Assembly (NCBI GenBank): GCA_947568835.1
Contig: CANOQG010000002.1
Location: 310,001-374,000, forward strand
Origin: Protonemura montana
Lineage: Eukaryota > Arthropoda > Insecta > Plecoptera > Nemouridae
Length of the DNA: 64,000 nucleotides
Direction of reading: 5' to 3'
The notes beneath the pieces are model-generated. The model searched no databases and had not been told where the DNA came from. It was given only the letters and a program-made list of their open reading frames with translations. The translations under genes and the position numbers were made by a program. Within the stretch, counting starts at the first letter, position 1; each line of letters begins with the position of its first letter. Positions 1 to 64,000 of this stretch are shown here, piece after piece.

Positions 1-1399
1 TGGTATTCTATGGAGTTCTATGGTATTCTATGGTATTCTATTGTGTTCTATGGTATTCTTTGGTGTTCTATGGTATTCTATGGTATTCAATGGTATTCTA
101 TGGTATATTATGGTATTCTATTGTATTCTATGGTATTTTATAATATTCTATGGTATTCCATGGAGTTCTATGGTATTCTATGGTATTCTTTAGTATTCTA
201 TGGAGTTATATAGTATTCTATTATATACTATGGTATTCTATAGAGTTCTATGGTGTTCTATGATATTCTATGGTATTCTATGGTCTTCTATGGTATTCTA
301 TGGTATTCTATGGTAATCTATGGTGTTCTATGGTATTCTATGGTGTTCTATGGTATTCTATGGTGTTCTATGGTATTCAATGGAGTTCTATGGTATTCAA
401 TGGAGTTCTATAATATTATATGGAGGTAATGGTATTCTATGGTGTTCTATGGTGTTCTACGGTGTTTTTTGGTATTCTATTGTGTTCTAAGAATTCTATG
501 GTATTCTTTGTAATTCTATGGTATTTTATGGTATTTTATGGTATTCTATGGTATTCTATGGTATTCTAAGGTATTCTTTAGTATTCCATGGTATTCTAAG
601 GTATTCTATGGTAATCCATGGTATTCTATGGTATTCTTTGGTATTCTAGGTATTCTTTGGTATTCTATGGTATTATTTAGTATTCTATGGTATTCTTTGA
701 TATTGTATGGTGTTCTATGGTATTCTATGGAATTCTATGATATTGTATGGCATTGTGTGGTATTCTATGGTATTCTATGGTATTCTTTGATATTGTATGG
801 TATTCTATGGTATTCTTTGTAATTTTATGATATTGTATGGTATTCTATGGTATTCTATGGTATTTTATTGTATTGTATTGTATTCTATGGTATTCTATGG
901 TATTGTATGGTATTGTTCGGTTTTGTTTGGAAGTGTATGGTATTAAATGTTTTTGGATGGTATTCTATGAAATTTTATGGGTTTCTTTGATATAATATGT
1001 TTCTTTATGGTATTTTAAAGTATTCGATAGTATTATTTGGTATCCTATGATGTTGTATGGAATGGTATGGTATTCCATATGTTCCTATGGGGTATTATAT
1101 TATTTTATGGTATTTTTTGGTATCCTCTGGTATTTTATGAGTTTCAATGGATTTCTATTGTATAAGAAGATACTTTATGGTGTTGTTTGGAAATGAATGG
1201 TATTCGATGATACAGTTTGGTATTTTTAGGTATTCTATTGTATTGTATGGTATTCTAGGTCCCCTTTGGTATTGTATGATATTGTTTGGTATTTTTAATG
1301 GGTTTGTTTGGTATTTTATGGCATTTTATGGTATTTTATTGTATTGAATGGAATTTTATGGTTTTCTTAGGGTTTCTTTGGTATTGAATGGTTTTCTAT
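1..1399 (+). repeat. 10-bp satellite array, TATGGTATTC
   Basis: Tandem copies of TATGGTATTC with common variants (TATGGTGTTC, TATGGTATTG, TATGGAGTTC). Bases 1-700 are fairly regular. From about 900 to 1399 the units decay into a G/T-rich sequence that can be matched, decay included, to the 3' edges of the arrays in M1, M7, M8, M9 and M11. All three + frames are open by arithmetic only; this is not a gene. Confidence 0.95.
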
Positions 1400-1454
1400 C
1401 AAAGAAAACTCGAGACACGTTTAAACCAAAATGCCCACTCCCTCAAAATCGTAA

Positions 1455-1482
1455 GGTGCCGTTAGGCAGCGGGTACTGCTAG
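1455..1482 (+). other. Helitron 3' terminus (hairpin + CTAG)
   Basis: GGTGCC stem, GTTA loop, GGCAGC stem (one mismatch here, because G replaces T), then eight bases and CTAG. The next base is T, the beginning of unit A of M1. Short hairpin, short spacer and CTRR is the textbook 3' end of Helitrons. Confidence 0.8.
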
Positions 1483-2236
1483 TTAACCTTATATAAAAGC
1501 CTTAAATTGTGATGTTCAACTTTTTAGTTTGTGGGTGGATGGCTGTCTGGGTGGGTGGCTGGCTGGGATGTAACCGGCCGCTCTACTGTTGATAGAAATT
1601 GCAAAATTCAACTAAAAACGTACGGAAATGGGCTAGAATTTTTCAGAATTAACTTTTACATTGGCGTGCGACATTTTCACAGCGATTAAAAATCGTTTTC
1701 ATGGTGAAAAGTTGCTAAATATGACGGCAAGATATCTCGGAGCCAGGCTATGCAGCTCGATTTGATAACTCTTTTAATACTGAAGTTTGTCTAACCTCGA
1801 GCTTTGCGGTGATTTTTCATGCATTCGTAATAAAGTTGTTGATGTAATTGAGCGAAAACACATTCAATTGCGATCGTTTTACGTGAAAAAGAATTAATTT
1901 TGCTAATAAACTGACAGCTTTGATCAATTGTTTGCTTTTTTGACACCACGGCAAGGTGTACGAAATCGTGAATGTATCTTTTCGGCAGTGCATTCAGGAA
2001 ATTCAAACGTCAAATTTAAACGTCAAAGTCAACGTCAATGTCAAATTCAATTTCAAAATCTCCAAAACTGAACGGAAAACGTGTGAAATTGGCTTCAATT
2101 GTTCAAATACAGTTCAACATCCTGCTACGTCTTTTTCACGATGATTTAAAAGTGTTTTAGTATAGTAAAGTATCAAAAATATTGTTGGTGTTCGGCTATC
2201 AAGATACAAAAGAGTCACATGATTGATCTCGACATT
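1483..2236 (+). repeat. Unit A (shared 5' block), copy A1
   Basis: Starts TTAACC with a TATA-like TATATAAAAG at 1490-1499. A GGGT/GGCT tetranucleotide tract follows near 1531-1567, then the short inverted repeat CGATTaaaAATCG near 1683, then near 2005-2045 a cluster of ACGTCAA/GTCAA motifs, and last a ~100 bp lead into the satellite. The same block opens every module whose start is visible. Short ORFs here (62-71 aa) are not supported as genes. Confidence 0.8.
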
Positions 2237-4707
2237 GTATGGTATTGTATATGATTGTATTATACTGCATGGTATTGTATGGTATTTTATTGTTATGTAT
2301 GGTATTCTTTGGTATTGGATGTTTTTGGATGGTATTTAATATTATTGTTTGATATTGTATGGTATTGAATGAAAATGTATAGTATTCTTTAGTATTCGAC
2401 AGTATTCTATGATATTCTATGGTATATTTTGGTATTCTATGGTATTCTATGGTGTTCTTTGGTGTTCTATGGTGTTCTATGGTGTTCTATGGTATTCTAT
2501 GGTATTCTATGGTATTCTATGGTATTCTATAATATTCTATGAATTTCTATGGTATTCTATGGTATTGTATGGTATTGTATGGTATTGTAAGGTATTCTAA
2601 GGTATTCTTTGGTATTCTATGGTGTTCTATGGTGTTCTATGGTGTTCTATGGTATTCTATGGTATTCTATGGTATTCTATGGTATTCTTTAATATTCTAT
2701 GAAGTTCTATGGTATTCTATGATATTGTATGGTATTGTATGGTATTGTATGGTATTCTATGGTATTCTATGGTATTTAATGGTTTTCTATGGAGTAATAT
2801 GGTATTATATGATATTGTATGGTATTCTATGGTATTCTATGGTATTCAATGGTATTCTATGGTATTTTATAATATTCTACGGAGTTCTATGGTATTATAT
2901 GGAGTTAATGGTATTCTATGGTGTTCTATGGTGTTCTATGGTGTTTTATGGTATTCTATTGTGTTCTATGGTGTTCTATGGTATACTATGGTATTCTATG
3001 GTGTTCCATGGTGTTCTATGGTGTGCTATGGTATTCTATGGTATTCTATTGTGTTCTTTGGTATTCTTTGGTGTTCAATGGCATTCTATGGTATTCTACG
3101 GTATTCTATGGTATTCTATGGTATTCTATGGTATTTTATAATATTCTATGGTATTCTATGGAGTTCTATAGTATTCTATGATATTGTATGGTATTCTATG
3201 GTATTCTATGGTATTCTTTGGTATTCTATGATATTCTATGGTATTCTATGGTGTTCTATGGTATTCAATGGAGTTCTATGGTATTCTATTGTGTTATATG
3301 GTGTTCTATGGTATTTAATGGTATTCTATGGTGTTCTATGGTATTTAATGGAGTTCTATGGTATTATATGATATTCTATGGTATTCTATGGTCTTCTATG
3401 GTATTCTATGGTATTCTATGGTAATCTATGGTATTCTATGGTATTCTATGGTGTTCTATGGAATTCTATAGATTTCTATGGTATTCTGTTGTAATCTAAT
3501 AATTCTATGGTATTCTATGGTATTCTATGGTATTTTATGGTATTTGATGGTATTCTATGGTATTCTATGGTATTCTATGGTATTTTATGGTATTCTATGG
3601 TATTCTATGGTATTTTATGGTATTTTATGGTATTCTATGGTATTCTATGGTATTCTTTGGTTTTCCAAGGTATTCTATGGTATTCTTTAGTATTCTATGG
3701 TATTCTTTAGTATTCTATGGTATTCTTAGGTATTCTATGGAGTTCTATGGTATTCTTTGATATTGTTTGGTATTCTTTGGTAATCCATGGTATTCTATGG
3801 TATTATTTGGTATTCTAAGGTATTCTTTGGTATTCTATGGTATTCTTTAGTATCCTATGGTATTCTATGGTATTCTTTAGTATCCTATGGTATTTTATGG
3901 TATTCTATGGTATTCTATAGTATTCTTTGGTATTCTTTGGTATTCTTTGGTATTCTATGGTATTCTTTGATATTGTATGGTATTCTATGGTATTCTATGG
4001 AATTCTATGATATTGTATGGAATTGTATGGTATTCTATGGTATTCTATGGTATTCTTTGATATTGTAGGGTATCCTATGGTATTCTATGGAATTCTATGA
4101 TATTGTATGGTATTCTATGGTAGTGTATGGTATTATATGGTATTATATGGTATTGTATTGTATTCTATGGTATTCTATAGTATTGTATGGTATTGTTTGG
4201 TTTTGTTTGGAAGTGTATGGTATTTAATGTTTTTGGATGGTATTCTATGAAATTTTATGGGTTTCTTTGATATAATATGGTTCTCTATGGTATTTGGAGG
4301 TATTTGATAGTATTATTTGGTATTCTATGTTGTTGTATGGACTGGTATGGTATTCCATATGTTCCTATGGGTTTCTATATTATTTTATGTAATTTTTTGG
4401 TATCCTTAGGTATTTTATGAGTTTCAATGGATTTCTATGGTATAAGAAGATACTTTATGGTGTTGTTAGGAATTGAATGGTATTCGATGATACAGTTTGG
4501 TATTTTTAGGTATTCTATGGTATTGTATGGTATTGTATGGTATTCTATTGTATTGTATGGTATTCTAGGTCCCCTTTGGTATTGTATGATATTGTTTGGT
4601 ATTTTTTGGGTTTCTTTGGTATTTTATGGCATTTTATGGTATTGTAGTGTATTGAATGGAATTTTATGGTTTTCTTCCGTTTTCTTTGGTATTGAATGGT
4701 TTTCTAT
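2237..4707 (+). repeat. 10-bp satellite array, TATGGTATTC
   Basis: About 2.5 kb of TATGGTATTC units. The left edge has the recognisable series GTATATGATTG...TTTTATTGTTATGTATGG shared with M5, M6, M7 and M11, and the right edge shares the decayed G/T-rich end seen at 900-1399. The middle is more regular, including runs of perfect units near 3500-3650. Confidence 0.95.
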
Positions 4708-4762
4708 CAAAGAAAACTCGAGACACGTTTAAACCAAAATGCCCACTCCCTCAAAATCGTAA

Positions 4763-4790
4763 GGTGCCGTTAGGCATCGGGTACTGCTAG
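4763..4790 (+). other. Helitron 3' terminus (hairpin + CTAG)
   Basis: GGTGCC, GTTA loop, GGCATC (six-pair stem with one G-T pair), eight bases, CTAG at 4787-4790. Directly followed by TTAACC of A2. Confidence 0.8.
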
Positions 4791-5544
4791 TTAACCTTAT
4801 ATAAAAGCCTTAAAATGTGATGTTCAACTTTTTAGTTTGTGGGTGGGTGGCTGGCTGGCTGGCTGGGATGTAACCGGCCGCTCTACTGTTTATGGAAATT
4901 GCGAAATGCGACTCAAAACGTACGGAAATGGGCTAGAATTTTTCAGAATGAACTTTTACATTGGCAGGCGACATTTTCACAGCGATTTAAAATCGTTTTC
5001 ATGGTGAAAAGTTGCTAAATATGACGGCAAGATATCTCAGAGCCAGGCGATGCAGCTCGATTTGATAACTCTTTTAATACTGAAGTTTGTCTAGCCTCGA
5101 GCTTTGCGGTGATTTTTCATGCATTCGTATTAAAGTTGTTGATGTAATTGAGCGAAATCACATTCAATTGCGATCGTTTTACGTGAAAAAGAATTAATTT
5201 TGCTAATAAACTGACAGCTTTGATCAATTGTTTGCTATTTTGACACCACAGCAAGGTGTACGAAATCGTGAATGTATCTTCTCAGCAGTGGATTATCAGG
5301 CCAAATTAAACGTCAAATTCAAACGTCAAAGTCAACGTCAATGTCAAATTATTTTCGAAATATCCAGATCTGAAGGAAAAACGTGTGAAATTGGCTTCTA
5401 TTGTTCAAATACAGTTTTACATCCCGCTACGTCACGGTGATTTTAAAGTGCATTATTATTATTATAGTAAAGTATCAAAAATATTGTTGGTGTCTTGGCT
5501 AGCAAGATGAAAAATAGCCACTTGACAAGCCCGTGGAATTCTTG
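4791..5544 (+). mobile_element. Module M2: truncated, unit A only (copy A2)
   Basis: A unit A copy that runs past the usual end into the sequence ending ...CCCGTGG.ATTCTTG. In M7 and M9 the same sequence continues into unit C, but here it stops at 5544 and a new unit A begins at once. There is no satellite and no CTAG end, so the module lost its 3' part or was interrupted by M3. The ACGTCAA cluster is at about 5308-5348. Confidence 0.6.
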
Positions 5545-6079
5545 TTAACCTTATATAAAAGCTTTAAATCGCGATGTTCAACTTTTTAGTTTGTGGGTAT
5601 ATGGGTGGGTGGATGGCTGGCTGGCTGGGATGTAACCGGCCGCTCTACTGGTTATGGAAATTGCGAAATGCGACTGAAAACGTACGGAAATGGGCTAGAA
5701 TTTTTCAGAATTAACTTTTCCATTGGCAGGCGACATTTTCACAGCGATTTAAAATCGTTTTCATGGTGAAAAGTTGCTTAATATGACGGCAAGATATCTC
5801 AGAGCCAGGCGATGCAGCTCGATTTTATAATTCTTTTAATACTCAAGTTTTTCTAGCCTCGAGCTCCACGGTGATTTTTCATGCATTCGTATTAAAGTTG
5901 TTGATGTAATTGAGCGAAAACACATTCAATTGCGAACGTTTTAAGTGCAAAAAGAATTAATTTTGCTAATAAACTGACAGCTTTGATCAATTGTTTGCTA
6001 TTTTGACACCACGGCAAGGTGTACGAAATCGTGAATGTATCTTTTCAGCAGTGGATCATCAGGCCAAATTAAACGTCAA
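5545..6079 (+). repeat. Unit A, copy A3
   Basis: Starts TTAACC with TATATAAAAG eight bases in. It ends after the GGATCATCAGGCC stretch, where it passes into unit C. It is shorter than A1 because it lacks the ACGTCAA cluster and the satellite lead-in, as in A4 and A10; the unit A copies of RepHel modules share this shorter form. Confidence 0.75.
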
Positions 6080-6771
6080 AATGGGTTGAAATGTCAAACT
6101 CTCAACTAAAACCCCTTTGTTTCTGGCGAAAATCTGTCAAAAACGACAGGAAATGGTTATAATTTGTACCTGATTTCAAAGCACTTTATGAAACGCGACA
6201 TTTGTAAGGTGAGTTGATGGGATACGGCGATTTAAACAGGATTTTAAATTAAACTTCTTATGAAACAGGTGAGTTAGGAAAAAGTTTGACTTATAACAGG
6301 CGTAAAAATCGTATTTTTACGTATTGTATGTAATATTTATAAATATAAATATTTTATTGTATTGTATTGTATACAAAAGACAAAAAATTCTTTAAAATAC
6401 GACGATTTTACTCCATCCCCGGCCTAGACAAGATCACGCAGTTGATTCCAAGCGATCAATGATATTTGCGGCATTAATGCAAATTATCAGTAACTTTAAC
6501 GGATTTCGCAAGCTTTAAAGGCATAAAATATAGTTTTTTCAACAACTAAGACACACTTGATTAGTTTCTTATTGATAATTTTGCCAAAACTAGATTTAAA
6601 GTGACACTGACAGATCAAAGGTAAACATTTGATGGATGTTTTTCATCGACTCAGGATGCCGTGGATATTTATTTTATTTTCGAGAATGCCGTGATCGTTC
6701 AACAGGTATTTAAATTCAAGACGTCATTAATTACAGAGAGCAGTTTAAACAAATCTGATCCAAATACGCAA
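6080..6771 (+). repeat. Unit C (second shared block), copy C1
   Basis: AT-rich block of about 0.7 kb. Its first half (6080-6300) matches 16198-16420 in M4; its second half (about 6340-6771) matches the reverse complement of 34159-34620 (M7) and 42611-43070 (M9). It ends CAAATACGCAATC, exactly where the 10-bp satellite begins. No ORF worth calling. It links the satellite modules to the RepHel modules as one family. Confidence 0.7.
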
Positions 6772-7041
6772 TCTATGGTTTAATATGGTTTTCTATGGAA
6801 TTGTATGGTATTGTATGGTACTCTTTGGTGTTATATGGTATTCTATGGTATTACGTGATATTATATGTTATTGTTTGGTTATTTATGGTATTCTATGGAA
6901 TTGTACGGTTTTGTATTGTATGGTATTCTATGGTATTCTATGATATTGTATGGAAATGTATGGTATCGTTTGGTATTCTATGGTATTCTTTGGTATTGTG
7001 TGTTATATGTTATTCAATGGTATTCATTGGTATTGTATGGT
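6772..7041 (+). repeat. Short 10-bp satellite array
   Basis: About 270 bp of degenerate TATGGTATTC units in the slot between unit C and the RepHel leader. In M4 and M10 that slot holds the AGCAT and 41-bp satellites. Confidence 0.85.
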
Positions 7042-7477
7042 TTTTTTACAGGCGTACAAATTGTATTTTTATTGCATATTTTGTGTTCAATTGTGTTTCT
7101 TTAATGAGTTTTCAGAAATATTTGGTAGTGATTTAAACCGTAATTAATAAGCTAACCTCTAAAGACACATTATTATGATCACTGTCCGCAATAATTTGAC
7201 TTCTGACTTCATTCATTTACAGCGTGTAGCATCGACAGCTTCTTATGGCACGTAATTTAAATTGTCGCGCGTGGTGTAAAGTTTGAATTTGCGTGACGTC
7301 ATTTTACGTAGCGGGTAGTTGGTTTAGCGCTTTTTGATCGGCATCTTCGCTCGGCAATTAGTCACACTCCCAACGCCCGCCAACCGCCATTTGCTAAAGC
7401 AGTTAGTCTAGCATGAGAGTGCGGATTACCTACACGGCGAAACACTCTTGTGGGGAAGAATTTCGTCGCTATTCAAG
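7042..7477 (+). promoter_or_regulatory. RepHel copy 1 promoter/leader with putative non-coding exon 1
   Basis: Upstream region conserved with copies 2 and 3 from TGCATATTTTGTGTTC (about 7069) onward. It contains a perfect CRE-type palindrome TGACGTCA at 7294-7301. A G/C-richer stretch at about 7370-7477 ends CAAG|GTAATC, a good splice donor, so I take it as the 3' part of a non-coding first exon. The transcription start is not visible. The first ~25 bases (ACAGGCGTA...) also match 16412-16440 of unit C in M4. Confidence 0.5.
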
Positions 7478-7974
7478 GTAATCTACTTTCATATTTAATT
7501 TGCATGTCACAATATCCACTAATAGTCAACCCCTAATATCATCAAGTGATTCAATTATTTATAGTGATATTATAGCGTTTAGCTTCTAAATTATTATTAA
7601 AATTATCGTTCATCATCAAGACTGGAAAGCATACATTTTGCCCGTCTTGTGGAAATTTCCGTGACGTCACTTTTACGTAACATGATGCAATCGCTCGACG
7701 CGATTCTCATCCCCCTCCCCAACCCTCCCATGCCCTCCGTTCCAACAATTAGAAGTGTGTTCAACATGGCGTCCAAGCTCGCATTCGAAGCAAATTAGCA
7801 TATTTCTTTGTAAAGAAACTGAATTGATTGTTGTGCATATTAAAGCATACATTTAGCCTGACATGATATTTGAGTTAGGTCATTTTTACAAAACATGGCG
7901 GTTGGTTCGTGCTCAGCCACGCTCCGCTTCAGCTCGGCGACGCTAGGCACTAAAACCTCGCTTTCTTTACACAG
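7478..7974 (+). other. Putative 5'-UTR intron of RepHel copy 1
   Basis: Donor GTAATC at 7478 and acceptor TTTCTTTACACAG ending at 7974, immediately before the ATG. The interval holds ATGs in good context that are out of frame with RepHel (for example 7895), which would block translation if retained. Splicing also changes the -3 base of the start codon from C to A, a better initiation context. A second TGACGTCA lies at 7662-7669. Both splice signals are kept in copies 2 and 3. Confidence 0.55.
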
Positions 7975-10900
7975 ATGCCACCTAAGAAGCGTGTAAATCT
8001 GACGTCTCGGAAAGGCGGGAAAGGTGCAACGGCAAGAGCAGAGAGCGCGGCGGCAAAGAAAAGGGCTGCTGCTGACGAGAGAGCGAGGACGAGAGAGACG
8101 GCCGAGCACGCCGACCATCAGGCGACTGCTAGCCCGTCGACGTCGACGCTCGACGAGCAGCGTCCTTTTCTTTCCGCTGTTCTCAGAGAAGCCCCGGTAA
8201 GTGTCATTAAGCATGATTTCTTATTAGAACAGGCCGCCCCCGCTACTCTTCCAGCTTTTTATGATCAACCCTCTACAAGCCGCTATATGCATTCCTTTCC
8301 CGACAATGTGCCATCTGAACTCCCATCCCTTGACCAGACTCAGATCCTGGAAAATTCAGTTGGCCAGCTCCAAGAGGACAAGAACGTGCAAGTAGCAGCA
8401 AACGAACGAAGTGCCCGATTAGCGGAAAAAGCTAGAAATGCTCGCCAGCGCAGAAAGGCTGAGGATGAGGCCCAACGTCTTCTGCGTCTGGCTCAGGTTG
8501 CCGAGTCGAAGCGTCGACGACTAGACGAAGCTTCTGAGGGACGACGCCTACAGCTTCTTGCTGAAAAGGCCGAGTCTGAGCGCCTCCGCTTGGCAAAATG
8601 TACGGAAGAACAGCGCCTTCAGCGACTGGCCCTTAAGGCAGAGGCAGAGCGTCACCGCTTGAGTGGCGAAGCTGACGAACAGCGCCTTCAGCGATTGGCC
8701 CTTAAGGCAGAGGCAGAGCGTCGCCGCTTGAGTGACGAAGATGACCAACAGCGCCTTCAGCGGTTGGCCCTTAAGGCTGAGGCAGAGCGTCGCCGCTTGA
8801 GTGACGAAGCTGACCAACAGCGCCTTCAGCGACTAGCCCTTAAGGCAGAGTCAAAGCGTCGCCACTTGAGTGACGAAGCTGACGAACAGCGCCTTCAGCG
8901 ACTAGCCCTTAAGGCAGAGTCAAAGCGTCGCCGCTTGAGTGACGAAGCTGACGAACAGCGCCTTCAGCGACTAGCCCTTAAGGCAGAGTCAGAGCGTCGC
9001 CGCTTGAGTGACGAAGCTGACCAACAGCGGCTTCAGAGACTAGCCCTTATGGCAGAGTCCAAGCGTCGCCGCTTGAGTGACGAATCTGAGGAACAGCGCC
9101 TTCAGCGATTAAGCCAGAAGGCAGTTCAAACGCAGTCTGAAAGGCAGCATGAGACTCCAGAGGCGCGCGAGAGCCGTATAGTCGCCGCGCGGGAGCGATC
9201 ACAGCAGCGTCGAAATGCCGAGACCAGGGATAAGCTCGTGGCGCTCGAAGTGGAAGTCTCTCAGCGCGCTGAGGAGGAGGCGTCTCAACGCGCCCAAGAG
9301 GCTGAACTAGAGCAAAGCCAGCGAGTCGCGGTCGAGGCTATTGACGTGGCAGACGATCAGTTTGAACCTGATCTTGCTCCAGTGAACCTTCATCCTTTCC
9401 ACTTGGAGGCTGCACGGCAAGACGTCGCTGACGTCGCCGTATTTCACTGCGGCAGCATGGACGAAGTATGCAGGGTGTGCGGCGCTCTGTACTTCGTAGG
9501 AGAGCGTCCTTCTGACAAAATTTATAAACTCTGTTGTCACTCGGGCAACGTAATCCTTGAGCCTCTCCTCGCGTATCCCGATTTAATGCATGCGTTGCTG
9601 ACCGGAGATCATTGCGAGTCTAAGAACTTCCGCAAAAACATCCGGTCGTACAACAGTTCGCTCTCCTTCGCTTCAGTCGGAGTTAAGACGGACATCCCCC
9701 AGGGCCGTGGCACATACTGTTTTCGTGTCCATGGCAACATCCAGCATAGGATCGGCCATATGGGGCAGGCGGTGCAGAAGCCCCTCTATTCGCACCTGTA
9801 CTTTCTTGACGCGGAACAAGCGAAGACGCATCGAATGGACAGGCGCCAGAATGCTAATCTGCTACCCAACCTGCTTCATGAGCTGGACGCGCTGGTTCGC
9901 GAAATAAATCCTTTTGCCCAAGGGCTTAAAACGTTAGGTCAGGTGGAGGCCGACGACAGGATCCGTGCAGCTGCCGAGGGGCGACCCGAGGTCATGGCCG
10001 AACTGCGTTTCGTGGATGACCGACGGCGGCTGTACGAAAATCCTACGGCCCACGAGGTGGCCGTTGTCTATCAGAGCGTTGACGGTGGCATGCCTCCTCT
10101 AGGACGTGATATTCGTATCCATACTCGTGGCGGATTTATTGAGCAGCTGTCTGTCCTGTCGCCCAACACGGATCCGCTCAGCTACGTGCTGTTGTTCCCG
10201 CGTGGAGAACCCGGCTGGCAACGAGGTATGCCGCACACCAGGCAATCTAAGCACAGCGTCGTCACTCTAATGGAGTTTTATAGCCATCGACTCCACGAGC
10301 GTGTCGGCGCCTTCCATCCAGTGCTGCACGCCGGCAAGCTGACGCAGCAGTTTATGGTAGACGCCTATATCAAGGTTGAGGGCAATCGCCTTGAGTTCGT
10401 CATCAGGAACCAGAAAACGCTGCGCGCCGAACTCTACAGTGGGCTCATGGACCACTTGGCGAACCGTGCTGAGCGGCAGGGCTGCAATGTCGGGAAGATG
10501 GTGATTCTGCCTTCCAGTTTCATCGGAAGCCCCAGGCATTGCCAGCAGCTATATCAAGACGCTATGAGTATCGTCACCAAGTTTGGAAAACCCGATCTTT
10601 TCCTTACTATGACGTGTAATCCGAAGTGGCCTGAGATTCAGACGAGCCTAGCGGCGTACGAAAGGGCAGAAGACCGACCCGATCTCACCGCGCGAGTATT
10701 CCAACTTAAACTCAAGGAGCTCATGTCTGATCTCACCAAGAGGCACGTGCTGGGCGTTCCCATGGCTCACTTCCACGTGATCGAGTTCCAAAAACGTGGA
10801 CTCCCTCACGCCCACATCCTGGTAATCCTTCGCGACGAGGACAAGATCCGCACTCCCGAGGAGGTAGACGCACTTATCTGTGCCGAGTTGCCCGATCCGG

Positions 10901-13725
10901 TGACCGAGGAGAGACTGCACAAGGTCATCGTGTCGTCGATGATCCACGGCCCGTGCGGCGCTCGGAACATGTCCTCTGTGTGCATGGAGGACGGAAAGTG
11001 TAAGAAGAAGTTCCCCAAGTCGTTCACAGATGTGACTGTGGTCAACGAGGGGGGTTTCACCGTCTATCGCCGTCGAGAGAGCGGGCAGACGCATTCCATC
11101 TCAGGAAGAGTGGTCGACAACCGAGACGTAGTGCCTTACAACAAGTACTTAAGCTCCAAGTTTGACTGCCACCTGAACATCGAGCACTGTGGATCCGCGA
11201 AGACGGTCAAGTACCTGTGCAAGTACGTGTACAAAGGTCACGACTGTGCCAGGGTCCAGCTCCGCGTCTCTGTCCCCGCGGAGGGCGATCATGAGCCACG
11301 TCCAGCGCACGGTGCCCAGCAAGAGTTGGTGTGGGACGAGGTCTCACAGTTCATCGACTCTCGCTACGTGAGTCCCCAAGAGGCTGCGTGGAGAATTTTC
11401 GGATTTGAAATGCACGAAAAGTCGCACACTATCATCCGTTTGGCGATCCACCTCGAGGGTGACCACATGGTCACGTTCCGTCCTGGAGACGAGGAAGCCG
11501 CAGCAGAACGCGGCAGGGCTGCGCTGACTACGCTGACGGCATGGTTTGCGCTGAATAGTAGCAACCCGGCGGCACGGCAGTACAAGTACATCGACATCCC
11601 GTACCACTTCCGTTTCGAGGGCAAAGCGTGGAAGCCACGTAAGCGAGGTGCCGGCTCCATCATCAGCCGAATGTACTCCGTGACGCCCCGGCAGATCGAG
11701 CGATACCATCTTCGCCTCCTTTTGCTACACGTCGCCGGCGCCACCTCATTCGAGGACGTGCGCACGTTCCAGGGTAGGGTTTACGCTACCTTCAAGGAAG
11801 CTGCCATCGCACGCAACCTGCTAATGGACGACGACGAGTGGCAGAAATGTCTGCAGGAGGCGGTTGCTATAAAGATGCCAAACGAACTTCGTCAGCTGTT
11901 TGCCATCATTTGCGCGTTCTGTCAGCCTCTTGACCCGCTGTCTCTATGGGAGCGTTTCAAGGGCGATTTCTGCGAAGATTTCGCCCGAGAACACGACCCC
12001 ATCGAGGCAGAACAGTTGGCCCTGAATTCCATCCAGTCCGTCCTTGCCCTACACCGCCTGACCAACGCCGAAATCGGTTTGCCGGCGCCTCGAGTGCCAG
12101 TCATCGTTGCTGTCGACGAGCAGTTCGACCAGACCGCCGAAAGGGAAGAGGCCGAGGAGAACGTGGTGAAGCTCAACGGCAGGCAGCGCGTGGCATTCGA
12201 CGCGGTGATGGCAGCAATCGACGACCCGAACGCCGAGCAGAGGTGCTTCTACCTGGACGGCCCGGGCGGCAGCGGGAAGACCTTCCTATACAACACCCTC
12301 ATCAGCACGCTGCGAGCCCGAGGCGAGCGAGCCGTGGCCGTCGCGTGGACGGGCATTGCGGCGACGTTACTGAAGGGAGGGAGGACCTGCCACTCGCGAT
12401 TTCGATTGCCTGTTCCGATTGTGGAAAACAGCACGTCTGGCGTGAAGCCCAACTCCGCCGAGGGCGCTTCGCTGAGGGCGGCCAAGGTCATCATCTTGGA
12501 TGAAGGACCCATGGCGCCTCTGCTGGCCCTGAACGTGATCGAGCGGACGCTAAGAGACGTGACAAACGATGAGCGTCCTTTCGGCGGAAAGGTGATCGTT
12601 ATCGGCGGGGATTTTAGGCAGTGCCTCCCAGTCGTTCGAAATGGCAACCGAACGACCATTGTCGAGCAATGCATTAAGCGTGGCGCGCTTTGGTCGTTGT
12701 TCCGCACCCTCGAGCTGCGCGCGAACATGCGCGCCAACCCAGGCGAAGTAGAGTTCGTCGAGTGGCTCTTGCGTGTCGGAAACGGCGAGATTTTGAATGA
12801 CTGCCACCTCCCGGATGACACCATCGCATTACCTGTCCAATGCGTCGTGGACTGCGTCATTGACGCCGTCTTCGGCACGAGCATTAGTGCTGCCGAGATG
12901 GCCGTGATGCAAGACCATGCCATCCTCTGCCCGAAGAACGTGGAGTCTTTGAACATCAATGACAACGTTCTTGAGCGCCTCGAAGGTGACGTGTTCGAAT
13001 ACTGCAGCGCCGACACTGTCGATGTCAGTGAAGGCGAAGATGGCGACGTTTTGGCTACCGATTATCCCGTAGAATATCTAAATTCATTAACGCCATCCGG
13101 GATGCCACCGCACAAGCTTCGTCTGAAAGTTCATGCAATCGTGATGCTCATGAGGAACGTCGACGTGAGAGCCGGCCTATGCAATGGGACTCGACTCAGC
13201 GTTGTTGCACTCCACGAGCACGTGATCGACTGCAGGATCATCGGAGGGCGCTGTGCGGGACGACGCACTTTCCTATGTAGAGTCAACCTAACTCCCTCGG
13301 ACATTGGCATGCCCTTTACGATGACAAGGCGCCAGTTTCCGATCCGTCTGGCATTCGCCATGACCATCAATAAAGCCCAGGGTCAATCTTTAAAGAGGGT
13401 GGGAATTCATTTAGAAAAACCAGTATTCGGACACGGTCAGCTATACGTGGCGCTTTCTCGGGCTCGCTCTTTGGACTCGATCTTCGTGGCAGTCGCCGGT
13501 AACGAGGCGCAGGGCAAGTTGATCGTCTCGAGCAACACCACCTTCACCAAGAACATCGTGTACCAGGAGGTGCTCGAGATTCATGCGCCGGACCACCAGG
13601 CAGCGGATCCTTCCTCGCGTAGTGGCTATCAAGAGGCTGACCAGCAGGCCCTTGAGCAGTCGCTTAGTCAACTCGCTGTATCGGATGCGGATGAAGAAGT
13701 TCCAATGGACGCCTCCTCCTCCTAA
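7975..13725 (+). CDS. Helitron Rep/helicase (RepHel) copy 1, 1916 aa
   Basis: Rolling-circle transposase that would nick and rejoin Helitron ends (Rep) and unwind DNA (PIF1-type, superfamily 1 helicase). Residues 1-60 are basic (PPKKR at the start, a possible nuclear signal). About 140-400 is a charged coiled-coil region containing seven 23-aa repeats. A Cys cluster CRVC...CCH lies at 499-522. Rep: FLTMTCNPKW at 876-885, HUH motif LPHAHIL with His945 and His947, and Tyr1080/Tyr1084 in YLCKYVYKG. Helicase: LNGRQ at 1400, Walker A GPGGSGKT at 1429-1436, LDEGPM with Asp1509/Glu1510, GGDFRQ at 1544, INKAQGQS at 1798, YVALSRAR at 1824. No OTU, RPA or endonuclease domain is evident. The frame is open throughout and GC-rich against AT-rich flanks. 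The ATG follows the predicted splice acceptor directly. Function is inferred from motifs; activity is not shown. Confidence 0.95.
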   Translation: MPPKKRVNLTSRKGGKGATARAESAAAKKRAAADERARTRETAEHADHQATASPSTSTLDEQRPFLSAVLREAPVSVIKHDFLLEQAAPATLPAFYDQPSTSRYMHSFPDNVPSELPSLDQTQILENSVGQLQEDKNVQVAANERSARLAEKARNARQRRKAEDEAQRLLRLAQVAESKRRRLDEASEGRRLQLLAEKAESERLRLAKCTEEQRLQRLALKAEAERHRLSGEADEQRLQRLALKAEAERRRLSDEDDQQRLQRLALKAEAERRRLSDEADQQRLQRLALKAESKRRHLSDEADEQRLQRLALKAESKRRRLSDEADEQRLQRLALKAESERRRLSDEADQQRLQRLALMAESKRRRLSDESEEQRLQRLSQKAVQTQSERQHETPEARESRIVAARERSQQRRNAETRDKLVALEVEVSQRAEEEASQRAQEAELEQSQRVAVEAIDVADDQFEPDLAPVNLHPFHLEAARQDVADVAVFHCGSMDEVCRVCGALYFVGERPSDKIYKLCCHSGNVILEPLLAYPDLMHALLTGDHCESKNFRKNIRSYNSSLSFASVGVKTDIPQGRGTYCFRVHGNIQHRIGHMGQAVQKPLYSHLYFLDAEQAKTHRMDRRQNANLLPNLLHELDALVREINPFAQGLKTLGQVEADDRIRAAAEGRPEVMAELRFVDDRRRLYENPTAHEVAVVYQSVDGGMPPLGRDIRIHTRGGFIEQLSVLSPNTDPLSYVLLFPRGEPGWQRGMPHTRQSKHSVVTLMEFYSHRLHERVGAFHPVLHAGKLTQQFMVDAYIKVEGNRLEFVIRNQKTLRAELYSGLMDHLANRAERQGCNVGKMVILPSSFIGSPRHCQQLYQDAMSIVTKFGKPDLFLTMTCNPKWPEIQTSLAAYERAEDRPDLTARVFQLKLKELMSDLTKRHVLGVPMAHFHVIEFQKRGLPHAHILVILRDEDKIRTPEEVDALICAELPDPVTEERLHKVIVSSMIHGPCGARNMSSVCMEDGKCKKKFPKSFTDVTVVNEGGFTVYRRRESGQTHSISGRVVDNRDVVPYNKYLSSKFDCHLNIEHCGSAKTVKYLCKYVYKGHDCARVQLRVSVPAEGDHEPRPAHGAQQELVWDEVSQFIDSRYVSPQEAAWRIFGFEMHEKSHTIIRLAIHLEGDHMVTFRPGDEEAAAERGRAALTTLTAWFALNSSNPAARQYKYIDIPYHFRFEGKAWKPRKRGAGSIISRMYSVTPRQIERYHLRLLLLHVAGATSFEDVRTFQGRVYATFKEAAIARNLLMDDDEWQKCLQEAVAIKMPNELRQLFAIICAFCQPLDPLSLWERFKGDFCEDFAREHDPIEAEQLALNSIQSVLALHRLTNAEIGLPAPRVPVIVAVDEQFDQTAEREEAEENVVKLNGRQRVAFDAVMAAIDDPNAEQRCFYLDGPGGSGKTFLYNTLISTLRARGERAVAVAWTGIAATLLKGGRTCHSRFRLPVPIVENSTSGVKPNSAEGASLRAAKVIILDEGPMAPLLALNVIERTLRDVTNDERPFGGKVIVIGGDFRQCLPVVRNGNRTTIVEQCIKRGALWSLFRTLELRANMRANPGEVEFVEWLLRVGNGEILNDCHLPDDTIALPVQCVVDCVIDAVFGTSISAAEMAVMQDHAILCPKNVESLNINDNVLERLEGDVFEYCSADTVDVSEGEDGDVLATDYPVEYLNSLTPSGMPPHKLRLKVHAIVMLMRNVDVRAGLCNGTRLSVVALHEHVIDCRIIGGRCAGRRTFLCRVNLTPSDIGMPFTMTRRQFPIRLAFAMTINKAQGQSLKRVGIHLEKPVFGHGQLYVALSRARSLDSIFVAVAGNEAQGKLIVSSNTTFTKNIVYQEVLEIHAPDHQAADPSSRSGYQEADQQALEQSLSQLAVSDADEEVPMDASSS
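8611..9093 (+). repeat. 69-bp coding tandem repeat, 7 units
   Basis: Seven head-to-tail 69-bp units, each coding for 23 residues of the form QRLQRLALKAE-(S/A)-(K/E)-RRRLSDEADE, within the coiled-coil region of RepHel copy 1. Copies 2 and 3 have three units. The four extra units (276 bp, 92 aa) account exactly for the 1916 versus 1824 aa lengths. Confidence 0.95.
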
Positions 13726-14034
13726 ATCCTATCATTGTACTATCCCTTACATTTGCAATAGCGGTAACATTTCCTAGATAAATTTAAATTCAGTAAGGCT
13801 AGGTAGGGCAGACCAGGAACCGTGACTAGCACGGCAGGTAGAAACCCAATTCCCATATATTTCACCATGCTGACACGCTTTTCTGCTGCAGGTATAAAGC
13901 ACCGGACGCCGCATAGCCCTTTAACTTCACGACCATTGCGCTCGCATGTGGACACTCTAACGGAACTGCTCCTCCCAGAGCTAGACAATTATGCATGTAC
14001 ATTAATTGATAGATTATATTGTACATACATTTAG
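13726..14034 (+). other. RepHel copy 1 immediate 3' flank
   Basis: About 310 bp conserved in all four RepHel copies. It contains the small inverted repeat CCGTG-actag-CACGG near 13819-13833 and a possible acceptor-like TTTTCTGCTGCAG near 13879-13891. A 70-aa ORF at 13822-14034 stays open in all copies but has only amino-acid-changing differences, so I do not call it a gene. Confidence 0.4.
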
Positions 14035-14508
14035 TAAAGTAGTTACTTCTAACTAATAGTATTAGAAATGCAGCCTGCTGTTTTCTATCTGCATGTCATG
14101 CATGTTCCAAAAATAAAAAATAAAAATAAAAAAACATATCGTAGATTTCGTAAAGTAGTGATTCAGTAGTAAGTAGTAGTAGTTGGTAAGCAAGTAGTTT
14201 ATAGTTATGCAACCTGCTGTTTTCCATCTGCATGTCATGCATGTTCAAAAAAACAAAAAAACAAAAAAAAAATCATAGATTTAGTAAAGTAGTTACTAAG
14301 TAGTAAGTAGTAGTAGTTGGTAAGTAAGTAGTTAATAGTTATGCAACCTGCTGTTTTCTATCTGCATGTCATGCATGTTCAAAAAAACAAAAAAAAAAAA
14401 AAAAAATATCATAGATTTAGTAAAGTATTTACTAAGTAGTAATTAGTAGTAGTTGGTAAGTAAGTAGTTAATAGTTATGCAACCTGCTGTTTTCTATCTG
14501 CATGTTTG
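14035..14508 (+). repeat. ~136-bp tandem repeat with A-tracts, 3' of RepHel copy 1
   Basis: About 3.5 units of 134-139 bp. Each contains CCTGCTGTTTTCTATCTG, CATGTCATGCATG, a long A-rich tract and a GTAGTAGTAG-type stretch. CCTGCTG recurs at 14074, 14213, 14347 and 14483. AATAAA-like sequences in the first A-tract could serve for polyadenylation. The same array follows the gene in all four copies. Confidence 0.85.
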
Positions 14509-14788
14509 CAATTTTTTTAAGGTCACAATCTTACTTTCGTGTCGGTCTTTTTACTGCATGTTTCTCTTTTCTTGATTCCATCTTGGAATGTCAAACCAAC
14601 TAACCACCAAGCATGATAGCATTGCATCAGTCTAAAAACTGAATAATGCATCCTACCTATCCGACACAGTTGATCCTTGCATGTATCCTTGCATGTCCGC
14701 ACATCAGAGATTCCTGTTGCTTGCAACGGGCTGCACAATCTTTGATAGTGTAAGGCAGAGGCGATGTAGTGTGTGACGATCGCCATGC

Positions 14789-14815
14789 TGCCGGGGCGGG
14801 ATGGGGGCCCCGGCA
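14789..14815 (+). other. GC-rich hairpin 3' of RepHel copy 1
   Basis: Perfect 9-bp stem TGCCGGGGC / GCCCCGGCA around a 9-base G-rich loop, in otherwise AT-rich DNA. It is identical in all four copies. It lies ~860 bp before the CTAG end and no CTRR follows it, so it is not the terminal hairpin. It could be a relic 3' end of an inner element, a transcription-end structure or a replication-pausing site. Confidence 0.75.
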
Positions 14816-15650
14816 TAACAAATATTTTTAAAATTCTCTCACTTAACAGCTTGAATACATTTAGGAACTTTTCATTTCTCCAAGAATGGTGCCTCTCTCT
14901 TGCCGTCTTTTTTATTTTGTTTTAGACCCCCCCCCTCCCCCTGCTAATCGTGGAGAAGGAACTTCTTCATGGCACCATTGCGGAGATTACTTTCAATTAC
15001 GAATGAACAGTGGCGCTACTGCGGCATGGCTGGTCTGCATTGACTGTTGCTTTCAAATGGTCAAAGTTTTCAACGCAAATCGTCGTAAACATGTGAATAT
15101 TTCTTATATTTGTAAAAATGATCATAATATTGGCAAATAAAAATTACAATAATGAATAGGTTCATTTTTTGTGTGTTTAATCTTCAAAAAAAAACCTTCG
15201 TCACTGAAACCAAACCAAAAATATTTGTAATGATTCCTTTCTGTCCAAAAAGCACACCAAATGGTTGTGTCCTTATAAGCAATGCTGCTGGTTAGCCATC
15301 ATCGTTGAAGGTACTGGCGGAAATCAGGCATAGTATGGTATATCAAGTCGTAAGGGCACAATACTTTGTTTTCTTGCCATTTTTTCAGTACTTTATTTTG
15401 TTGTCCCATAAAAGTTTCTTAAATGTATGCGTAGAGGCTACATTAAGTGTTAAGTCTCAGTTCGGTCCCAGGGCTTAGGGACTAGATTTTGGCCTAGGCC
15501 CATATATTTTTGTCATGACTTATCCTATCGGCACATGCCCTATGGGCATAGGGTACTAGAAAAATAGTAGTGAGCTATTTCTCATTGTTAATCAAAGTTC
15601 AAAGACAATACTAATATACTAAAATAAAACCACTAGGGATAAGAACAACA
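14816..15650 (+). other. Conserved 3' region of RepHel module M3
   Basis: About 835 bp shared by all four RepHel modules between the GC hairpin and the terminus. It includes an acceptor-like TTTTATTTTGTTTTAG before a C-tract (about 14911-14940), a short Cys-containing ORF ending at 15140, AATAAA at about 15136, and from 15400 to 15560 a block with the inverted repeat TGCCC-tat-GGGCA. That block resembles 19381-19580 in M4. No convincing gene. Confidence 0.5.
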
Positions 15651-15678
15651 GGTGCCGTTAGGCATCGGGTACTGCTAG
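15651..15678 (+). other. Helitron 3' terminus of RepHel module M3
   Basis: GGTGCC, GTTA, GGCATC hairpin, eight bases, CTAG at 15675-15678. These ~28 bp are the same as the terminus of the satellite modules (for example 4763-4790) although the sequence just upstream is unrelated. That is the expected relation between autonomous and non-autonomous members of one Helitron family. Confidence 0.85.
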
Positions 15679-16197
15679 TTAACCTTATATAAAAGCTTTA
15701 AAATTGTGATGTTCAACTTTTTAGTTTGTGGGTAGGTAGGTGGCTGGGATGTGACCGGCCGCTCTACTGTTTATAGAAATTGCGAAATTCGACTCAAAAC
15801 GTACGAAAATGGGCTAGAATTTTTCAGAATTAACTTTTACATTGGCGTGCGACATTTTCACAGCGATTAAAAATCGTTTTCATGGTGAAAAGTTGCTAAA
15901 TATGACGGCAAGATATCTCAGAGCCAGGCGATGCAGCTCGATTTTATAACTATTTTAATACTCAAGTTTTTCTAGCCTCGAGCTTTGCGGTGATTTTTCA
16001 TGCATTCGTAATAAAGTTGTTGATGTAATTGAGCGAAAACACATTCAATTGCGATCGTTTTACGTGAAAAAGAATTAATTTTGCTAATACACTGACAGCT
16101 TTAATCAATTGTTTGCTATTTTGACACCACAGCAAGGTGTACGAAATCGTGAATGTATCTTCTCAGCAGTGGATTATCAGGCCAAATTAAATGTCAA
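15679..16197 (+). repeat. Unit A, copy A4
   Basis: Starts TTAACC with TATATAAAAG eight bases in. It carries GTGACCGGCC where most copies read GTAACCGGCC, a difference shared only with A10 and marking M4 and M10 as closest relatives. Confidence 0.8.
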
Positions 16198-16994
16198 AAT
16201 GGGTTGAAATGTCAAACTATCTACTAAAACCCCTTTGTTTTTGGCGAAAATCGGTCAAAAACGACAGGAAATGGTTATAATTTGTACATGATTTCGAAGC
16301 ATGATATGAAACGCGACATTTTTAAGGTGAGTTGATGTCATACGGCGATTTGACAGGATTCCAAATGCCACTTCATATGAAACAGGTAGGTAAGGAAAAA
16401 GTTTGACTCTTTACAGGCGTAAAAATTGTATTTTTATTGCACATTTTGTGTTCAATTGAATTTCTTTAGTTTAATTGTGTTTCATAAAGGTATAAACATC
16501 TTGCCGATTTAAGCCGAAATTGTTCAAATACGACGCATACTATTCAACCCCAACCTAGACAAGATTCCACCACCAATTTCAAACGGAAATGATATTTCCG
16601 ACTTTTATGCAAATCACCTGTGGGTTAACTTTCCATTGCTAGCAACCTAAGCATGGAATATGGATTTCTTAACAACCAAACTATACTAAACATGTTTTTT
16701 AGAGATTATTCCGACAAATCTTGATTTTGAGTGACAGATCGCAAAAACAGGTGACAATACTTTTGCATCGACGTAAGAAGCCGTGAAAAAAATTATAATT
16801 TTCAAGACTGCCGTGAATTAGCAACAGGTTTTCAAACGCAAAGTGTTTAGTGAGAACATTTTTATTTAAAATTTTTTTTTACCGCGCAAATACGTAATTG
16901 GTACCTATATCAAGGTACCTATTAATTGTTTTGAATGCGAAAAACAATGCATTCACAATTTCTTTGGCAATTTTAAAAGCTGTCCTGAACATTT
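16198..16994 (+). repeat. Unit C variant, copy C2
   Basis: Matches C1 from AATGGGTTG to about CAAATACG (16888), then continues about 105 bp with the inverted repeat GGTACC...GGTACC (16900-16919) before the AGCAT satellite. It includes at 16603-16665 a segment (TTTATGCAAATCACCTGTGG...) that recurs after the AGCAT array at 18115-18180. Confidence 0.7.
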
Positions 16995-18108
16995 GGCATA
17001 GCATAGCACAGCAAAGCATAGCATAGCATAGCAAAGCATAGCATAGCATAGCATAGCAAAGCATAGCATAGCATAGCATAGCATAGCATAGCAAAGCATA
17101 GCATAGCATAGCATAGCAAAGCATAGCAAAGCATAGCATAGCATAGCATAGCAAAGCATAGCATAGCATTGCAAAGCATAGCATAGCATAGCATAGCATA
17201 GCATTGCATAGCATAGCATATCATAGCAAAGCATAGCATAGCATAGCAAAGCATAGCATAGCAAAGCATAGAATAGCAAAGCATAGCATAGCTTATCAAA
17301 GCATAGCATAGCAAAGCATAGCATAGCATAGCATAGCAAAGCAAAGCAAAGCATAGCATAGCTTATCAAAGCATAGCATAGCAGAGCATATCATAGCATA
17401 GCATAGCATAGCATAGCATAGCATATAAAAGCAAAGCATAGCATAACATAACATAGCATAGCATAGCATAGCATAGCAAAGCATAGCATAGCAAAGCATA
17501 GCAAAGCATAGCATAGCAAAGCATAGCAAAGCATAGCAAAGCATAGCATAGCAAAGCATAGCAAAGCATAGCATAGCAAAGCATAGCAAAGCATAGCATA
17601 GCAAAGCATAGCAAAGCATAGCAAAGCATAGCATAGAATAGCAAAGCATAGCTTATCAAAGCATAGCAAAGCATAGCAAAGCATTGCATAGCATAGCATA
17701 GCATAGCATAGCATAGCATAGCATAGCATAGCAAAGCATAGCATAGCATAGCATAGCAAAGCATAGCAAAGCATAGCAAAGCATTGCATAGCAAAGCATA
17801 GCAAAGCATTGCATAGCAAAGCATAGCAAAGCATAGCATAGAATAGCATAGCATAGCTTATCAAAGCATAGCATAGCATAGCAAAGCATAGCAAAGCATA
17901 GCATAGCAAAGCATAGCAAAGCATAGCATAACATAACATAGCATAGCATAGCATAGAATAACAAAGCATAGCATAGCATAGCATAGCAAAGCAAAGCATA
18001 GCATAGCATAGCAAAGCATAGCAAAGCAAAGCAAAGCATAGCATAGCAAAGCATAGCATAACATAACATAGCATAGCATAGCATAGCATAGAATAACAAA
18101 GCATAGCA
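16995..18108 (+). repeat. 5-bp satellite array, AGCAT
   Basis: About 1.1 kb of AGCAT units with frequent AGCAA variants and occasional GCTTATCAAAG and GCATAACATAAC variants. On the - strand the unit ATGCT leaves all three frames open and encodes cyclic MLCYA; this is arithmetic, not coding. Confidence 0.95.
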
Positions 18109-18200
18109 ATCTGACTTTAATGCAAATCACCTGTGGGTTTAATTTCTATTGCTAGCAACCTCAGCATGGAATACGGATTTTACAGGTTTTATATCTAGAG
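18109..18200 (+). other. Spacer between AGCAT and 41-bp satellites
   Basis: About 90 bp. Bases 18115-18180 are an imperfect second copy of 16603-16665, so the AGCAT array and part of unit C lie between direct repeats. Confidence 0.6.
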
Positions 18201-19290
18201 CTCTATTCATGTTATTTGAGATCAGCTGGCTGGATCCTATGCTCTATCCAGGTTATTTGAGATCAGCTGGCTGGATCCTATGCTCTATCCAGGTTATTTG
18301 AGATCAGCTGGCTGGATCCTATGCTCTATCCAGGTTATTTGAGATCAGCTGGCTGGATCCTAGGCTCTATCCAGGTTATTTGAGATCAGCTGGCTGGATC
18401 CTATGGTCTATCCAGGTTATTTGAGATCAGCTGGCTGGATCCTATGCTCTATCCAGGTTATTTGAGATCAGCTGGCTGGATCCTATGCTCTATCCAGGTT
18501 ATTTGAGATCAGCTGGCTGGATCCTAGGCTCTATCCAGGTTATTTGAGATCAGCTGGCTGGATCCTATGGTCTATCCAGGTTATTTGAGATTAGCTGGCT
18601 GGATCCTATGCTCTATCCAGGTTATTTGAGATCAGCTGGCTGGATCCTATGCTCTATCCAGGTTATTTGAGATTAGCTGGCTGGATCCTATGCTCTATCC
18701 AGGTTATTTGAGATCAGCTGGCTGGATCCTATGCTCTATCCAGGTTATTTGAGATCAGCTAGCTGGATCCTATGCTCTATCCAGGTTATTTGAGATTAGC
18801 TGGCTGGATCCTATGCTCTATCCAGGTTATTTGAGATCAGCTGGCTGGATCCTATGTTCTATCCAGGTTATTTGAGATCAGCTGACTGGATCCTATACTC
18901 TATCCAGGTTATTTGAGATCAGCTGGCTGGATCCTATGCTCTATCCAGGTTATTTGAGATCAGCTAGCTGGATCCTATGCTCTATCCAGGTTATTTGAGA
19001 TCAGCTGACTGGATTCTATGCTCTTTTCAGGTTATTTGAGATCAGCTGGGTGGATCCTATGTTCTATTCAGGTTATTTGAGATCAGCTGGCTGGATCCAA
19101 TGCTCTATCCATGTTATTTGAGATCAGCTGGCTGGATCCTATGCTCTATCCAGGTTATTTGAGATCAGCTGGCTGGATCCTATGCTCTATCCAGGTTATT
19201 TGAGATCAGCTGGCTGGATCCTATGCTCTATCCATGTTATTTGAGATCAGCTGGCTGGATCCTATGCTCTATCCAGATTATTTTAAATCA
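18201..19290 (+). repeat. 41-bp satellite array, ~27 units
   Basis: Head-to-tail units of 41 bp starting CTCTATCCAGG and containing GATCAGCTGG and GGATCC. Units are very similar (scattered single changes such as CCAGC to TCAGC); both edge units are degenerate. No unique spacers lie between units, so it is not a CRISPR array. Confidence 0.95.
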
Positions 19291-19585
19291 GCAGTTTGTA
19301 TCTTTACATCTTTTGGGCAATGGGCTTTAATAATGCCTTCTGAATGTACATTAAAAGATATATTTTAAAAAGAAATATATCCCAGGTCTGAAGACCTAGG
19401 TAATGGACTAGGGCCATATTTGAGTAATGATCTGGCCATCGGGCATGCCCGCAGAGCATAGGGTAGCTACTGGTGAAGAGGCAAAATTCTTATTTAAATC
19501 GAAAGGGCCAAAAACTATATTTTCTTATTCATTTTCTTAGTTCTTTGGGTGGTGGTCCCATAAAAGGCTTTAAAAAGGCACAGGT
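19291..19585 (+). other. Spacer upstream of RepHel copy 2 with palindromes
   Basis: About 295 bp absent from M3 but present in M10. It contains AGGTCT-ga-AGACCT near 19384-19397 and the perfect 12-bp palindrome CGGGCATGCCCG near 19440. Segments resemble the 3' subterminal block at 15400-15560 but in circularly permuted order. No ORF. Confidence 0.5.
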
Positions 19586-19989
19586 GCATATTTTGTGTTC
19601 AATTGTGTTTCTTTAATGAGTTTTCAGATAAATTTAGTAGTGATTTAACGCGTAATTAATTAGTTAACCTCTTAAGACACATTATTATGATCACTGACCA
19701 CAATAATTTGACTTCTGGCTTCATTCATTTACAGCGTGTAGCATCGACAGCTTCTTATGGCACGTAATTTAAATCGTCGCGCGTGGTGTTCAAGTTTGAA
19801 TTTGCGTGACGTCATTTTACGTAGCGGGTTGTTGGTTACCGCTTTTTGATCGGCATCCACGCTCGGCAATTAGTCACACTCCCAAAGCTCGCCAACCGCC
19901 ATTTGCTAAAGCAGTTAGTCTAGCATGAGAGTGCGGATTACCTACACGGCGAAACACTCTTGTGGGGAAGAATTTCGTCGCTATTCAAG
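19586..19989 (+). promoter_or_regulatory. RepHel copy 2 promoter/leader with putative exon 1
   Basis: Same organisation as in copy 1, with CRE palindrome TGACGTCA at 19807-19814 and exon end CAAG|GTAATC at 19989/19990. Homology to the copy 1 leader begins at TGCATATTTTGTGTTC; everything upstream differs, marking the left limit of the segment common to the RepHel gene copies. Confidence 0.5.
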
Positions 19990-20488
19990 GTAATCTTATT
20001 TCAGATTTAATTTGCATGTCACAATATCCAGTAATAGTCAACCACTGATATCATCAAGTGATTCAATTATTTATAGTGATTTTATAGCGTTTAGCTTCTT
20101 AATTATTAAAATTATCGTTCATCATCAAGACTGGAAAGCATACATTTTGCCCGTCTTGTGGATATTTCCATGACGTCATTTTTACGTAACATGATGCAAT
20201 CGCTCGACGCGATTCTCATCCCCCTCCCCAATCCTCCCATGCCCACCGTTCCAACAATTAGAAGTGTGTTCAACATGGCGTCCAAGCTCGCATTCGAAGC
20301 AAATTAGCATATATTTTCTTTGTAAAGAAACTGAAGTGATTGTTGTGCATATTAAAGCATACATTTAGCCTGGCATGATATTTGCGTGAGGTCATTTTTA
20401 TTGAACATGGCGGTCGGTTCGTGCTCAGCCATTCCCGCGTCAGCTCGGCTACGCTAGGCATTACTAAAGCCTCGCTTTCTTTACACAG
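19990..20488 (+). other. Putative 5'-UTR intron of RepHel copy 2
   Basis: GTAATC donor at 19990 and TTTCTTTACACAG acceptor ending at 20488, next to the ATG. A second TGACGTCA is at 20171-20178. The out-of-frame ATG at 20407 would be removed by splicing. Confidence 0.55.
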
Positions 20489-23400
20489 ATGCCACCTAAG
20501 AAGCGTGTAAATCTGACGTCTCGGAAGGGCGGGAAAGGTGCAACGGCAAGAGCGGAGAGCGCGGCGGCGAGGAAAAGGGCTGCTGCTGACGAGAGAGCGA
20601 GGACGAGAGAGACGGCCGAGCACGCCGACCATCAGGCGACTGCAAGCCCGTCGACGTCGACGCTCGACGAGCAGCGTCCTTTTCTTTCCGCTGTTCTTAG
20701 AGAAGCCCCGGTGAGTGTCTTAAAGCATGATTCATTATTAGAACAGGCCGCCCCCGCTTCTCTTCCAGCTTTTTATGATCAACCCTCTACAAGCCGCTAT
20801 ATGCATTCCTTTTCCGACAATTTGCCGTCTATACTCCCATCCCTTGACCAGACTCAGATCCTGGAAAATTCAGTTGGCCAGCTCCAAGAGGATAAGAACG
20901 TGCAAGTAGCAGCAAACGAACGGAGTGCCCGACTAGCGGAAAAAGCTAGAAATGCTCGCCAGCGCAGAAAGGCTGAGGATGAGGCCCAGCGTCTTCTGCG
21001 TCTGGCTCAGGTTGCCGAGTCGAAGCGTCGACGACTAGACGAAGCTTCTGAGGGACGACGCCTACAGCTTCATGCTAAAAAGGCCGAGTCTGAGCGCCTC
21101 CGCTTGGCAAAATGTACGGAAGAACAGCGCCTTCAGCGACTAGCCCTTAAGGCAGAGTCAAAGCGTTGCCGCTTGAGTGACGAAGCTGACGAACAGCGCC
21201 TTCAGCGACTAGCCCTTATGGCAGAGTCAAAGCGTCGCCGCTTGAGTAACGAAGCTGACGAACAGCGCCTCCAGCGACTAGCCCTTATGGCAGAGTTCAA
21301 GCGTCGCCGCTTGAGCGACGAAGCTGAGGAACAGCGCCTTCAGCGATTAAGCCAGAAGGCAGTTCAAACGCAGTGTGAAAGGCAGCATGAGACTACAGAG
21401 GCGCGCGAGAGCCGATTAGTCGCCGCGCGGGAGCGATCTCAGCAGCGTCGAAATATAGAGACCAGGGATAAGCTCGCGGCGTTCGAAGTGGAAGTCTCTC
21501 AGCGCGCTGAGGAGGAGGCGTCTCAACGCGCCCAAGAGGCTGAACTAGAGCAAAGCCAGCGAGTCGCGGTCGAGGCTATTGACGTGGCAGACGATCAGTT
21601 CGAACCTGATCTTGCTCCAGTGAACCTTCATCCTTTCCACTTGGAGGCTGCACGGCAAGACGTCGCTGACGTCGCCCTTTTTCACTGCGGCAGAATGGAC
21701 GAAGTATGCAGGGTGTGCGGCGCTCTGTACTTCGCAGGAGAGCGTCCTTCTGACAAAATTTACAAACTCTGTTGTCACTCGGGCAACGTAATCCTCGAGC
21801 CTCTCCTCGCGTATCCCGATTTAATGCATGCGTTGCTGACCGGAGATCATTGCGAGTCTAAGAACTTCCGCAAAAACATCCGGTCGTACAACAGTTCGCT
21901 CTCCTTCGCTTCAGTCGGAGTTAAGACGGACATCCCCCAGGGCCGTGGCACATACTGTTTTCGTGTCCATGGCAACATCCAGCATAGGATCGGCCATATG
22001 GGGCAGGCGGTGCAGAAGCCCCTCTATTCGCACCTGTACTTTCTTGACGCGGAACAAGCGAAGACGCATCGAATGGACAGGCGCCAGAATGCTAATCTGC
22101 TACCCAACCTGCTTCATGAGCTGGACGCGCTGGTTCGCGAAATAAATCCTTTTGCCCAAGGGCTTAAAACGTTAGGTCAGGTGGAGGCCGACGACAGGAT
22201 CCGTGCAGCTGCCGAGGGGCGACCCGAGGTCATGGCCGAACTGCGTTTCGTGGATGACCGACGGCGGCTGTACGAAAATCCTACGGCCCACGAGGTGGCC
22301 GTTGTTTATCAGAGCGTTGACGGTGGCATGCCTCCTCTAGGACGTGATATTCGTATCCATACTCGTGGCGGATTTATTGAGCAGCTGTCTGTCCTGTCGC
22401 CCAACACGGATCCGCTCAGCTACGTGCTGTTGTTCCCACGTGGAGAACCCGGCTGGCAACGAGGTATGCCGCACACCAGGCAATCTAAGCACAGCGTCGT
22501 CACTCTAATGGAGTTTTATAGCCATCGACTCCACGAGCGTGTCGGCGCCTTCCATCCAGTGCTGCACGCCGGCAAGCTGACGCAGCAGTTTATGGTAGAC
22601 GCCTATATCAAGGTTGAGGGCAATCGCCTTGAGTTCGTCATCAGGAACCAGAAAACGCTGCGCGCCGAACTCTACAGTGGGCTCATGGACCACTTGGCGA
22701 ACCGTGCTGAGCGGCAGGGCTGCAATGTCGGGAAGATGGTGATTCTGCCTTCCAGTTTCATCGGAAGCCCCAGGCATTGCCAGCAACTATATCAAGACGC
22801 TATGAGTATCGTCACCAAGTTTGGAAAACCCGATCTTTTCCTTACTATGACGTGTAATCCGAAGTGGCCTGAGATTCAGACGAGCCTAGCGGCGTACGAA
22901 AGGGCAGAAGACCGACCCGATCTCACCGCGCGAGTATTCCAACTTAAACTCAAGGAGCTCATGTCTGATCTCACCAAGAGGCACGTGCTGGGCGTTCCCA
23001 TGGCTCACTTCCACGTGATCGAGTTCCAAAAACGTGGACTCCCTCACGCTCACATCCTGGTAATCCTTCGCGACGAGGACAAGATCCGCACTCCCGAGGA
23101 GGTAGACGCACTTATCTGTGCCGAGTTGCCCGATCCGGTGACCGAGGAGAGACTGCACAAGGTCATCGTGTCGTCGATGATCCACGGCCCGTGCGGCGCT
23201 CGGAACATGTCCTCTGTGTGCATGGAGGACGGAAAGTGTAAGAAGAAGTTCCCCAAGTCGTTCACAGATGTGACTGTGGTCAACGAGGGGGGTTTCACCG
23301 TCTATCGCCGTCGAGAGAGCGGGCAGACGCATACCATCTCAGGAAGAGTGGTCGACAACCGAGACGTAGTGCCTTACAACAAGTACTTAAGCTCCAAGTT

Positions 23401-25963
23401 TGACTGCCACCTGAACATCGAGCACTGTGGATCCGCGAAGACGGTCAAGTACCTGTGCAAGTACGTGTACAAAGGTCACGACTGTGCCAGGGTCCAGCTC
23501 CGCGTCTCTGTCCCCGCGGAGGGCGATCATGAGCCACGTCCAGCGCACGGTGCCCAGCAAGAGTTGGTGTGGGACGAGGTCTCACAGTTCATCGACTCTC
23601 GCTACGTGAGTCCCCAAGAGGCTGCGTGGAGAATTTTCGGATTTGAAATGCACGAAAAGTCGCACACTATCATCCGTTTGGCGATCCACCTCGAGGGTGA
23701 CCACATGGTCACGTTCCGTCCAGGAGACGAGGAAGCCGCAGCAGAACGCGGCAGGGCTGCGCTGACTACGCTGACGGCATGGTTTGCGCTGAATAGTAGC
23801 AACCCGGCGGCACGGCAGTACAAGTACATCGACATCCCGTACCACTTCCGTTTCGAGGGCAAAGCGTGGAAGCCACGAAAGCGAGGTGCCGGCTCCATCA
23901 TCAGCCGAATGTACTCCGTGACGCCCCGGCAGATCGAGCGATACCATCTTCGTCTCCTTTTGCTACACGTCGCCGGCGCCACCTCATTCGAGGACGTGCG
24001 CACGTTCCAGGGTAGGGTTTACGCTACCTTCAAGGAAGCTGCCATCGCACGCAACCTGCTAATGGACGACGACGAGTGGCAGAAATGTCTGCAGGAGGCG
24101 GTTGCTATAAAGATGCCAAACGAACTTCGTCAGCTGTTTGCTATCATTTGCGCGTTCTGTCAGCCTCTTGACCCGCTGTCTCTATGGGAGCGTTTCAAGG
24201 GCGATTTCTGCGAAGATTTCGCCCGAGAACACGACCCCATCGAGGCAGAACAGTTGGCCCTGAATTCCATCCAGTCCGTCCTTGCCCTACACCGCCTGAC
24301 CAACGCCGAAATCGGTTTGCCGGCGCCTCGAGTGCCAGTCATCGTTGCTGTCGACGAGCAGTTCGACCAGACCGCCGAAAGGGAAGAGGCCGAGGAGAAC
24401 TTGGTGAAGCTCAACGGCAGGCAGCGCGTGGCATTCGACGCGGTGATGGCAGCAATCGACGACCCGAACGCCGAGCAGAGGTGCTTCTACCTGGACGGCC
24501 CGGGCGGCAGCGGGAAGACCTTCCTATACAACACCCTCATCAGCACGCTGCGAGCCCGAGGCGAGCGAGCCGTGGCCGTCGCGTGGACGGGCATTGCGGC
24601 GACGTTACTGAAGGGAGGGAGGACCTGCCACTCGCGATTTCGATTGCCTGTTCCGATTGTGGAAAACAGCACGTCTGGCGTGAAGCCCAACTCCGCCGAG
24701 GGCGCTTCGCTGAGGGCGGCCAAGGTCATCATCTTGGATGAAGGACCCATGGCGCCTCTGCTGGCCCTGAACGTGATCGAGCGGACGCTAAGAGACGTGA
24801 CCAACGATGAGCGTCCGTTCGGCGGAAAGGTGATCGTTATCGGCGGGGATTTTAGGCAGTGCCTCCCAGTCGTTCGAAATGGCAACCGAACGACCATTGT
24901 CGAGCAATGCATTAAGCGTGGCGCGCTTTGGTCGTTGTTCCGCACCCTCGAGCTGCGCGCGAACATGCGCGCCAACCCAGGCGAAGTAGAGTTCGTCGAG
25001 TGGCTCTTGCGTGTCGGAAACGGCGAGATTTTGAATGACTGCCACCTCCCGGATGACACCATCGCATTACCTGTCCAATGCGTCGTGGACTGCGTCATTG
25101 ACGCCGTCTTCGGCACGAGCATTAGTGCTGCCGAGATGGCCGTGATGCAAGACCATGCCATCCTCTGCCCGAAGAACGTGGAGTCTTTGAACATCAATGA
25201 CAACGTTCTTGAGCGCCTCGAAGGTGACGTGTTCGAATACTGCAGCGCCGACACTGTCGATGTCAGTGAAGGCGAAGATGGCGACGTTTTGGCTACCGAT
25301 TATCCCGTAGAATATCTAAATTCATTAACGCCATCCGGGATGCCACCGCACAAGCTTCGTCTGAAAGTTCATGCAATCGTGATGCTCATGAGGAACGTCG
25401 ACGTGAGAGCCGGCCTATGCAATGGGACTCGACTCAGCGTTGTTGCACTCCACGAGCACGTGATCGACTGCAGGATCATCGGAGGGCGCTGTGCGGGACG
25501 ACGCACTTTCCTATGTAGAGTCAACCTAACTCCCTCGGACATTGGCATGCCCTTTACGATGACAAGGCGCCAGTTTCCGATCCGTCTGGCATTCGCCATG
25601 ACCATCAATAAAGCCCAGGGTCAATCTTTAAAGAGGGTGGGAATTCATTTAGAAAAACCAGTATTCGGAAACGGTCAGCTATACGTGGCGCTTTCTCGGG
25701 CTCGCTCTTTGGACTTGATCTTCGTGGCAGTCGCCGGTAACGAGGCGCAGGGCAAGTTGATCGTCTCGAGCAACACCACCTTCACCAAGAACATCGTGTA
25801 CCAGGAGGTGCTCGAGATTCATGCGCCGGACCACCAGGCAGCGGATCCTTCCTCGCGTAGTGGCTATCAAGAGGCTGACCAGCAGGCCCTTGAGCAGTCG
25901 CTTAGTCAACTCGCTGTATCGGATGCGGATGAAGAAGTTCCAATGGACGCCTCCTCCTCCTAA
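20489..25963 (+). CDS. Helitron Rep/helicase (RepHel) copy 2, 1824 aa
   Basis: Same architecture as copy 1 but with three instead of seven 23-aa repeats, so later motifs sit 92 residues earlier: HUH His853/His855, Tyr988/Tyr992, Walker A at 1337-1344, LDEGPM around 1417, GGDFRQ around 1452, YVALSRAR around 1732. By eye I find about 18 amino-acid differences from copy 1 in the ~320 non-repeat N-terminal residues and about 4 in the following ~1390. It differs from copies 1, 3 and 4 at two C-terminal sites, GNGQ for GHGQ and LDLIF for LDSIF, close to helicase motif VI; whether this affects activity is unknown. The reading frame is intact. Confidence 0.95.
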   Translation: MPPKKRVNLTSRKGGKGATARAESAAARKRAAADERARTRETAEHADHQATASPSTSTLDEQRPFLSAVLREAPVSVLKHDSLLEQAAPASLPAFYDQPSTSRYMHSFSDNLPSILPSLDQTQILENSVGQLQEDKNVQVAANERSARLAEKARNARQRRKAEDEAQRLLRLAQVAESKRRRLDEASEGRRLQLHAKKAESERLRLAKCTEEQRLQRLALKAESKRCRLSDEADEQRLQRLALMAESKRRRLSNEADEQRLQRLALMAEFKRRRLSDEAEEQRLQRLSQKAVQTQCERQHETTEARESRLVAARERSQQRRNIETRDKLAAFEVEVSQRAEEEASQRAQEAELEQSQRVAVEAIDVADDQFEPDLAPVNLHPFHLEAARQDVADVALFHCGRMDEVCRVCGALYFAGERPSDKIYKLCCHSGNVILEPLLAYPDLMHALLTGDHCESKNFRKNIRSYNSSLSFASVGVKTDIPQGRGTYCFRVHGNIQHRIGHMGQAVQKPLYSHLYFLDAEQAKTHRMDRRQNANLLPNLLHELDALVREINPFAQGLKTLGQVEADDRIRAAAEGRPEVMAELRFVDDRRRLYENPTAHEVAVVYQSVDGGMPPLGRDIRIHTRGGFIEQLSVLSPNTDPLSYVLLFPRGEPGWQRGMPHTRQSKHSVVTLMEFYSHRLHERVGAFHPVLHAGKLTQQFMVDAYIKVEGNRLEFVIRNQKTLRAELYSGLMDHLANRAERQGCNVGKMVILPSSFIGSPRHCQQLYQDAMSIVTKFGKPDLFLTMTCNPKWPEIQTSLAAYERAEDRPDLTARVFQLKLKELMSDLTKRHVLGVPMAHFHVIEFQKRGLPHAHILVILRDEDKIRTPEEVDALICAELPDPVTEERLHKVIVSSMIHGPCGARNMSSVCMEDGKCKKKFPKSFTDVTVVNEGGFTVYRRRESGQTHTISGRVVDNRDVVPYNKYLSSKFDCHLNIEHCGSAKTVKYLCKYVYKGHDCARVQLRVSVPAEGDHEPRPAHGAQQELVWDEVSQFIDSRYVSPQEAAWRIFGFEMHEKSHTIIRLAIHLEGDHMVTFRPGDEEAAAERGRAALTTLTAWFALNSSNPAARQYKYIDIPYHFRFEGKAWKPRKRGAGSIISRMYSVTPRQIERYHLRLLLLHVAGATSFEDVRTFQGRVYATFKEAAIARNLLMDDDEWQKCLQEAVAIKMPNELRQLFAIICAFCQPLDPLSLWERFKGDFCEDFAREHDPIEAEQLALNSIQSVLALHRLTNAEIGLPAPRVPVIVAVDEQFDQTAEREEAEENLVKLNGRQRVAFDAVMAAIDDPNAEQRCFYLDGPGGSGKTFLYNTLISTLRARGERAVAVAWTGIAATLLKGGRTCHSRFRLPVPIVENSTSGVKPNSAEGASLRAAKVIILDEGPMAPLLALNVIERTLRDVTNDERPFGGKVIVIGGDFRQCLPVVRNGNRTTIVEQCIKRGALWSLFRTLELRANMRANPGEVEFVEWLLRVGNGEILNDCHLPDDTIALPVQCVVDCVIDAVFGTSISAAEMAVMQDHAILCPKNVESLNINDNVLERLEGDVFEYCSADTVDVSEGEDGDVLATDYPVEYLNSLTPSGMPPHKLRLKVHAIVMLMRNVDVRAGLCNGTRLSVVALHEHVIDCRIIGGRCAGRRTFLCRVNLTPSDIGMPFTMTRRQFPIRLAFAMTINKAQGQSLKRVGIHLEKPVFGNGQLYVALSRARSLDLIFVAVAGNEAQGKLIVSSNTTFTKNIVYQEVLEIHAPDHQAADPSSRSGYQEADQQALEQSLSQLAVSDADEEVPMDASSS
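21125..21331 (+). repeat. 69-bp coding tandem repeat, 3 units
   Basis: Three 69-bp units in phase with the reading frame, at the place where copy 1 has seven. Boundaries were placed on the QRLQRLAL start of each unit. Confidence 0.95.
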
Positions 25964-26272
25964 ATCCTATCATTGTACTATCCCTAACATTTGCAATAGC
26001 GGTAACATTTCCTAGATAAATTTAAATTCAGTAAGGCTAGGTAGGGCAGACCAGGAACCGTGACTAGCACGGCAGGTAGCAACCCAATTCCCATATATTT
26101 CACCATGCTGACACGCTTTTCTGCTGCAGGTATAAAGCACCGGACGCCGCATAGCCCTTTAACTTCACGACCATTGCGCTCGCATGTGGACACTCTAACG
26201 GAACTGCTCCTCCCAGAGCTAGACAATTATGCATGTACATTAATTGATAGATTATATTGTACATACATTTAG
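25964..26272 (+). other. RepHel copy 2 immediate 3' flank
   Basis: Near-identical to 13726-14034, including the CCGTG/CACGG inverted repeat. No gene called. Confidence 0.4.
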
Positions 26273-26748
26273 TAAAGTAGTTACTTCTAACTAATAGTAT
26301 TAGAAATGCAGCCTGCTGTTTTCCATCTGCATGTCATGCATGTTCCAAAAAAAAAAAAAATAATAATAAAAAAACATATCGTAGATTTAGTAAAGTAGTT
26401 ACTAAGTAGTAAGTAGTAGTAGTTGGTAAGCAAGTAGTTTATAGTTATGCAACCTGCTGTTTTCTATCTGCATGTCATGCATGTTCAAAAAAACAAAAAA
26501 ACAAAAAAAAAATCATAGATTTAGTAAAGTAGTTACTTAGTAGTAAGTAGTAGTAGTTGGTAAGTAAGTAGTTAATAGTTATGCAACCTGCTGTTTTCCA
26601 TCTGCATGTCATGCGTGTTCAAAAAATAAAAAAAAAACAAAAAAAAAATCATAGATTTAGTAAAGTAGTTACTAAGTAGTAAGTAGTAGTAGTTGGTTAG
26701 TAAGTAGTTAATAGTTATGCAACCTACTGTTTTCTATCTGCATGTTTG
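26273..26748 (+). repeat. ~136-bp tandem repeat 3' of RepHel copy 2
   Basis: Same A-tract-containing repeat as at 14035-14508, with small indels in the A-tracts. Confidence 0.85.
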
Positions 26749-27028
26749 CAATTTTTTTAAGGTCACAATCTTACTTTCGTGTCGGTCTTTTTACTGCATG
26801 TTTCTCTTTTCTTGATTCCATCTTGGAATGTCAAACCAACTAACCACCAAGCATGATAGCATTGCATCAGTCTAAAAACTGAACAATGCATCCCACCTAT
26901 CCGACACAGTTGATCCTTGCATGAATCCTTGCATGTCCGCACATCAGAGATTCCTGTTGCTTGCAACGGGCTGCACAATCTTTGATAGTGTAAGGCAGAG
27001 GCGATGTAGTGTGCGACGATCGCCATGC

Positions 27029-27055
27029 TGCCGGGGCGGGATGGGGGCCCCGGCA
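27029..27055 (+). other. GC-rich hairpin 3' of RepHel copy 2
   Basis: Stem TGCCGGGGC / GCCCCGGCA with a 9-base loop, identical to the copy 1 hairpin and ~855 bp before CTAG. Confidence 0.75.
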
Positions 27056-27885
27056 TAACAATTATTTTTAAAATTCTCTCAATTAACAGCTTGAATACAT
27101 TTAGAAACTTTTTATTTCTCCAAGAATGGTGCCTCTCTCTTGCCGTCTTTTTTATTTTGTTTTAGACCCCCTCCCCCTGCCAATCGTAGAGAAGGAACTT
27201 CTTCATGGCACCATTGCGGAGATTACTTCCAATTACGAATGAACAGTGGCGCTACTGCGACATGGCAGGTCTGCATTGACTGTTGCTTTCAAATGGTCAA
27301 AGTTTTCAACGCAAATCGTCGTAACCATGTGAATATTTCTTATATTTGTAAGAATGATCATAATATTGGCAAATAAAAATTACAATAATTAATAGGTACA
27401 TTTTTTTTTGTTTAATCTTCAAAAAAAAAACCTTCGTCACTGAAACCAAACCAGAAATATTTGTAATGATTCCTTTCCGTCCAAAAAGCACACCAAATGG
27501 TTGTGTCCCCAAAAGTTATGCTCCTGGTAGGCATCAACGTTGAAGGTACTGGCGGAAATCAGGTATAGTATGGTATATCAAGTCGTAAGGGCATAATACT
27601 TTGTTTTCTTGACATTTTCTCAGTACTTTATTTTGTTGTCCCATAAAAGTTTCTTAAATGTATACGTAGAGGCTACATTAAGTGTAAAGTCTCAGTTCGG
27701 TCCCAGGGCTTAGGGACTAGATTTTGGCCTAGGCCCATATATTTTTGTCATGACTTATCCTATCGGCACATGCCCTATGGGCATAGGGTACTAGAAAAAT
27801 AGTAGTGAGCTATTTGTCATTGTTAATCAAAGTTCAAAGACAATACTAATATACTAAAATAAAACCACTAGGGATAAGAACAACA
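27056..27885 (+). other. Conserved 3' region of RepHel module M4
   Basis: Counterpart of 14816-15650. The C-tract near 27168 is shorter than in M3, so the short ORF after it reads from a different upstream frame, which argues against a translated product. The palindromic block lies at about 27640-27790. Confidence 0.5.
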
Positions 27886-27913
27886 GGTGCCGTTAGGCAT
27901 CGGGTACTGCTAG
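27886..27913 (+). other. Helitron 3' terminus of RepHel module M4
   Basis: GGTGCC, GTTA, GGCATC hairpin, eight bases, CTAG at 27910-27913, followed at once by TTAACC of A5. Confidence 0.85.
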
Positions 27914-28667
27914 TTAACCTTATATAAAAGCCTTAAATTGCGATGTTCAACTTTTTAGTTTGTGGGTATATGGCTGGCTGGCTGGCTGGGTGGCTGGGAT
28001 GTAACCGGCCGCTCTACTGGTTATGGAAATTGTGAAATGAGACTCAAAAAGTACGAAAATGGTTTAGAATTTTTCAGAATTAACTTTTACATTGGCATGC
28101 GACATTTTCACAGCGATTAAAAATCGTTTTCATGGTGAAAAGTTGCTAAATATGACGGCAAGATATCTCAGAGCCATGCGATGCAGCTCGATTTTTATAA
28201 TTCTTTTAATACTCAACTTTTTCTAGCCTCGAGCTCCCCGGTGGTTTTTCATGCAATTGTATTAAAGTTGTTGATGTAATTGAGCAAAAACACATTCAAT
28301 TGCGATCGTTTAACGTGAAAAAGAATTAATTTTGCTAATAAACTGACAGCTTTGATCAATTGTTTGCTTTTTTGACACCACGGCAAGGTGTACGAAATCG
28401 TGAATGTATCTTTTCGGCAGTGCATTCAGGAAATTCAAACGTCAAATTTAAACGTCAAAGTCAACGTCAATGTCAAATTCTTTTCAAAATCTCCAAAACT
28501 GAACGGAAAACGTGTGAAATTGGCTTCTTCTGTTCAAATACAGTTTTACATCCCGCTACGTCTTTTTCACGATGATATAAAGGTGTTTTAGTAAAGTAAA
28601 GTATCAAAAATATTGTTGGTGTTCGGCTATCAAGATACAAAAGAGTCACTTGATTCAACTCGACATT
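27914..28667 (+). repeat. Unit A, copy A5
   Basis: Full-length unit A with TATATAAAAG near the start, a GGCT run (about 27970-27995) and the ACGTCAA cluster near 28440-28475. Confidence 0.8.
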
Positions 28668-30232
28668 GTATGGTATTGTATATGATTGTATTATACTGCA
28701 TGGTGTTGTATGGTATTTTATTGTTATGTATGGTATTCTATGGTATTCTATGGTATTGGATGTTATTGGATGGTTTTGAATATTATTGTTTGATATTGTA
28801 TGGTATTGAATGAAATTGTATGGCATTCTATAGTATACGACAGTATTCTATGGAATTCTATGGTATTCTATGGTATTCTATGGTATTCTATGGTATTCTA
28901 TGGTATTCTATAGTATTCAATTGTATTCTATGGTATTCTATGGTATTCTATTGTATTCTATGGTATTCTATGGAGTTCTATGGTATTCTATGGTAATCTA
29001 TGGTATTCTATGGTATTCAATGGTATTCTATGGTATTCTATGGTATTCTATGGTATTCTATGGTTCTCTTTTGACTATTATAAACTTTGGTATGCTTTGG
29101 TATTCTATTGTATTCTATGATATTGTATGGCATTTTTTTGGTATCTTTTGGCAGTGTTTGGTGTTGTATGTAATTGTATGGTATTCTCTGGGATTTTATG
29201 GAATTTTATGGTAATCCATAGTGTTGTATGGAATTTTATGGTATTCTACGGAATTCAATAGTATTTTATGGTGTTCTATGGTATTCTATGGTGTTGTATG
29301 GAATAGTATGGTATTATATAGTATTTTATGGGTTTCTATGGTATTGTATGGTAATGTATGATGTTGTTTGATATTGTATGTTATTGTTTAATATTGTATG
29401 GTATTGTATGGTAATGTATGATATTTTCTGGGTTTCTATGGTATTGTATGGTATTCTATAGTATTCTTTATTTTTCTATGGTATTCTATGGTATTCTATT
29501 GGTTTCTATGGTATTGTATGGTGTTTATGATATTCGATGGTATTCTATGGTGTTGTATTGAATTGAATGGTATTCTATGGTGTTGTATGGAACTTTATGG
29601 TATTCTATGGTATTTTATGAGTTTCTTTTGTAGTGTATGGTAATGTTTGGTATTGTATGGTATTGTATGGTATTGTATGGTATTGTATGGTATTGTATGG
29701 TATTGTATGGTATTGTATGGCTTTTTATGGTATTCTATGGGTTTCTTTGGTATTGTATGGTTCTCTATGGTATTGTATGGTATTATTTAATATTTCATGG
29801 AAGTGTATGGTATTTTCTGGTATTTTATGGCATTCTATGGTATTCTATGAGTTTTTTTGGTATTGTATGGTATTATTTCATATTATTTAAGTGCGTTTGG
29901 TATTGAATGGTTTTGTGTGGTATTCTATGATATTGTATGGTAATGTAAAGTATTTAATGGGTTTCAATGGTATTTTTTAGTATTCAATTGTTTTGTATGG
30001 AAATATATGGTATGCTATGGTATTGTATAGTTTTGTTTGTTATTGTTTGCTTTTCTTTATTATTTTTGGTATTCTATGATGTTGTAGGGAATTTTATGGT
30101 ATTCTAAGGTATTGAATGGTATTCTATGGTATTTTATGCGTTTCTTTGGGTTTCTATAGTATTATATGGAATTTTATGGTGTTGTTAGGAATTGAATTGT
30201 ATTCGATGGTATTGTATGGTATTGCATGGTTC
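28668..30232 (+). repeat. 10-bp satellite array, TATGGTATTC
   Basis: About 1.56 kb. Units near 28855-29060 are almost perfect. From 29100 on TATGGTATTG and decayed units dominate, including a perfect TATGGTATTG run near 29650-29720. Confidence 0.95.
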
Positions 30233-30355
30233 ATTTGAACGTGGTCCTTTTTAGAAGCTTTGGATAGGGCATCAAAGAAAACTCGACAAACGTTTTAACT
30301 AAAATGGCCACACCCTCAACATCAACTGCAGCCGTTAGGCAGCGGGTACTGCTAG

Positions 30356-31097
30356 TTAACCTTATATAAAAGCTTTAAAATGCAATGTTCAACTTTTTAG
30401 TTTGTGGGTATATGGCTGGGTGGATGGGATGAAACCGGCTGCTCTACTGTCTATGGAAATTGCGAAATGCGACTCAATACGTACGGAAATGGGCTAGAAT
30501 TTTTCAGAATGAACTTTTACATTGGCAAGCGAGATTTTCACAGCGATTTAAAATCGTTTTCATGGTGAAAAGTTGCTAAATATGACGGCAAGATATCTCA
30601 GAGCCAGGCGATGCAGCTCGATTTTAAAACTCTTTTAATACTCAAGTTTGTCTAGCCTCGAGCTTTGCGGTGATTTTTCATGCATTCGTAATAAAGTTGA
30701 TGATGTAATTGAGCGAAAACACATTCAATTGCGATCGTTTTACGTGAAAAAGAATTAATTTTGCAAATAAACTGACAGCTTTGATCAATTGTTTGCTATT
30801 TTGACACCACGGCAAGGTGTACGAAATCGTGAATGTATCTCTTCGGCAGTGCATTCAGGAAATTCAAACGTCAAATTTAAACGTCAAAGTGAACGTCAAT
30901 GTCAAATTTAATTTCAAAATATCCAAAACTGAACGGAAAACGTGTGAAATTGGCTTCTATTGTTCAAATACAGTTTTATATCCCGCTACGTCTTTTTCAC
31001 GATGATTTAAAAGTGTTTTAGTATAGTAAAGTATCAAAAATATTGTTGGTGTTCGGCTATCAAGATACAAAAGAGTCACATGATTGATCTCGACATT
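30356..31097 (+). repeat. Unit A, copy A6
   Basis: Full-length unit A very close to A1, sharing its lead-in GTCACATGATTGATCTCGAC before the satellite. Confidence 0.8.
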
Positions 31098-31156
31098 GTA
31101 TGGTATTGTATATGATTGTATTATACTGCATGGTATTGTATGGTATTTTATTGTTA
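31098..31156 (+). repeat. Left edge of an interrupted 10-bp satellite
   Basis: The first ~60 bp of an array, matching base for base the array edges at 2237-2296 and 28668-28735 until the insertion point. Confidence 0.85.
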
Positions 31157-31184
31157 CTAGCAGTACCCGATGCCTAACGGCACC
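31157..31184 (-). other. Helitron 3' terminus at an A|T insertion site
   Basis: The CTAG end lies against an A on the + strand (31156); the uninterrupted site in M1 and M5 reads A-T at that point. Insertion between A and T is the known Helitron target preference, so this marks the 3' end of the transposon to the base. Confidence 0.9.
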
Positions 31185-31237
31185 TTACGATTTTGAGGGA
31201 GTGGGCATTTTGGTTTTAACGTGTCTCGAGTCTTTGA

Positions 31238-34158
31238 TAGAAAACCATTCAATACCAAAGAAACCCTAAGAAAACCATAAAATTCCATTCAATACAATAC
31301 AATACCATAAAATGCCATAAAATACCAAACGAACCCATATAATACCAAACAAACTCATAAAATACCAAACAATATCATACAATACCAAAGAGTACCTAGA
31401 ATACCATACAATACCATACAATACCATACAGTACAATAGAATACCATTCAATTCCTAGCAACACCATAAAGTATCTTCTTATACCATAGAAATCCATTGA
31501 AACTCATAAAATACCAGAGGATACCAAAAAATACCATAAAATAATATAGAAACCCATAAGAACATATGGAATACTATACCATTCCATGCAACATCCTAGG
31601 ATAGCAAATAATACTATCGAATACCTCCAAATACCATAGAGAGCATATTATATCAAAGAAACCCATAAAATTTTATAGAAAACCATCCAAAAACATTAAA
31701 TACCATACACTTTCAAACAAAACCAAAATATACCATAGAATACCATTGAATACCATTGAATACCATACAATACCATATAATACCATATAATACCATAGAA
31801 CACCATAGAATACAATAGAATACCATAAAATATCATAGAACACCATAGAATACCATAGAATACCAAAAAATATCATAGCATACAAAAGAACACCAAAGAA
31901 TACCAAACAATACAATAGAATACCATACAATACCATACAATACCTTATAATACCAAAGAATACCATAGCATACCATAGCATACCATAGAATACCATAGAA
32001 TACCATAGAATACCATAGAATACCAAAGAATACCATAGAATACCATAATATACAATAGAATACCATAGAATACCATTAAACTCCATAAAATACCATATAA
32101 TACAATACAATACCATACAATACCATATAACACCATAGAATACCAAACAATACCATAGAATACCATAGAACTCCATAAAATACCATACAGTACCATACAA
32201 TACCATACAATAGCATACAATACCATACAATATTATAGAATGCCATATCACTCCATTGAATACCATAGCACTCCATAGAATACCATAGAATATCATAAAA
32301 TACCATAGAATGCCATAAAATACAATAGAATAGCATAGAATGTCATAGAATACAATAAAATACCATAGAATATCATAGAATACCATAGAATACCATAGTT
32401 TACCATAGAATACCATATAATACCATATAACTCCATACAATACCATACAACTCCATAGAATACCATAGAATAAGATAGAATATCATAGAATACCATAGCA
32501 CTCCATAGAATACCATAGAGTACCATAGAACTCCATAGAATACCATAGAATACCATAGAATACCAAAGAATACCATACAATACCAAAGAATACCATAGAA
32601 TACCATAAAATACCATAGAACACCATAGAATACCATAGAATACCAACAAATATCATAGAACTCCATAGAATACCAAAGAATACAAAAAATATCATATAAT
32701 ACAAAAGAACACCAAAGAATACCAAACAATACAATAGAATAACATACAATACCATACAATACCATAGAATACCAAAGATTACCATACCATACCATAAAAT
32801 ACCATAGAATACCAAAGAATACCATAGAATACCATAGAATATCAAAGAATACCATAGAATACCATAGAAAACCATAGAATACCATAGAATACTTTAGAAT
32901 ACCATAGAATACCATAGAATACCATAGAATACCAAAGAATACCAAAGAATACTATATTCTACAAGAGAATACCATAGAATACCATAGAACACCATAGAAT
33001 ACTATAGAATACCATAGAATACCAAAGTATGACATAGAATACCATACAATACCATAGAATTCCATTGAATACCATAGAATACCATAGAATACCAATGAAT
33101 ACATAGAATACCATTGAATACCATAGATTACCATAGAATACCATAGTTTACCATAGAATACCATGGAATACCATATAATACCATATAATACCATATAACT
33201 CCATACAATAGCATACAATACCAAAGAATACAATCGAAATTAATAGAATACTTTAGAATACCATAGAATACCATAGAATACCATAGTTATCTATAGAATA
33301 CCATAGAATACCATACCACACCCTACAATATCATAGAATATCATAGAATACCATAGCACTCCATAGAATACCATAGCGTACCATAGCACTCCATAGAATA
33401 CCATAGAATACCATAGAATACCATAAAATACCATAAAATACCATAAAATATCTAAGTATACCATAGTATACCATAGAATACTATAGTATACCATACAATA
33501 CCATAGAATGCCATAGAATTCTATAGAATACCATAGAATACCATAAAATACCACAAAATACCATATAATACCATAGACTACCATAGAATACCAAAGAATA
33601 CCATAGTATACCATAGAATACCATAGAATTCCATAGAATACCATATAATACCATAGAACTCCATACAATACCATACAATACCATACAATATCATAGAATA
33701 CAATAGAAATCAATAGAATACCAAAGAATACCATAGAATACCATGGAATACCATAGAATACGATAGAATACCATAGAATACCATAGAATATCATAGAATA
33801 CCAGAGCATTCCATAGAATACCATAGAATACCATACCATCCCATAGAATACCATAGAATACCATAGTATACCATAGAATACCATAGTATACCTTACAATA
33901 TCATAGAATACTATAGAACTCCATAAAATACCATAGAATACTATTCAAATCCATAGAATACCATAGAATACCATCCAATTCCATAGAATATCATAGAATA
34001 CAATACAATACCCAAAAATATCATAGAATACCAAACAATATCATAAAATACCTTATAACTCCATAGAATACCATAGAATACCATAGAATAACATAGACTA
34101 CCATATAACACCATGAAGTACTATACAATACCATACAGTTCCAAAGAAAACCATATTA
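31238..34158 (-). repeat. 10-bp satellite array, TATGGTATTC on - strand
   Basis: About 2.9 kb, appearing as GAATACCATA on the + strand. The edge next to the 3' tail (31238-31740) is decayed and alignable to the arrays in M8 and M9; the interior is regular. Confidence 0.95.
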
Positions 34159-34669
34159 AACTTAGATTGCGTATTTGGATTATTAGATTTGATAAAACTG
34201 CACTCTGTCATTAATGACGTTTTGAATTTAAATACCTGTTGAATGATCACGGCATCCTCGAAAATAAAATAAATATCCACGGCGTCCTGATTCGATGAAA
34301 GATATCTGACAATTGTTTATCTTTGATCTGTCAATGTCACTCTAAATCTAGTTTTGGCAAAATTATCAATAAAAAACTAATAAAGTGTGTTTTGTTTGTT
34401 TGAAAACCCTATTTAATGTCTTAAAGACCTGCAAAGAGAGTAAGGATTGCTATTGATTTTCATAATTGTCACAAATATCATTGATGGCTTGGAATCAACT
34501 GTATGATCTTGTCTAGGCTGTGGATGAAGCAAAATCGTCGTATTTTAAGAAATTTCTTGACTTTCGTATACTATTTACAATAAATATCTTTAAATATGTT
34601 TACAAAAGATTCCAATAGTTGTGTTAATAGATTGTTTAACTTTACAAACCTTTTTGACGTGTAAATAAT
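34159..34669 (-). repeat. Unit C, copy C3
   Basis: Reverse complement of a block close to C4 in M9 and to the second half of C1 in M3 (shared CAAATACGCAATC edge beside the satellite, and CCTAGACAAGAT). Its first half, after the CCGTGGCATTCTTG junction, differs from C1. No ORF of note apart from a 60-aa frame crossing into the satellite. Confidence 0.65.
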
Positions 34670-35430
34670 CTCCACAAGAATGCCACGGACTTGTCAAGTG
34701 GCTATTTTTCATCTTGCTAGCCAAGACATCAACAATATTTTTGATACTTTACTATAATAATGCACTTAAAAATCACCGTGAAAAAGACGTAGCGGGATGT
34801 AAACTTGAATTCGAACCAATATAAGCCAATTTTACACGTTTTTCCTTCAGTTCTGGAGATTTCGAAAATAATTTGACATTGACGTTGACTTTGACGTTGA
34901 CTTTGACTTTTGAATAGCCTAGGTTCACTGCCGAAAAGATACATTCACGATTTCGTACACCTTGCCGTGGTGTTAAAAAAGCAAACAATTGACCAAAGCT
35001 GTCAGTTTATTAGCAAAATTAATTCTTTTTGCACTTAAAACGATCGCAATTAAATGTGTTTTCGCTCAATTACATCAACAACTTTAATACGAATGCATGA
35101 AAAATCACCGTGGAGCTCGAGGCTAGAAAAACTTGAGTATTAAAAGAATTATAAAATCGAGCTGCATCGCCTGGCTCTGAGATATCTTGCCGTCATATTT
35201 AGCAACTTTTCACCATGAAAACGACTTTAGATCGCTGTGAAAATGTCGCCTGCCAATGGAAAAGTTAATACTGAAAAATTCTAGCCCATTTTCGTACGTT
35301 TAGAGTCTCATTTCGCAATTTCCATAACCAGTAGAGCGGCCGGTTACATCCCAGCCACCCATCCACCCACCCAGCCAGCCACAAACTAAAAAGTTGAACA
35401 TCGCAATTTAAAGCTTTTATATAAGGTTAA
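34670..35430 (-). repeat. Unit A, copy A7
   Basis: Starts TTAACC at 35430 with TATATAAAAG. The ACGTCAA cluster is on the - strand near 34875-34912. It runs without a break through the CCACTTGACAAG stretch into unit C, showing the native order A then C that is broken in M2. Confidence 0.75.
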
Positions 35431-35458
35431 CTAGCAGTACCCGCTGCCTAACGGCACC
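35431..35458 (-). other. Helitron 3' terminus of M8
   Basis: Same hairpin and CTAG, with GGCAGC in the second stem arm as in M0. TTAACC of A7 follows on the - strand. Confidence 0.8.
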
Positions 35459-35517
35459 TTAAGATTTTGAGGGAGTGGGCATTTTGGTTTAAACGTGTCT
35501 CGAGTTTTCTTTGATAG

Positions 35518-38458
35518 AAAACCATTCAATACCAGAGAAACCCTAAGAAAACCATAAAATTCCATTCAATACAATACAATACCATAAAATGCCATAAAAT
35601 ACCAAACAACCCCATAAAATACCAAACATAATCATACAATACCAAAGGGGACCTAGAATACCATACAATAGCATACCATACAATACCATACAATACCATG
35701 GATACCTAAAAGTACCAAACTGTATCATCGAATACCATTCAATTCCTAACAACACCATAAAGTATCTTCTTATACCATAGAAATCCATTGAAACTCATAA
35801 AATACCAGAGGATACCAAAAAATACCATAAAATAATATAGAAACCCATAGGAACATATGGAATACCATACCATTCCATACAACAACATAGGATACCAAAT
35901 AATACTATCGAATACCTCCAAATATCATAGAGAACCATATTATATCAAAGAAACCCATAAAATTTCATAGAATACCATCCAAAAACATTTAATACCATAC
36001 ACTTCCAAACAAAACCAATAATTTTATACAATACCAAAGAATACCATAGAATACAATACAATACCAAAAAATACCATAGAATACCATAGAATACCATAAA
36101 ATACCATAGAATACCATACAATATCATAGAATTCCATAGAATACCATCGAATACCACACAATATCAATGAATACCATAGAATACCATAGAATACCATACA
36201 ATGCCATACAATATCATAGAATTCCATAGAATACCAAAGAATACCATAGAATACTAAAGAATACCATAGAATACCAAAGAATACCTTAGAATACCAAAGA
36301 ATACCATAGAATACCATGGATTACCATAGAATACCATAGAATACCATAGAATACCATAGAATACCATAGAATACCATAGAATACCATAGAACACCATACA
36401 ATGCCATACAATATCATAGAATTCCATAGAATACCATAGAATACCATACAATATCAAAGAATACCATAGAACTCCATGGAATACCTAAGAATACCTAAGA
36501 ATACCACAGAATACTAAAGAATACCAAAGAATACCAAAGAATACCTTAGAATACCAAAGAATACCATAGAATACCATAGAATACCATGAAATACCATACA
36601 ATACCATACAATACCATAGAATACCATAGAATTCTTAGATTACAACAGAATTACATATAAATCCATAGAATTCCATAGAACTCCATAGTATACCGTACAA
36701 TACCAAAGAATACCATAGAATGCCATAGAATACCATAGAACACCATAAATTACCATAGAATACCATATAATACCATAGAATACCATAGAATACCATAGAA
36801 TATCATAGAATACCAAAGAACTCTATAGAATACCATAGTATATAATAGAATACTATAGAACTCTATAGAATACCAAAGAATACCATAGAATGCCATAGAA
36901 TACCATAGAATACCATAAAATATCATAGAATACCAAAGAACTTCATAAAATACCATAAAATACCATAAAATACTATAGAATACCATATAATACCATCGAA
37001 CACCAAAGAATACCATAGAACACAATAGAATACCATAGAAAACCATAGCATACCATAGAACACCACAGAATACCATTAAATATCATAGAACACCATAGAA
37101 CACAATAGAATACCAGTAACTCCATATAATATTATAGAACTCCATTAAATACCATAGAACTTCATTGAATACCATAGAACACCATAGAATACCATAGAAT
37201 ATCATAGAATACCAAAGAACTCTATAGAATACCATATTATATAATAGAATACTATAGAACTCCATAGGATACCAAAGAGTACCATAGAATACCAAAGAAT
37301 ACCATACAATATCATAGAATACCATTAAACTTCATAGAATACCATAGAATATTATAAAATACCATAGAATACCATAGAATACCATAGAATTCCATAGTAT
37401 ACCAAAGAATACCATAGAACACCAAAGAATACCATAGAACACAATAGAATACCATAGAATACCATAGCACACCATAGAACACCATGGAACACCATAGAAC
37501 ACCATAGAATACCATTAACTCCACATAATACCAAAGAACCCCGTAGAATAGTATAAAATACCATAGAATACCATTGAATACCATAGAATACCATAGAATA
37601 CCATATAATATTAAATTATACAAAAAAATACCATAGAATACCATAGAATACAGTAGAAGACCATAGAATACCATAAAATATCATAGAATACCATATTACT
37701 CCATAGAATACCATTAAATACCATAGAATACCATAGAATACCTTCGAACACCATAGAATACCATACAATACCATACACTATCATAGAATACCATAGAACT
37801 TCATAGAATAGTAAAAAATACCATAGAATACCATAGAATACCATAGAATACCATAGAACACCATAGAGTACCATAGAACACCATAGAACACCATAGAATA
37901 CCAAAGAATACCTTAGAATAACATACAATACCATACAATACCATAGAATACCATAGAAATTCATAGAATACCATAGAACTTCATAGAATATTATAGAATA
38001 CCATAGAATACCATGGAATACCATAGAATACCATAGAACACCATAGAACACCATAGAACACCATATAACACCATAGAATACCAAAGAATACCTTAGAATA
38101 ACATACAATACCATACAATACCATACAATACCATAGAATACCATAAAAATTCATAGAATATTATAGAATACCATAGAATACCATAGAATACCATAGAATA
38201 CCATAGAACACCATAGAACACCATAGAACACCATAGAACACCATAGAATACCATAGAATACCATAGAATACCATAGAATACCATAGAATACTGTCGAATA
38301 CTAAAGAATACCATACATTTTCATTCAATACCATACAATATCAAACAATAATATTAAATACCATCCAAAAACATCCAATACCAAAGAATACCATACATAA
38401 CAATAAAATACCATACAAAACCATGCAGTATAATACAATCATATACAATACCATACAA
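35518..38458 (-). repeat. 10-bp satellite array on - strand
   Basis: About 2.9 kb. Blocks rich in TATGGTGTTC units (near 37430-37510, 37855-37890 and 38035-38245) suggest amplification of multi-unit blocks and not only of single units. Confidence 0.95.
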
Positions 38459-39202
38459 TGTCGAGATCAATCACGTGACTCTTTTGTATCTTGATAGCCG
38501 AACACCAACAATATTTTTGATACTTTACTATACTAAAACACTTTTAAATCATCGTGAAAAAGACGTAGCGGGATGTCAAACTGTATTTGAACAATAGAAG
38601 CCAATTTCACACGTTTTCCGTTCAGTTTTGGATATTTTGAAATTAAATTTGACATTGACGTTGACTTTGACGTTTAAATTTGACGTTTGAATTTCCTGAA
38701 TGCACTGCCGAAAAGATACATTCACGATTTCGTACACCTTGCCGTGGTGTCAAAAAAGCAAACAATTGATCAAAGCTTACAGTTTATTTGCAAAATTAAT
38801 TCTTTTTTACGTTAAACGATCGCAATTGAATTTGTTTTTGCTCAATTACATCAACAACTTTAATACGAATGCATAAAAAATCACCGTGGAGCTTGAGGCT
38901 AGAAAAACTTGAGTATTAAAAGAATTATAAAATCGAGCTGTATCGCCTAGCTCTGAGATATCTTGCCGTCATATTTAGCAACTATTCACCATGAAAACGA
39001 TTTTAAATCGCTGTGATTATGTCGCCTGGTAACGTAAACGTTAATTCTGAAAAATTATATCCCATTTCCGTACGTTTTGAGTCTCATTTCGCAATTTCCA
39101 TAAACAGTAGAGCGGCCGGTTACATCCCAGCCACCCATCCACCCACCCAGCCACAAACTAAAAAGTTGAACATTGCATTTTAAAGCTTTTATATAAGGTT
39201 AA
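38459..39202 (-). repeat. Unit A, copy A8
   Basis: Full-length unit A on the - strand, beginning TTAACC at 39202, with the A1-type lead-in to the satellite. It has more private substitutions than its neighbours (for example at 38780 and 39020-39060). Confidence 0.75.
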
Positions 39203-39230
39203 CTAGCAGTACCCGATGCCTAACGGCACC
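39203..39230 (-). other. Helitron 3' terminus of M9
   Basis: Hairpin with GGCATC arm, eight bases and CTAG, joined to TTAACC of A8. Confidence 0.8.
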
Positions 39231-39288
39231 TTAAGATTTTGAGGGAGTGGGCATTTTGGTTTAAACGTGTCTCGAGTTTTCTTTGATA

Positions 39289-42200
39289 GAAAACCATTCA
39301 ATACCAAAGAAACCCTAAGAAAACCATAAAATTCCATTCAATACAATACAATACCATAAAATGCCATAAAATACCAAACGAACCCATATAATACCAAACA
39401 AACCCATAAAATACCAAACAATATCATACAATACCAAAGAGTACCTAGAATACCATACAATACCATACAATACCATACAGTACAATAGAATACCATACAA
39501 TACCTAATAATGTCAAACTATAGCATCGAAACCCATTCAATTCCTAGCAACACCATAAAGTATCTTCTTATACCATAGAAATCCATTGAAACTCATAAAA
39601 TACCAGAGGATACCAAAAAATACCATAAAATAATATAGAAACCCATAAGAACATATGGAATACCAAACCATTCCATGCAACATCCTAGGATAGCAAATAA
39701 TACTATCGAATACCTCCAAATACCAAAGAGAGCATATTATATCAAAGAAACCCATAAAATTTTATAGAAAACCATCCAAAAACATTTAATACCATACATT
39801 TTCAAACAAAACCAAAATATACCATAGAAAACCATTGAATACCATACAATACCATATAATACCATAGAATACCATAGAACACCATAGAACACCATAGAGA
39901 ACCATAGAATACCATAAAATATCATAGAACTCCATAGGATACCAAAGAATACCAAAAAATATCATAGCATACAAAGGAACACCAAAGAATACCAAACAAT
40001 ACAATAGAATACCATACAATACCATACAATACCTTATAAAACCAAAGAATACCATGGCATACCATAGAATACCATAGAATACCAAAGAATACCATAGAAT
40101 ACCATAGAAAACCATAGAATACCATAATATACAATAGAATACCATAGAATACCATAGAATACCATTAAACTCCAAAGAATACCATATAATACAATACCAT
40201 ACCATACAATACCATAGAACACCATAGAATACCAAACAATACCATAGAATACCATAGAACTCCATACAATACCAAACAGTACCATACAATACCATACAAT
40301 AGCATACAATACCATACAATATTATAGAATACCATATCACTCCATTGAATACCATAGCACTCCATACAATACCATAGAATATCATAAAATACCATAGAAT
40401 GCCATAAAATACCATAGAATACCATAGAATGTCAAAGAATACCAAAGAATACCATAGAATACCATAGAATAACATAGAATACAATTGTTTACCATAGAAT
40501 ATTATAAAATACCATATAATACCATATAACTCCATACAATACCATACAATACCATACAATACCATACAACTCCATAGAATACCATAGAATACGATAGAAT
40601 ATCATAGAATACCATAGCACTCCATAGAATACCATAGAGTACCTTAGCACTCCATAGTATACCATAGAATACCATAGAATACCATAGAATACCATAAAAT
40701 ACCAAAGAATACCATACATTACCATAGAATACCATAGAATACCATAAAATACCATAGAGTACCATAGAACACCATAGAATACCATAGAATACCATAAAAT
40801 ATCATAGAACTCCATAGAATACCAAAGAATACCAAAAAATATCATATAATACAATGGAACACCAAAGAATACCAAACAATACAATAGAATAACATACAAT
40901 ACCATACAGTTCCATAGAATACCAAAGAATACCAAACCATACCATAGAATACCATAGAATACCAAAGAATACCATAGAATACCATAGAATATCAAAGAAT
41001 ACCATAGAATACCATAGAATAGCATAGAACACCATTAAACTCTATAGAATACCATATAATACAAAACAATACCATACAATACCATAGAACACCATAAAAT
41101 ACCAAACAATACCATAGAATACCATAGAACTCCATACAATACCATACAATACCATACAATAGCATACAATACCATAAAATATCATAGAATACCATATCAG
41201 TCCATTGAATACCATAGCACTCCATAGAATGCCATAGAATACTATAGAATACCATAAAATGCCATAGAATACTATAGAATACCATAGAATACCATAGAAT
41301 ACCATAGAATACCAAAGAATACTATATTCTACAATATAATACCATAGAATACCATAAAACACCATAGAATACTATAGAATACCATAGAATACCAAAGTAT
41401 AACATAGTATACCTTACAATACCATAGAATTCCATAGAATACCATAGAATACCAATGAATACCATAGAATACCATTGAATACCATAGAATACCATAGAAT
41501 ACCATAGTTTACCATAGAATACCATGGAATACCATATAATACCATATAATACCATATAACTCCATACAATACCATACAATACCATACAATATCAAATAAT
41601 ACAATCGAAATCAATATAATACTTTAGAATACTATAGAATACCATAGAATACCATAGTTATCTAAAGAATACCATAGAATACCATACCACACCATAGAAT
41701 ATCAAAGAATACCAAAGCATTCCATAGAATACCATAGTATACCATACAATACCATATAATATCATAGAATACCATAGCACTCCATAGAATACCAAAGCGT
41801 ACCATAGCACTCCATAGAATACCATAGAATACCATAGAATACCATAAAATACCATAAAATACCATAGAATACCATAAAATATCTAAGTATACCATAGAAT
41901 ACTATAGTATACCATACAATACCATATAATACCATAGACTACCATAGAATACCATAGAATACCAAAGAATACCATAGTTTACCATAGAATACTATAGAAT
42001 TCCATATAATACCATATAATACCATAGAACTCCATACAATACCATACAATACCATACAATATCATAGAATACAATAGAAATCAATAGAATACCATAGAAT
42101 ACCATAGAATACCATAGAATACCATAGAATTCCATAGAATACCATAGAATACCATAGAATACCATAGAATACCAAAGAATACCATAGAATACCATAGAAT

Positions 42201-42610
42201 ATCATAGAATACCATAGCATTCCATAGAATACCATAGATTACTATACCATCCCATAGAATACCATAGAATACCATAGTATACCATAGAATACCATAGTAT
42301 ACCATAGAATACCATAGTATACCTTACAATATCATAGAATACTATAGAACTCCATAGAATACCATAGAATACCATAGAATACCATAGAATACCATACAAC
42401 TCCATAGAATATCATAGAATACTATCCAATACCATAGAATATCATAGAATACAATACAATTCCCAAAAATATCATAGAATACCAAACACTATCATAAAAT
42501 ACCTTAGAACTCTATAGAATACCATCGAATACCATAGAATAACATAGACTACCATATAACACCATGAAGTACTATACAATACCATACAGTTCCAAAGAAA
42601 ACCATATTAA
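39289..42610 (-). repeat. 10-bp satellite array on - strand (longest)
   Basis: About 3.3 kb. Long stretches align with the array of M7 (compare 40300-41100 with 32200-33000), including the same rare variants in the same order, so the two arrays descend from one ancestor and later changed in length. Confidence 0.95.
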
Positions 42611-43126
42611 ACTTAGATTGCGTATTTGGATTATTAGGTTTGATAAAACTGCACTCTGTCATTAATGACGTTTTGAATTTAAATACCTGTTGAATGATCA
42701 CGGCATCCTCGAAAATAAAATAAATATCCACGGCGTCTTGATTTGATGAAAGATATCTGTCAATTGTTTATCTTTGATCTGTCAATGTCACTCTTAATCT
42801 AGTTTTGGCAAAATTATCAATAAAAAACTAATAAAGTGTGTTTTGTTTGTTTGAAAACCCTATTTAATGTCTTAAAGACCTGCAAAGAAAGTTAGGATTG
42901 CTATTGATTTACATAATTGTCACAAATATCATTGATGGCTTGGAATCAACTGTATAATCTTGTCTAGGCTGTGGATGAAGCAAAATCGTCGTATTTTATG
43001 AAAATTTCTCGTCTTTCGTATACTATTTACAATAAATATCTTTAAATATGTTTACAATAGATTCCAATAGTTGTGTTAATAGATTTTTTAACTTTCCAGA
43101 CCTTTTTGACGTGTAAATAACCTCCA
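42611..43126 (-). repeat. Unit C, copy C4
   Basis: Near-identical to C3 in M7, with scattered substitutions. No gene. Confidence 0.65.
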
Positions 43127-43899
43127 CAAGAATGCCACGGGCTTGTCAAGTGGCTATTTTTCATTTTGCTAGCCAAGACACCAACAATATTTTTGATACT
43201 TTACTATAATAATAATAATAATACACTTTAAATTACCGTGAAAAAGACGTAGCGGGATGTAAACCTGAATTATGAACCAATATAAGCCAATTTTACATGT
43301 TTTTCCTTCAGTTCTGGAGATTTCGAAAATAATTTGACATTGACGATGACTTTGACGTTGACTTTGACGTTTGAATAGCCTAGGTTCACTGCCGAAAAGA
43401 TACATTCACGATTTCTTACACCTTGCTGTGGTGTCAAAATAGCAAACAATTTATCAAAGCTGTCAGTTTATTAGCAAAATTAATTCTTTTTCACGTAAAA
43501 CGATCGCAATTGAATGTGTTTTCGCTCAATTACATCAACAACTTTAATACGAATGCATGAAAAATCACCGCAAAGCTCGAGGCTAGACAAACTTCAGTAT
43601 TAAAATAGTTATAAAATCGAGCTGCAACGCCTGGCTCTGAGATATCTTGCCGTCATATTTAGCAACTTTTCACCGTGAAAACGATTTGTAATCGCTGTGA
43701 AAATGTCGCACGCCAATGTAAAAGTTAATTCTGAAAAATTCTAGCCCATTTCCGTACGTTTTGAGTCTCATTTCGCAATTTCCATAAACAGTAGAGCGGC
43801 CGGTTACATCCCAGCCACCCACCCAGCCAGCCAGCCAGCCATATACCCACAAACTAAAAAGTTGAACATCGCTAAAATAAGGCTTTTATATAAGGTTAA
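43127..43899 (-). repeat. Unit A, copy A9
   Basis: Starts TTAACC at 43899. Includes a GGCT run (about 43815-43840) and continues unbroken into unit C. The ACGTCAA cluster is near 43340-43372. Confidence 0.75.
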
Positions 43900-43927
43900 C
43901 TAGCAGAACCCGATGCCTAACGGCACC
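43900..43927 (-). other. Helitron 3' terminus of RepHel module M10
   Basis: Hairpin and CTAG, with one substitution in the eight-base spacer (GTTCTG for GTACTG). Followed by TTAACC of A9. Confidence 0.8.
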
Positions 43928-44758
43928 TGTTGTTCTTATCCCTAGTGGTTTTATTTTAGTATTAGTATTGTCTTTGAACTTGGATTAACAATTACAAATA
44001 GCTCACTACTGTTTTTCTAGTACCCTATGCCCATAGGGCATATGCCGATAGGATAGATCATGACAAAAATATATGGGCCTAGGCCAAAATCTAGTCCCTA
44101 AGCCCTGGGACCGAACTGAGACTTTACACTTAATGTAGCCTCTACGCATACATTTAAGAAACTTTTATGGGACAACAAAATAAAGTACTGAGAAAATGTC
44201 AAGAAAACAAAGTATTATGCCATTACGACTTGATGTACCATACTATACCTGATTTCCGCCAGTACCTTCAACGATGATGGCTAACCAGCAGCATTGCTTA
44301 TAAGGACACAACCATTTGGTGTGCTTTTTGGACAGAAAGGAATCATTACAAATATTTTTGGTTTGGTTTCAGTAACGAAGGTTTTTTTTTTGAAGATTAA
44401 ACAAAAAAAAATGTACCTATTAATTATTGTAATTTTTATTTGCCAATATTATGATCATTCTTACAAATATAAGAAATATTCACATGTTTACGACGATTTG
44501 CGTTGAAAACTTTGACCATTTGAAAGCAACAGTCAATGCAGACCAGCCATGTCGCAGTACCGCCACTGTTCATTCGTAATTGAAAGTAATCTCCGCAATG
44601 GTGCCATGAAGAAGTTCCTTCTCTACGATTGGCAGGGGGAGGGGGGGTCTAAAACAAAATAAAAAAGACGGCAAGAGAGAGGCACCATTCTTGGAGAAAT
44701 AAAAAGTTTCTAAATGTATTCAAGCTGTTAAGTGAGAGAATTTTAAAAATAATTGTTA
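43928..44758 (-). other. Conserved 3' region of RepHel module M10
   Basis: Reverse-strand counterpart of 14816-15650, with the palindromic block near 44020-44110, the C-tract near 44637-44650 and the acceptor-like T-rich stretch after it. No gene called. Confidence 0.5.
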
Positions 44759-44785
44759 TGCCGGGGCCCCCATCCCGCCCCGGCA
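44759..44785 (-). other. GC-rich hairpin 3' of RepHel copy 3
   Basis: Perfect 9-bp stem and 9-base loop, unchanged from the other copies. Confidence 0.75.
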
Positions 44786-45067
44786 GCATGGCGATCGTCG
44801 CACACTACATCGCCTCTGCCTTACACTATCAAAGATTGTGCAGCCCGTTGCAAGCAACAGGAATCTCTGATGTGCGGACATGCAAGGATTCATGCAAGGA
44901 TCAACTGTGTCGGATAGGTAGGATGCATTGTTCAGTTTTTAGACTGATGCAATGCTATCATGCTTGGTGGTTAGTTGGTTTGACATTCCAAGATAGAATC
45001 AAGAAAAGAGAAACATGCAGTAAAAAGACCGACACGAAAGTAAGATTGTGACGTTAAAAAATTGCAA

Positions 45068-45536
45068 ACATGCAGATAGAAAACAGCAGGTTGCATAACT
45101 ATTAACTACTTACTAACCAACTACTACTACTACTTACTACTTAGTAACTACTTTACTAAATCTATGATATTTTTTTTGTTTTTTTGTTTTTTTGAACATG
45201 CATGTCATGCAGATAGAAAACAGCAGGTTGCATAACTATTAACTACTTACTAACCAACTACTACTACTTACTACGTAGTAACTACTTTACTAAATCTATG
45301 ATTTTTTTTTTTGTTTTTTTGTTTTTTTGAACATGCATGTCATGCAGATGGAAAACAGCAGGTTGCATAACTATTAACTACTTACTTACCAACTACTACT
45401 ACTTACTACTTAGTAACTACTTTACTAAATCTATGATTTTTTTTTTGTTTTTTTGTTTTTTTGAACATGCATGACATGCAGATGGAAAACAGCAGGCTGC
45501 ATTTCTAATACTATTAGTTAGAAGTAACTACTTTAC
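45068..45536 (-). repeat. ~136-bp tandem repeat 3' of RepHel copy 3
   Basis: About 3.5 units with T-tracts on the + strand; matches 14035-14508 in reverse. Confidence 0.85.
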
Positions 45537-45844
45537 TAAATGTATGTACAATATAATCTATCAATTAATGTACATGCATAATTGTCTAGCTCTGGGAGGA
45601 GCAGTTCCGTTATAGTGTCCACATGCGAGCGCAATGGTCGTGAAGTTAAAGGGCTATGCGGCGTCCGGTGCTTTATACCTGCAGCAGAAAAGCGTGTCAG
45701 CATGGTGAAATATATGGGAATTGGGTTGCTACCTGCCGTGCTAGTCACGGTTCCTGGTCTGCCCTACCTAGCCTTACTGAATTTAAATTTATCTAGGAAA
45801 TGTTACCGCTATTGCAAATGTAAGGGATACTACAATGATAGGAT
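45537..45844 (-). other. RepHel copy 3 immediate 3' flank
   Basis: Counterpart of 13726-14034 with single-base differences only. No gene called. Confidence 0.4.
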
Positions 45845-48800
45845 TTAGGAGGAGGAGGCGTCCATTGGAACTTCTTCATCCGCATCCGATACAGCGAGTT
45901 GACTAAGCGACTGCTCAAGGGCCTGCTGGTCAGCCTCTTGATAGCCACTACGCGAGGAAGGATCCGCTGCCTGGTGGTCCGGCGCATGAATCTCGAGCAC
46001 CTCCTGGTACACGATGTTCTTGGTGAAGGTGGTGTTGCTCGAGACGATCAACTTGCCCTGCGCCTCGTTACCGGCGACTGCCACGAAGATTGAGTCCAAA
46101 GAGCGAGCCCGAGAAAGCGCCACGTATAGCTGACCGTGTCCGAATACTGGTTTTTCTAAATGAATTCCCACCCTCTTTAAAGATTGACCCTGGGCTTTAT
46201 TGATGGTCATGGCGAATGCCAGACGGATCGGAAACTGGCGCCTTGTCATCGTAAAGGGCATGCCAATGTCCGAGGGAGTTAGGTTGACTCTACATAGGAA
46301 AGTGCGTCGTCCCGCACAGCGCCCTCCGATGATCCTGCAGTCGATCACGTGCTCGTGGAGTGCAACAACGCTGAGTCGAGTCCCATTGCATAGGCCGGCT
46401 CTCACGTCGACGTTCCTCATGAGCATCACGATTGCATGAACTTTCAGACGAAGCTTGTGCGGTGGCATCCCGGATGGCGTTAATGAATTTAGATATTCTA
46501 CGGGATAATCGGTAGCCAAAACGTCGCCATCTTCGCCTTCACTGACATCGACAGTGTCGGCGCTGCAGTATTCGAACACGTCACCTTCGAGGCGCTCAAG
46601 AACGTTGTCATTGATGTTCAAAGACTCCACGTTCTTCGGGCAGAGGATGGCATGGTCTTGCATCACGGCCATCTCGGCAGCACTAATGCTCGTGCCGAAG
46701 ACGGCGTCAATGACGCAGTCCACGACGCATTGGACAGGTAATGCGATGGTGTCATCCGGGAGGTGGCAGTCATTCAAAATCTCGCCGTTTCCGACACGCA
46801 AGAGCCACTCGACAAACTCTACTTCGCCTGGGTTGGCGCGCATGTTCGCGCGCAGCTCGAGGGTGCGGAACAACGACCAAAGCGCGCCACGCTTAATGCA
46901 TTGCTCGACTATGGTCGTTCGGTTGCCATTTCGAACGACTGGGAGGCACTGCCTAAAATCCCCGCCGATAACGATCACCTTTCCGCCGAACGGACGCTCA
47001 TCGTTTGTCACGTCTCTTAGCGTCCGCTCGATCACGTTCAGGGCCAGCAGAGGCGCCATGGGTCCTTCATCCAAGATGATGACCTTGGCCGCCCTCAGCG
47101 AAGCGCCCTCGGCGGAGTTGGGCTTCACGCCAGACGTGCTGTTTTCCACAATCGGAACAGGTAATCGAAATCGCGAGTGGCAGGTCCTCCCTCCCTTCAG
47201 TAACGTCGCCGCAATGCCCGTCCACGCGACGGCCACGGCTCGCTCGCCTCGGGCTCGCAGCGTGCTGATGAGGGTGTTGTATAGGAAGGTCTTCCCGCTG
47301 CCGCCCGGGCCGTCCAGGTAGAAGCACCTCTGCTCGGCGTTCGGGTCGTCGATTGCTGCCATCACCGCGTCGAATGCCACGCGCTGTCTGCCGTTGAGCT
47401 TCACCAAGTTCTCCTCGGCCTCTTCCCTTTCGGCGGTCTGGTCGAACTGCTCGTCGACAGCAACGATGACTGGCACTCGAGGCGCTGGCAAACCGATTTC
47501 GGCGTTGGTCAGGCGGTGTAGGGCAAGGACGGACTGGATGGAATTCAGGGCCAACTGTTCTGCCTCGATGGGGTCGTGTTCTCGGGCGAAATCTTCGCAG
47601 AAATCGCCCTTGAAACGCTCCCATAGAGACAGCGGGTCAAGAGGCTGACAGAACGCGCAAATGATAGCAAACAGCTGACGAAGTTCGTTTGGCATCTTTA
47701 TAGCAACCGCCTCCTGCAGACATTTCTGCCACTCATCGTCGTCCATTAGCAGGTTGCGTGCGATGGCAGCTTCCTTGAAGGTAGCGTAAACCCTACCCTG
47801 GAACGTGCGCACGTCCTCGAATGAGGTGGCGCCGGCGACGTGTAGCAAAAGGAGACGAAGATGGTATCGCTCGATCTGCCTGGGCGTCACGGAGTACATT
47901 CGGCTGATGATGGAGCCGGCACCTCGCTTTCGTGGCTTCCACGCTTTGCCCTCGAAACGGAAGTGGTACGGGATGTCGATGTACTTGTACTGCCGTGCCG
48001 CCGGGTTGCTACTATTCAGCGCAAACCATGCCGTCAGCGTAGTCAGCGCAGCCCTGCCGCGTTCTGCTGCGGCTTCCTCGTCTCCAGGACGGAACGTGAC
48101 CATGTGGTCACCCTCGAGGTGGATCGCCAAACGGATGATAGTGTGCGACTTTTCGTGCATTTCAAATCCGAAAATTCTCCACGCAGCCTCTTGGGGACTC
48201 ACGTAGCGAGAGTCGATGAACTGTGAGACCTCGTCCCACACCAACTCTTGCTGGGCACCGTGCGCTGGACGTGGCTCATGATCGCCCTCCGCGGGGACAG
48301 AGACGCGGAGCTGGACCCTGGCACAGTCGTGACCTTTGTACACGTACTTGCACAGGTACTTGACCGTCTTCGCGGATCCACAGTGCTCGATGTTCAGGTG
48401 GCAGTCAAACTTGGAGCTTAAGTACTTGTTGTAAGGCACTACGTCTCGGTTGTCGACCACTCTTCCTGAGATGGTATGCGTCTGCCCGCTCTCTCGACGG
48501 CGATAGACGGTGAAACCCCCCTCGTTGACCACAGTCACATCTGTGAACGACTTGGGGAACTTCTTCTTACACTTTCCGTCCTCCATGCACACAGAGGACA
48601 TGTTCCGAGCGCCGCACGGGCCGTGGATCATCGACGACACGATGACCTTGTGCAGTCTCTCCTCGGTCACCGGATCGGGCAACTCGGCACAGATAAGTGC
48701 GTCTACCTCCTCGGGAGTGCGGATCTTGTCCTCGTCGCGAAGGATTACCAGGATGTGAGCGTGAGGGAGTCCACGTTTTTGGAACTCGATCACGTGGAAG

Positions 48801-51319
48801 TGAGCCATGGGAACGCCCAGCACGTGCCTCTTGGTGAGATCAGACATGAGCTCCTTGAGTTTAAGTTGGAATACTCGCGCGGTGAGATCGGGTCGGTCTT
48901 CTGCCCTTTCGTACGCCGCTAGGCTCGTCTGAATCTCAGGCCACTTCGGATTACACGTCATAGTAAGGAAAAGATCGGGTTTTCCAAACTTGGTGACGAT
49001 ACTCATAGCGTCTTGATATAGCTGCTGGCAATGCCTGGGGCTTCCGATGAAACTGGAAGGCAGAATCACCATCTTCCCGACATTGCAGCCCTGCCGCTCA
49101 GCACGGTTCGCCAAGTGGTCCATGAGCCCACTGTAGAGTTCGGCGCGCAGCGTTTTCTGGTTCCTGATGACGAACTCAAGGCGATTGCCCTCAACCTTGA
49201 TATAGGCGTCTACCATAAACTGCTGCGTCAGCTTGCCGGCGTGCAGCACTGGATGGAAGGCGCCGACACGCTCGTGGAGTCGATGGCTATAAAACTCCAT
49301 TAGAGTGACGACGCTGTGCTTAGATTGCCTGGTGTGCGGCATACCTCGTTGCCAGCCGGGTTCTCCACGCGGGAACAACAGCACGTAGCTGAGCGGATCC
49401 GTGTTGGGCGACAGGACAGACAGCTGCTCAATAAATCCGCCACGAGTATGGATACGAATATCACGTCCTAGAGGAGGCATGCCACCGTCAACGCTCTGAT
49501 AGACAACGGCCACCTCGTGGGCCGTAGGATTTTCGTACAGCCGCCGTCGGTCATCCACGAAACGCAGTTCGGCCATGACCTCGGGTCGCCCCTCGGCAGC
49601 TGCACGGATCCTGTCGTCGGCCTCCACCTGACCTAACGTTTTAAGCCCTTGGGCAAAAGGATTTATTTCGCGAACCAGCGCGTCCAGCTCATGAAGCAGG
49701 TTGGGTAGCAGATTAGCATTCTGGCGCCTGTCCATTCGATGCGTCTTCGCTTGTTCCGCGTCAAGAAAGTACAGGTGCGAATAGAGTGGCTTCTGCACCG
49801 CCTGCCCCATATGGCCGATCCTGTGCTGGATGTTGCCATGGACACGAAAACAGTATGTGCCACGGCCCTGGGGGATGTCCGTCTTAACTCCGACTGAAGC
49901 GAAGGAGAGCGAACTGTTGTACGACCGGATGTTTTTGCGGAAGTTCTTAGACTCGCAATGGTCTCCGGTCAGCAACGCATGCATTAAATCGGGATACTCG
50001 AGGAGAGGATCGAGGATTACGTTGCCCGAGTGACAACAGAGTTTGTAAATTTTGTCAGAAGGACGCTCTCCTGCGAAGTACAGAGCGCCGCACACCCTGC
50101 ATACTTCGTCCATTCTGCCGCAGTGAAAAAGGGCGACGTCAGCGACGTCTTGCCGTGCAGCCTCCAAGTGGAAAGGATGAAGGTTCACTGGAGCAAGATC
50201 AGGTTCGAACTGATCGTCTGCCACGTCAATAGCCTCGACCGCGACTCGCTGGCTTTGCTCTAGTTCAGCCTCTTGGGCGCGTTGAGACGCCTCCTCCTCA
50301 GCGCGCTGAGAGACTTCCACTTCGAACGCCGCGAGCTTATCCCTGGTCTCTATATTTCGACACTGCTGAGATCGCTCCCGCGCGGCGACTAATCGGCTCT
50401 CGCGCGCCTCTGTAGTCTCATGCTGCCTTTCACACTGCGTTTGAACTGCCTTCTGGCTTAATCGCTGAAGGCGCTGCTCCTCAGCTTCGTCGCTCAAGCG
50501 GCGACGCTTGAACTCTGCCATAAGGGCTAGTCGCTGAAGGCGCTGTTCGTCAGCTTCGTTACTCAAGCGGCGACGCTTTGACTCTGCCATAAGGGCTAGT
50601 CGCTGAAGGCGCTGTTCGTCAGCTTCGTCACTTAAGCGGCGACGCTTTGACTCTGCCTTAAGGGCTAGTCGCTGAAGGCGCTGTTCTTCCGTACATTTTG
50701 CCAAGCGGAGGCGCTCAGACTCGGCCTTTTCAGCAAGAAGCTGTAGGCGTCGTCCCTCAGAAGCTTCGTCTAGTCGTCGACGCTTCGACTCGGCAACCTG
50801 AGCCAGACGCAGAAGACGCTGGGCCTCATCCTCAGCCTTTCTGCGCTGGCGAGCATTTCTAGCTTTTTCCGCTAGTCGGGCACTCCGTTCGTTTGCTGCT
50901 ACTTGCACGTTCTTGTCCTCTTGGAGCTGGCCAACTGAATTTTCTAGGATGTGAGTCTGGTCAAGGGATGGGAGTATAGACGGCAAATTGTCGGAAAAGG
51001 AATGCATATAGCGGCTTGTAGAGGGTTGATCATAAAAAGCTGGAAGAGAAGCGGGGGCGGCCTGTTCTAATAATGAATCATGCTTAAAGACACTCACCGG
51101 GGCTTCTCTAAGAACAGCGGAAAGAAAAGGACGCTGCTCGTCGAGCGTCGACGTCGACGGGCTTGCAGTCGCCTGATGGTCGGCGTGCTCGGCCGTCTCT
51201 CTCGTCCTCGCTCTCTCGTCAGCAGCAGCCCTTTTCCTCGCCGCCGCGCTCTCCGCTCTTGCCGTTGCACCTTTCCCGCCCTTCCGAGACGTCAGATTTA
51301 CACGCTTCTTAGGTGGCAT
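45845..51319 (-). CDS. Helitron Rep/helicase (RepHel) copy 3, 1824 aa
   Basis: Intact reading frame, colinear with copy 2 and with the same three 23-aa repeats; about ten amino-acid differences from copy 2 were seen by eye. All catalytic motifs are present: CRVC/CCH cluster, FLTMTCNPKW, HUH, YLCKYVYKG, GPGGSGKT, LDEGPM, GGDFRQ, YVALSRAR. It keeps the GHGQ and LDSIF residues of copy 1, so copy 2 carries the derived forms there. Private changes include an Arg to Cys in RSQQCRN and Glu to Asp plus Ala to Glu near NVILDPLLEYPD just after the Cys cluster. The start is at the acceptor-adjacent ATG, as in the other copies. Confidence 0.95.
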   Translation of the reverse strand: MPPKKRVNLTSRKGGKGATARAESAAARKRAAADERARTRETAEHADHQATASPSTSTLDEQRPFLSAVLREAPVSVFKHDSLLEQAAPASLPAFYDQPSTSRYMHSFSDNLPSILPSLDQTHILENSVGQLQEDKNVQVAANERSARLAEKARNARQRRKAEDEAQRLLRLAQVAESKRRRLDEASEGRRLQLLAEKAESERLRLAKCTEEQRLQRLALKAESKRRRLSDEADEQRLQRLALMAESKRRRLSNEADEQRLQRLALMAEFKRRRLSDEAEEQRLQRLSQKAVQTQCERQHETTEARESRLVAARERSQQCRNIETRDKLAAFEVEVSQRAEEEASQRAQEAELEQSQRVAVEAIDVADDQFEPDLAPVNLHPFHLEAARQDVADVALFHCGRMDEVCRVCGALYFAGERPSDKIYKLCCHSGNVILDPLLEYPDLMHALLTGDHCESKNFRKNIRSYNSSLSFASVGVKTDIPQGRGTYCFRVHGNIQHRIGHMGQAVQKPLYSHLYFLDAEQAKTHRMDRRQNANLLPNLLHELDALVREINPFAQGLKTLGQVEADDRIRAAAEGRPEVMAELRFVDDRRRLYENPTAHEVAVVYQSVDGGMPPLGRDIRIHTRGGFIEQLSVLSPNTDPLSYVLLFPRGEPGWQRGMPHTRQSKHSVVTLMEFYSHRLHERVGAFHPVLHAGKLTQQFMVDAYIKVEGNRLEFVIRNQKTLRAELYSGLMDHLANRAERQGCNVGKMVILPSSFIGSPRHCQQLYQDAMSIVTKFGKPDLFLTMTCNPKWPEIQTSLAAYERAEDRPDLTARVFQLKLKELMSDLTKRHVLGVPMAHFHVIEFQKRGLPHAHILVILRDEDKIRTPEEVDALICAELPDPVTEERLHKVIVSSMIHGPCGARNMSSVCMEDGKCKKKFPKSFTDVTVVNEGGFTVYRRRESGQTHTISGRVVDNRDVVPYNKYLSSKFDCHLNIEHCGSAKTVKYLCKYVYKGHDCARVQLRVSVPAEGDHEPRPAHGAQQELVWDEVSQFIDSRYVSPQEAAWRIFGFEMHEKSHTIIRLAIHLEGDHMVTFRPGDEEAAAERGRAALTTLTAWFALNSSNPAARQYKYIDIPYHFRFEGKAWKPRKRGAGSIISRMYSVTPRQIERYHLRLLLLHVAGATSFEDVRTFQGRVYATFKEAAIARNLLMDDDEWQKCLQEAVAIKMPNELRQLFAIICAFCQPLDPLSLWERFKGDFCEDFAREHDPIEAEQLALNSIQSVLALHRLTNAEIGLPAPRVPVIVAVDEQFDQTAEREEAEENLVKLNGRQRVAFDAVMAAIDDPNAEQRCFYLDGPGGSGKTFLYNTLISTLRARGERAVAVAWTGIAATLLKGGRTCHSRFRLPVPIVENSTSGVKPNSAEGASLRAAKVIILDEGPMAPLLALNVIERTLRDVTNDERPFGGKVIVIGGDFRQCLPVVRNGNRTTIVEQCIKRGALWSLFRTLELRANMRANPGEVEFVEWLLRVGNGEILNDCHLPDDTIALPVQCVVDCVIDAVFGTSISAAEMAVMQDHAILCPKNVESLNINDNVLERLEGDVFEYCSADTVDVSEGEDGDVLATDYPVEYLNSLTPSGMPPHKLRLKVHAIVMLMRNVDVRAGLCNGTRLSVVALHEHVIDCRIIGGRCAGRRTFLCRVNLTPSDIGMPFTMTRRQFPIRLAFAMTINKAQGQSLKRVGIHLEKPVFGHGQLYVALSRARSLDSIFVAVAGNEAQGKLIVSSNTTFTKNIVYQEVLEIHAPDHQAADPSSRSGYQEADQQALEQSLSQLAVSDADEEVPMDASSS
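50477..50683 (-). repeat. 69-bp coding tandem repeat, 3 units
   Basis: Three in-frame units at the same offset from the ATG (636 bp) as in copy 2. Confidence 0.95.
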
Positions 51320-51815
51320 CTGTGTAAAGAAAGCGAGGCTTTAGTAATGCCTAGCGTAGCCGAGCTGACGCGGGAATGGCTGAGCACGAACCGACCGCCA
51401 TGTTCAATAAAAGTGACCTCACGCAAATATCATGCCAGGCTAAATGTATGCTTTAATATGCACAACAATCACTTCAGTTTCTTTACAAAGAAATATGCTA
51501 ATTTGCTTCGAATGCGAGCTTGGACGCCATGTTGAACACACTTCTAATTGTTGGAACGGTGGGCATGGGAGGGTTGGGGAGGGGGATGAGAATCGCGTCG
51601 AGCGATTGCATCATGTTACGTAAAAATGACGTCATGGAAATATCCACAAGACGGGCAAAATGTATGCTTTCCAGTCTTGATGATGAACGATAATTTTAAT
51701 AATTAAGTAGCTAAACGCTATAAAATCACTATAAATAATTGAATCACTTGATGATATCAGTGGTTGACTATTACTGGATATTGTGACATGCAAATTAAAT
51801 CTGAAATAAGATTAC
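51320..51815 (-). other. Putative 5'-UTR intron of RepHel copy 3
   Basis: Donor GTAATC at 51815 and acceptor next to the ATG at 51320, read on the - strand. CRE palindrome at 51627-51634. Confidence 0.55.
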
Positions 51816-52221
51816 CTTGAATAGCGACGAAATTCTTCCCCACAAGAGTGTTTCGCCGTGTAGGTAATCCGCACTCTCATGCTATACTAACTGCTATAGC
51901 AAATGGCGGTTGGCGAGCTTTGGGAGTGTGACTAATTGCCGAGCGTGGATGCCGATCAAAAAGCGGTAACCAACAACCCGCTACGTAAAATGACGTCACG
52001 CAAATTCAAACTTGAACACCACGCGCGACGATTTAAATTACGTGCCATAAGAAGCTGTCGATGCTACACGCTGTAAATGAATGAAGCCAGAAGTCAAATT
52101 ATTGTGGTCAGTGATCATAATAATATGTCTTTAGAGGTTAACTAATTAATTACGCGTTAAATCACTACTAAATTTATCTGAAAACTCATTAAAGAAACAC
52201 AATTGAACACAAAATATGCAC
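51816..52221 (-). promoter_or_regulatory. RepHel copy 3 promoter/leader with putative exon 1
   Basis: CRE palindrome TGACGTCA at 51991-51998. The exon region carries two substitutions near 51885-51897 compared with copies 1 and 2 but keeps the donor. Homology with the copy 1 leader ends at the TGCATATTTTGTG segment (about 52221). Confidence 0.5.
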
Positions 52222-52512
52222 CTTTGCCTTTTTAAAGCCTTTTATGGGACCACCACCCAAAGAACTAAGAAAATAAATAAGAAAATATAGTTTTTGGCCC
52301 TTTCGATTTAAATAAGCATTTTGCCTCTTCACCAGTAGCTACCCTATGCTCTGCGGGCATGCCCGATGGCCAGATCATTACTCAAATATGGCCCTAGTCC
52401 ATTACCTAGGTCCTCAGACCTGGGATATATTTCTTTTTAAAATATGTCTTTTAATGTACATTCAGAAGGCATTATTAAAGCCCATTGCCCAATAGATGTA
52501 AAGATACAAACT
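52222..52512 (-). other. Spacer upstream of RepHel copy 3 with palindromes
   Basis: Reverse counterpart of 19291-19585, with CGGGCATGCCCG near 52357. AGGTCT-ga-AGACCT is altered here to a shorter match near 52410-52425. No ORF. Confidence 0.5.
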
Positions 52513-53852
52513 GCTGATTTAAAAAAATCTGGATAGAGCATAGGATCCAGCCAGCTGATCTCAAATAACATGGATAGAGCATAGGATCCAGCCAGCTGAT
52601 CTCAAATAACCTGGATAGAGCATAGGATCCAGCCAGCTGATCTCAAATAACCTGGATAGAGCATAGGATCCAGCCAGCTGATCTCAAATAACATGGATAG
52701 AGCATAGGATCCAGCCAGCTGATCTCAGATAACCTGAATAGAACATAGGATCCACCCAGCTGATCTCAAATAACCTGAAAAGAGCATAGAATCCAGTCAG
52801 CTGATCTCAAATAACCTGGATAGAGCATAGGATCCAGCCAGCTGATCTCAAATAACCTGGATAGAGCATAGGATCCAGCTAGCTGATCTCAAATAACCTG
52901 GATAGAGCATAGGATCCAGCCAGCTGATCTCAAATAACCTGGATAGAGTATAGGATCCAGTCAGCTGATCTCAAATAACCTGGATAGAGCATAGGATCCA
53001 CCCAGCTGATCTCAAATAACCTGGATAGAGCATAGGATCCAGCCAGCTTATCTCAAATAACCTGGATAGAGCATAGGATCCAGCTAGCTGATCTCAAATA
53101 ACCTGGATAGAGCATAGGATCCAGCCAGCTGATCTCAAATAACCTGGATAGAGCATAGGATCCAGCCAGCTGATCTTAAATAATCTGGATAGAGCATAGG
53201 ATCCAGTCAGCTGATCTCAAATAACCTGGATAGAGCATAGGATCCAGCCAGCTGATCTCAAATAACCTGGATAGAGCATAGGATCCAGCCAGCTAATCTC
53301 AAATAACCTGGATAGACCATAGGATCCAGCCAGCTGATCTCAAATAACCTGGATAGAGCATAGGATCCACCCAGCTGATCTCAAATAACCTGGATAGAGC
53401 ATAGGATCCAGCCAGCTGATCTCAAATAACCTGGATAGAGCATAGGATCCAGCCAGCTGATCTCAAATAACCTGGATAGAGCATAGGATCCAGCCAGCTG
53501 ATCTCAAATAACCTGGATAGAGCATAGGATCCAGCCAGGTGATCTCAAATAACCTGGATAGAGCATAGGATCAAGCCATCTGATCTCAAATAACCTGGAT
53601 AGAGCATAGGATCCACCCAGCTGATCTCAAATAACCTGGATAGAGCATAGGATCCAGCCAGCTGATCTCAAATAACCTGGATAGAGCATAGGATCCAGCC
53701 AGCTGATCTCAAATAACCTGGATAGAGCATAGGATCCAGCCAGCTGATCTCAAATAACCTGGATAGAGCATAGGATCCAGCCAGCTGATCTCAAATAACC
53801 TGGATAGAGCATAGGATCCAGCCAGCTGATCTCAAATAACATGAATAGAGCT
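52513..53852 (-). repeat. 41-bp satellite array, ~33 units
   Basis: Same 41-bp unit as 18201-19290 in reverse orientation, about six units longer. Variants CCACCCAGC and TCAGTCAGC recur at several places, consistent with block duplication inside the array. Confidence 0.95.
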
Positions 53853-53941
53853 CTAGATATAAAACCTGTAAAATCCGTATTCCATGCTGAGGTTGCTAGC
53901 AATAGAAATTAAACCCACAGGTGATTTGCATTAAAGTCAGA
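53853..53941 (-). other. Spacer between 41-bp and AGCAT satellites
   Basis: Reverse counterpart of 18109-18200; carries the GCTAGCAA...GTGATTTGCAT segment that recurs in unit C at about 56233-56300. Confidence 0.6.
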
Positions 53942-55904
53942 TTGCTATGCTTTGTTATTCTATGCTATGCTATGCTCTGCTATGTTATGTTATGCTATGC
54001 TTTGCTATGCTATGCTTTGCTTTGCTTTGCTATGCTTTGCTATGCTATGCTATGCTTTGCTTTGCTATGCTATGCTATGCTTTGTTATTCTATGCTATGC
54101 TATGCTATGCTATGTTATGTTATGCTATGCTTTGCTATGCTATGCTTTGCTTTGCTTTGCTATGCTTTGCTATGCTATGCTATGCTTTGCTATGCTATGC
54201 TATGCTATGCTATGCTTTGCTATGCTTTGCTATGCTTTGCTATGCTATGCTTTGCTATGATATGCTTTGCTATGCTATGCTATGCTTTGATAAGCTATGC
54301 TATGCTATGCTATGCTATGCTTTGCTATGCTTTGCTTTGCTATGATATGCTTTGCTATGCTATGCTATGCTTTGATAAGCTATGCTATGCTATGCTATGC
54401 TATGCTTTGCTATGCTTTGCTATGCTATGCTATGCTTTGCTATGCTTTGCTATGATATGCTTTGCTATGCTATGCTATGCTTTGATAAGCTATGCTATGC
54501 TTTTCTATGCTATGCTATGCTATGCTATGCTATGCTATGCTATGCTCTGCTATGCTATGCTTTGATAAGCTATGCTATGCTATGCTTTGATAAGCTATGC
54601 TATGCTATGCTTTGCTATGCTATGCTTTGATAAGCTATGCTATGCTATGCTATTCTATGCTATGCTTTGCTATGATATGCTTTGCTTTGCTATGCTATGC
54701 TATGCTATGCTATGCTTTGCAATGCTATGCTATGCTTTGCTATGCCTTGCTATGCTATGCTATGCTATGCTTTGCTTTGCTATGCTTTGCTATGCTTTGC
54801 TATGCTATGCTTTGCTTTGCTTTGCTATGCTATGCTTTGATAAGCTATGCTATGCTATGCTTTGCCATGCTATGCTTTGATAAACTATGCTATGCTATGC
54901 TATTCTATGCTATGCTTTGCTATGATATGCTATGCTATGCTATGCTATGCTATGCTATGCTATGCTTTGCAATGCTATGCTATGCTTTGCTATGCTCTGC
55001 TATGCTATGCTATGCTATGCTATGCTTTGCTATGCTTTGCTATGCTTTGCTATGCTATGCTTTGCTTTGCTATGCTATGCTATGCTATGTTATGCTATGC
55101 TTTGCTATGCTTTGCTATGCTATGCTTTGCTATGCTTTGCTATGCTTTGCTATGATATGCTTTGCTATGCTATGCTATGCTTTGATAAGCTTTGCTATGC
55201 TATGCTTTTCTATGCTATGCTATGCTATGCTATGCTATGCTATGCTTTGCTCTGCTATGCTATGCTTTGATAAGTTTGCTATGCTTTGCTTTGCTTTGCT
55301 ATGCTATGCTATGCTATGCTTTGCTATGCTATGCTTTGATAAGCTATGCTATGCTTTGCTATTCTATGCTTTGCTATGCTATGCTATGCTATGCTTTGCT
55401 TTGCTATGCTATGCTATGCTATGCTTTGCTATGCTATGCTTTGATAAGCTATGCTATGCTTTGCTATTCTACGCTTTGCTATGCTTTGCTATTCTATGCT
55501 TTGCTATGATATGCTATGCTATGCTCTGCTATGCTATGCTTTGATAAGCTATGCTATGCTTTGCTTTGCTTTGCTATGCTATGCTATGCTATGCTTTGCT
55601 ATGCTATGCTTTGATAAGCTATGCTATGCTTTGCTATTCTATGCTTTGCTATGCTATGCTATGCTATGCTATGCTATGCTTTGCTATGATATGCTATGCT
55701 ATGCAATGCTATGCTATGCTATGCTATGCTTTGCAATGCTATGCTATGCTTTGCTATGCTTTGCTATGCTATGCTTTGCTATGCTTTGCTATGCTATGCT
55801 ATGCTATGCTATGCTATGCTTTGCTATGCTATGCTATGCTATGCTTTGCTATGCTATGCTATGCTTTGCTATGCTATGCTATGCTTTGCTGTGCTATGCT
55901 ATGC
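53942..55904 (-). repeat. 5-bp satellite array, AGCAT on - strand
   Basis: About 1.96 kb. It contains many TTTGATAAGC variants (at least a dozen, against about four in the M4 array), often followed by the same run of units, which points to local amplification of blocks of about 70-260 bp carrying this marker. Confidence 0.95.
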
Positions 55905-56709
55905 CAAATGTTCAGGACAGCCTTTAAAATTGCCAAAGAAATTGTGAATGCATTGTTTTTCGCATTCAAAACAATTAATAGGTACCTTGATATAGGTACC
56001 AATTACGTATTTGCGCGGTAAAAAAAAAAAAAAATTAAATAAAAATGTTCTCACTAAACACTTTGCGTTTGAAAACCTGTTGCTAATTCACGGCAGTCTT
56101 GAAAATTATAATTTTTTTCACGGCTTCTTACGTCGATGCAAAAGAATTGTCACCTGTTTTTGCGATCTGTCACTCAAAATCAAGATTTGTCGGAATAATC
56201 TCAAAAAAACATGTTTAGTATAGTTTGGTTGTTAAGAAATCCATATTCCATGCTTAGGTTGCTAGCAATGGAAAGTTAACCCACAGGTGATTTGCATAAA
56301 AGTCGGAAATATCATTTCCGTTTGAAATTGGTGGTGGAATCTTGTCTAGGTTGGGGTTGAATAGTATGCGTCGTATTTGAACAATTTCGGCTTAAATCGG
56401 CAAGATGTTTATACCTTTATGAAACACAATTAAACTAAAGAAATTCAATTGAACACAAAATGTGCAATAAAAATGCAATTTTTACGCCTGTAAAGAGTCA
56501 AACTTTTTCCTTACCTACCTGTTTCATATGAAGTGGCATTTGGAATCCTGTCAAATCGCCGTATGCCATCAACTCACCTTAAAAATGTCGCGTTTCATAT
56601 CATGCTTCGAAATCATGTACAAATTATAACCATTTCCTGTCGTTTTTGACCGATTTTCGCCAAAAACAAAGGGGTTTTAGTAGATTGTTTAACATTTAAA
56701 CCCATTTTG
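55905..56709 (-). repeat. Unit C variant, copy C5
   Basis: Reverse counterpart of 16198-16994, including GGTACC...GGTACC near 55981-56000 and the TATGCAAATCACC segment. No gene. Confidence 0.7.
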
Positions 56710-57225
56710 ACATTTAATTTGGCCTGATAATCCACTGCTGAGAAGATACATTCACGATTTCGTACACCTTGCTGTGGTGTCAAAATAGCAAACAATTGAT
56801 TAAAGCTGTCAGTGTATTAGCAAAATTAATTCTTTTTCACGTAAAACGATCGCAATTGAATGTGTTTTCGCTCAATTACATCAACAACTTTATTACGAAT
56901 GCATGAAAAATCACCGCAAAGCTCGAGGCTAGAAAAACTTGAGTATTAAAATAGTTATAAAATCGAGCTGCATCGCCTGGCTCTGAGATATCTTGCCGTC
57001 ATATTTAGCAATTTTTCACCATGAAAACGATTTTTAATCGCTGTGAAAATGTCGCACGCCAATGTAAAAGTTAATTCTGAAAAATTCTAGCCCATTTTCG
57101 TACGTTTTGAGTCGAATTTCGCAATTTCTATAAACAGTAGAGCGGCCGGTCACATCCCAGCCACCTACCTACCCACAAACTAAAAAGTTGAACATCACAA
57201 TTTTAAAGCTTTTATATAAGGTTAA
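56710..57225 (-). repeat. Unit A, copy A10
   Basis: Starts TTAACC at 57225; carries the GTGACCGGCC variant shared with A4 and the same short GGTAGGTAGG tract. Confidence 0.8.
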
Positions 57226-57253
57226 CTAGCAGTACCCGATGCCTAACGGCACC
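57226..57253 (-). other. Helitron 3' terminus of M11
   Basis: Hairpin with GGCATC arm, eight bases, CTAG; TTAACC of A10 follows on the - strand. Confidence 0.8.
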
Positions 57254-57311
57254 TTACGATTTTGAGGGAGTGGGCATTTTAGTTTAAACGTGTCTCGAGT
57301 TTTCTTTGAAA

Positions 57312-60012
57312 GAAAACAATTCGAATCCAAAGAAACCCTAAGAAAACCATAAAATTCCATTCCATACAATACAATACCATAAAATGCCATAAAATACCAA
57401 ACAAACCCATAAAATACCAAACAATATCATACAATACCAAAGGGGACCTAGAATACCATACAATACAATAGAATACCATACAATACCATACAATACCATA
57501 GAATACCTAAAAATACCAAACTGTATCATCGAATACCATTCAATACATAACAACACCATTAAGTATCTTCTTATACCATAGAAATCCATTGAAACTCATA
57601 AAATACCAGAGGATACCAAAAAATACCATAAAAAATATAAAAACCCATAGGAACATATAGAATACCAAACCATTCCATACAACATCATAGGATACCAAAT
57701 AATACTATCGAATACCTCCAAATACCATAGAGAACCATATTATATCAAAGAAACCCATAAAATTTCATAGAATACCATCCAAAAACATTTAATACCATAC
57801 ACTTCCAAACAAAACCAAACAATACCATACAATACCATAGAATACCAAACAATACCATAGAATACCATGCAATATCATAGAAATCCATAGAATACCATAC
57901 AATACCCTACACTGTCAAAGAATACCATAAAAAACCATAGAATACCATACAATGCCATACAATATCATAGAATTCCATAGAATACCATAGAATACCATAC
58001 AATATCAAAGAATACCATAGAATACCAAAGAATACCAAAGAATACCAAAGAATACCATAGAATACTAAAGAATACCATAGTATACCAAAAGAATACCAAA
58101 GGATACCAAAGAATACCATAGAATACCATAGAATACCAAATAATTCCATAGAACTCCATAGAATACCATAGAATATCATAGAATACCATTGAATGCCATA
58201 GAATACCATAGAACACAAAAGAATACCATAGAACACCATAAAAGACCATAGAATACCATAGATTATCATAGAATACCAAAAAACTCTATAGAATACCATA
58301 GTTTATAAAAGAATACTATAGAACTCCATAGAATACCAAAGAATACCATAGGATACTATAGAATACCATACAATATCATAGAATACCAAAGAACTCCATA
58401 GAATACCATAGAATATTATAAAATTCCATAGAATACCATAGGATACCAAAGAATACAATAGAATACCATAGAATACCATAGAATACCAAAGAACACCAAA
58501 GAATACCATAGAACACAATAGAATACCATAGAATACCATAGCACACCCAAGAACACCATAGAACACCATAGAACACCATAGTATACCATAGAACACCATA
58601 GAACACAATAAAATACCATAAAACACCATAGCACACCATAGAACACCATAGAATACCATCAACTCCATATAATACCATAGAACTCCGTAAAATATTATAA
58701 AATACCATAGAATACCATAGAATACCATATAATATTATATTATACAAAAGAATACCATAGAATACCATAGAATACCGTAGAAGACTATAGAATACCATAC
58801 AATATCATAGAATACCATATAACTCCATAGAATACCATTAAATACCATAGAATACCATATAATACCATAGAATACCATAAAATACCATACAATATCATAG
58901 AATACTATAGAACTTCATAGCATATTATAGAATACCATAGAATACCATAGAATACCATAGAACACCATAGAACACCATAGAACACCATAGAACACCATAG
59001 AATACCAAATAATACCTTAGAATACCATACAATACCATACAATACCATACAATACCAAACAATACCATAGAATACCATAGAATATTATAGAATACCATAG
59101 AATACCATAGAATACAATAGAATACCATAAAACACCATAGAACACCATAGAACACCATAGAACACCATAGAACACCATAGAATACCATAGAATACCATAG
59201 AATACCATAGAATACAAAATAATACCATAGAATATCATAGAATACCATAGAATACCATAGAATACCAAAAAATACCATAGAATACCATAGAATACCATAA
59301 AATACCATAAAATACCAAATAATACCATAGAATATCATAAAATACCATAGAATATCATAGAATACCATAGAATACCATAGAATACCATAGAATACCATAT
59401 AATACAATAGAATATCATAGAATACCATAGAATACCATAAAATACCATAGAATTCCGAAGTTTATAATAGAATAACATAGAATATCATAGAATATCATAG
59501 AATACCATAGTTTATGATAGAATAACATAGAATTCCATAGAATACCATAGAATACCATATAATACCATAAAATACCATAGAATACAATAGAATACCAAAG
59601 CATACCAAAGTTTATAATAGAGAACCATAGAATACCATAGAATACCATAGAATACCATAGAATACCATTGAATACCATAGAATACCATAGATTACCATAG
59701 AATACCATAGAACTCCATAGAATACCATAGAATACCATAGAATACCATAGAATACCATAGAATACAATTGAATACTATAGAATACCATAGAATACCATAG
59801 AATACCATAGAATACCATAGAATTCCATAGAATACTGTCGTATACTATAGAATGCCATACAATTTCATTCAATACCATACAATATCAAACAATAATATTC
59901 AAAACCATCCAATAACATCCAATACCATAGAATACCATAGAATACCATACATTACAATAAAATACCATACAACACCATGCAGTATAATACAATCATATAC
60001 AATACCATACAA
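57312..60012 (-). repeat. 10-bp satellite array on - strand
   Basis: About 2.7 kb. The edge at 57312-57830 is decayed and alignable to 900-1399. The other edge (59640-60012) matches the start of M5's array, including near-perfect units and the CAATTGAATAC variant near 59765. Confidence 0.95.
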
Positions 60013-60758
60013 TGTCGAGATCAATCAAGTGACTCTTTTGTATCTTGCTAGCCGAACACCAACAATATTTTTGATACTTTACTTTACTAAAACACTTTTA
60101 AATCATCGTGAAAAAGACGTAGCAGGATGTAAAACTGTATTTGAACAATAGAAGCCAATTTCACACGTTTTTCCGTTCAGTTTTGGAGATTTTGAAATTG
60201 AATTTGACATTGACGTTGACTTTGACGTTTAAATTTGACGTTTGAATTTCCTGAATGCACTGCCGAAAAGATACATTCACGATTTCGTACACCTTGAAGT
60301 GGTGTCAAAAAAGCAAACAATTGATCAAAGCTGTCAGTTTATTAGCAAAATTAATTCTTTTTCACGTTAAACGATCGCAATTGAATGTGTTTTCGCTCAA
60401 TTACATCAACAACTTTATTACGAATGCATGAAAAATCACCGCAAAGCTCGAGGCTAGAAAAACTTGAGTATTAAAATAGTTATAAAATCGAGCTGCATCG
60501 CCTGGCTCTGAGATATCTTGCCGTCATATTTAGCAACTTTTCACCATGAAAACGATTTTTAATCGCTGTGAAAATGTCGCACGCCAATGTAAAAGTTAAT
60601 TCTGAAAAATTCTAGCCCATTTCCGTACGTTTTGAGTCTCATTTCGCAATTTCCATAACCAGTAGAGCGGCCGGTTACATCCCAGCCACCCACCCAGCCA
60701 GCTACCCACAAACTAAAAAGTTGAACATCACAATTTTAAAGCTTTTATATAAGGTTAA
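60013..60758 (-). repeat. Unit A, copy A11
   Basis: Full-length unit A starting TTAACC at 60758, with the ACGTCAA cluster near 60200-60245. Confidence 0.8.
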
Positions 60759-60786
60759 CTAGCAGTACCCGATGCCTAACGGCACC
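60759..60786 (-). other. Helitron 3' terminus of RepHel module M12
   Basis: Hairpin with GGCATC arm, eight bases, CTAG; identical to the M3 and M4 ends. Confidence 0.85.
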
Positions 60787-61617
60787 TGTTGTTCTTATCC
60801 CGAGTGGTTTTATTTTAGTATTAGTATTGTCTTTGAACTTGGATTAACAATGACAAATAGCTCACTACTATTTTTCTAGTACCCTATGCCCATAGGGCAT
60901 ATGCCGATAGGATAGATCATGACAAAAATATATGGGCCTAGGCCAAAATTTAGTCCCTAAGCCCTGGGACCGAACTGAGACTTAACACTTAATGTAGCCT
61001 CTACGCATACATTTAAAAAACTTTTATGGGACAACAAAATAAAGTACTGAAAAAATGGCGAGAAAACAAAGTATTATGCCCTTACGACTTGATATACCAT
61101 ACTATGCCTGATTTCCGCCAGTACCTTCAACGATGATGGCTAACCAGCAGCATTGCTTATAAGGACACAACCATTTGGTGTGCTTTTTGGACAGAAAGGA
61201 ATCATTACAAATATTTTTGGTTTGGTTTCAGTGACGAAGGTTTTTTTTTGAAGATTAAACAAAAAAAAATGTACCTATTAATTATTGTAATTTTTATTTG
61301 CCAATATTATGATCATTCTTACAAATATAAGAAATATTCACATGTTTACGACGATTTGCGTTGAAAACTTTGACCATTTGAAAGCAACAGTAAATTCAGA
61401 CCAGCCATGTCGCAGTATCGCCACTGTTCATCCGTAATTGAAAGTAATCTCCGCAATGGTGCCATGAAGAAGTTCCTTCTCCACGATTAGCAGGGGGAGG
61501 GGCTGTCTAAAACAAAATAAAAAAAGACGGCAAGAGAGAGGCACCATTCTTGGAGAAATAAAAAGTTTCTAAATGTATTCAAGCTGTTAATTGAGAGAAT
61601 TTTAAAAATAATTGTTA
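60787..61617 (-). other. Conserved 3' region of RepHel module M12
   Basis: Counterpart of 14816-15650. The short Cys-containing ORF of M3 is interrupted here by a stop (TGGTCTGAATT on the - strand, near 61390), and the C-tract is interrupted (CAGCCCC). Confidence 0.5.
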
Positions 61618-61644
61618 TGCCGGGGCCCCCATCCCGCCCCGGCA
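61618..61644 (-). other. GC-rich hairpin 3' of RepHel copy 4
   Basis: Same 9-bp stem and 9-base loop as in the other three modules. Confidence 0.75.
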
Positions 61645-61738
61645 GCATGGCGATCGTCGCACACTACATCGCCTCTGCCTTACACTATCAAAGATTGTGC
61701 AGCCCGTTGCAAGCAACAGGAATCTCTGATGTGCGGAC

Positions 61739-62000
61739 ATGCAAGGATTCATGCAAGGATCAACTGTGTCGGATAGGTAGGATGCATTGTTCAGTTTTTA
61801 GACTGGTGCAATGCTATCATGCTTGGTGGTTAGTTGGTTTGGCATTCCAAGATAGAATCAAGAAGAGAGATGCAAGGATTCATGCAAGGATCAACTGTGT
61901 CGGATAGGTAGGATGCATTGTTCAGTTTTTAGACTGATGCAATGCTATCATGCTTGGTTGTTAGTTGGTTTGGCATTCCAAGATGGAATCAAGAAAAGAG
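61739..62000 (-). repeat. 131-bp tandem duplication unique to M12
   Basis: The segment starting ATGCAAGGATTCATGC at 61739 is repeated from 61870. The two units differ by a few bases. The breakpoints lie at a short ATGCAAGG/GAGA-type sequence. The other three modules have one unit. Confidence 0.85.
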
Positions 62001-62055
62001 AAACATGCAGTAAAAAGACCGACACGAAAGTAAGATTGTGACCTTAAAAAAATTG

Positions 62056-62525
62056 CAAACATGCAGATAGAAAACAGCAGGTTGCATAACTATTAACTAC
62101 TTACTTACCAACTACTACTACTTACTACTTAGTAACTACTTTACTAAATCTATGATTTTTTTTTTGTTTTTTTGTTTTTTTGAACATGCATGACATGCAG
62201 ATAGAAAACAGCAGGTTGCATAACTATTAACTACTTACTAACCAACTACTACTACTTACTACTTAGTAACTACTTTACTAAATCTATGATTTTTTTTTTT
62301 TTTTTTGTTTTTTTGAACATGCATGACATGCAGATGGAAAACAGCAGGTTGCATAACTATCAACTACTTGCTTACCAACTACTACTACTTACTACTTAGT
62401 AACTACTTTACTAAATGTACGATATGTTTTTTTATTTATTTATTTATTTTTTTGGAACATGCATGACATGCAGATGGAAAACAGCAGGCTGCATTTCTAA
62501 TACTATTAGTTAGAAGTAACTACTT
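62056..62525 (-). repeat. ~136-bp tandem repeat 3' of RepHel copy 4
   Basis: About 3.5 units, with T-tract length changes, including a TTTATTTATTTATTT tract near 62430-62447. Confidence 0.85.
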
Positions 62526-62836
62526 TACTAAATGTATGTACAATATAATCTATCAATTAATTTACATGCATAATTGTCTAGCTCTGGGAGGAGCAGTTCC
62601 GTTAGAGTGTCCACATGCGAGCGCAATGGTCGTGAAGTTAAAGGGCTATGCGGCGTCCGGTGCTTTATACCTGCAGCAGAAAAGCGTGTCAGCATGGTGA
62701 AATATATGGGAATTGGGTTGCTACCTGCCGTGCTAGTCACGGTTCCTGGTCTGCCCTACCTAGCCTTACTGAATTTAAATTTATCTAGGAAATGTTACCG
62801 CTATTGCAAATGTAAGGGATAGTACAATGATAGGAT
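62526..62836 (-). other. RepHel copy 4 immediate 3' flank
   Basis: Counterpart of 13726-14034. No gene called. Confidence 0.4.
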
Positions 62837-64000
62837 TTAGGAGGAGGAGGCGTCCATTGGAACTTCTTCATTCGCATCCGATACAGCGAGTTGACTAAGA
62901 GACTGCTCAAGGGCCTGCTGGTCAGCCTCTTGATAGCCACTACGCGAGGAAGGATCCGCTGCCTGGTGGTCCGGCGCATGAATCTCGAGCACCTCCTGGT
63001 ACACGATGTTCTTGGTGAAGGTGGTGTTGCTCAAAACGATCAACTTGCCCTGCGCCTCGTTACCGGCGACTGCCACGAAGATCGAGTCCAAAGAGCGAGC
63101 CCGAGAAAGCGCCACGTATAGCTGACCGTGTCCGAATACTGGTTTTTCTAAATGAATTCCCACCCTCTTTAAAGATTGCCCCTGGGCTTTATTGATGGTC
63201 ATGGCGAATGCCAGACGGATCGGAAACTGGCGCCTTGTCATCGTAAAGGGCATGCCAATGTCCGAGGGAGTTAGGTTGACTCTACATAGGAAAGTGCGTC
63301 GTCCCGCACAGCGCCCTCCGATGATCCTGCAGTCGATCACGTGCTCGTGGAGTGCTACAACGCTTAGTCGAGTCCCATTGCATAGGCCGGCTCTCACGTT
63401 GACGTTCCTCATGAGCATCACGATTGCATGAACTTTCAGACGAAGCTTGTGCGGTGGCATCCCGGATGGCGTTAATGAATTTAGATATTCTACGGGATAA
63501 TCGGTAGCCAAAACGTCGCCATCTTCGCCTTCACTGACATCGACAGTGTCGGCGCTGCAGTATTCGAACACGTCACCTTCGAGGCGCTCAAGAACGTTGT
63601 CATTGATGTTCAAAGACTCCACGTTCTTCGGGCAGAGGATGGCATGGTCTTGCATCACGGCCATCTCGGCAGCACTAATGCTCGTGCCGAAGACGGCGTC
63701 AATGACGCAGTCCACGACGCATTGGACAGGTAATGCGATGGTGTCATCCGGGAGGTGGCAGTCATTCAAAATCTCGCCGTTTCCGACACGCAAGAGCCAC
63801 TCGACGAACTCTACTTCGCCTGGGTTGGCGCGCATGTTCGCGCGCAGCTCGAGGGTGCGGAACAACGACCAAAGCGCGCCACGCTTAATGCATTGCTCGA
63901 CAATGGTCGTTCGGTTGCCATTTCGAACGACTGGGAGGCACTGCCTAAAATCTCCGCCGATAACGATCACCTTTCCGCCGAACGGACGCTCATCGTTGGT
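62837..64000 (-). CDS. Helitron Rep/helicase (RepHel) copy 4, C-terminal 387 aa (cut by window)
   Basis: The frame is open from the window edge to the stop at 62837-62839 and covers the second half of the PIF1-type helicase: GGDFRQCLPVV, INKAQGQS, YVALSRAR and the acidic MDASSS end. Three differences from copy 3 were seen (VNV for VDV, VLSN for VSSN, ANEE for ADEE), none in a catalytic motif. The Walker A, Rep and N-terminal regions would lie beyond 64000. No internal start should be assumed. Confidence 0.93.
   Translation of the reverse strand, partial: TNDERPFGGKVIVIGGDFRQCLPVVRNGNRTTIVEQCIKRGALWSLFRTLELRANMRANPGEVEFVEWLLRVGNGEILNDCHLPDDTIALPVQCVVDCVIDAVFGTSISAAEMAVMQDHAILCPKNVESLNINDNVLERLEGDVFEYCSADTVDVSEGEDGDVLATDYPVEYLNSLTPSGMPPHKLRLKVHAIVMLMRNVNVRAGLCNGTRLSVVALHEHVIDCRIIGGRCAGRRTFLCRVNLTPSDIGMPFTMTRRQFPIRLAFAMTINKAQGQSLKRVGIHLEKPVFGHGQLYVALSRARSLDSIFVAVAGNEAQGKLIVLSNTTFTKNIVYQEVLEIHAPDHQAADPSSRSGYQEADQQALEQSLSQLAVSDANEEVPMDASSS

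Follow-up and report, generated by a model that had tools for sequence, protein, structure and literature searches.

The window, a stretch of 64,000 nucleotides from Protonemura montana, is occupied by transposon units joined head to tail (Table 1). Neighbouring units meet at the 21-mer CTAGTTAACCTTATATAAAAG, in which the CTAG that closes one unit is followed directly, with no intervening base, by the left terminus TTAACCTTATATAAAAG of the next. The 21-mer has ten exact matches in the window, five on each strand, and all of them lie where the earlier note had placed them. In shuffled windows (n=100), the mean number of junction matches with up to three mismatches was 0.01. An eleventh match at 5541-5561 is one base off, with CTTG for CTAG. 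The 17-mer TTAACCTTATATAAAAG by itself occurs 11 times in the window; the ten left termini given in the earlier note are present, and the one at 5545, behind CTTG, was absent from its list. Complete units measure 2,442-13,326 bp, which agrees with the range of 2.4-13.3 kb given before.

Table 1. Units and Rep/helicase reading frames in the window
Positions	Strand	Feature
1..1482	+	3′ part of non-autonomous unit, ends CTAG; 5′ end outside at C7:308301
1483..4790	+	Non-autonomous unit of 3,308 bp with left terminus, 10-bp repeat and CTAG right terminus
4791..5544	+	754-bp 5′ unit fragment, ends CTTG; next left terminus adjoins without the usual right terminus
5545..15678	+	Autonomous unit, 10,134 bp
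7975..13725	+	Rep/helicase ORF, 1,916 aa; HAH at 945, YLCKY at 1080, Walker A at 1429
15679..27913	+	Autonomous unit, 12,235 bp
20489..25963	+	Rep/helicase ORF, 1,824 aa; Helraiser 7lcc_A match, 1,279 bits
27914..30355	+	Non-autonomous unit, 2,442 bp
30356..31156	+	5′-terminal 801 bp of unit, broken at A^T by minus-strand array
31157..35430	-	3′-most unit of nested minus array, 4,274 bp; CTAG, then T of the interrupted unit
35431..39202	-	Non-autonomous unit, 3,772 bp
39203..43899	-	Non-autonomous unit, 4,697 bp
43900..57225	-	Autonomous unit, 13,326 bp; 98.5% identity to 15679-27913 over 9.7 kb
45845..51319	-	Rep/helicase ORF, 1,824 aa; differs from ORF 20489..25963 at 10 aa
57226..60758	-	Non-autonomous unit, 3,533 bp
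60759..64000	-	3′ part of autonomous unit (11,189 bp), start outside at C7:381947
62837-63970	-	Helicase end of ORF, in the partial autonomous unit 60759..64000

A plus-strand array enters the window from the left, with a further junction at C7:308301, and a minus-strand array enters from the right, with another at C7:381948. The minus array ends at 31157, within the plus-strand unit that begins at 30356. At the break point, four relatives of this unit read A/TG, which places the minus array in an A^T of the plus unit. The inversion in the middle of the window is a nested insertion of a minus-strand array; the fetched sequence covers one of its two edges.

The 754-bp fragment stops at CTTG at a point where two aligned intact units continue. 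The remainder of this unit was not found behind a 3′ end when searched with one exact pattern, and an early stop of replication is therefore likely; a later deletion is possible.

The non-autonomous units contain long, diverged repeats of 10 bp (ATGGTATTCT). These stretches, at 1-1399, 2269-4707, 28700-30223, 31251-34135 and 57346-59978, have a strong strand asymmetry, with an absolute GC skew of up to 0.49.

Three autonomous units in the window have open Rep/helicase frames. The HUH motif (HAH), the two-tyrosine motif (YLCKY) and Walker A (GPGGSGKT) are present in all three full ORFs, and Helitron_like_N, PIF1 and Pif1_2B are above the cut-off in each of them. For the ORF at 20489, which was the one queried, the best PDB match was Helraiser over residues 281-1776. 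Helraiser Y727/Y731 align on the YLCKY of these proteins. No endonuclease family was listed for the three full ORFs at E ≤ 0.01. Matches to the Rep/helicase are spread across animals and a fungus. The modules are Helitron-type rolling-circle transposons. Autonomous and non-autonomous units of the window share about the first 530 bp (89-95%) and about the last 30 bp, and presumably one transposase moves both.

A 69-bp repeat lies in the N-terminal part of the Rep/helicase ORF, at an STPR match. It has 7.3 copies at 8608-9108 and 3.3 copies at 21122-21346, and four such repeats equal the 92-aa length difference between the ORFs. The three ORFs have about 56% G+C and their surroundings about 30-40%. 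In two autonomous units, a GCATA array and a 41-bp satellite (26.7 copies within 16996-19292 and 32.7 copies within 52513-55904) lie between the left terminus and the ORF. Rfam at gathering scores and a plasmid search gave no match.

All ten exact junctions in the window have TT on the 5′ side of the element and CTAG on the 3′ side, the latter in agreement with CTRR. A left terminus with a TC start has no exact match in the genome, which bears out the variant 5′ end considered in the earlier note. Because the usual 5′ TC is replaced, we class these elements as Helitron-type, with a variant 5′ end, and not as canonical Helitrons.

That note had also suggested a search for solo copies preceded by A, and we ran it genome-wide. 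It gave 313 left termini TTAACCTTATATAAAAG preceded by A, C or T; among the first 100 of these 313 as listed, the preceding base is A in 98 and T in 2. One of the 98 (C4:71808) is an array junction with an altered CTAG. Since the left termini listed nearly all follow A, the shared first stretch, called unit A, is the element's own 5′ end; the other explanation offered for it, host flank amplified together with the element, did not hold. At the opposite end, T follows 27 of the 28 free 3′ ends in the fetched arrays (n=28 after dropping A39, a 1-bp search artefact). Contig C1 has seven starts that lack a junction. Followed downstream on their own strand, six of them lead to a strict 3′ end and one to CTAT (compared by eye). 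Variant 3′ ends are CTTG (window 5541) and CTAT (C1:32341546 and C4:71809).

When the flanks of a nested copy on C2 are joined, the usual sequence is restored exactly, at T^T, with no target-site duplication; the restored sequence is present in 12 fetched loci, some of them overlapping. The element thus spans TT to CTAG and inserts between A and T without a target-site duplication, its start being ambiguous by one T (the right flank is also T). A 3′ stem ending 10-12 nt before the end was predicted in three of four folded variants, none of which folds clearly better than its shuffles (z -1.57, -1.45, -0.39 and -0.43).

The exact junction occurs 645 times in the genome of 258.5 Mb (385 forward and 260 reverse), and the reversed pattern, used as a control on the whole genome, had no match. 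The earlier note was right about the Helitron-type nature, the exact ends and the head-to-tail joining. About 60% of the strict 3′ ends (648 of 1,077 genome-wide) run directly into TTAACC, and about two thirds of the left termini counted (645/958) are tandem junctions. A variant left terminus, TTAACCTAAAAG, which has a 5-bp deletion, also stands exactly behind CTAG at C4:81988 and C4:84003 (L073), so 645 is a lower bound. On C1, some strict 3′ ends have no exact left terminus nearby, which means that diverged copies escape these counts.

Contigs C1-C3 hold 79 starts and 84 exact junctions, of which 79 could be assigned to a start and 5 were orphans. No exact junction follows 44 of the starts, and the other 35 head arrays of up to nine units. 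With the 5 orphans excluded, the numbers of starts with none, one, two and so on up to eight junctions are 44, 16, 6, 8, 2, 1, 1, 0 and 1. This distribution is approximately geometric and far from Poisson (mean 1.00, variance 2.44).

Insertions close to the boundary are few. Two A^T sites lie within the left terminus, 9 and 11 bp in, and an exact search pattern for copies inserted at these sites had one match. The nested copy on C2 splits a left terminus after 22 bp, and on C3 a second start lies 132 bp behind another start. Array A00 may also have hit the inside of a left terminus, to go by its left flank (TTAACCTTATA). Set against these few, the 645 junctions at the boundary indicate that joining is base-exact and far commoner there than alongside.

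To describe the composition of the arrays, we extracted 105 units (one of them the 1-bp artefact) from 46 arrays; those of 850-1150 bp, 79 in all, were aligned. After removal of four duplicated arrays (6 units), 32 adjacent pairs of units of about 1 kb were left. Identity reaches 99% in only one of these 32 pairs. In 31 pairs, each partner is closer to a unit at another locus than to its neighbour. Units 1 and 2 of A08 are 99.7% identical. Long (L) and short (S) length classes succeed one another in any order (LL 9, SS 9, LS 8 and SL 6). Where the same ordered pair was sought at two loci, the best minimum identity was 0.990, and with the order reversed it was 0.984; shared ordered pairs are hardly better than reversed ones. 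Seven kb of A27 and 3 kb of A08 were used as queries, and elsewhere neither had a multi-unit match above 97%. Single units of other arrays reach 99.9% identity between loci. This composition argues against head-to-tail replication of one circle and, for A27 and A08, the two arrays tested, against composites that had been assembled before they transposed.

The query results also included two sets of three arrays that are equal or nearly equal, one at C5:20816313, C8:87158 and C10:70900 (L080-L082) and the other at C8:635000, C8:646125 and C7:667148 (L083-L085). Within each set, the host flank on the one side fetched (601-base stretches) is shared, with 0-1 mismatch in about 580 bases or more. 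Because the flank is shared, the arrays of each set are duplicates, either segmental duplications or haplotigs in the assembly.

Growth at the left edge only would make the left units younger. Such a gradient was not found, either by terminal branch (38 v 34 of 74 pairs, P 0.39) or by private substitutions (39 v 27 of 74 pairs, P 0.15), and the first and last units of 17 arrays did not differ significantly (P 0.38 and 0.062). This fits addition at any junction and does not prove it.

Neighbours resemble each other somewhat more than shuffled units do, with an identity of 0.933 v 0.906 (P 0.0007), or 0.965 v 0.938 (P 0.0001) when units were shuffled within their length class. Over the last 45 bp of 57 adjacent pairs, the mean distance was 4.33 v 7.24 after shuffling, and none of 5,000 shuffles was as low. 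In the same 57 pairs, the last 45 bp of neighbours were identical no more often than shuffled (P 0.09), and bases 17-48 showed no excess likeness (P 0.62). Addition was thus not wholly random, or conversion followed it.

Near-identical units differ in blocks, some of which are confined to one end, and these block-wise differences indicate that recombination between copies is common. In near-identical pairs, 16% of the differences fall in the first 60 bp compared with 6% in pairs of 94-96% identity, a clear excess. The last 90 bp also hold 16% of the differences in near-identical pairs, but the value is 9-15% in the other identity bins, without a trend, and an excess there is doubtful. Terminal exchange or general gene conversion may underlie these differences. 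In A27, a pair of units is duplicated (5-6 and 7-8, at 99.9% and 99.4%), and units 2 and 4 of A04 are 99.7% alike. A 375-bp host segment is duplicated together with its arrays at C1:282880-296970, with 1 mismatch; the first units differ (1,078 v 1,101 bp) and the last two units are nearly the same. We dropped this duplication as a direct record of left-edge growth. The left-hand unit searched has no listed relative above 95% and is for this reason probably older than the duplication.

Our main reading, to which we give a probability of about 0.45, is that new copies join residents in trans, either at their 5′ end or at a CTAG/TT junction between them. A first copy would insert at an A^T. The Rep/helicase would then take the resident left terminus, or a CTAG/TT junction within an array, as its preferred site of nicking and as its target. 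The 3′-OH of the CTAG end of the incoming copy would be joined to the nicked TT end of the resident. This would be the chemistry by which Helitrons close their circles, acting here between two copies. The TT end of the newcomer would be joined to the upstream A or G. If every left terminus were an equal target, repeated rounds would give mixed head-to-tail arrays of geometric length, to which unequal crossing-over would afterwards add a few near-identical repeats. Addition in trans is suggested by junctions that are exact at the boundary, by starts that follow A and free ends that precede T, and by the mixed composition, the free order of length classes, the geometric junction counts and the catalytic motifs. 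The missing age gradient, the likeness of neighbours, the block-wise differences and the hits inside left termini count against a simple form of it. A bolder version, in which the transposase would treat any resident left terminus as an attachment site and join incoming copies to it in trans, is tentative, and we put its chances clearly below even.

Exact junctions would also arise without special targeting if circles that already carry a CTAG/TT junction recombined with resident copies and unequal crossing-over then reshuffled the arrays. The circle itself would bring the exact junction, and circles of this kind are formed by Helraiser according to the part of PMC5876387 drawn on here. The duplicated pair in A27, the alike units of A04 and the host segment duplicated with its arrays on C1 are what such recombination would leave, as are the blocks of difference, some at one end only, and the likeness of the last 45 bp of neighbours. 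However, near-identical neighbours are scarce (the single pair among 32), and recombination alone leaves unexplained why 648 of 1,077 strict 3′ ends adjoin another copy. We regard it as unlikely, though with a real chance of being right. Joining could also precede insertion, if co-replicating copies were linked 3′ to 5′ in trans and the mixed concatemer entered a single A^T in one piece. This would equally give the mixed composition, the geometric lengths and the absence of a significant age gradient, but private substitutions, a rough measure, can vary strongly within an array (0-9.4 per kb in A08 and 2.1-12.8 per kb in A33), and we consider it improbable.

If the 3′ end were bypassed in a donor array of mixed units, two or more neighbouring units would move together. 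Bypass is the explanation given for tandem Helitrons in bat and silkworm in the section of PMC4067079 consulted, and for Helraiser's capture of genes as cited in an excerpt of PMC5148889. Strings of units do recur at C5/C8/C10 and C7/C8. These sets, however, share host flank on the side fetched and are duplications or haplotigs, and multi-unit matches of A27 and A08 elsewhere stay at or below 97% while single units of other arrays reach 99.9%, which leaves bypass decidedly improbable. The reading first proposed for the window was a concatemer rolled off a single circle by replication past the 3′ end. It accounts for the exact junctions and their orientation, and the first two units of A08 are as alike as it would have them. 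A concatemer from one circle should consist of near-identical units, but 31 of the 32 adjacent pairs are below 99% identity; they consist of different copies, each with its nearest sampled relative at another locus. As a general explanation it is contradicted and very improbable; single pairs may have arisen in this way.

The family has several features in common with Helraiser/Helibat1, namely one large Rep/helicase with HUH and two tyrosines, a Pif1-type helicase, a 3′ CTAG and insertion at A^T. It differs in its 5′ end, which is TT and not TC, in the proportion of left termini that are tandem (about two thirds) and in the STPR repeats in the N-terminal part. Circles with an exact junction of CTAG and 5′ end have been shown for Helraiser (PMC5876387, as excerpted). 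Helentron/Helitron2 elements have an endonuclease domain and a T-rich target; here no endonuclease was listed and the target is A^T.

Tandem Helitrons are described for bat (Myotis), silkworm (Bombyx), maize, rice, Drosophila and plant centromeres in the portions available of PMC5148889, PMC5876387 and PMC4067079, and unlike neighbours are mentioned there for bat and maize. These arrays are likewise tandem copies and are explained in those portions by bypass or circles. For a three-copy tandem Helitron of Metarhizium acridum, the relevant passage of PMC5148889 names two routes, repeated insertion at the 5′ end and copying of a circle by rolling-circle replication, and leaves the choice undecided. 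That is a single case of a fungal Helitron2-type element, and the two alternatives are the same as those raised here. Searches of open-licence PMC papers gave no report of hundreds of exact mixed-copy junctions dispersed over chromosomes. Tandem Helitrons are already known, and the scale and the mixed composition are what this genome adds.

The readings of the origin of tandem Helitrons found in these excerpts are bypass of the 3′ end, replication of a circle and repeated insertion at the 5′ end. With more than 600 exact junctions between distinguishable copies, this origin becomes testable in living material. If left termini act as attachment sites, dispersed, cassette-like mixed arrays would replace insertion at random A^T sites, and one terminus would be both replication origin and target. 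If joining in trans is true, a Helitron terminus would itself serve as a landing site, and arrays of Helitrons could evolve by accumulating unlike cassettes.
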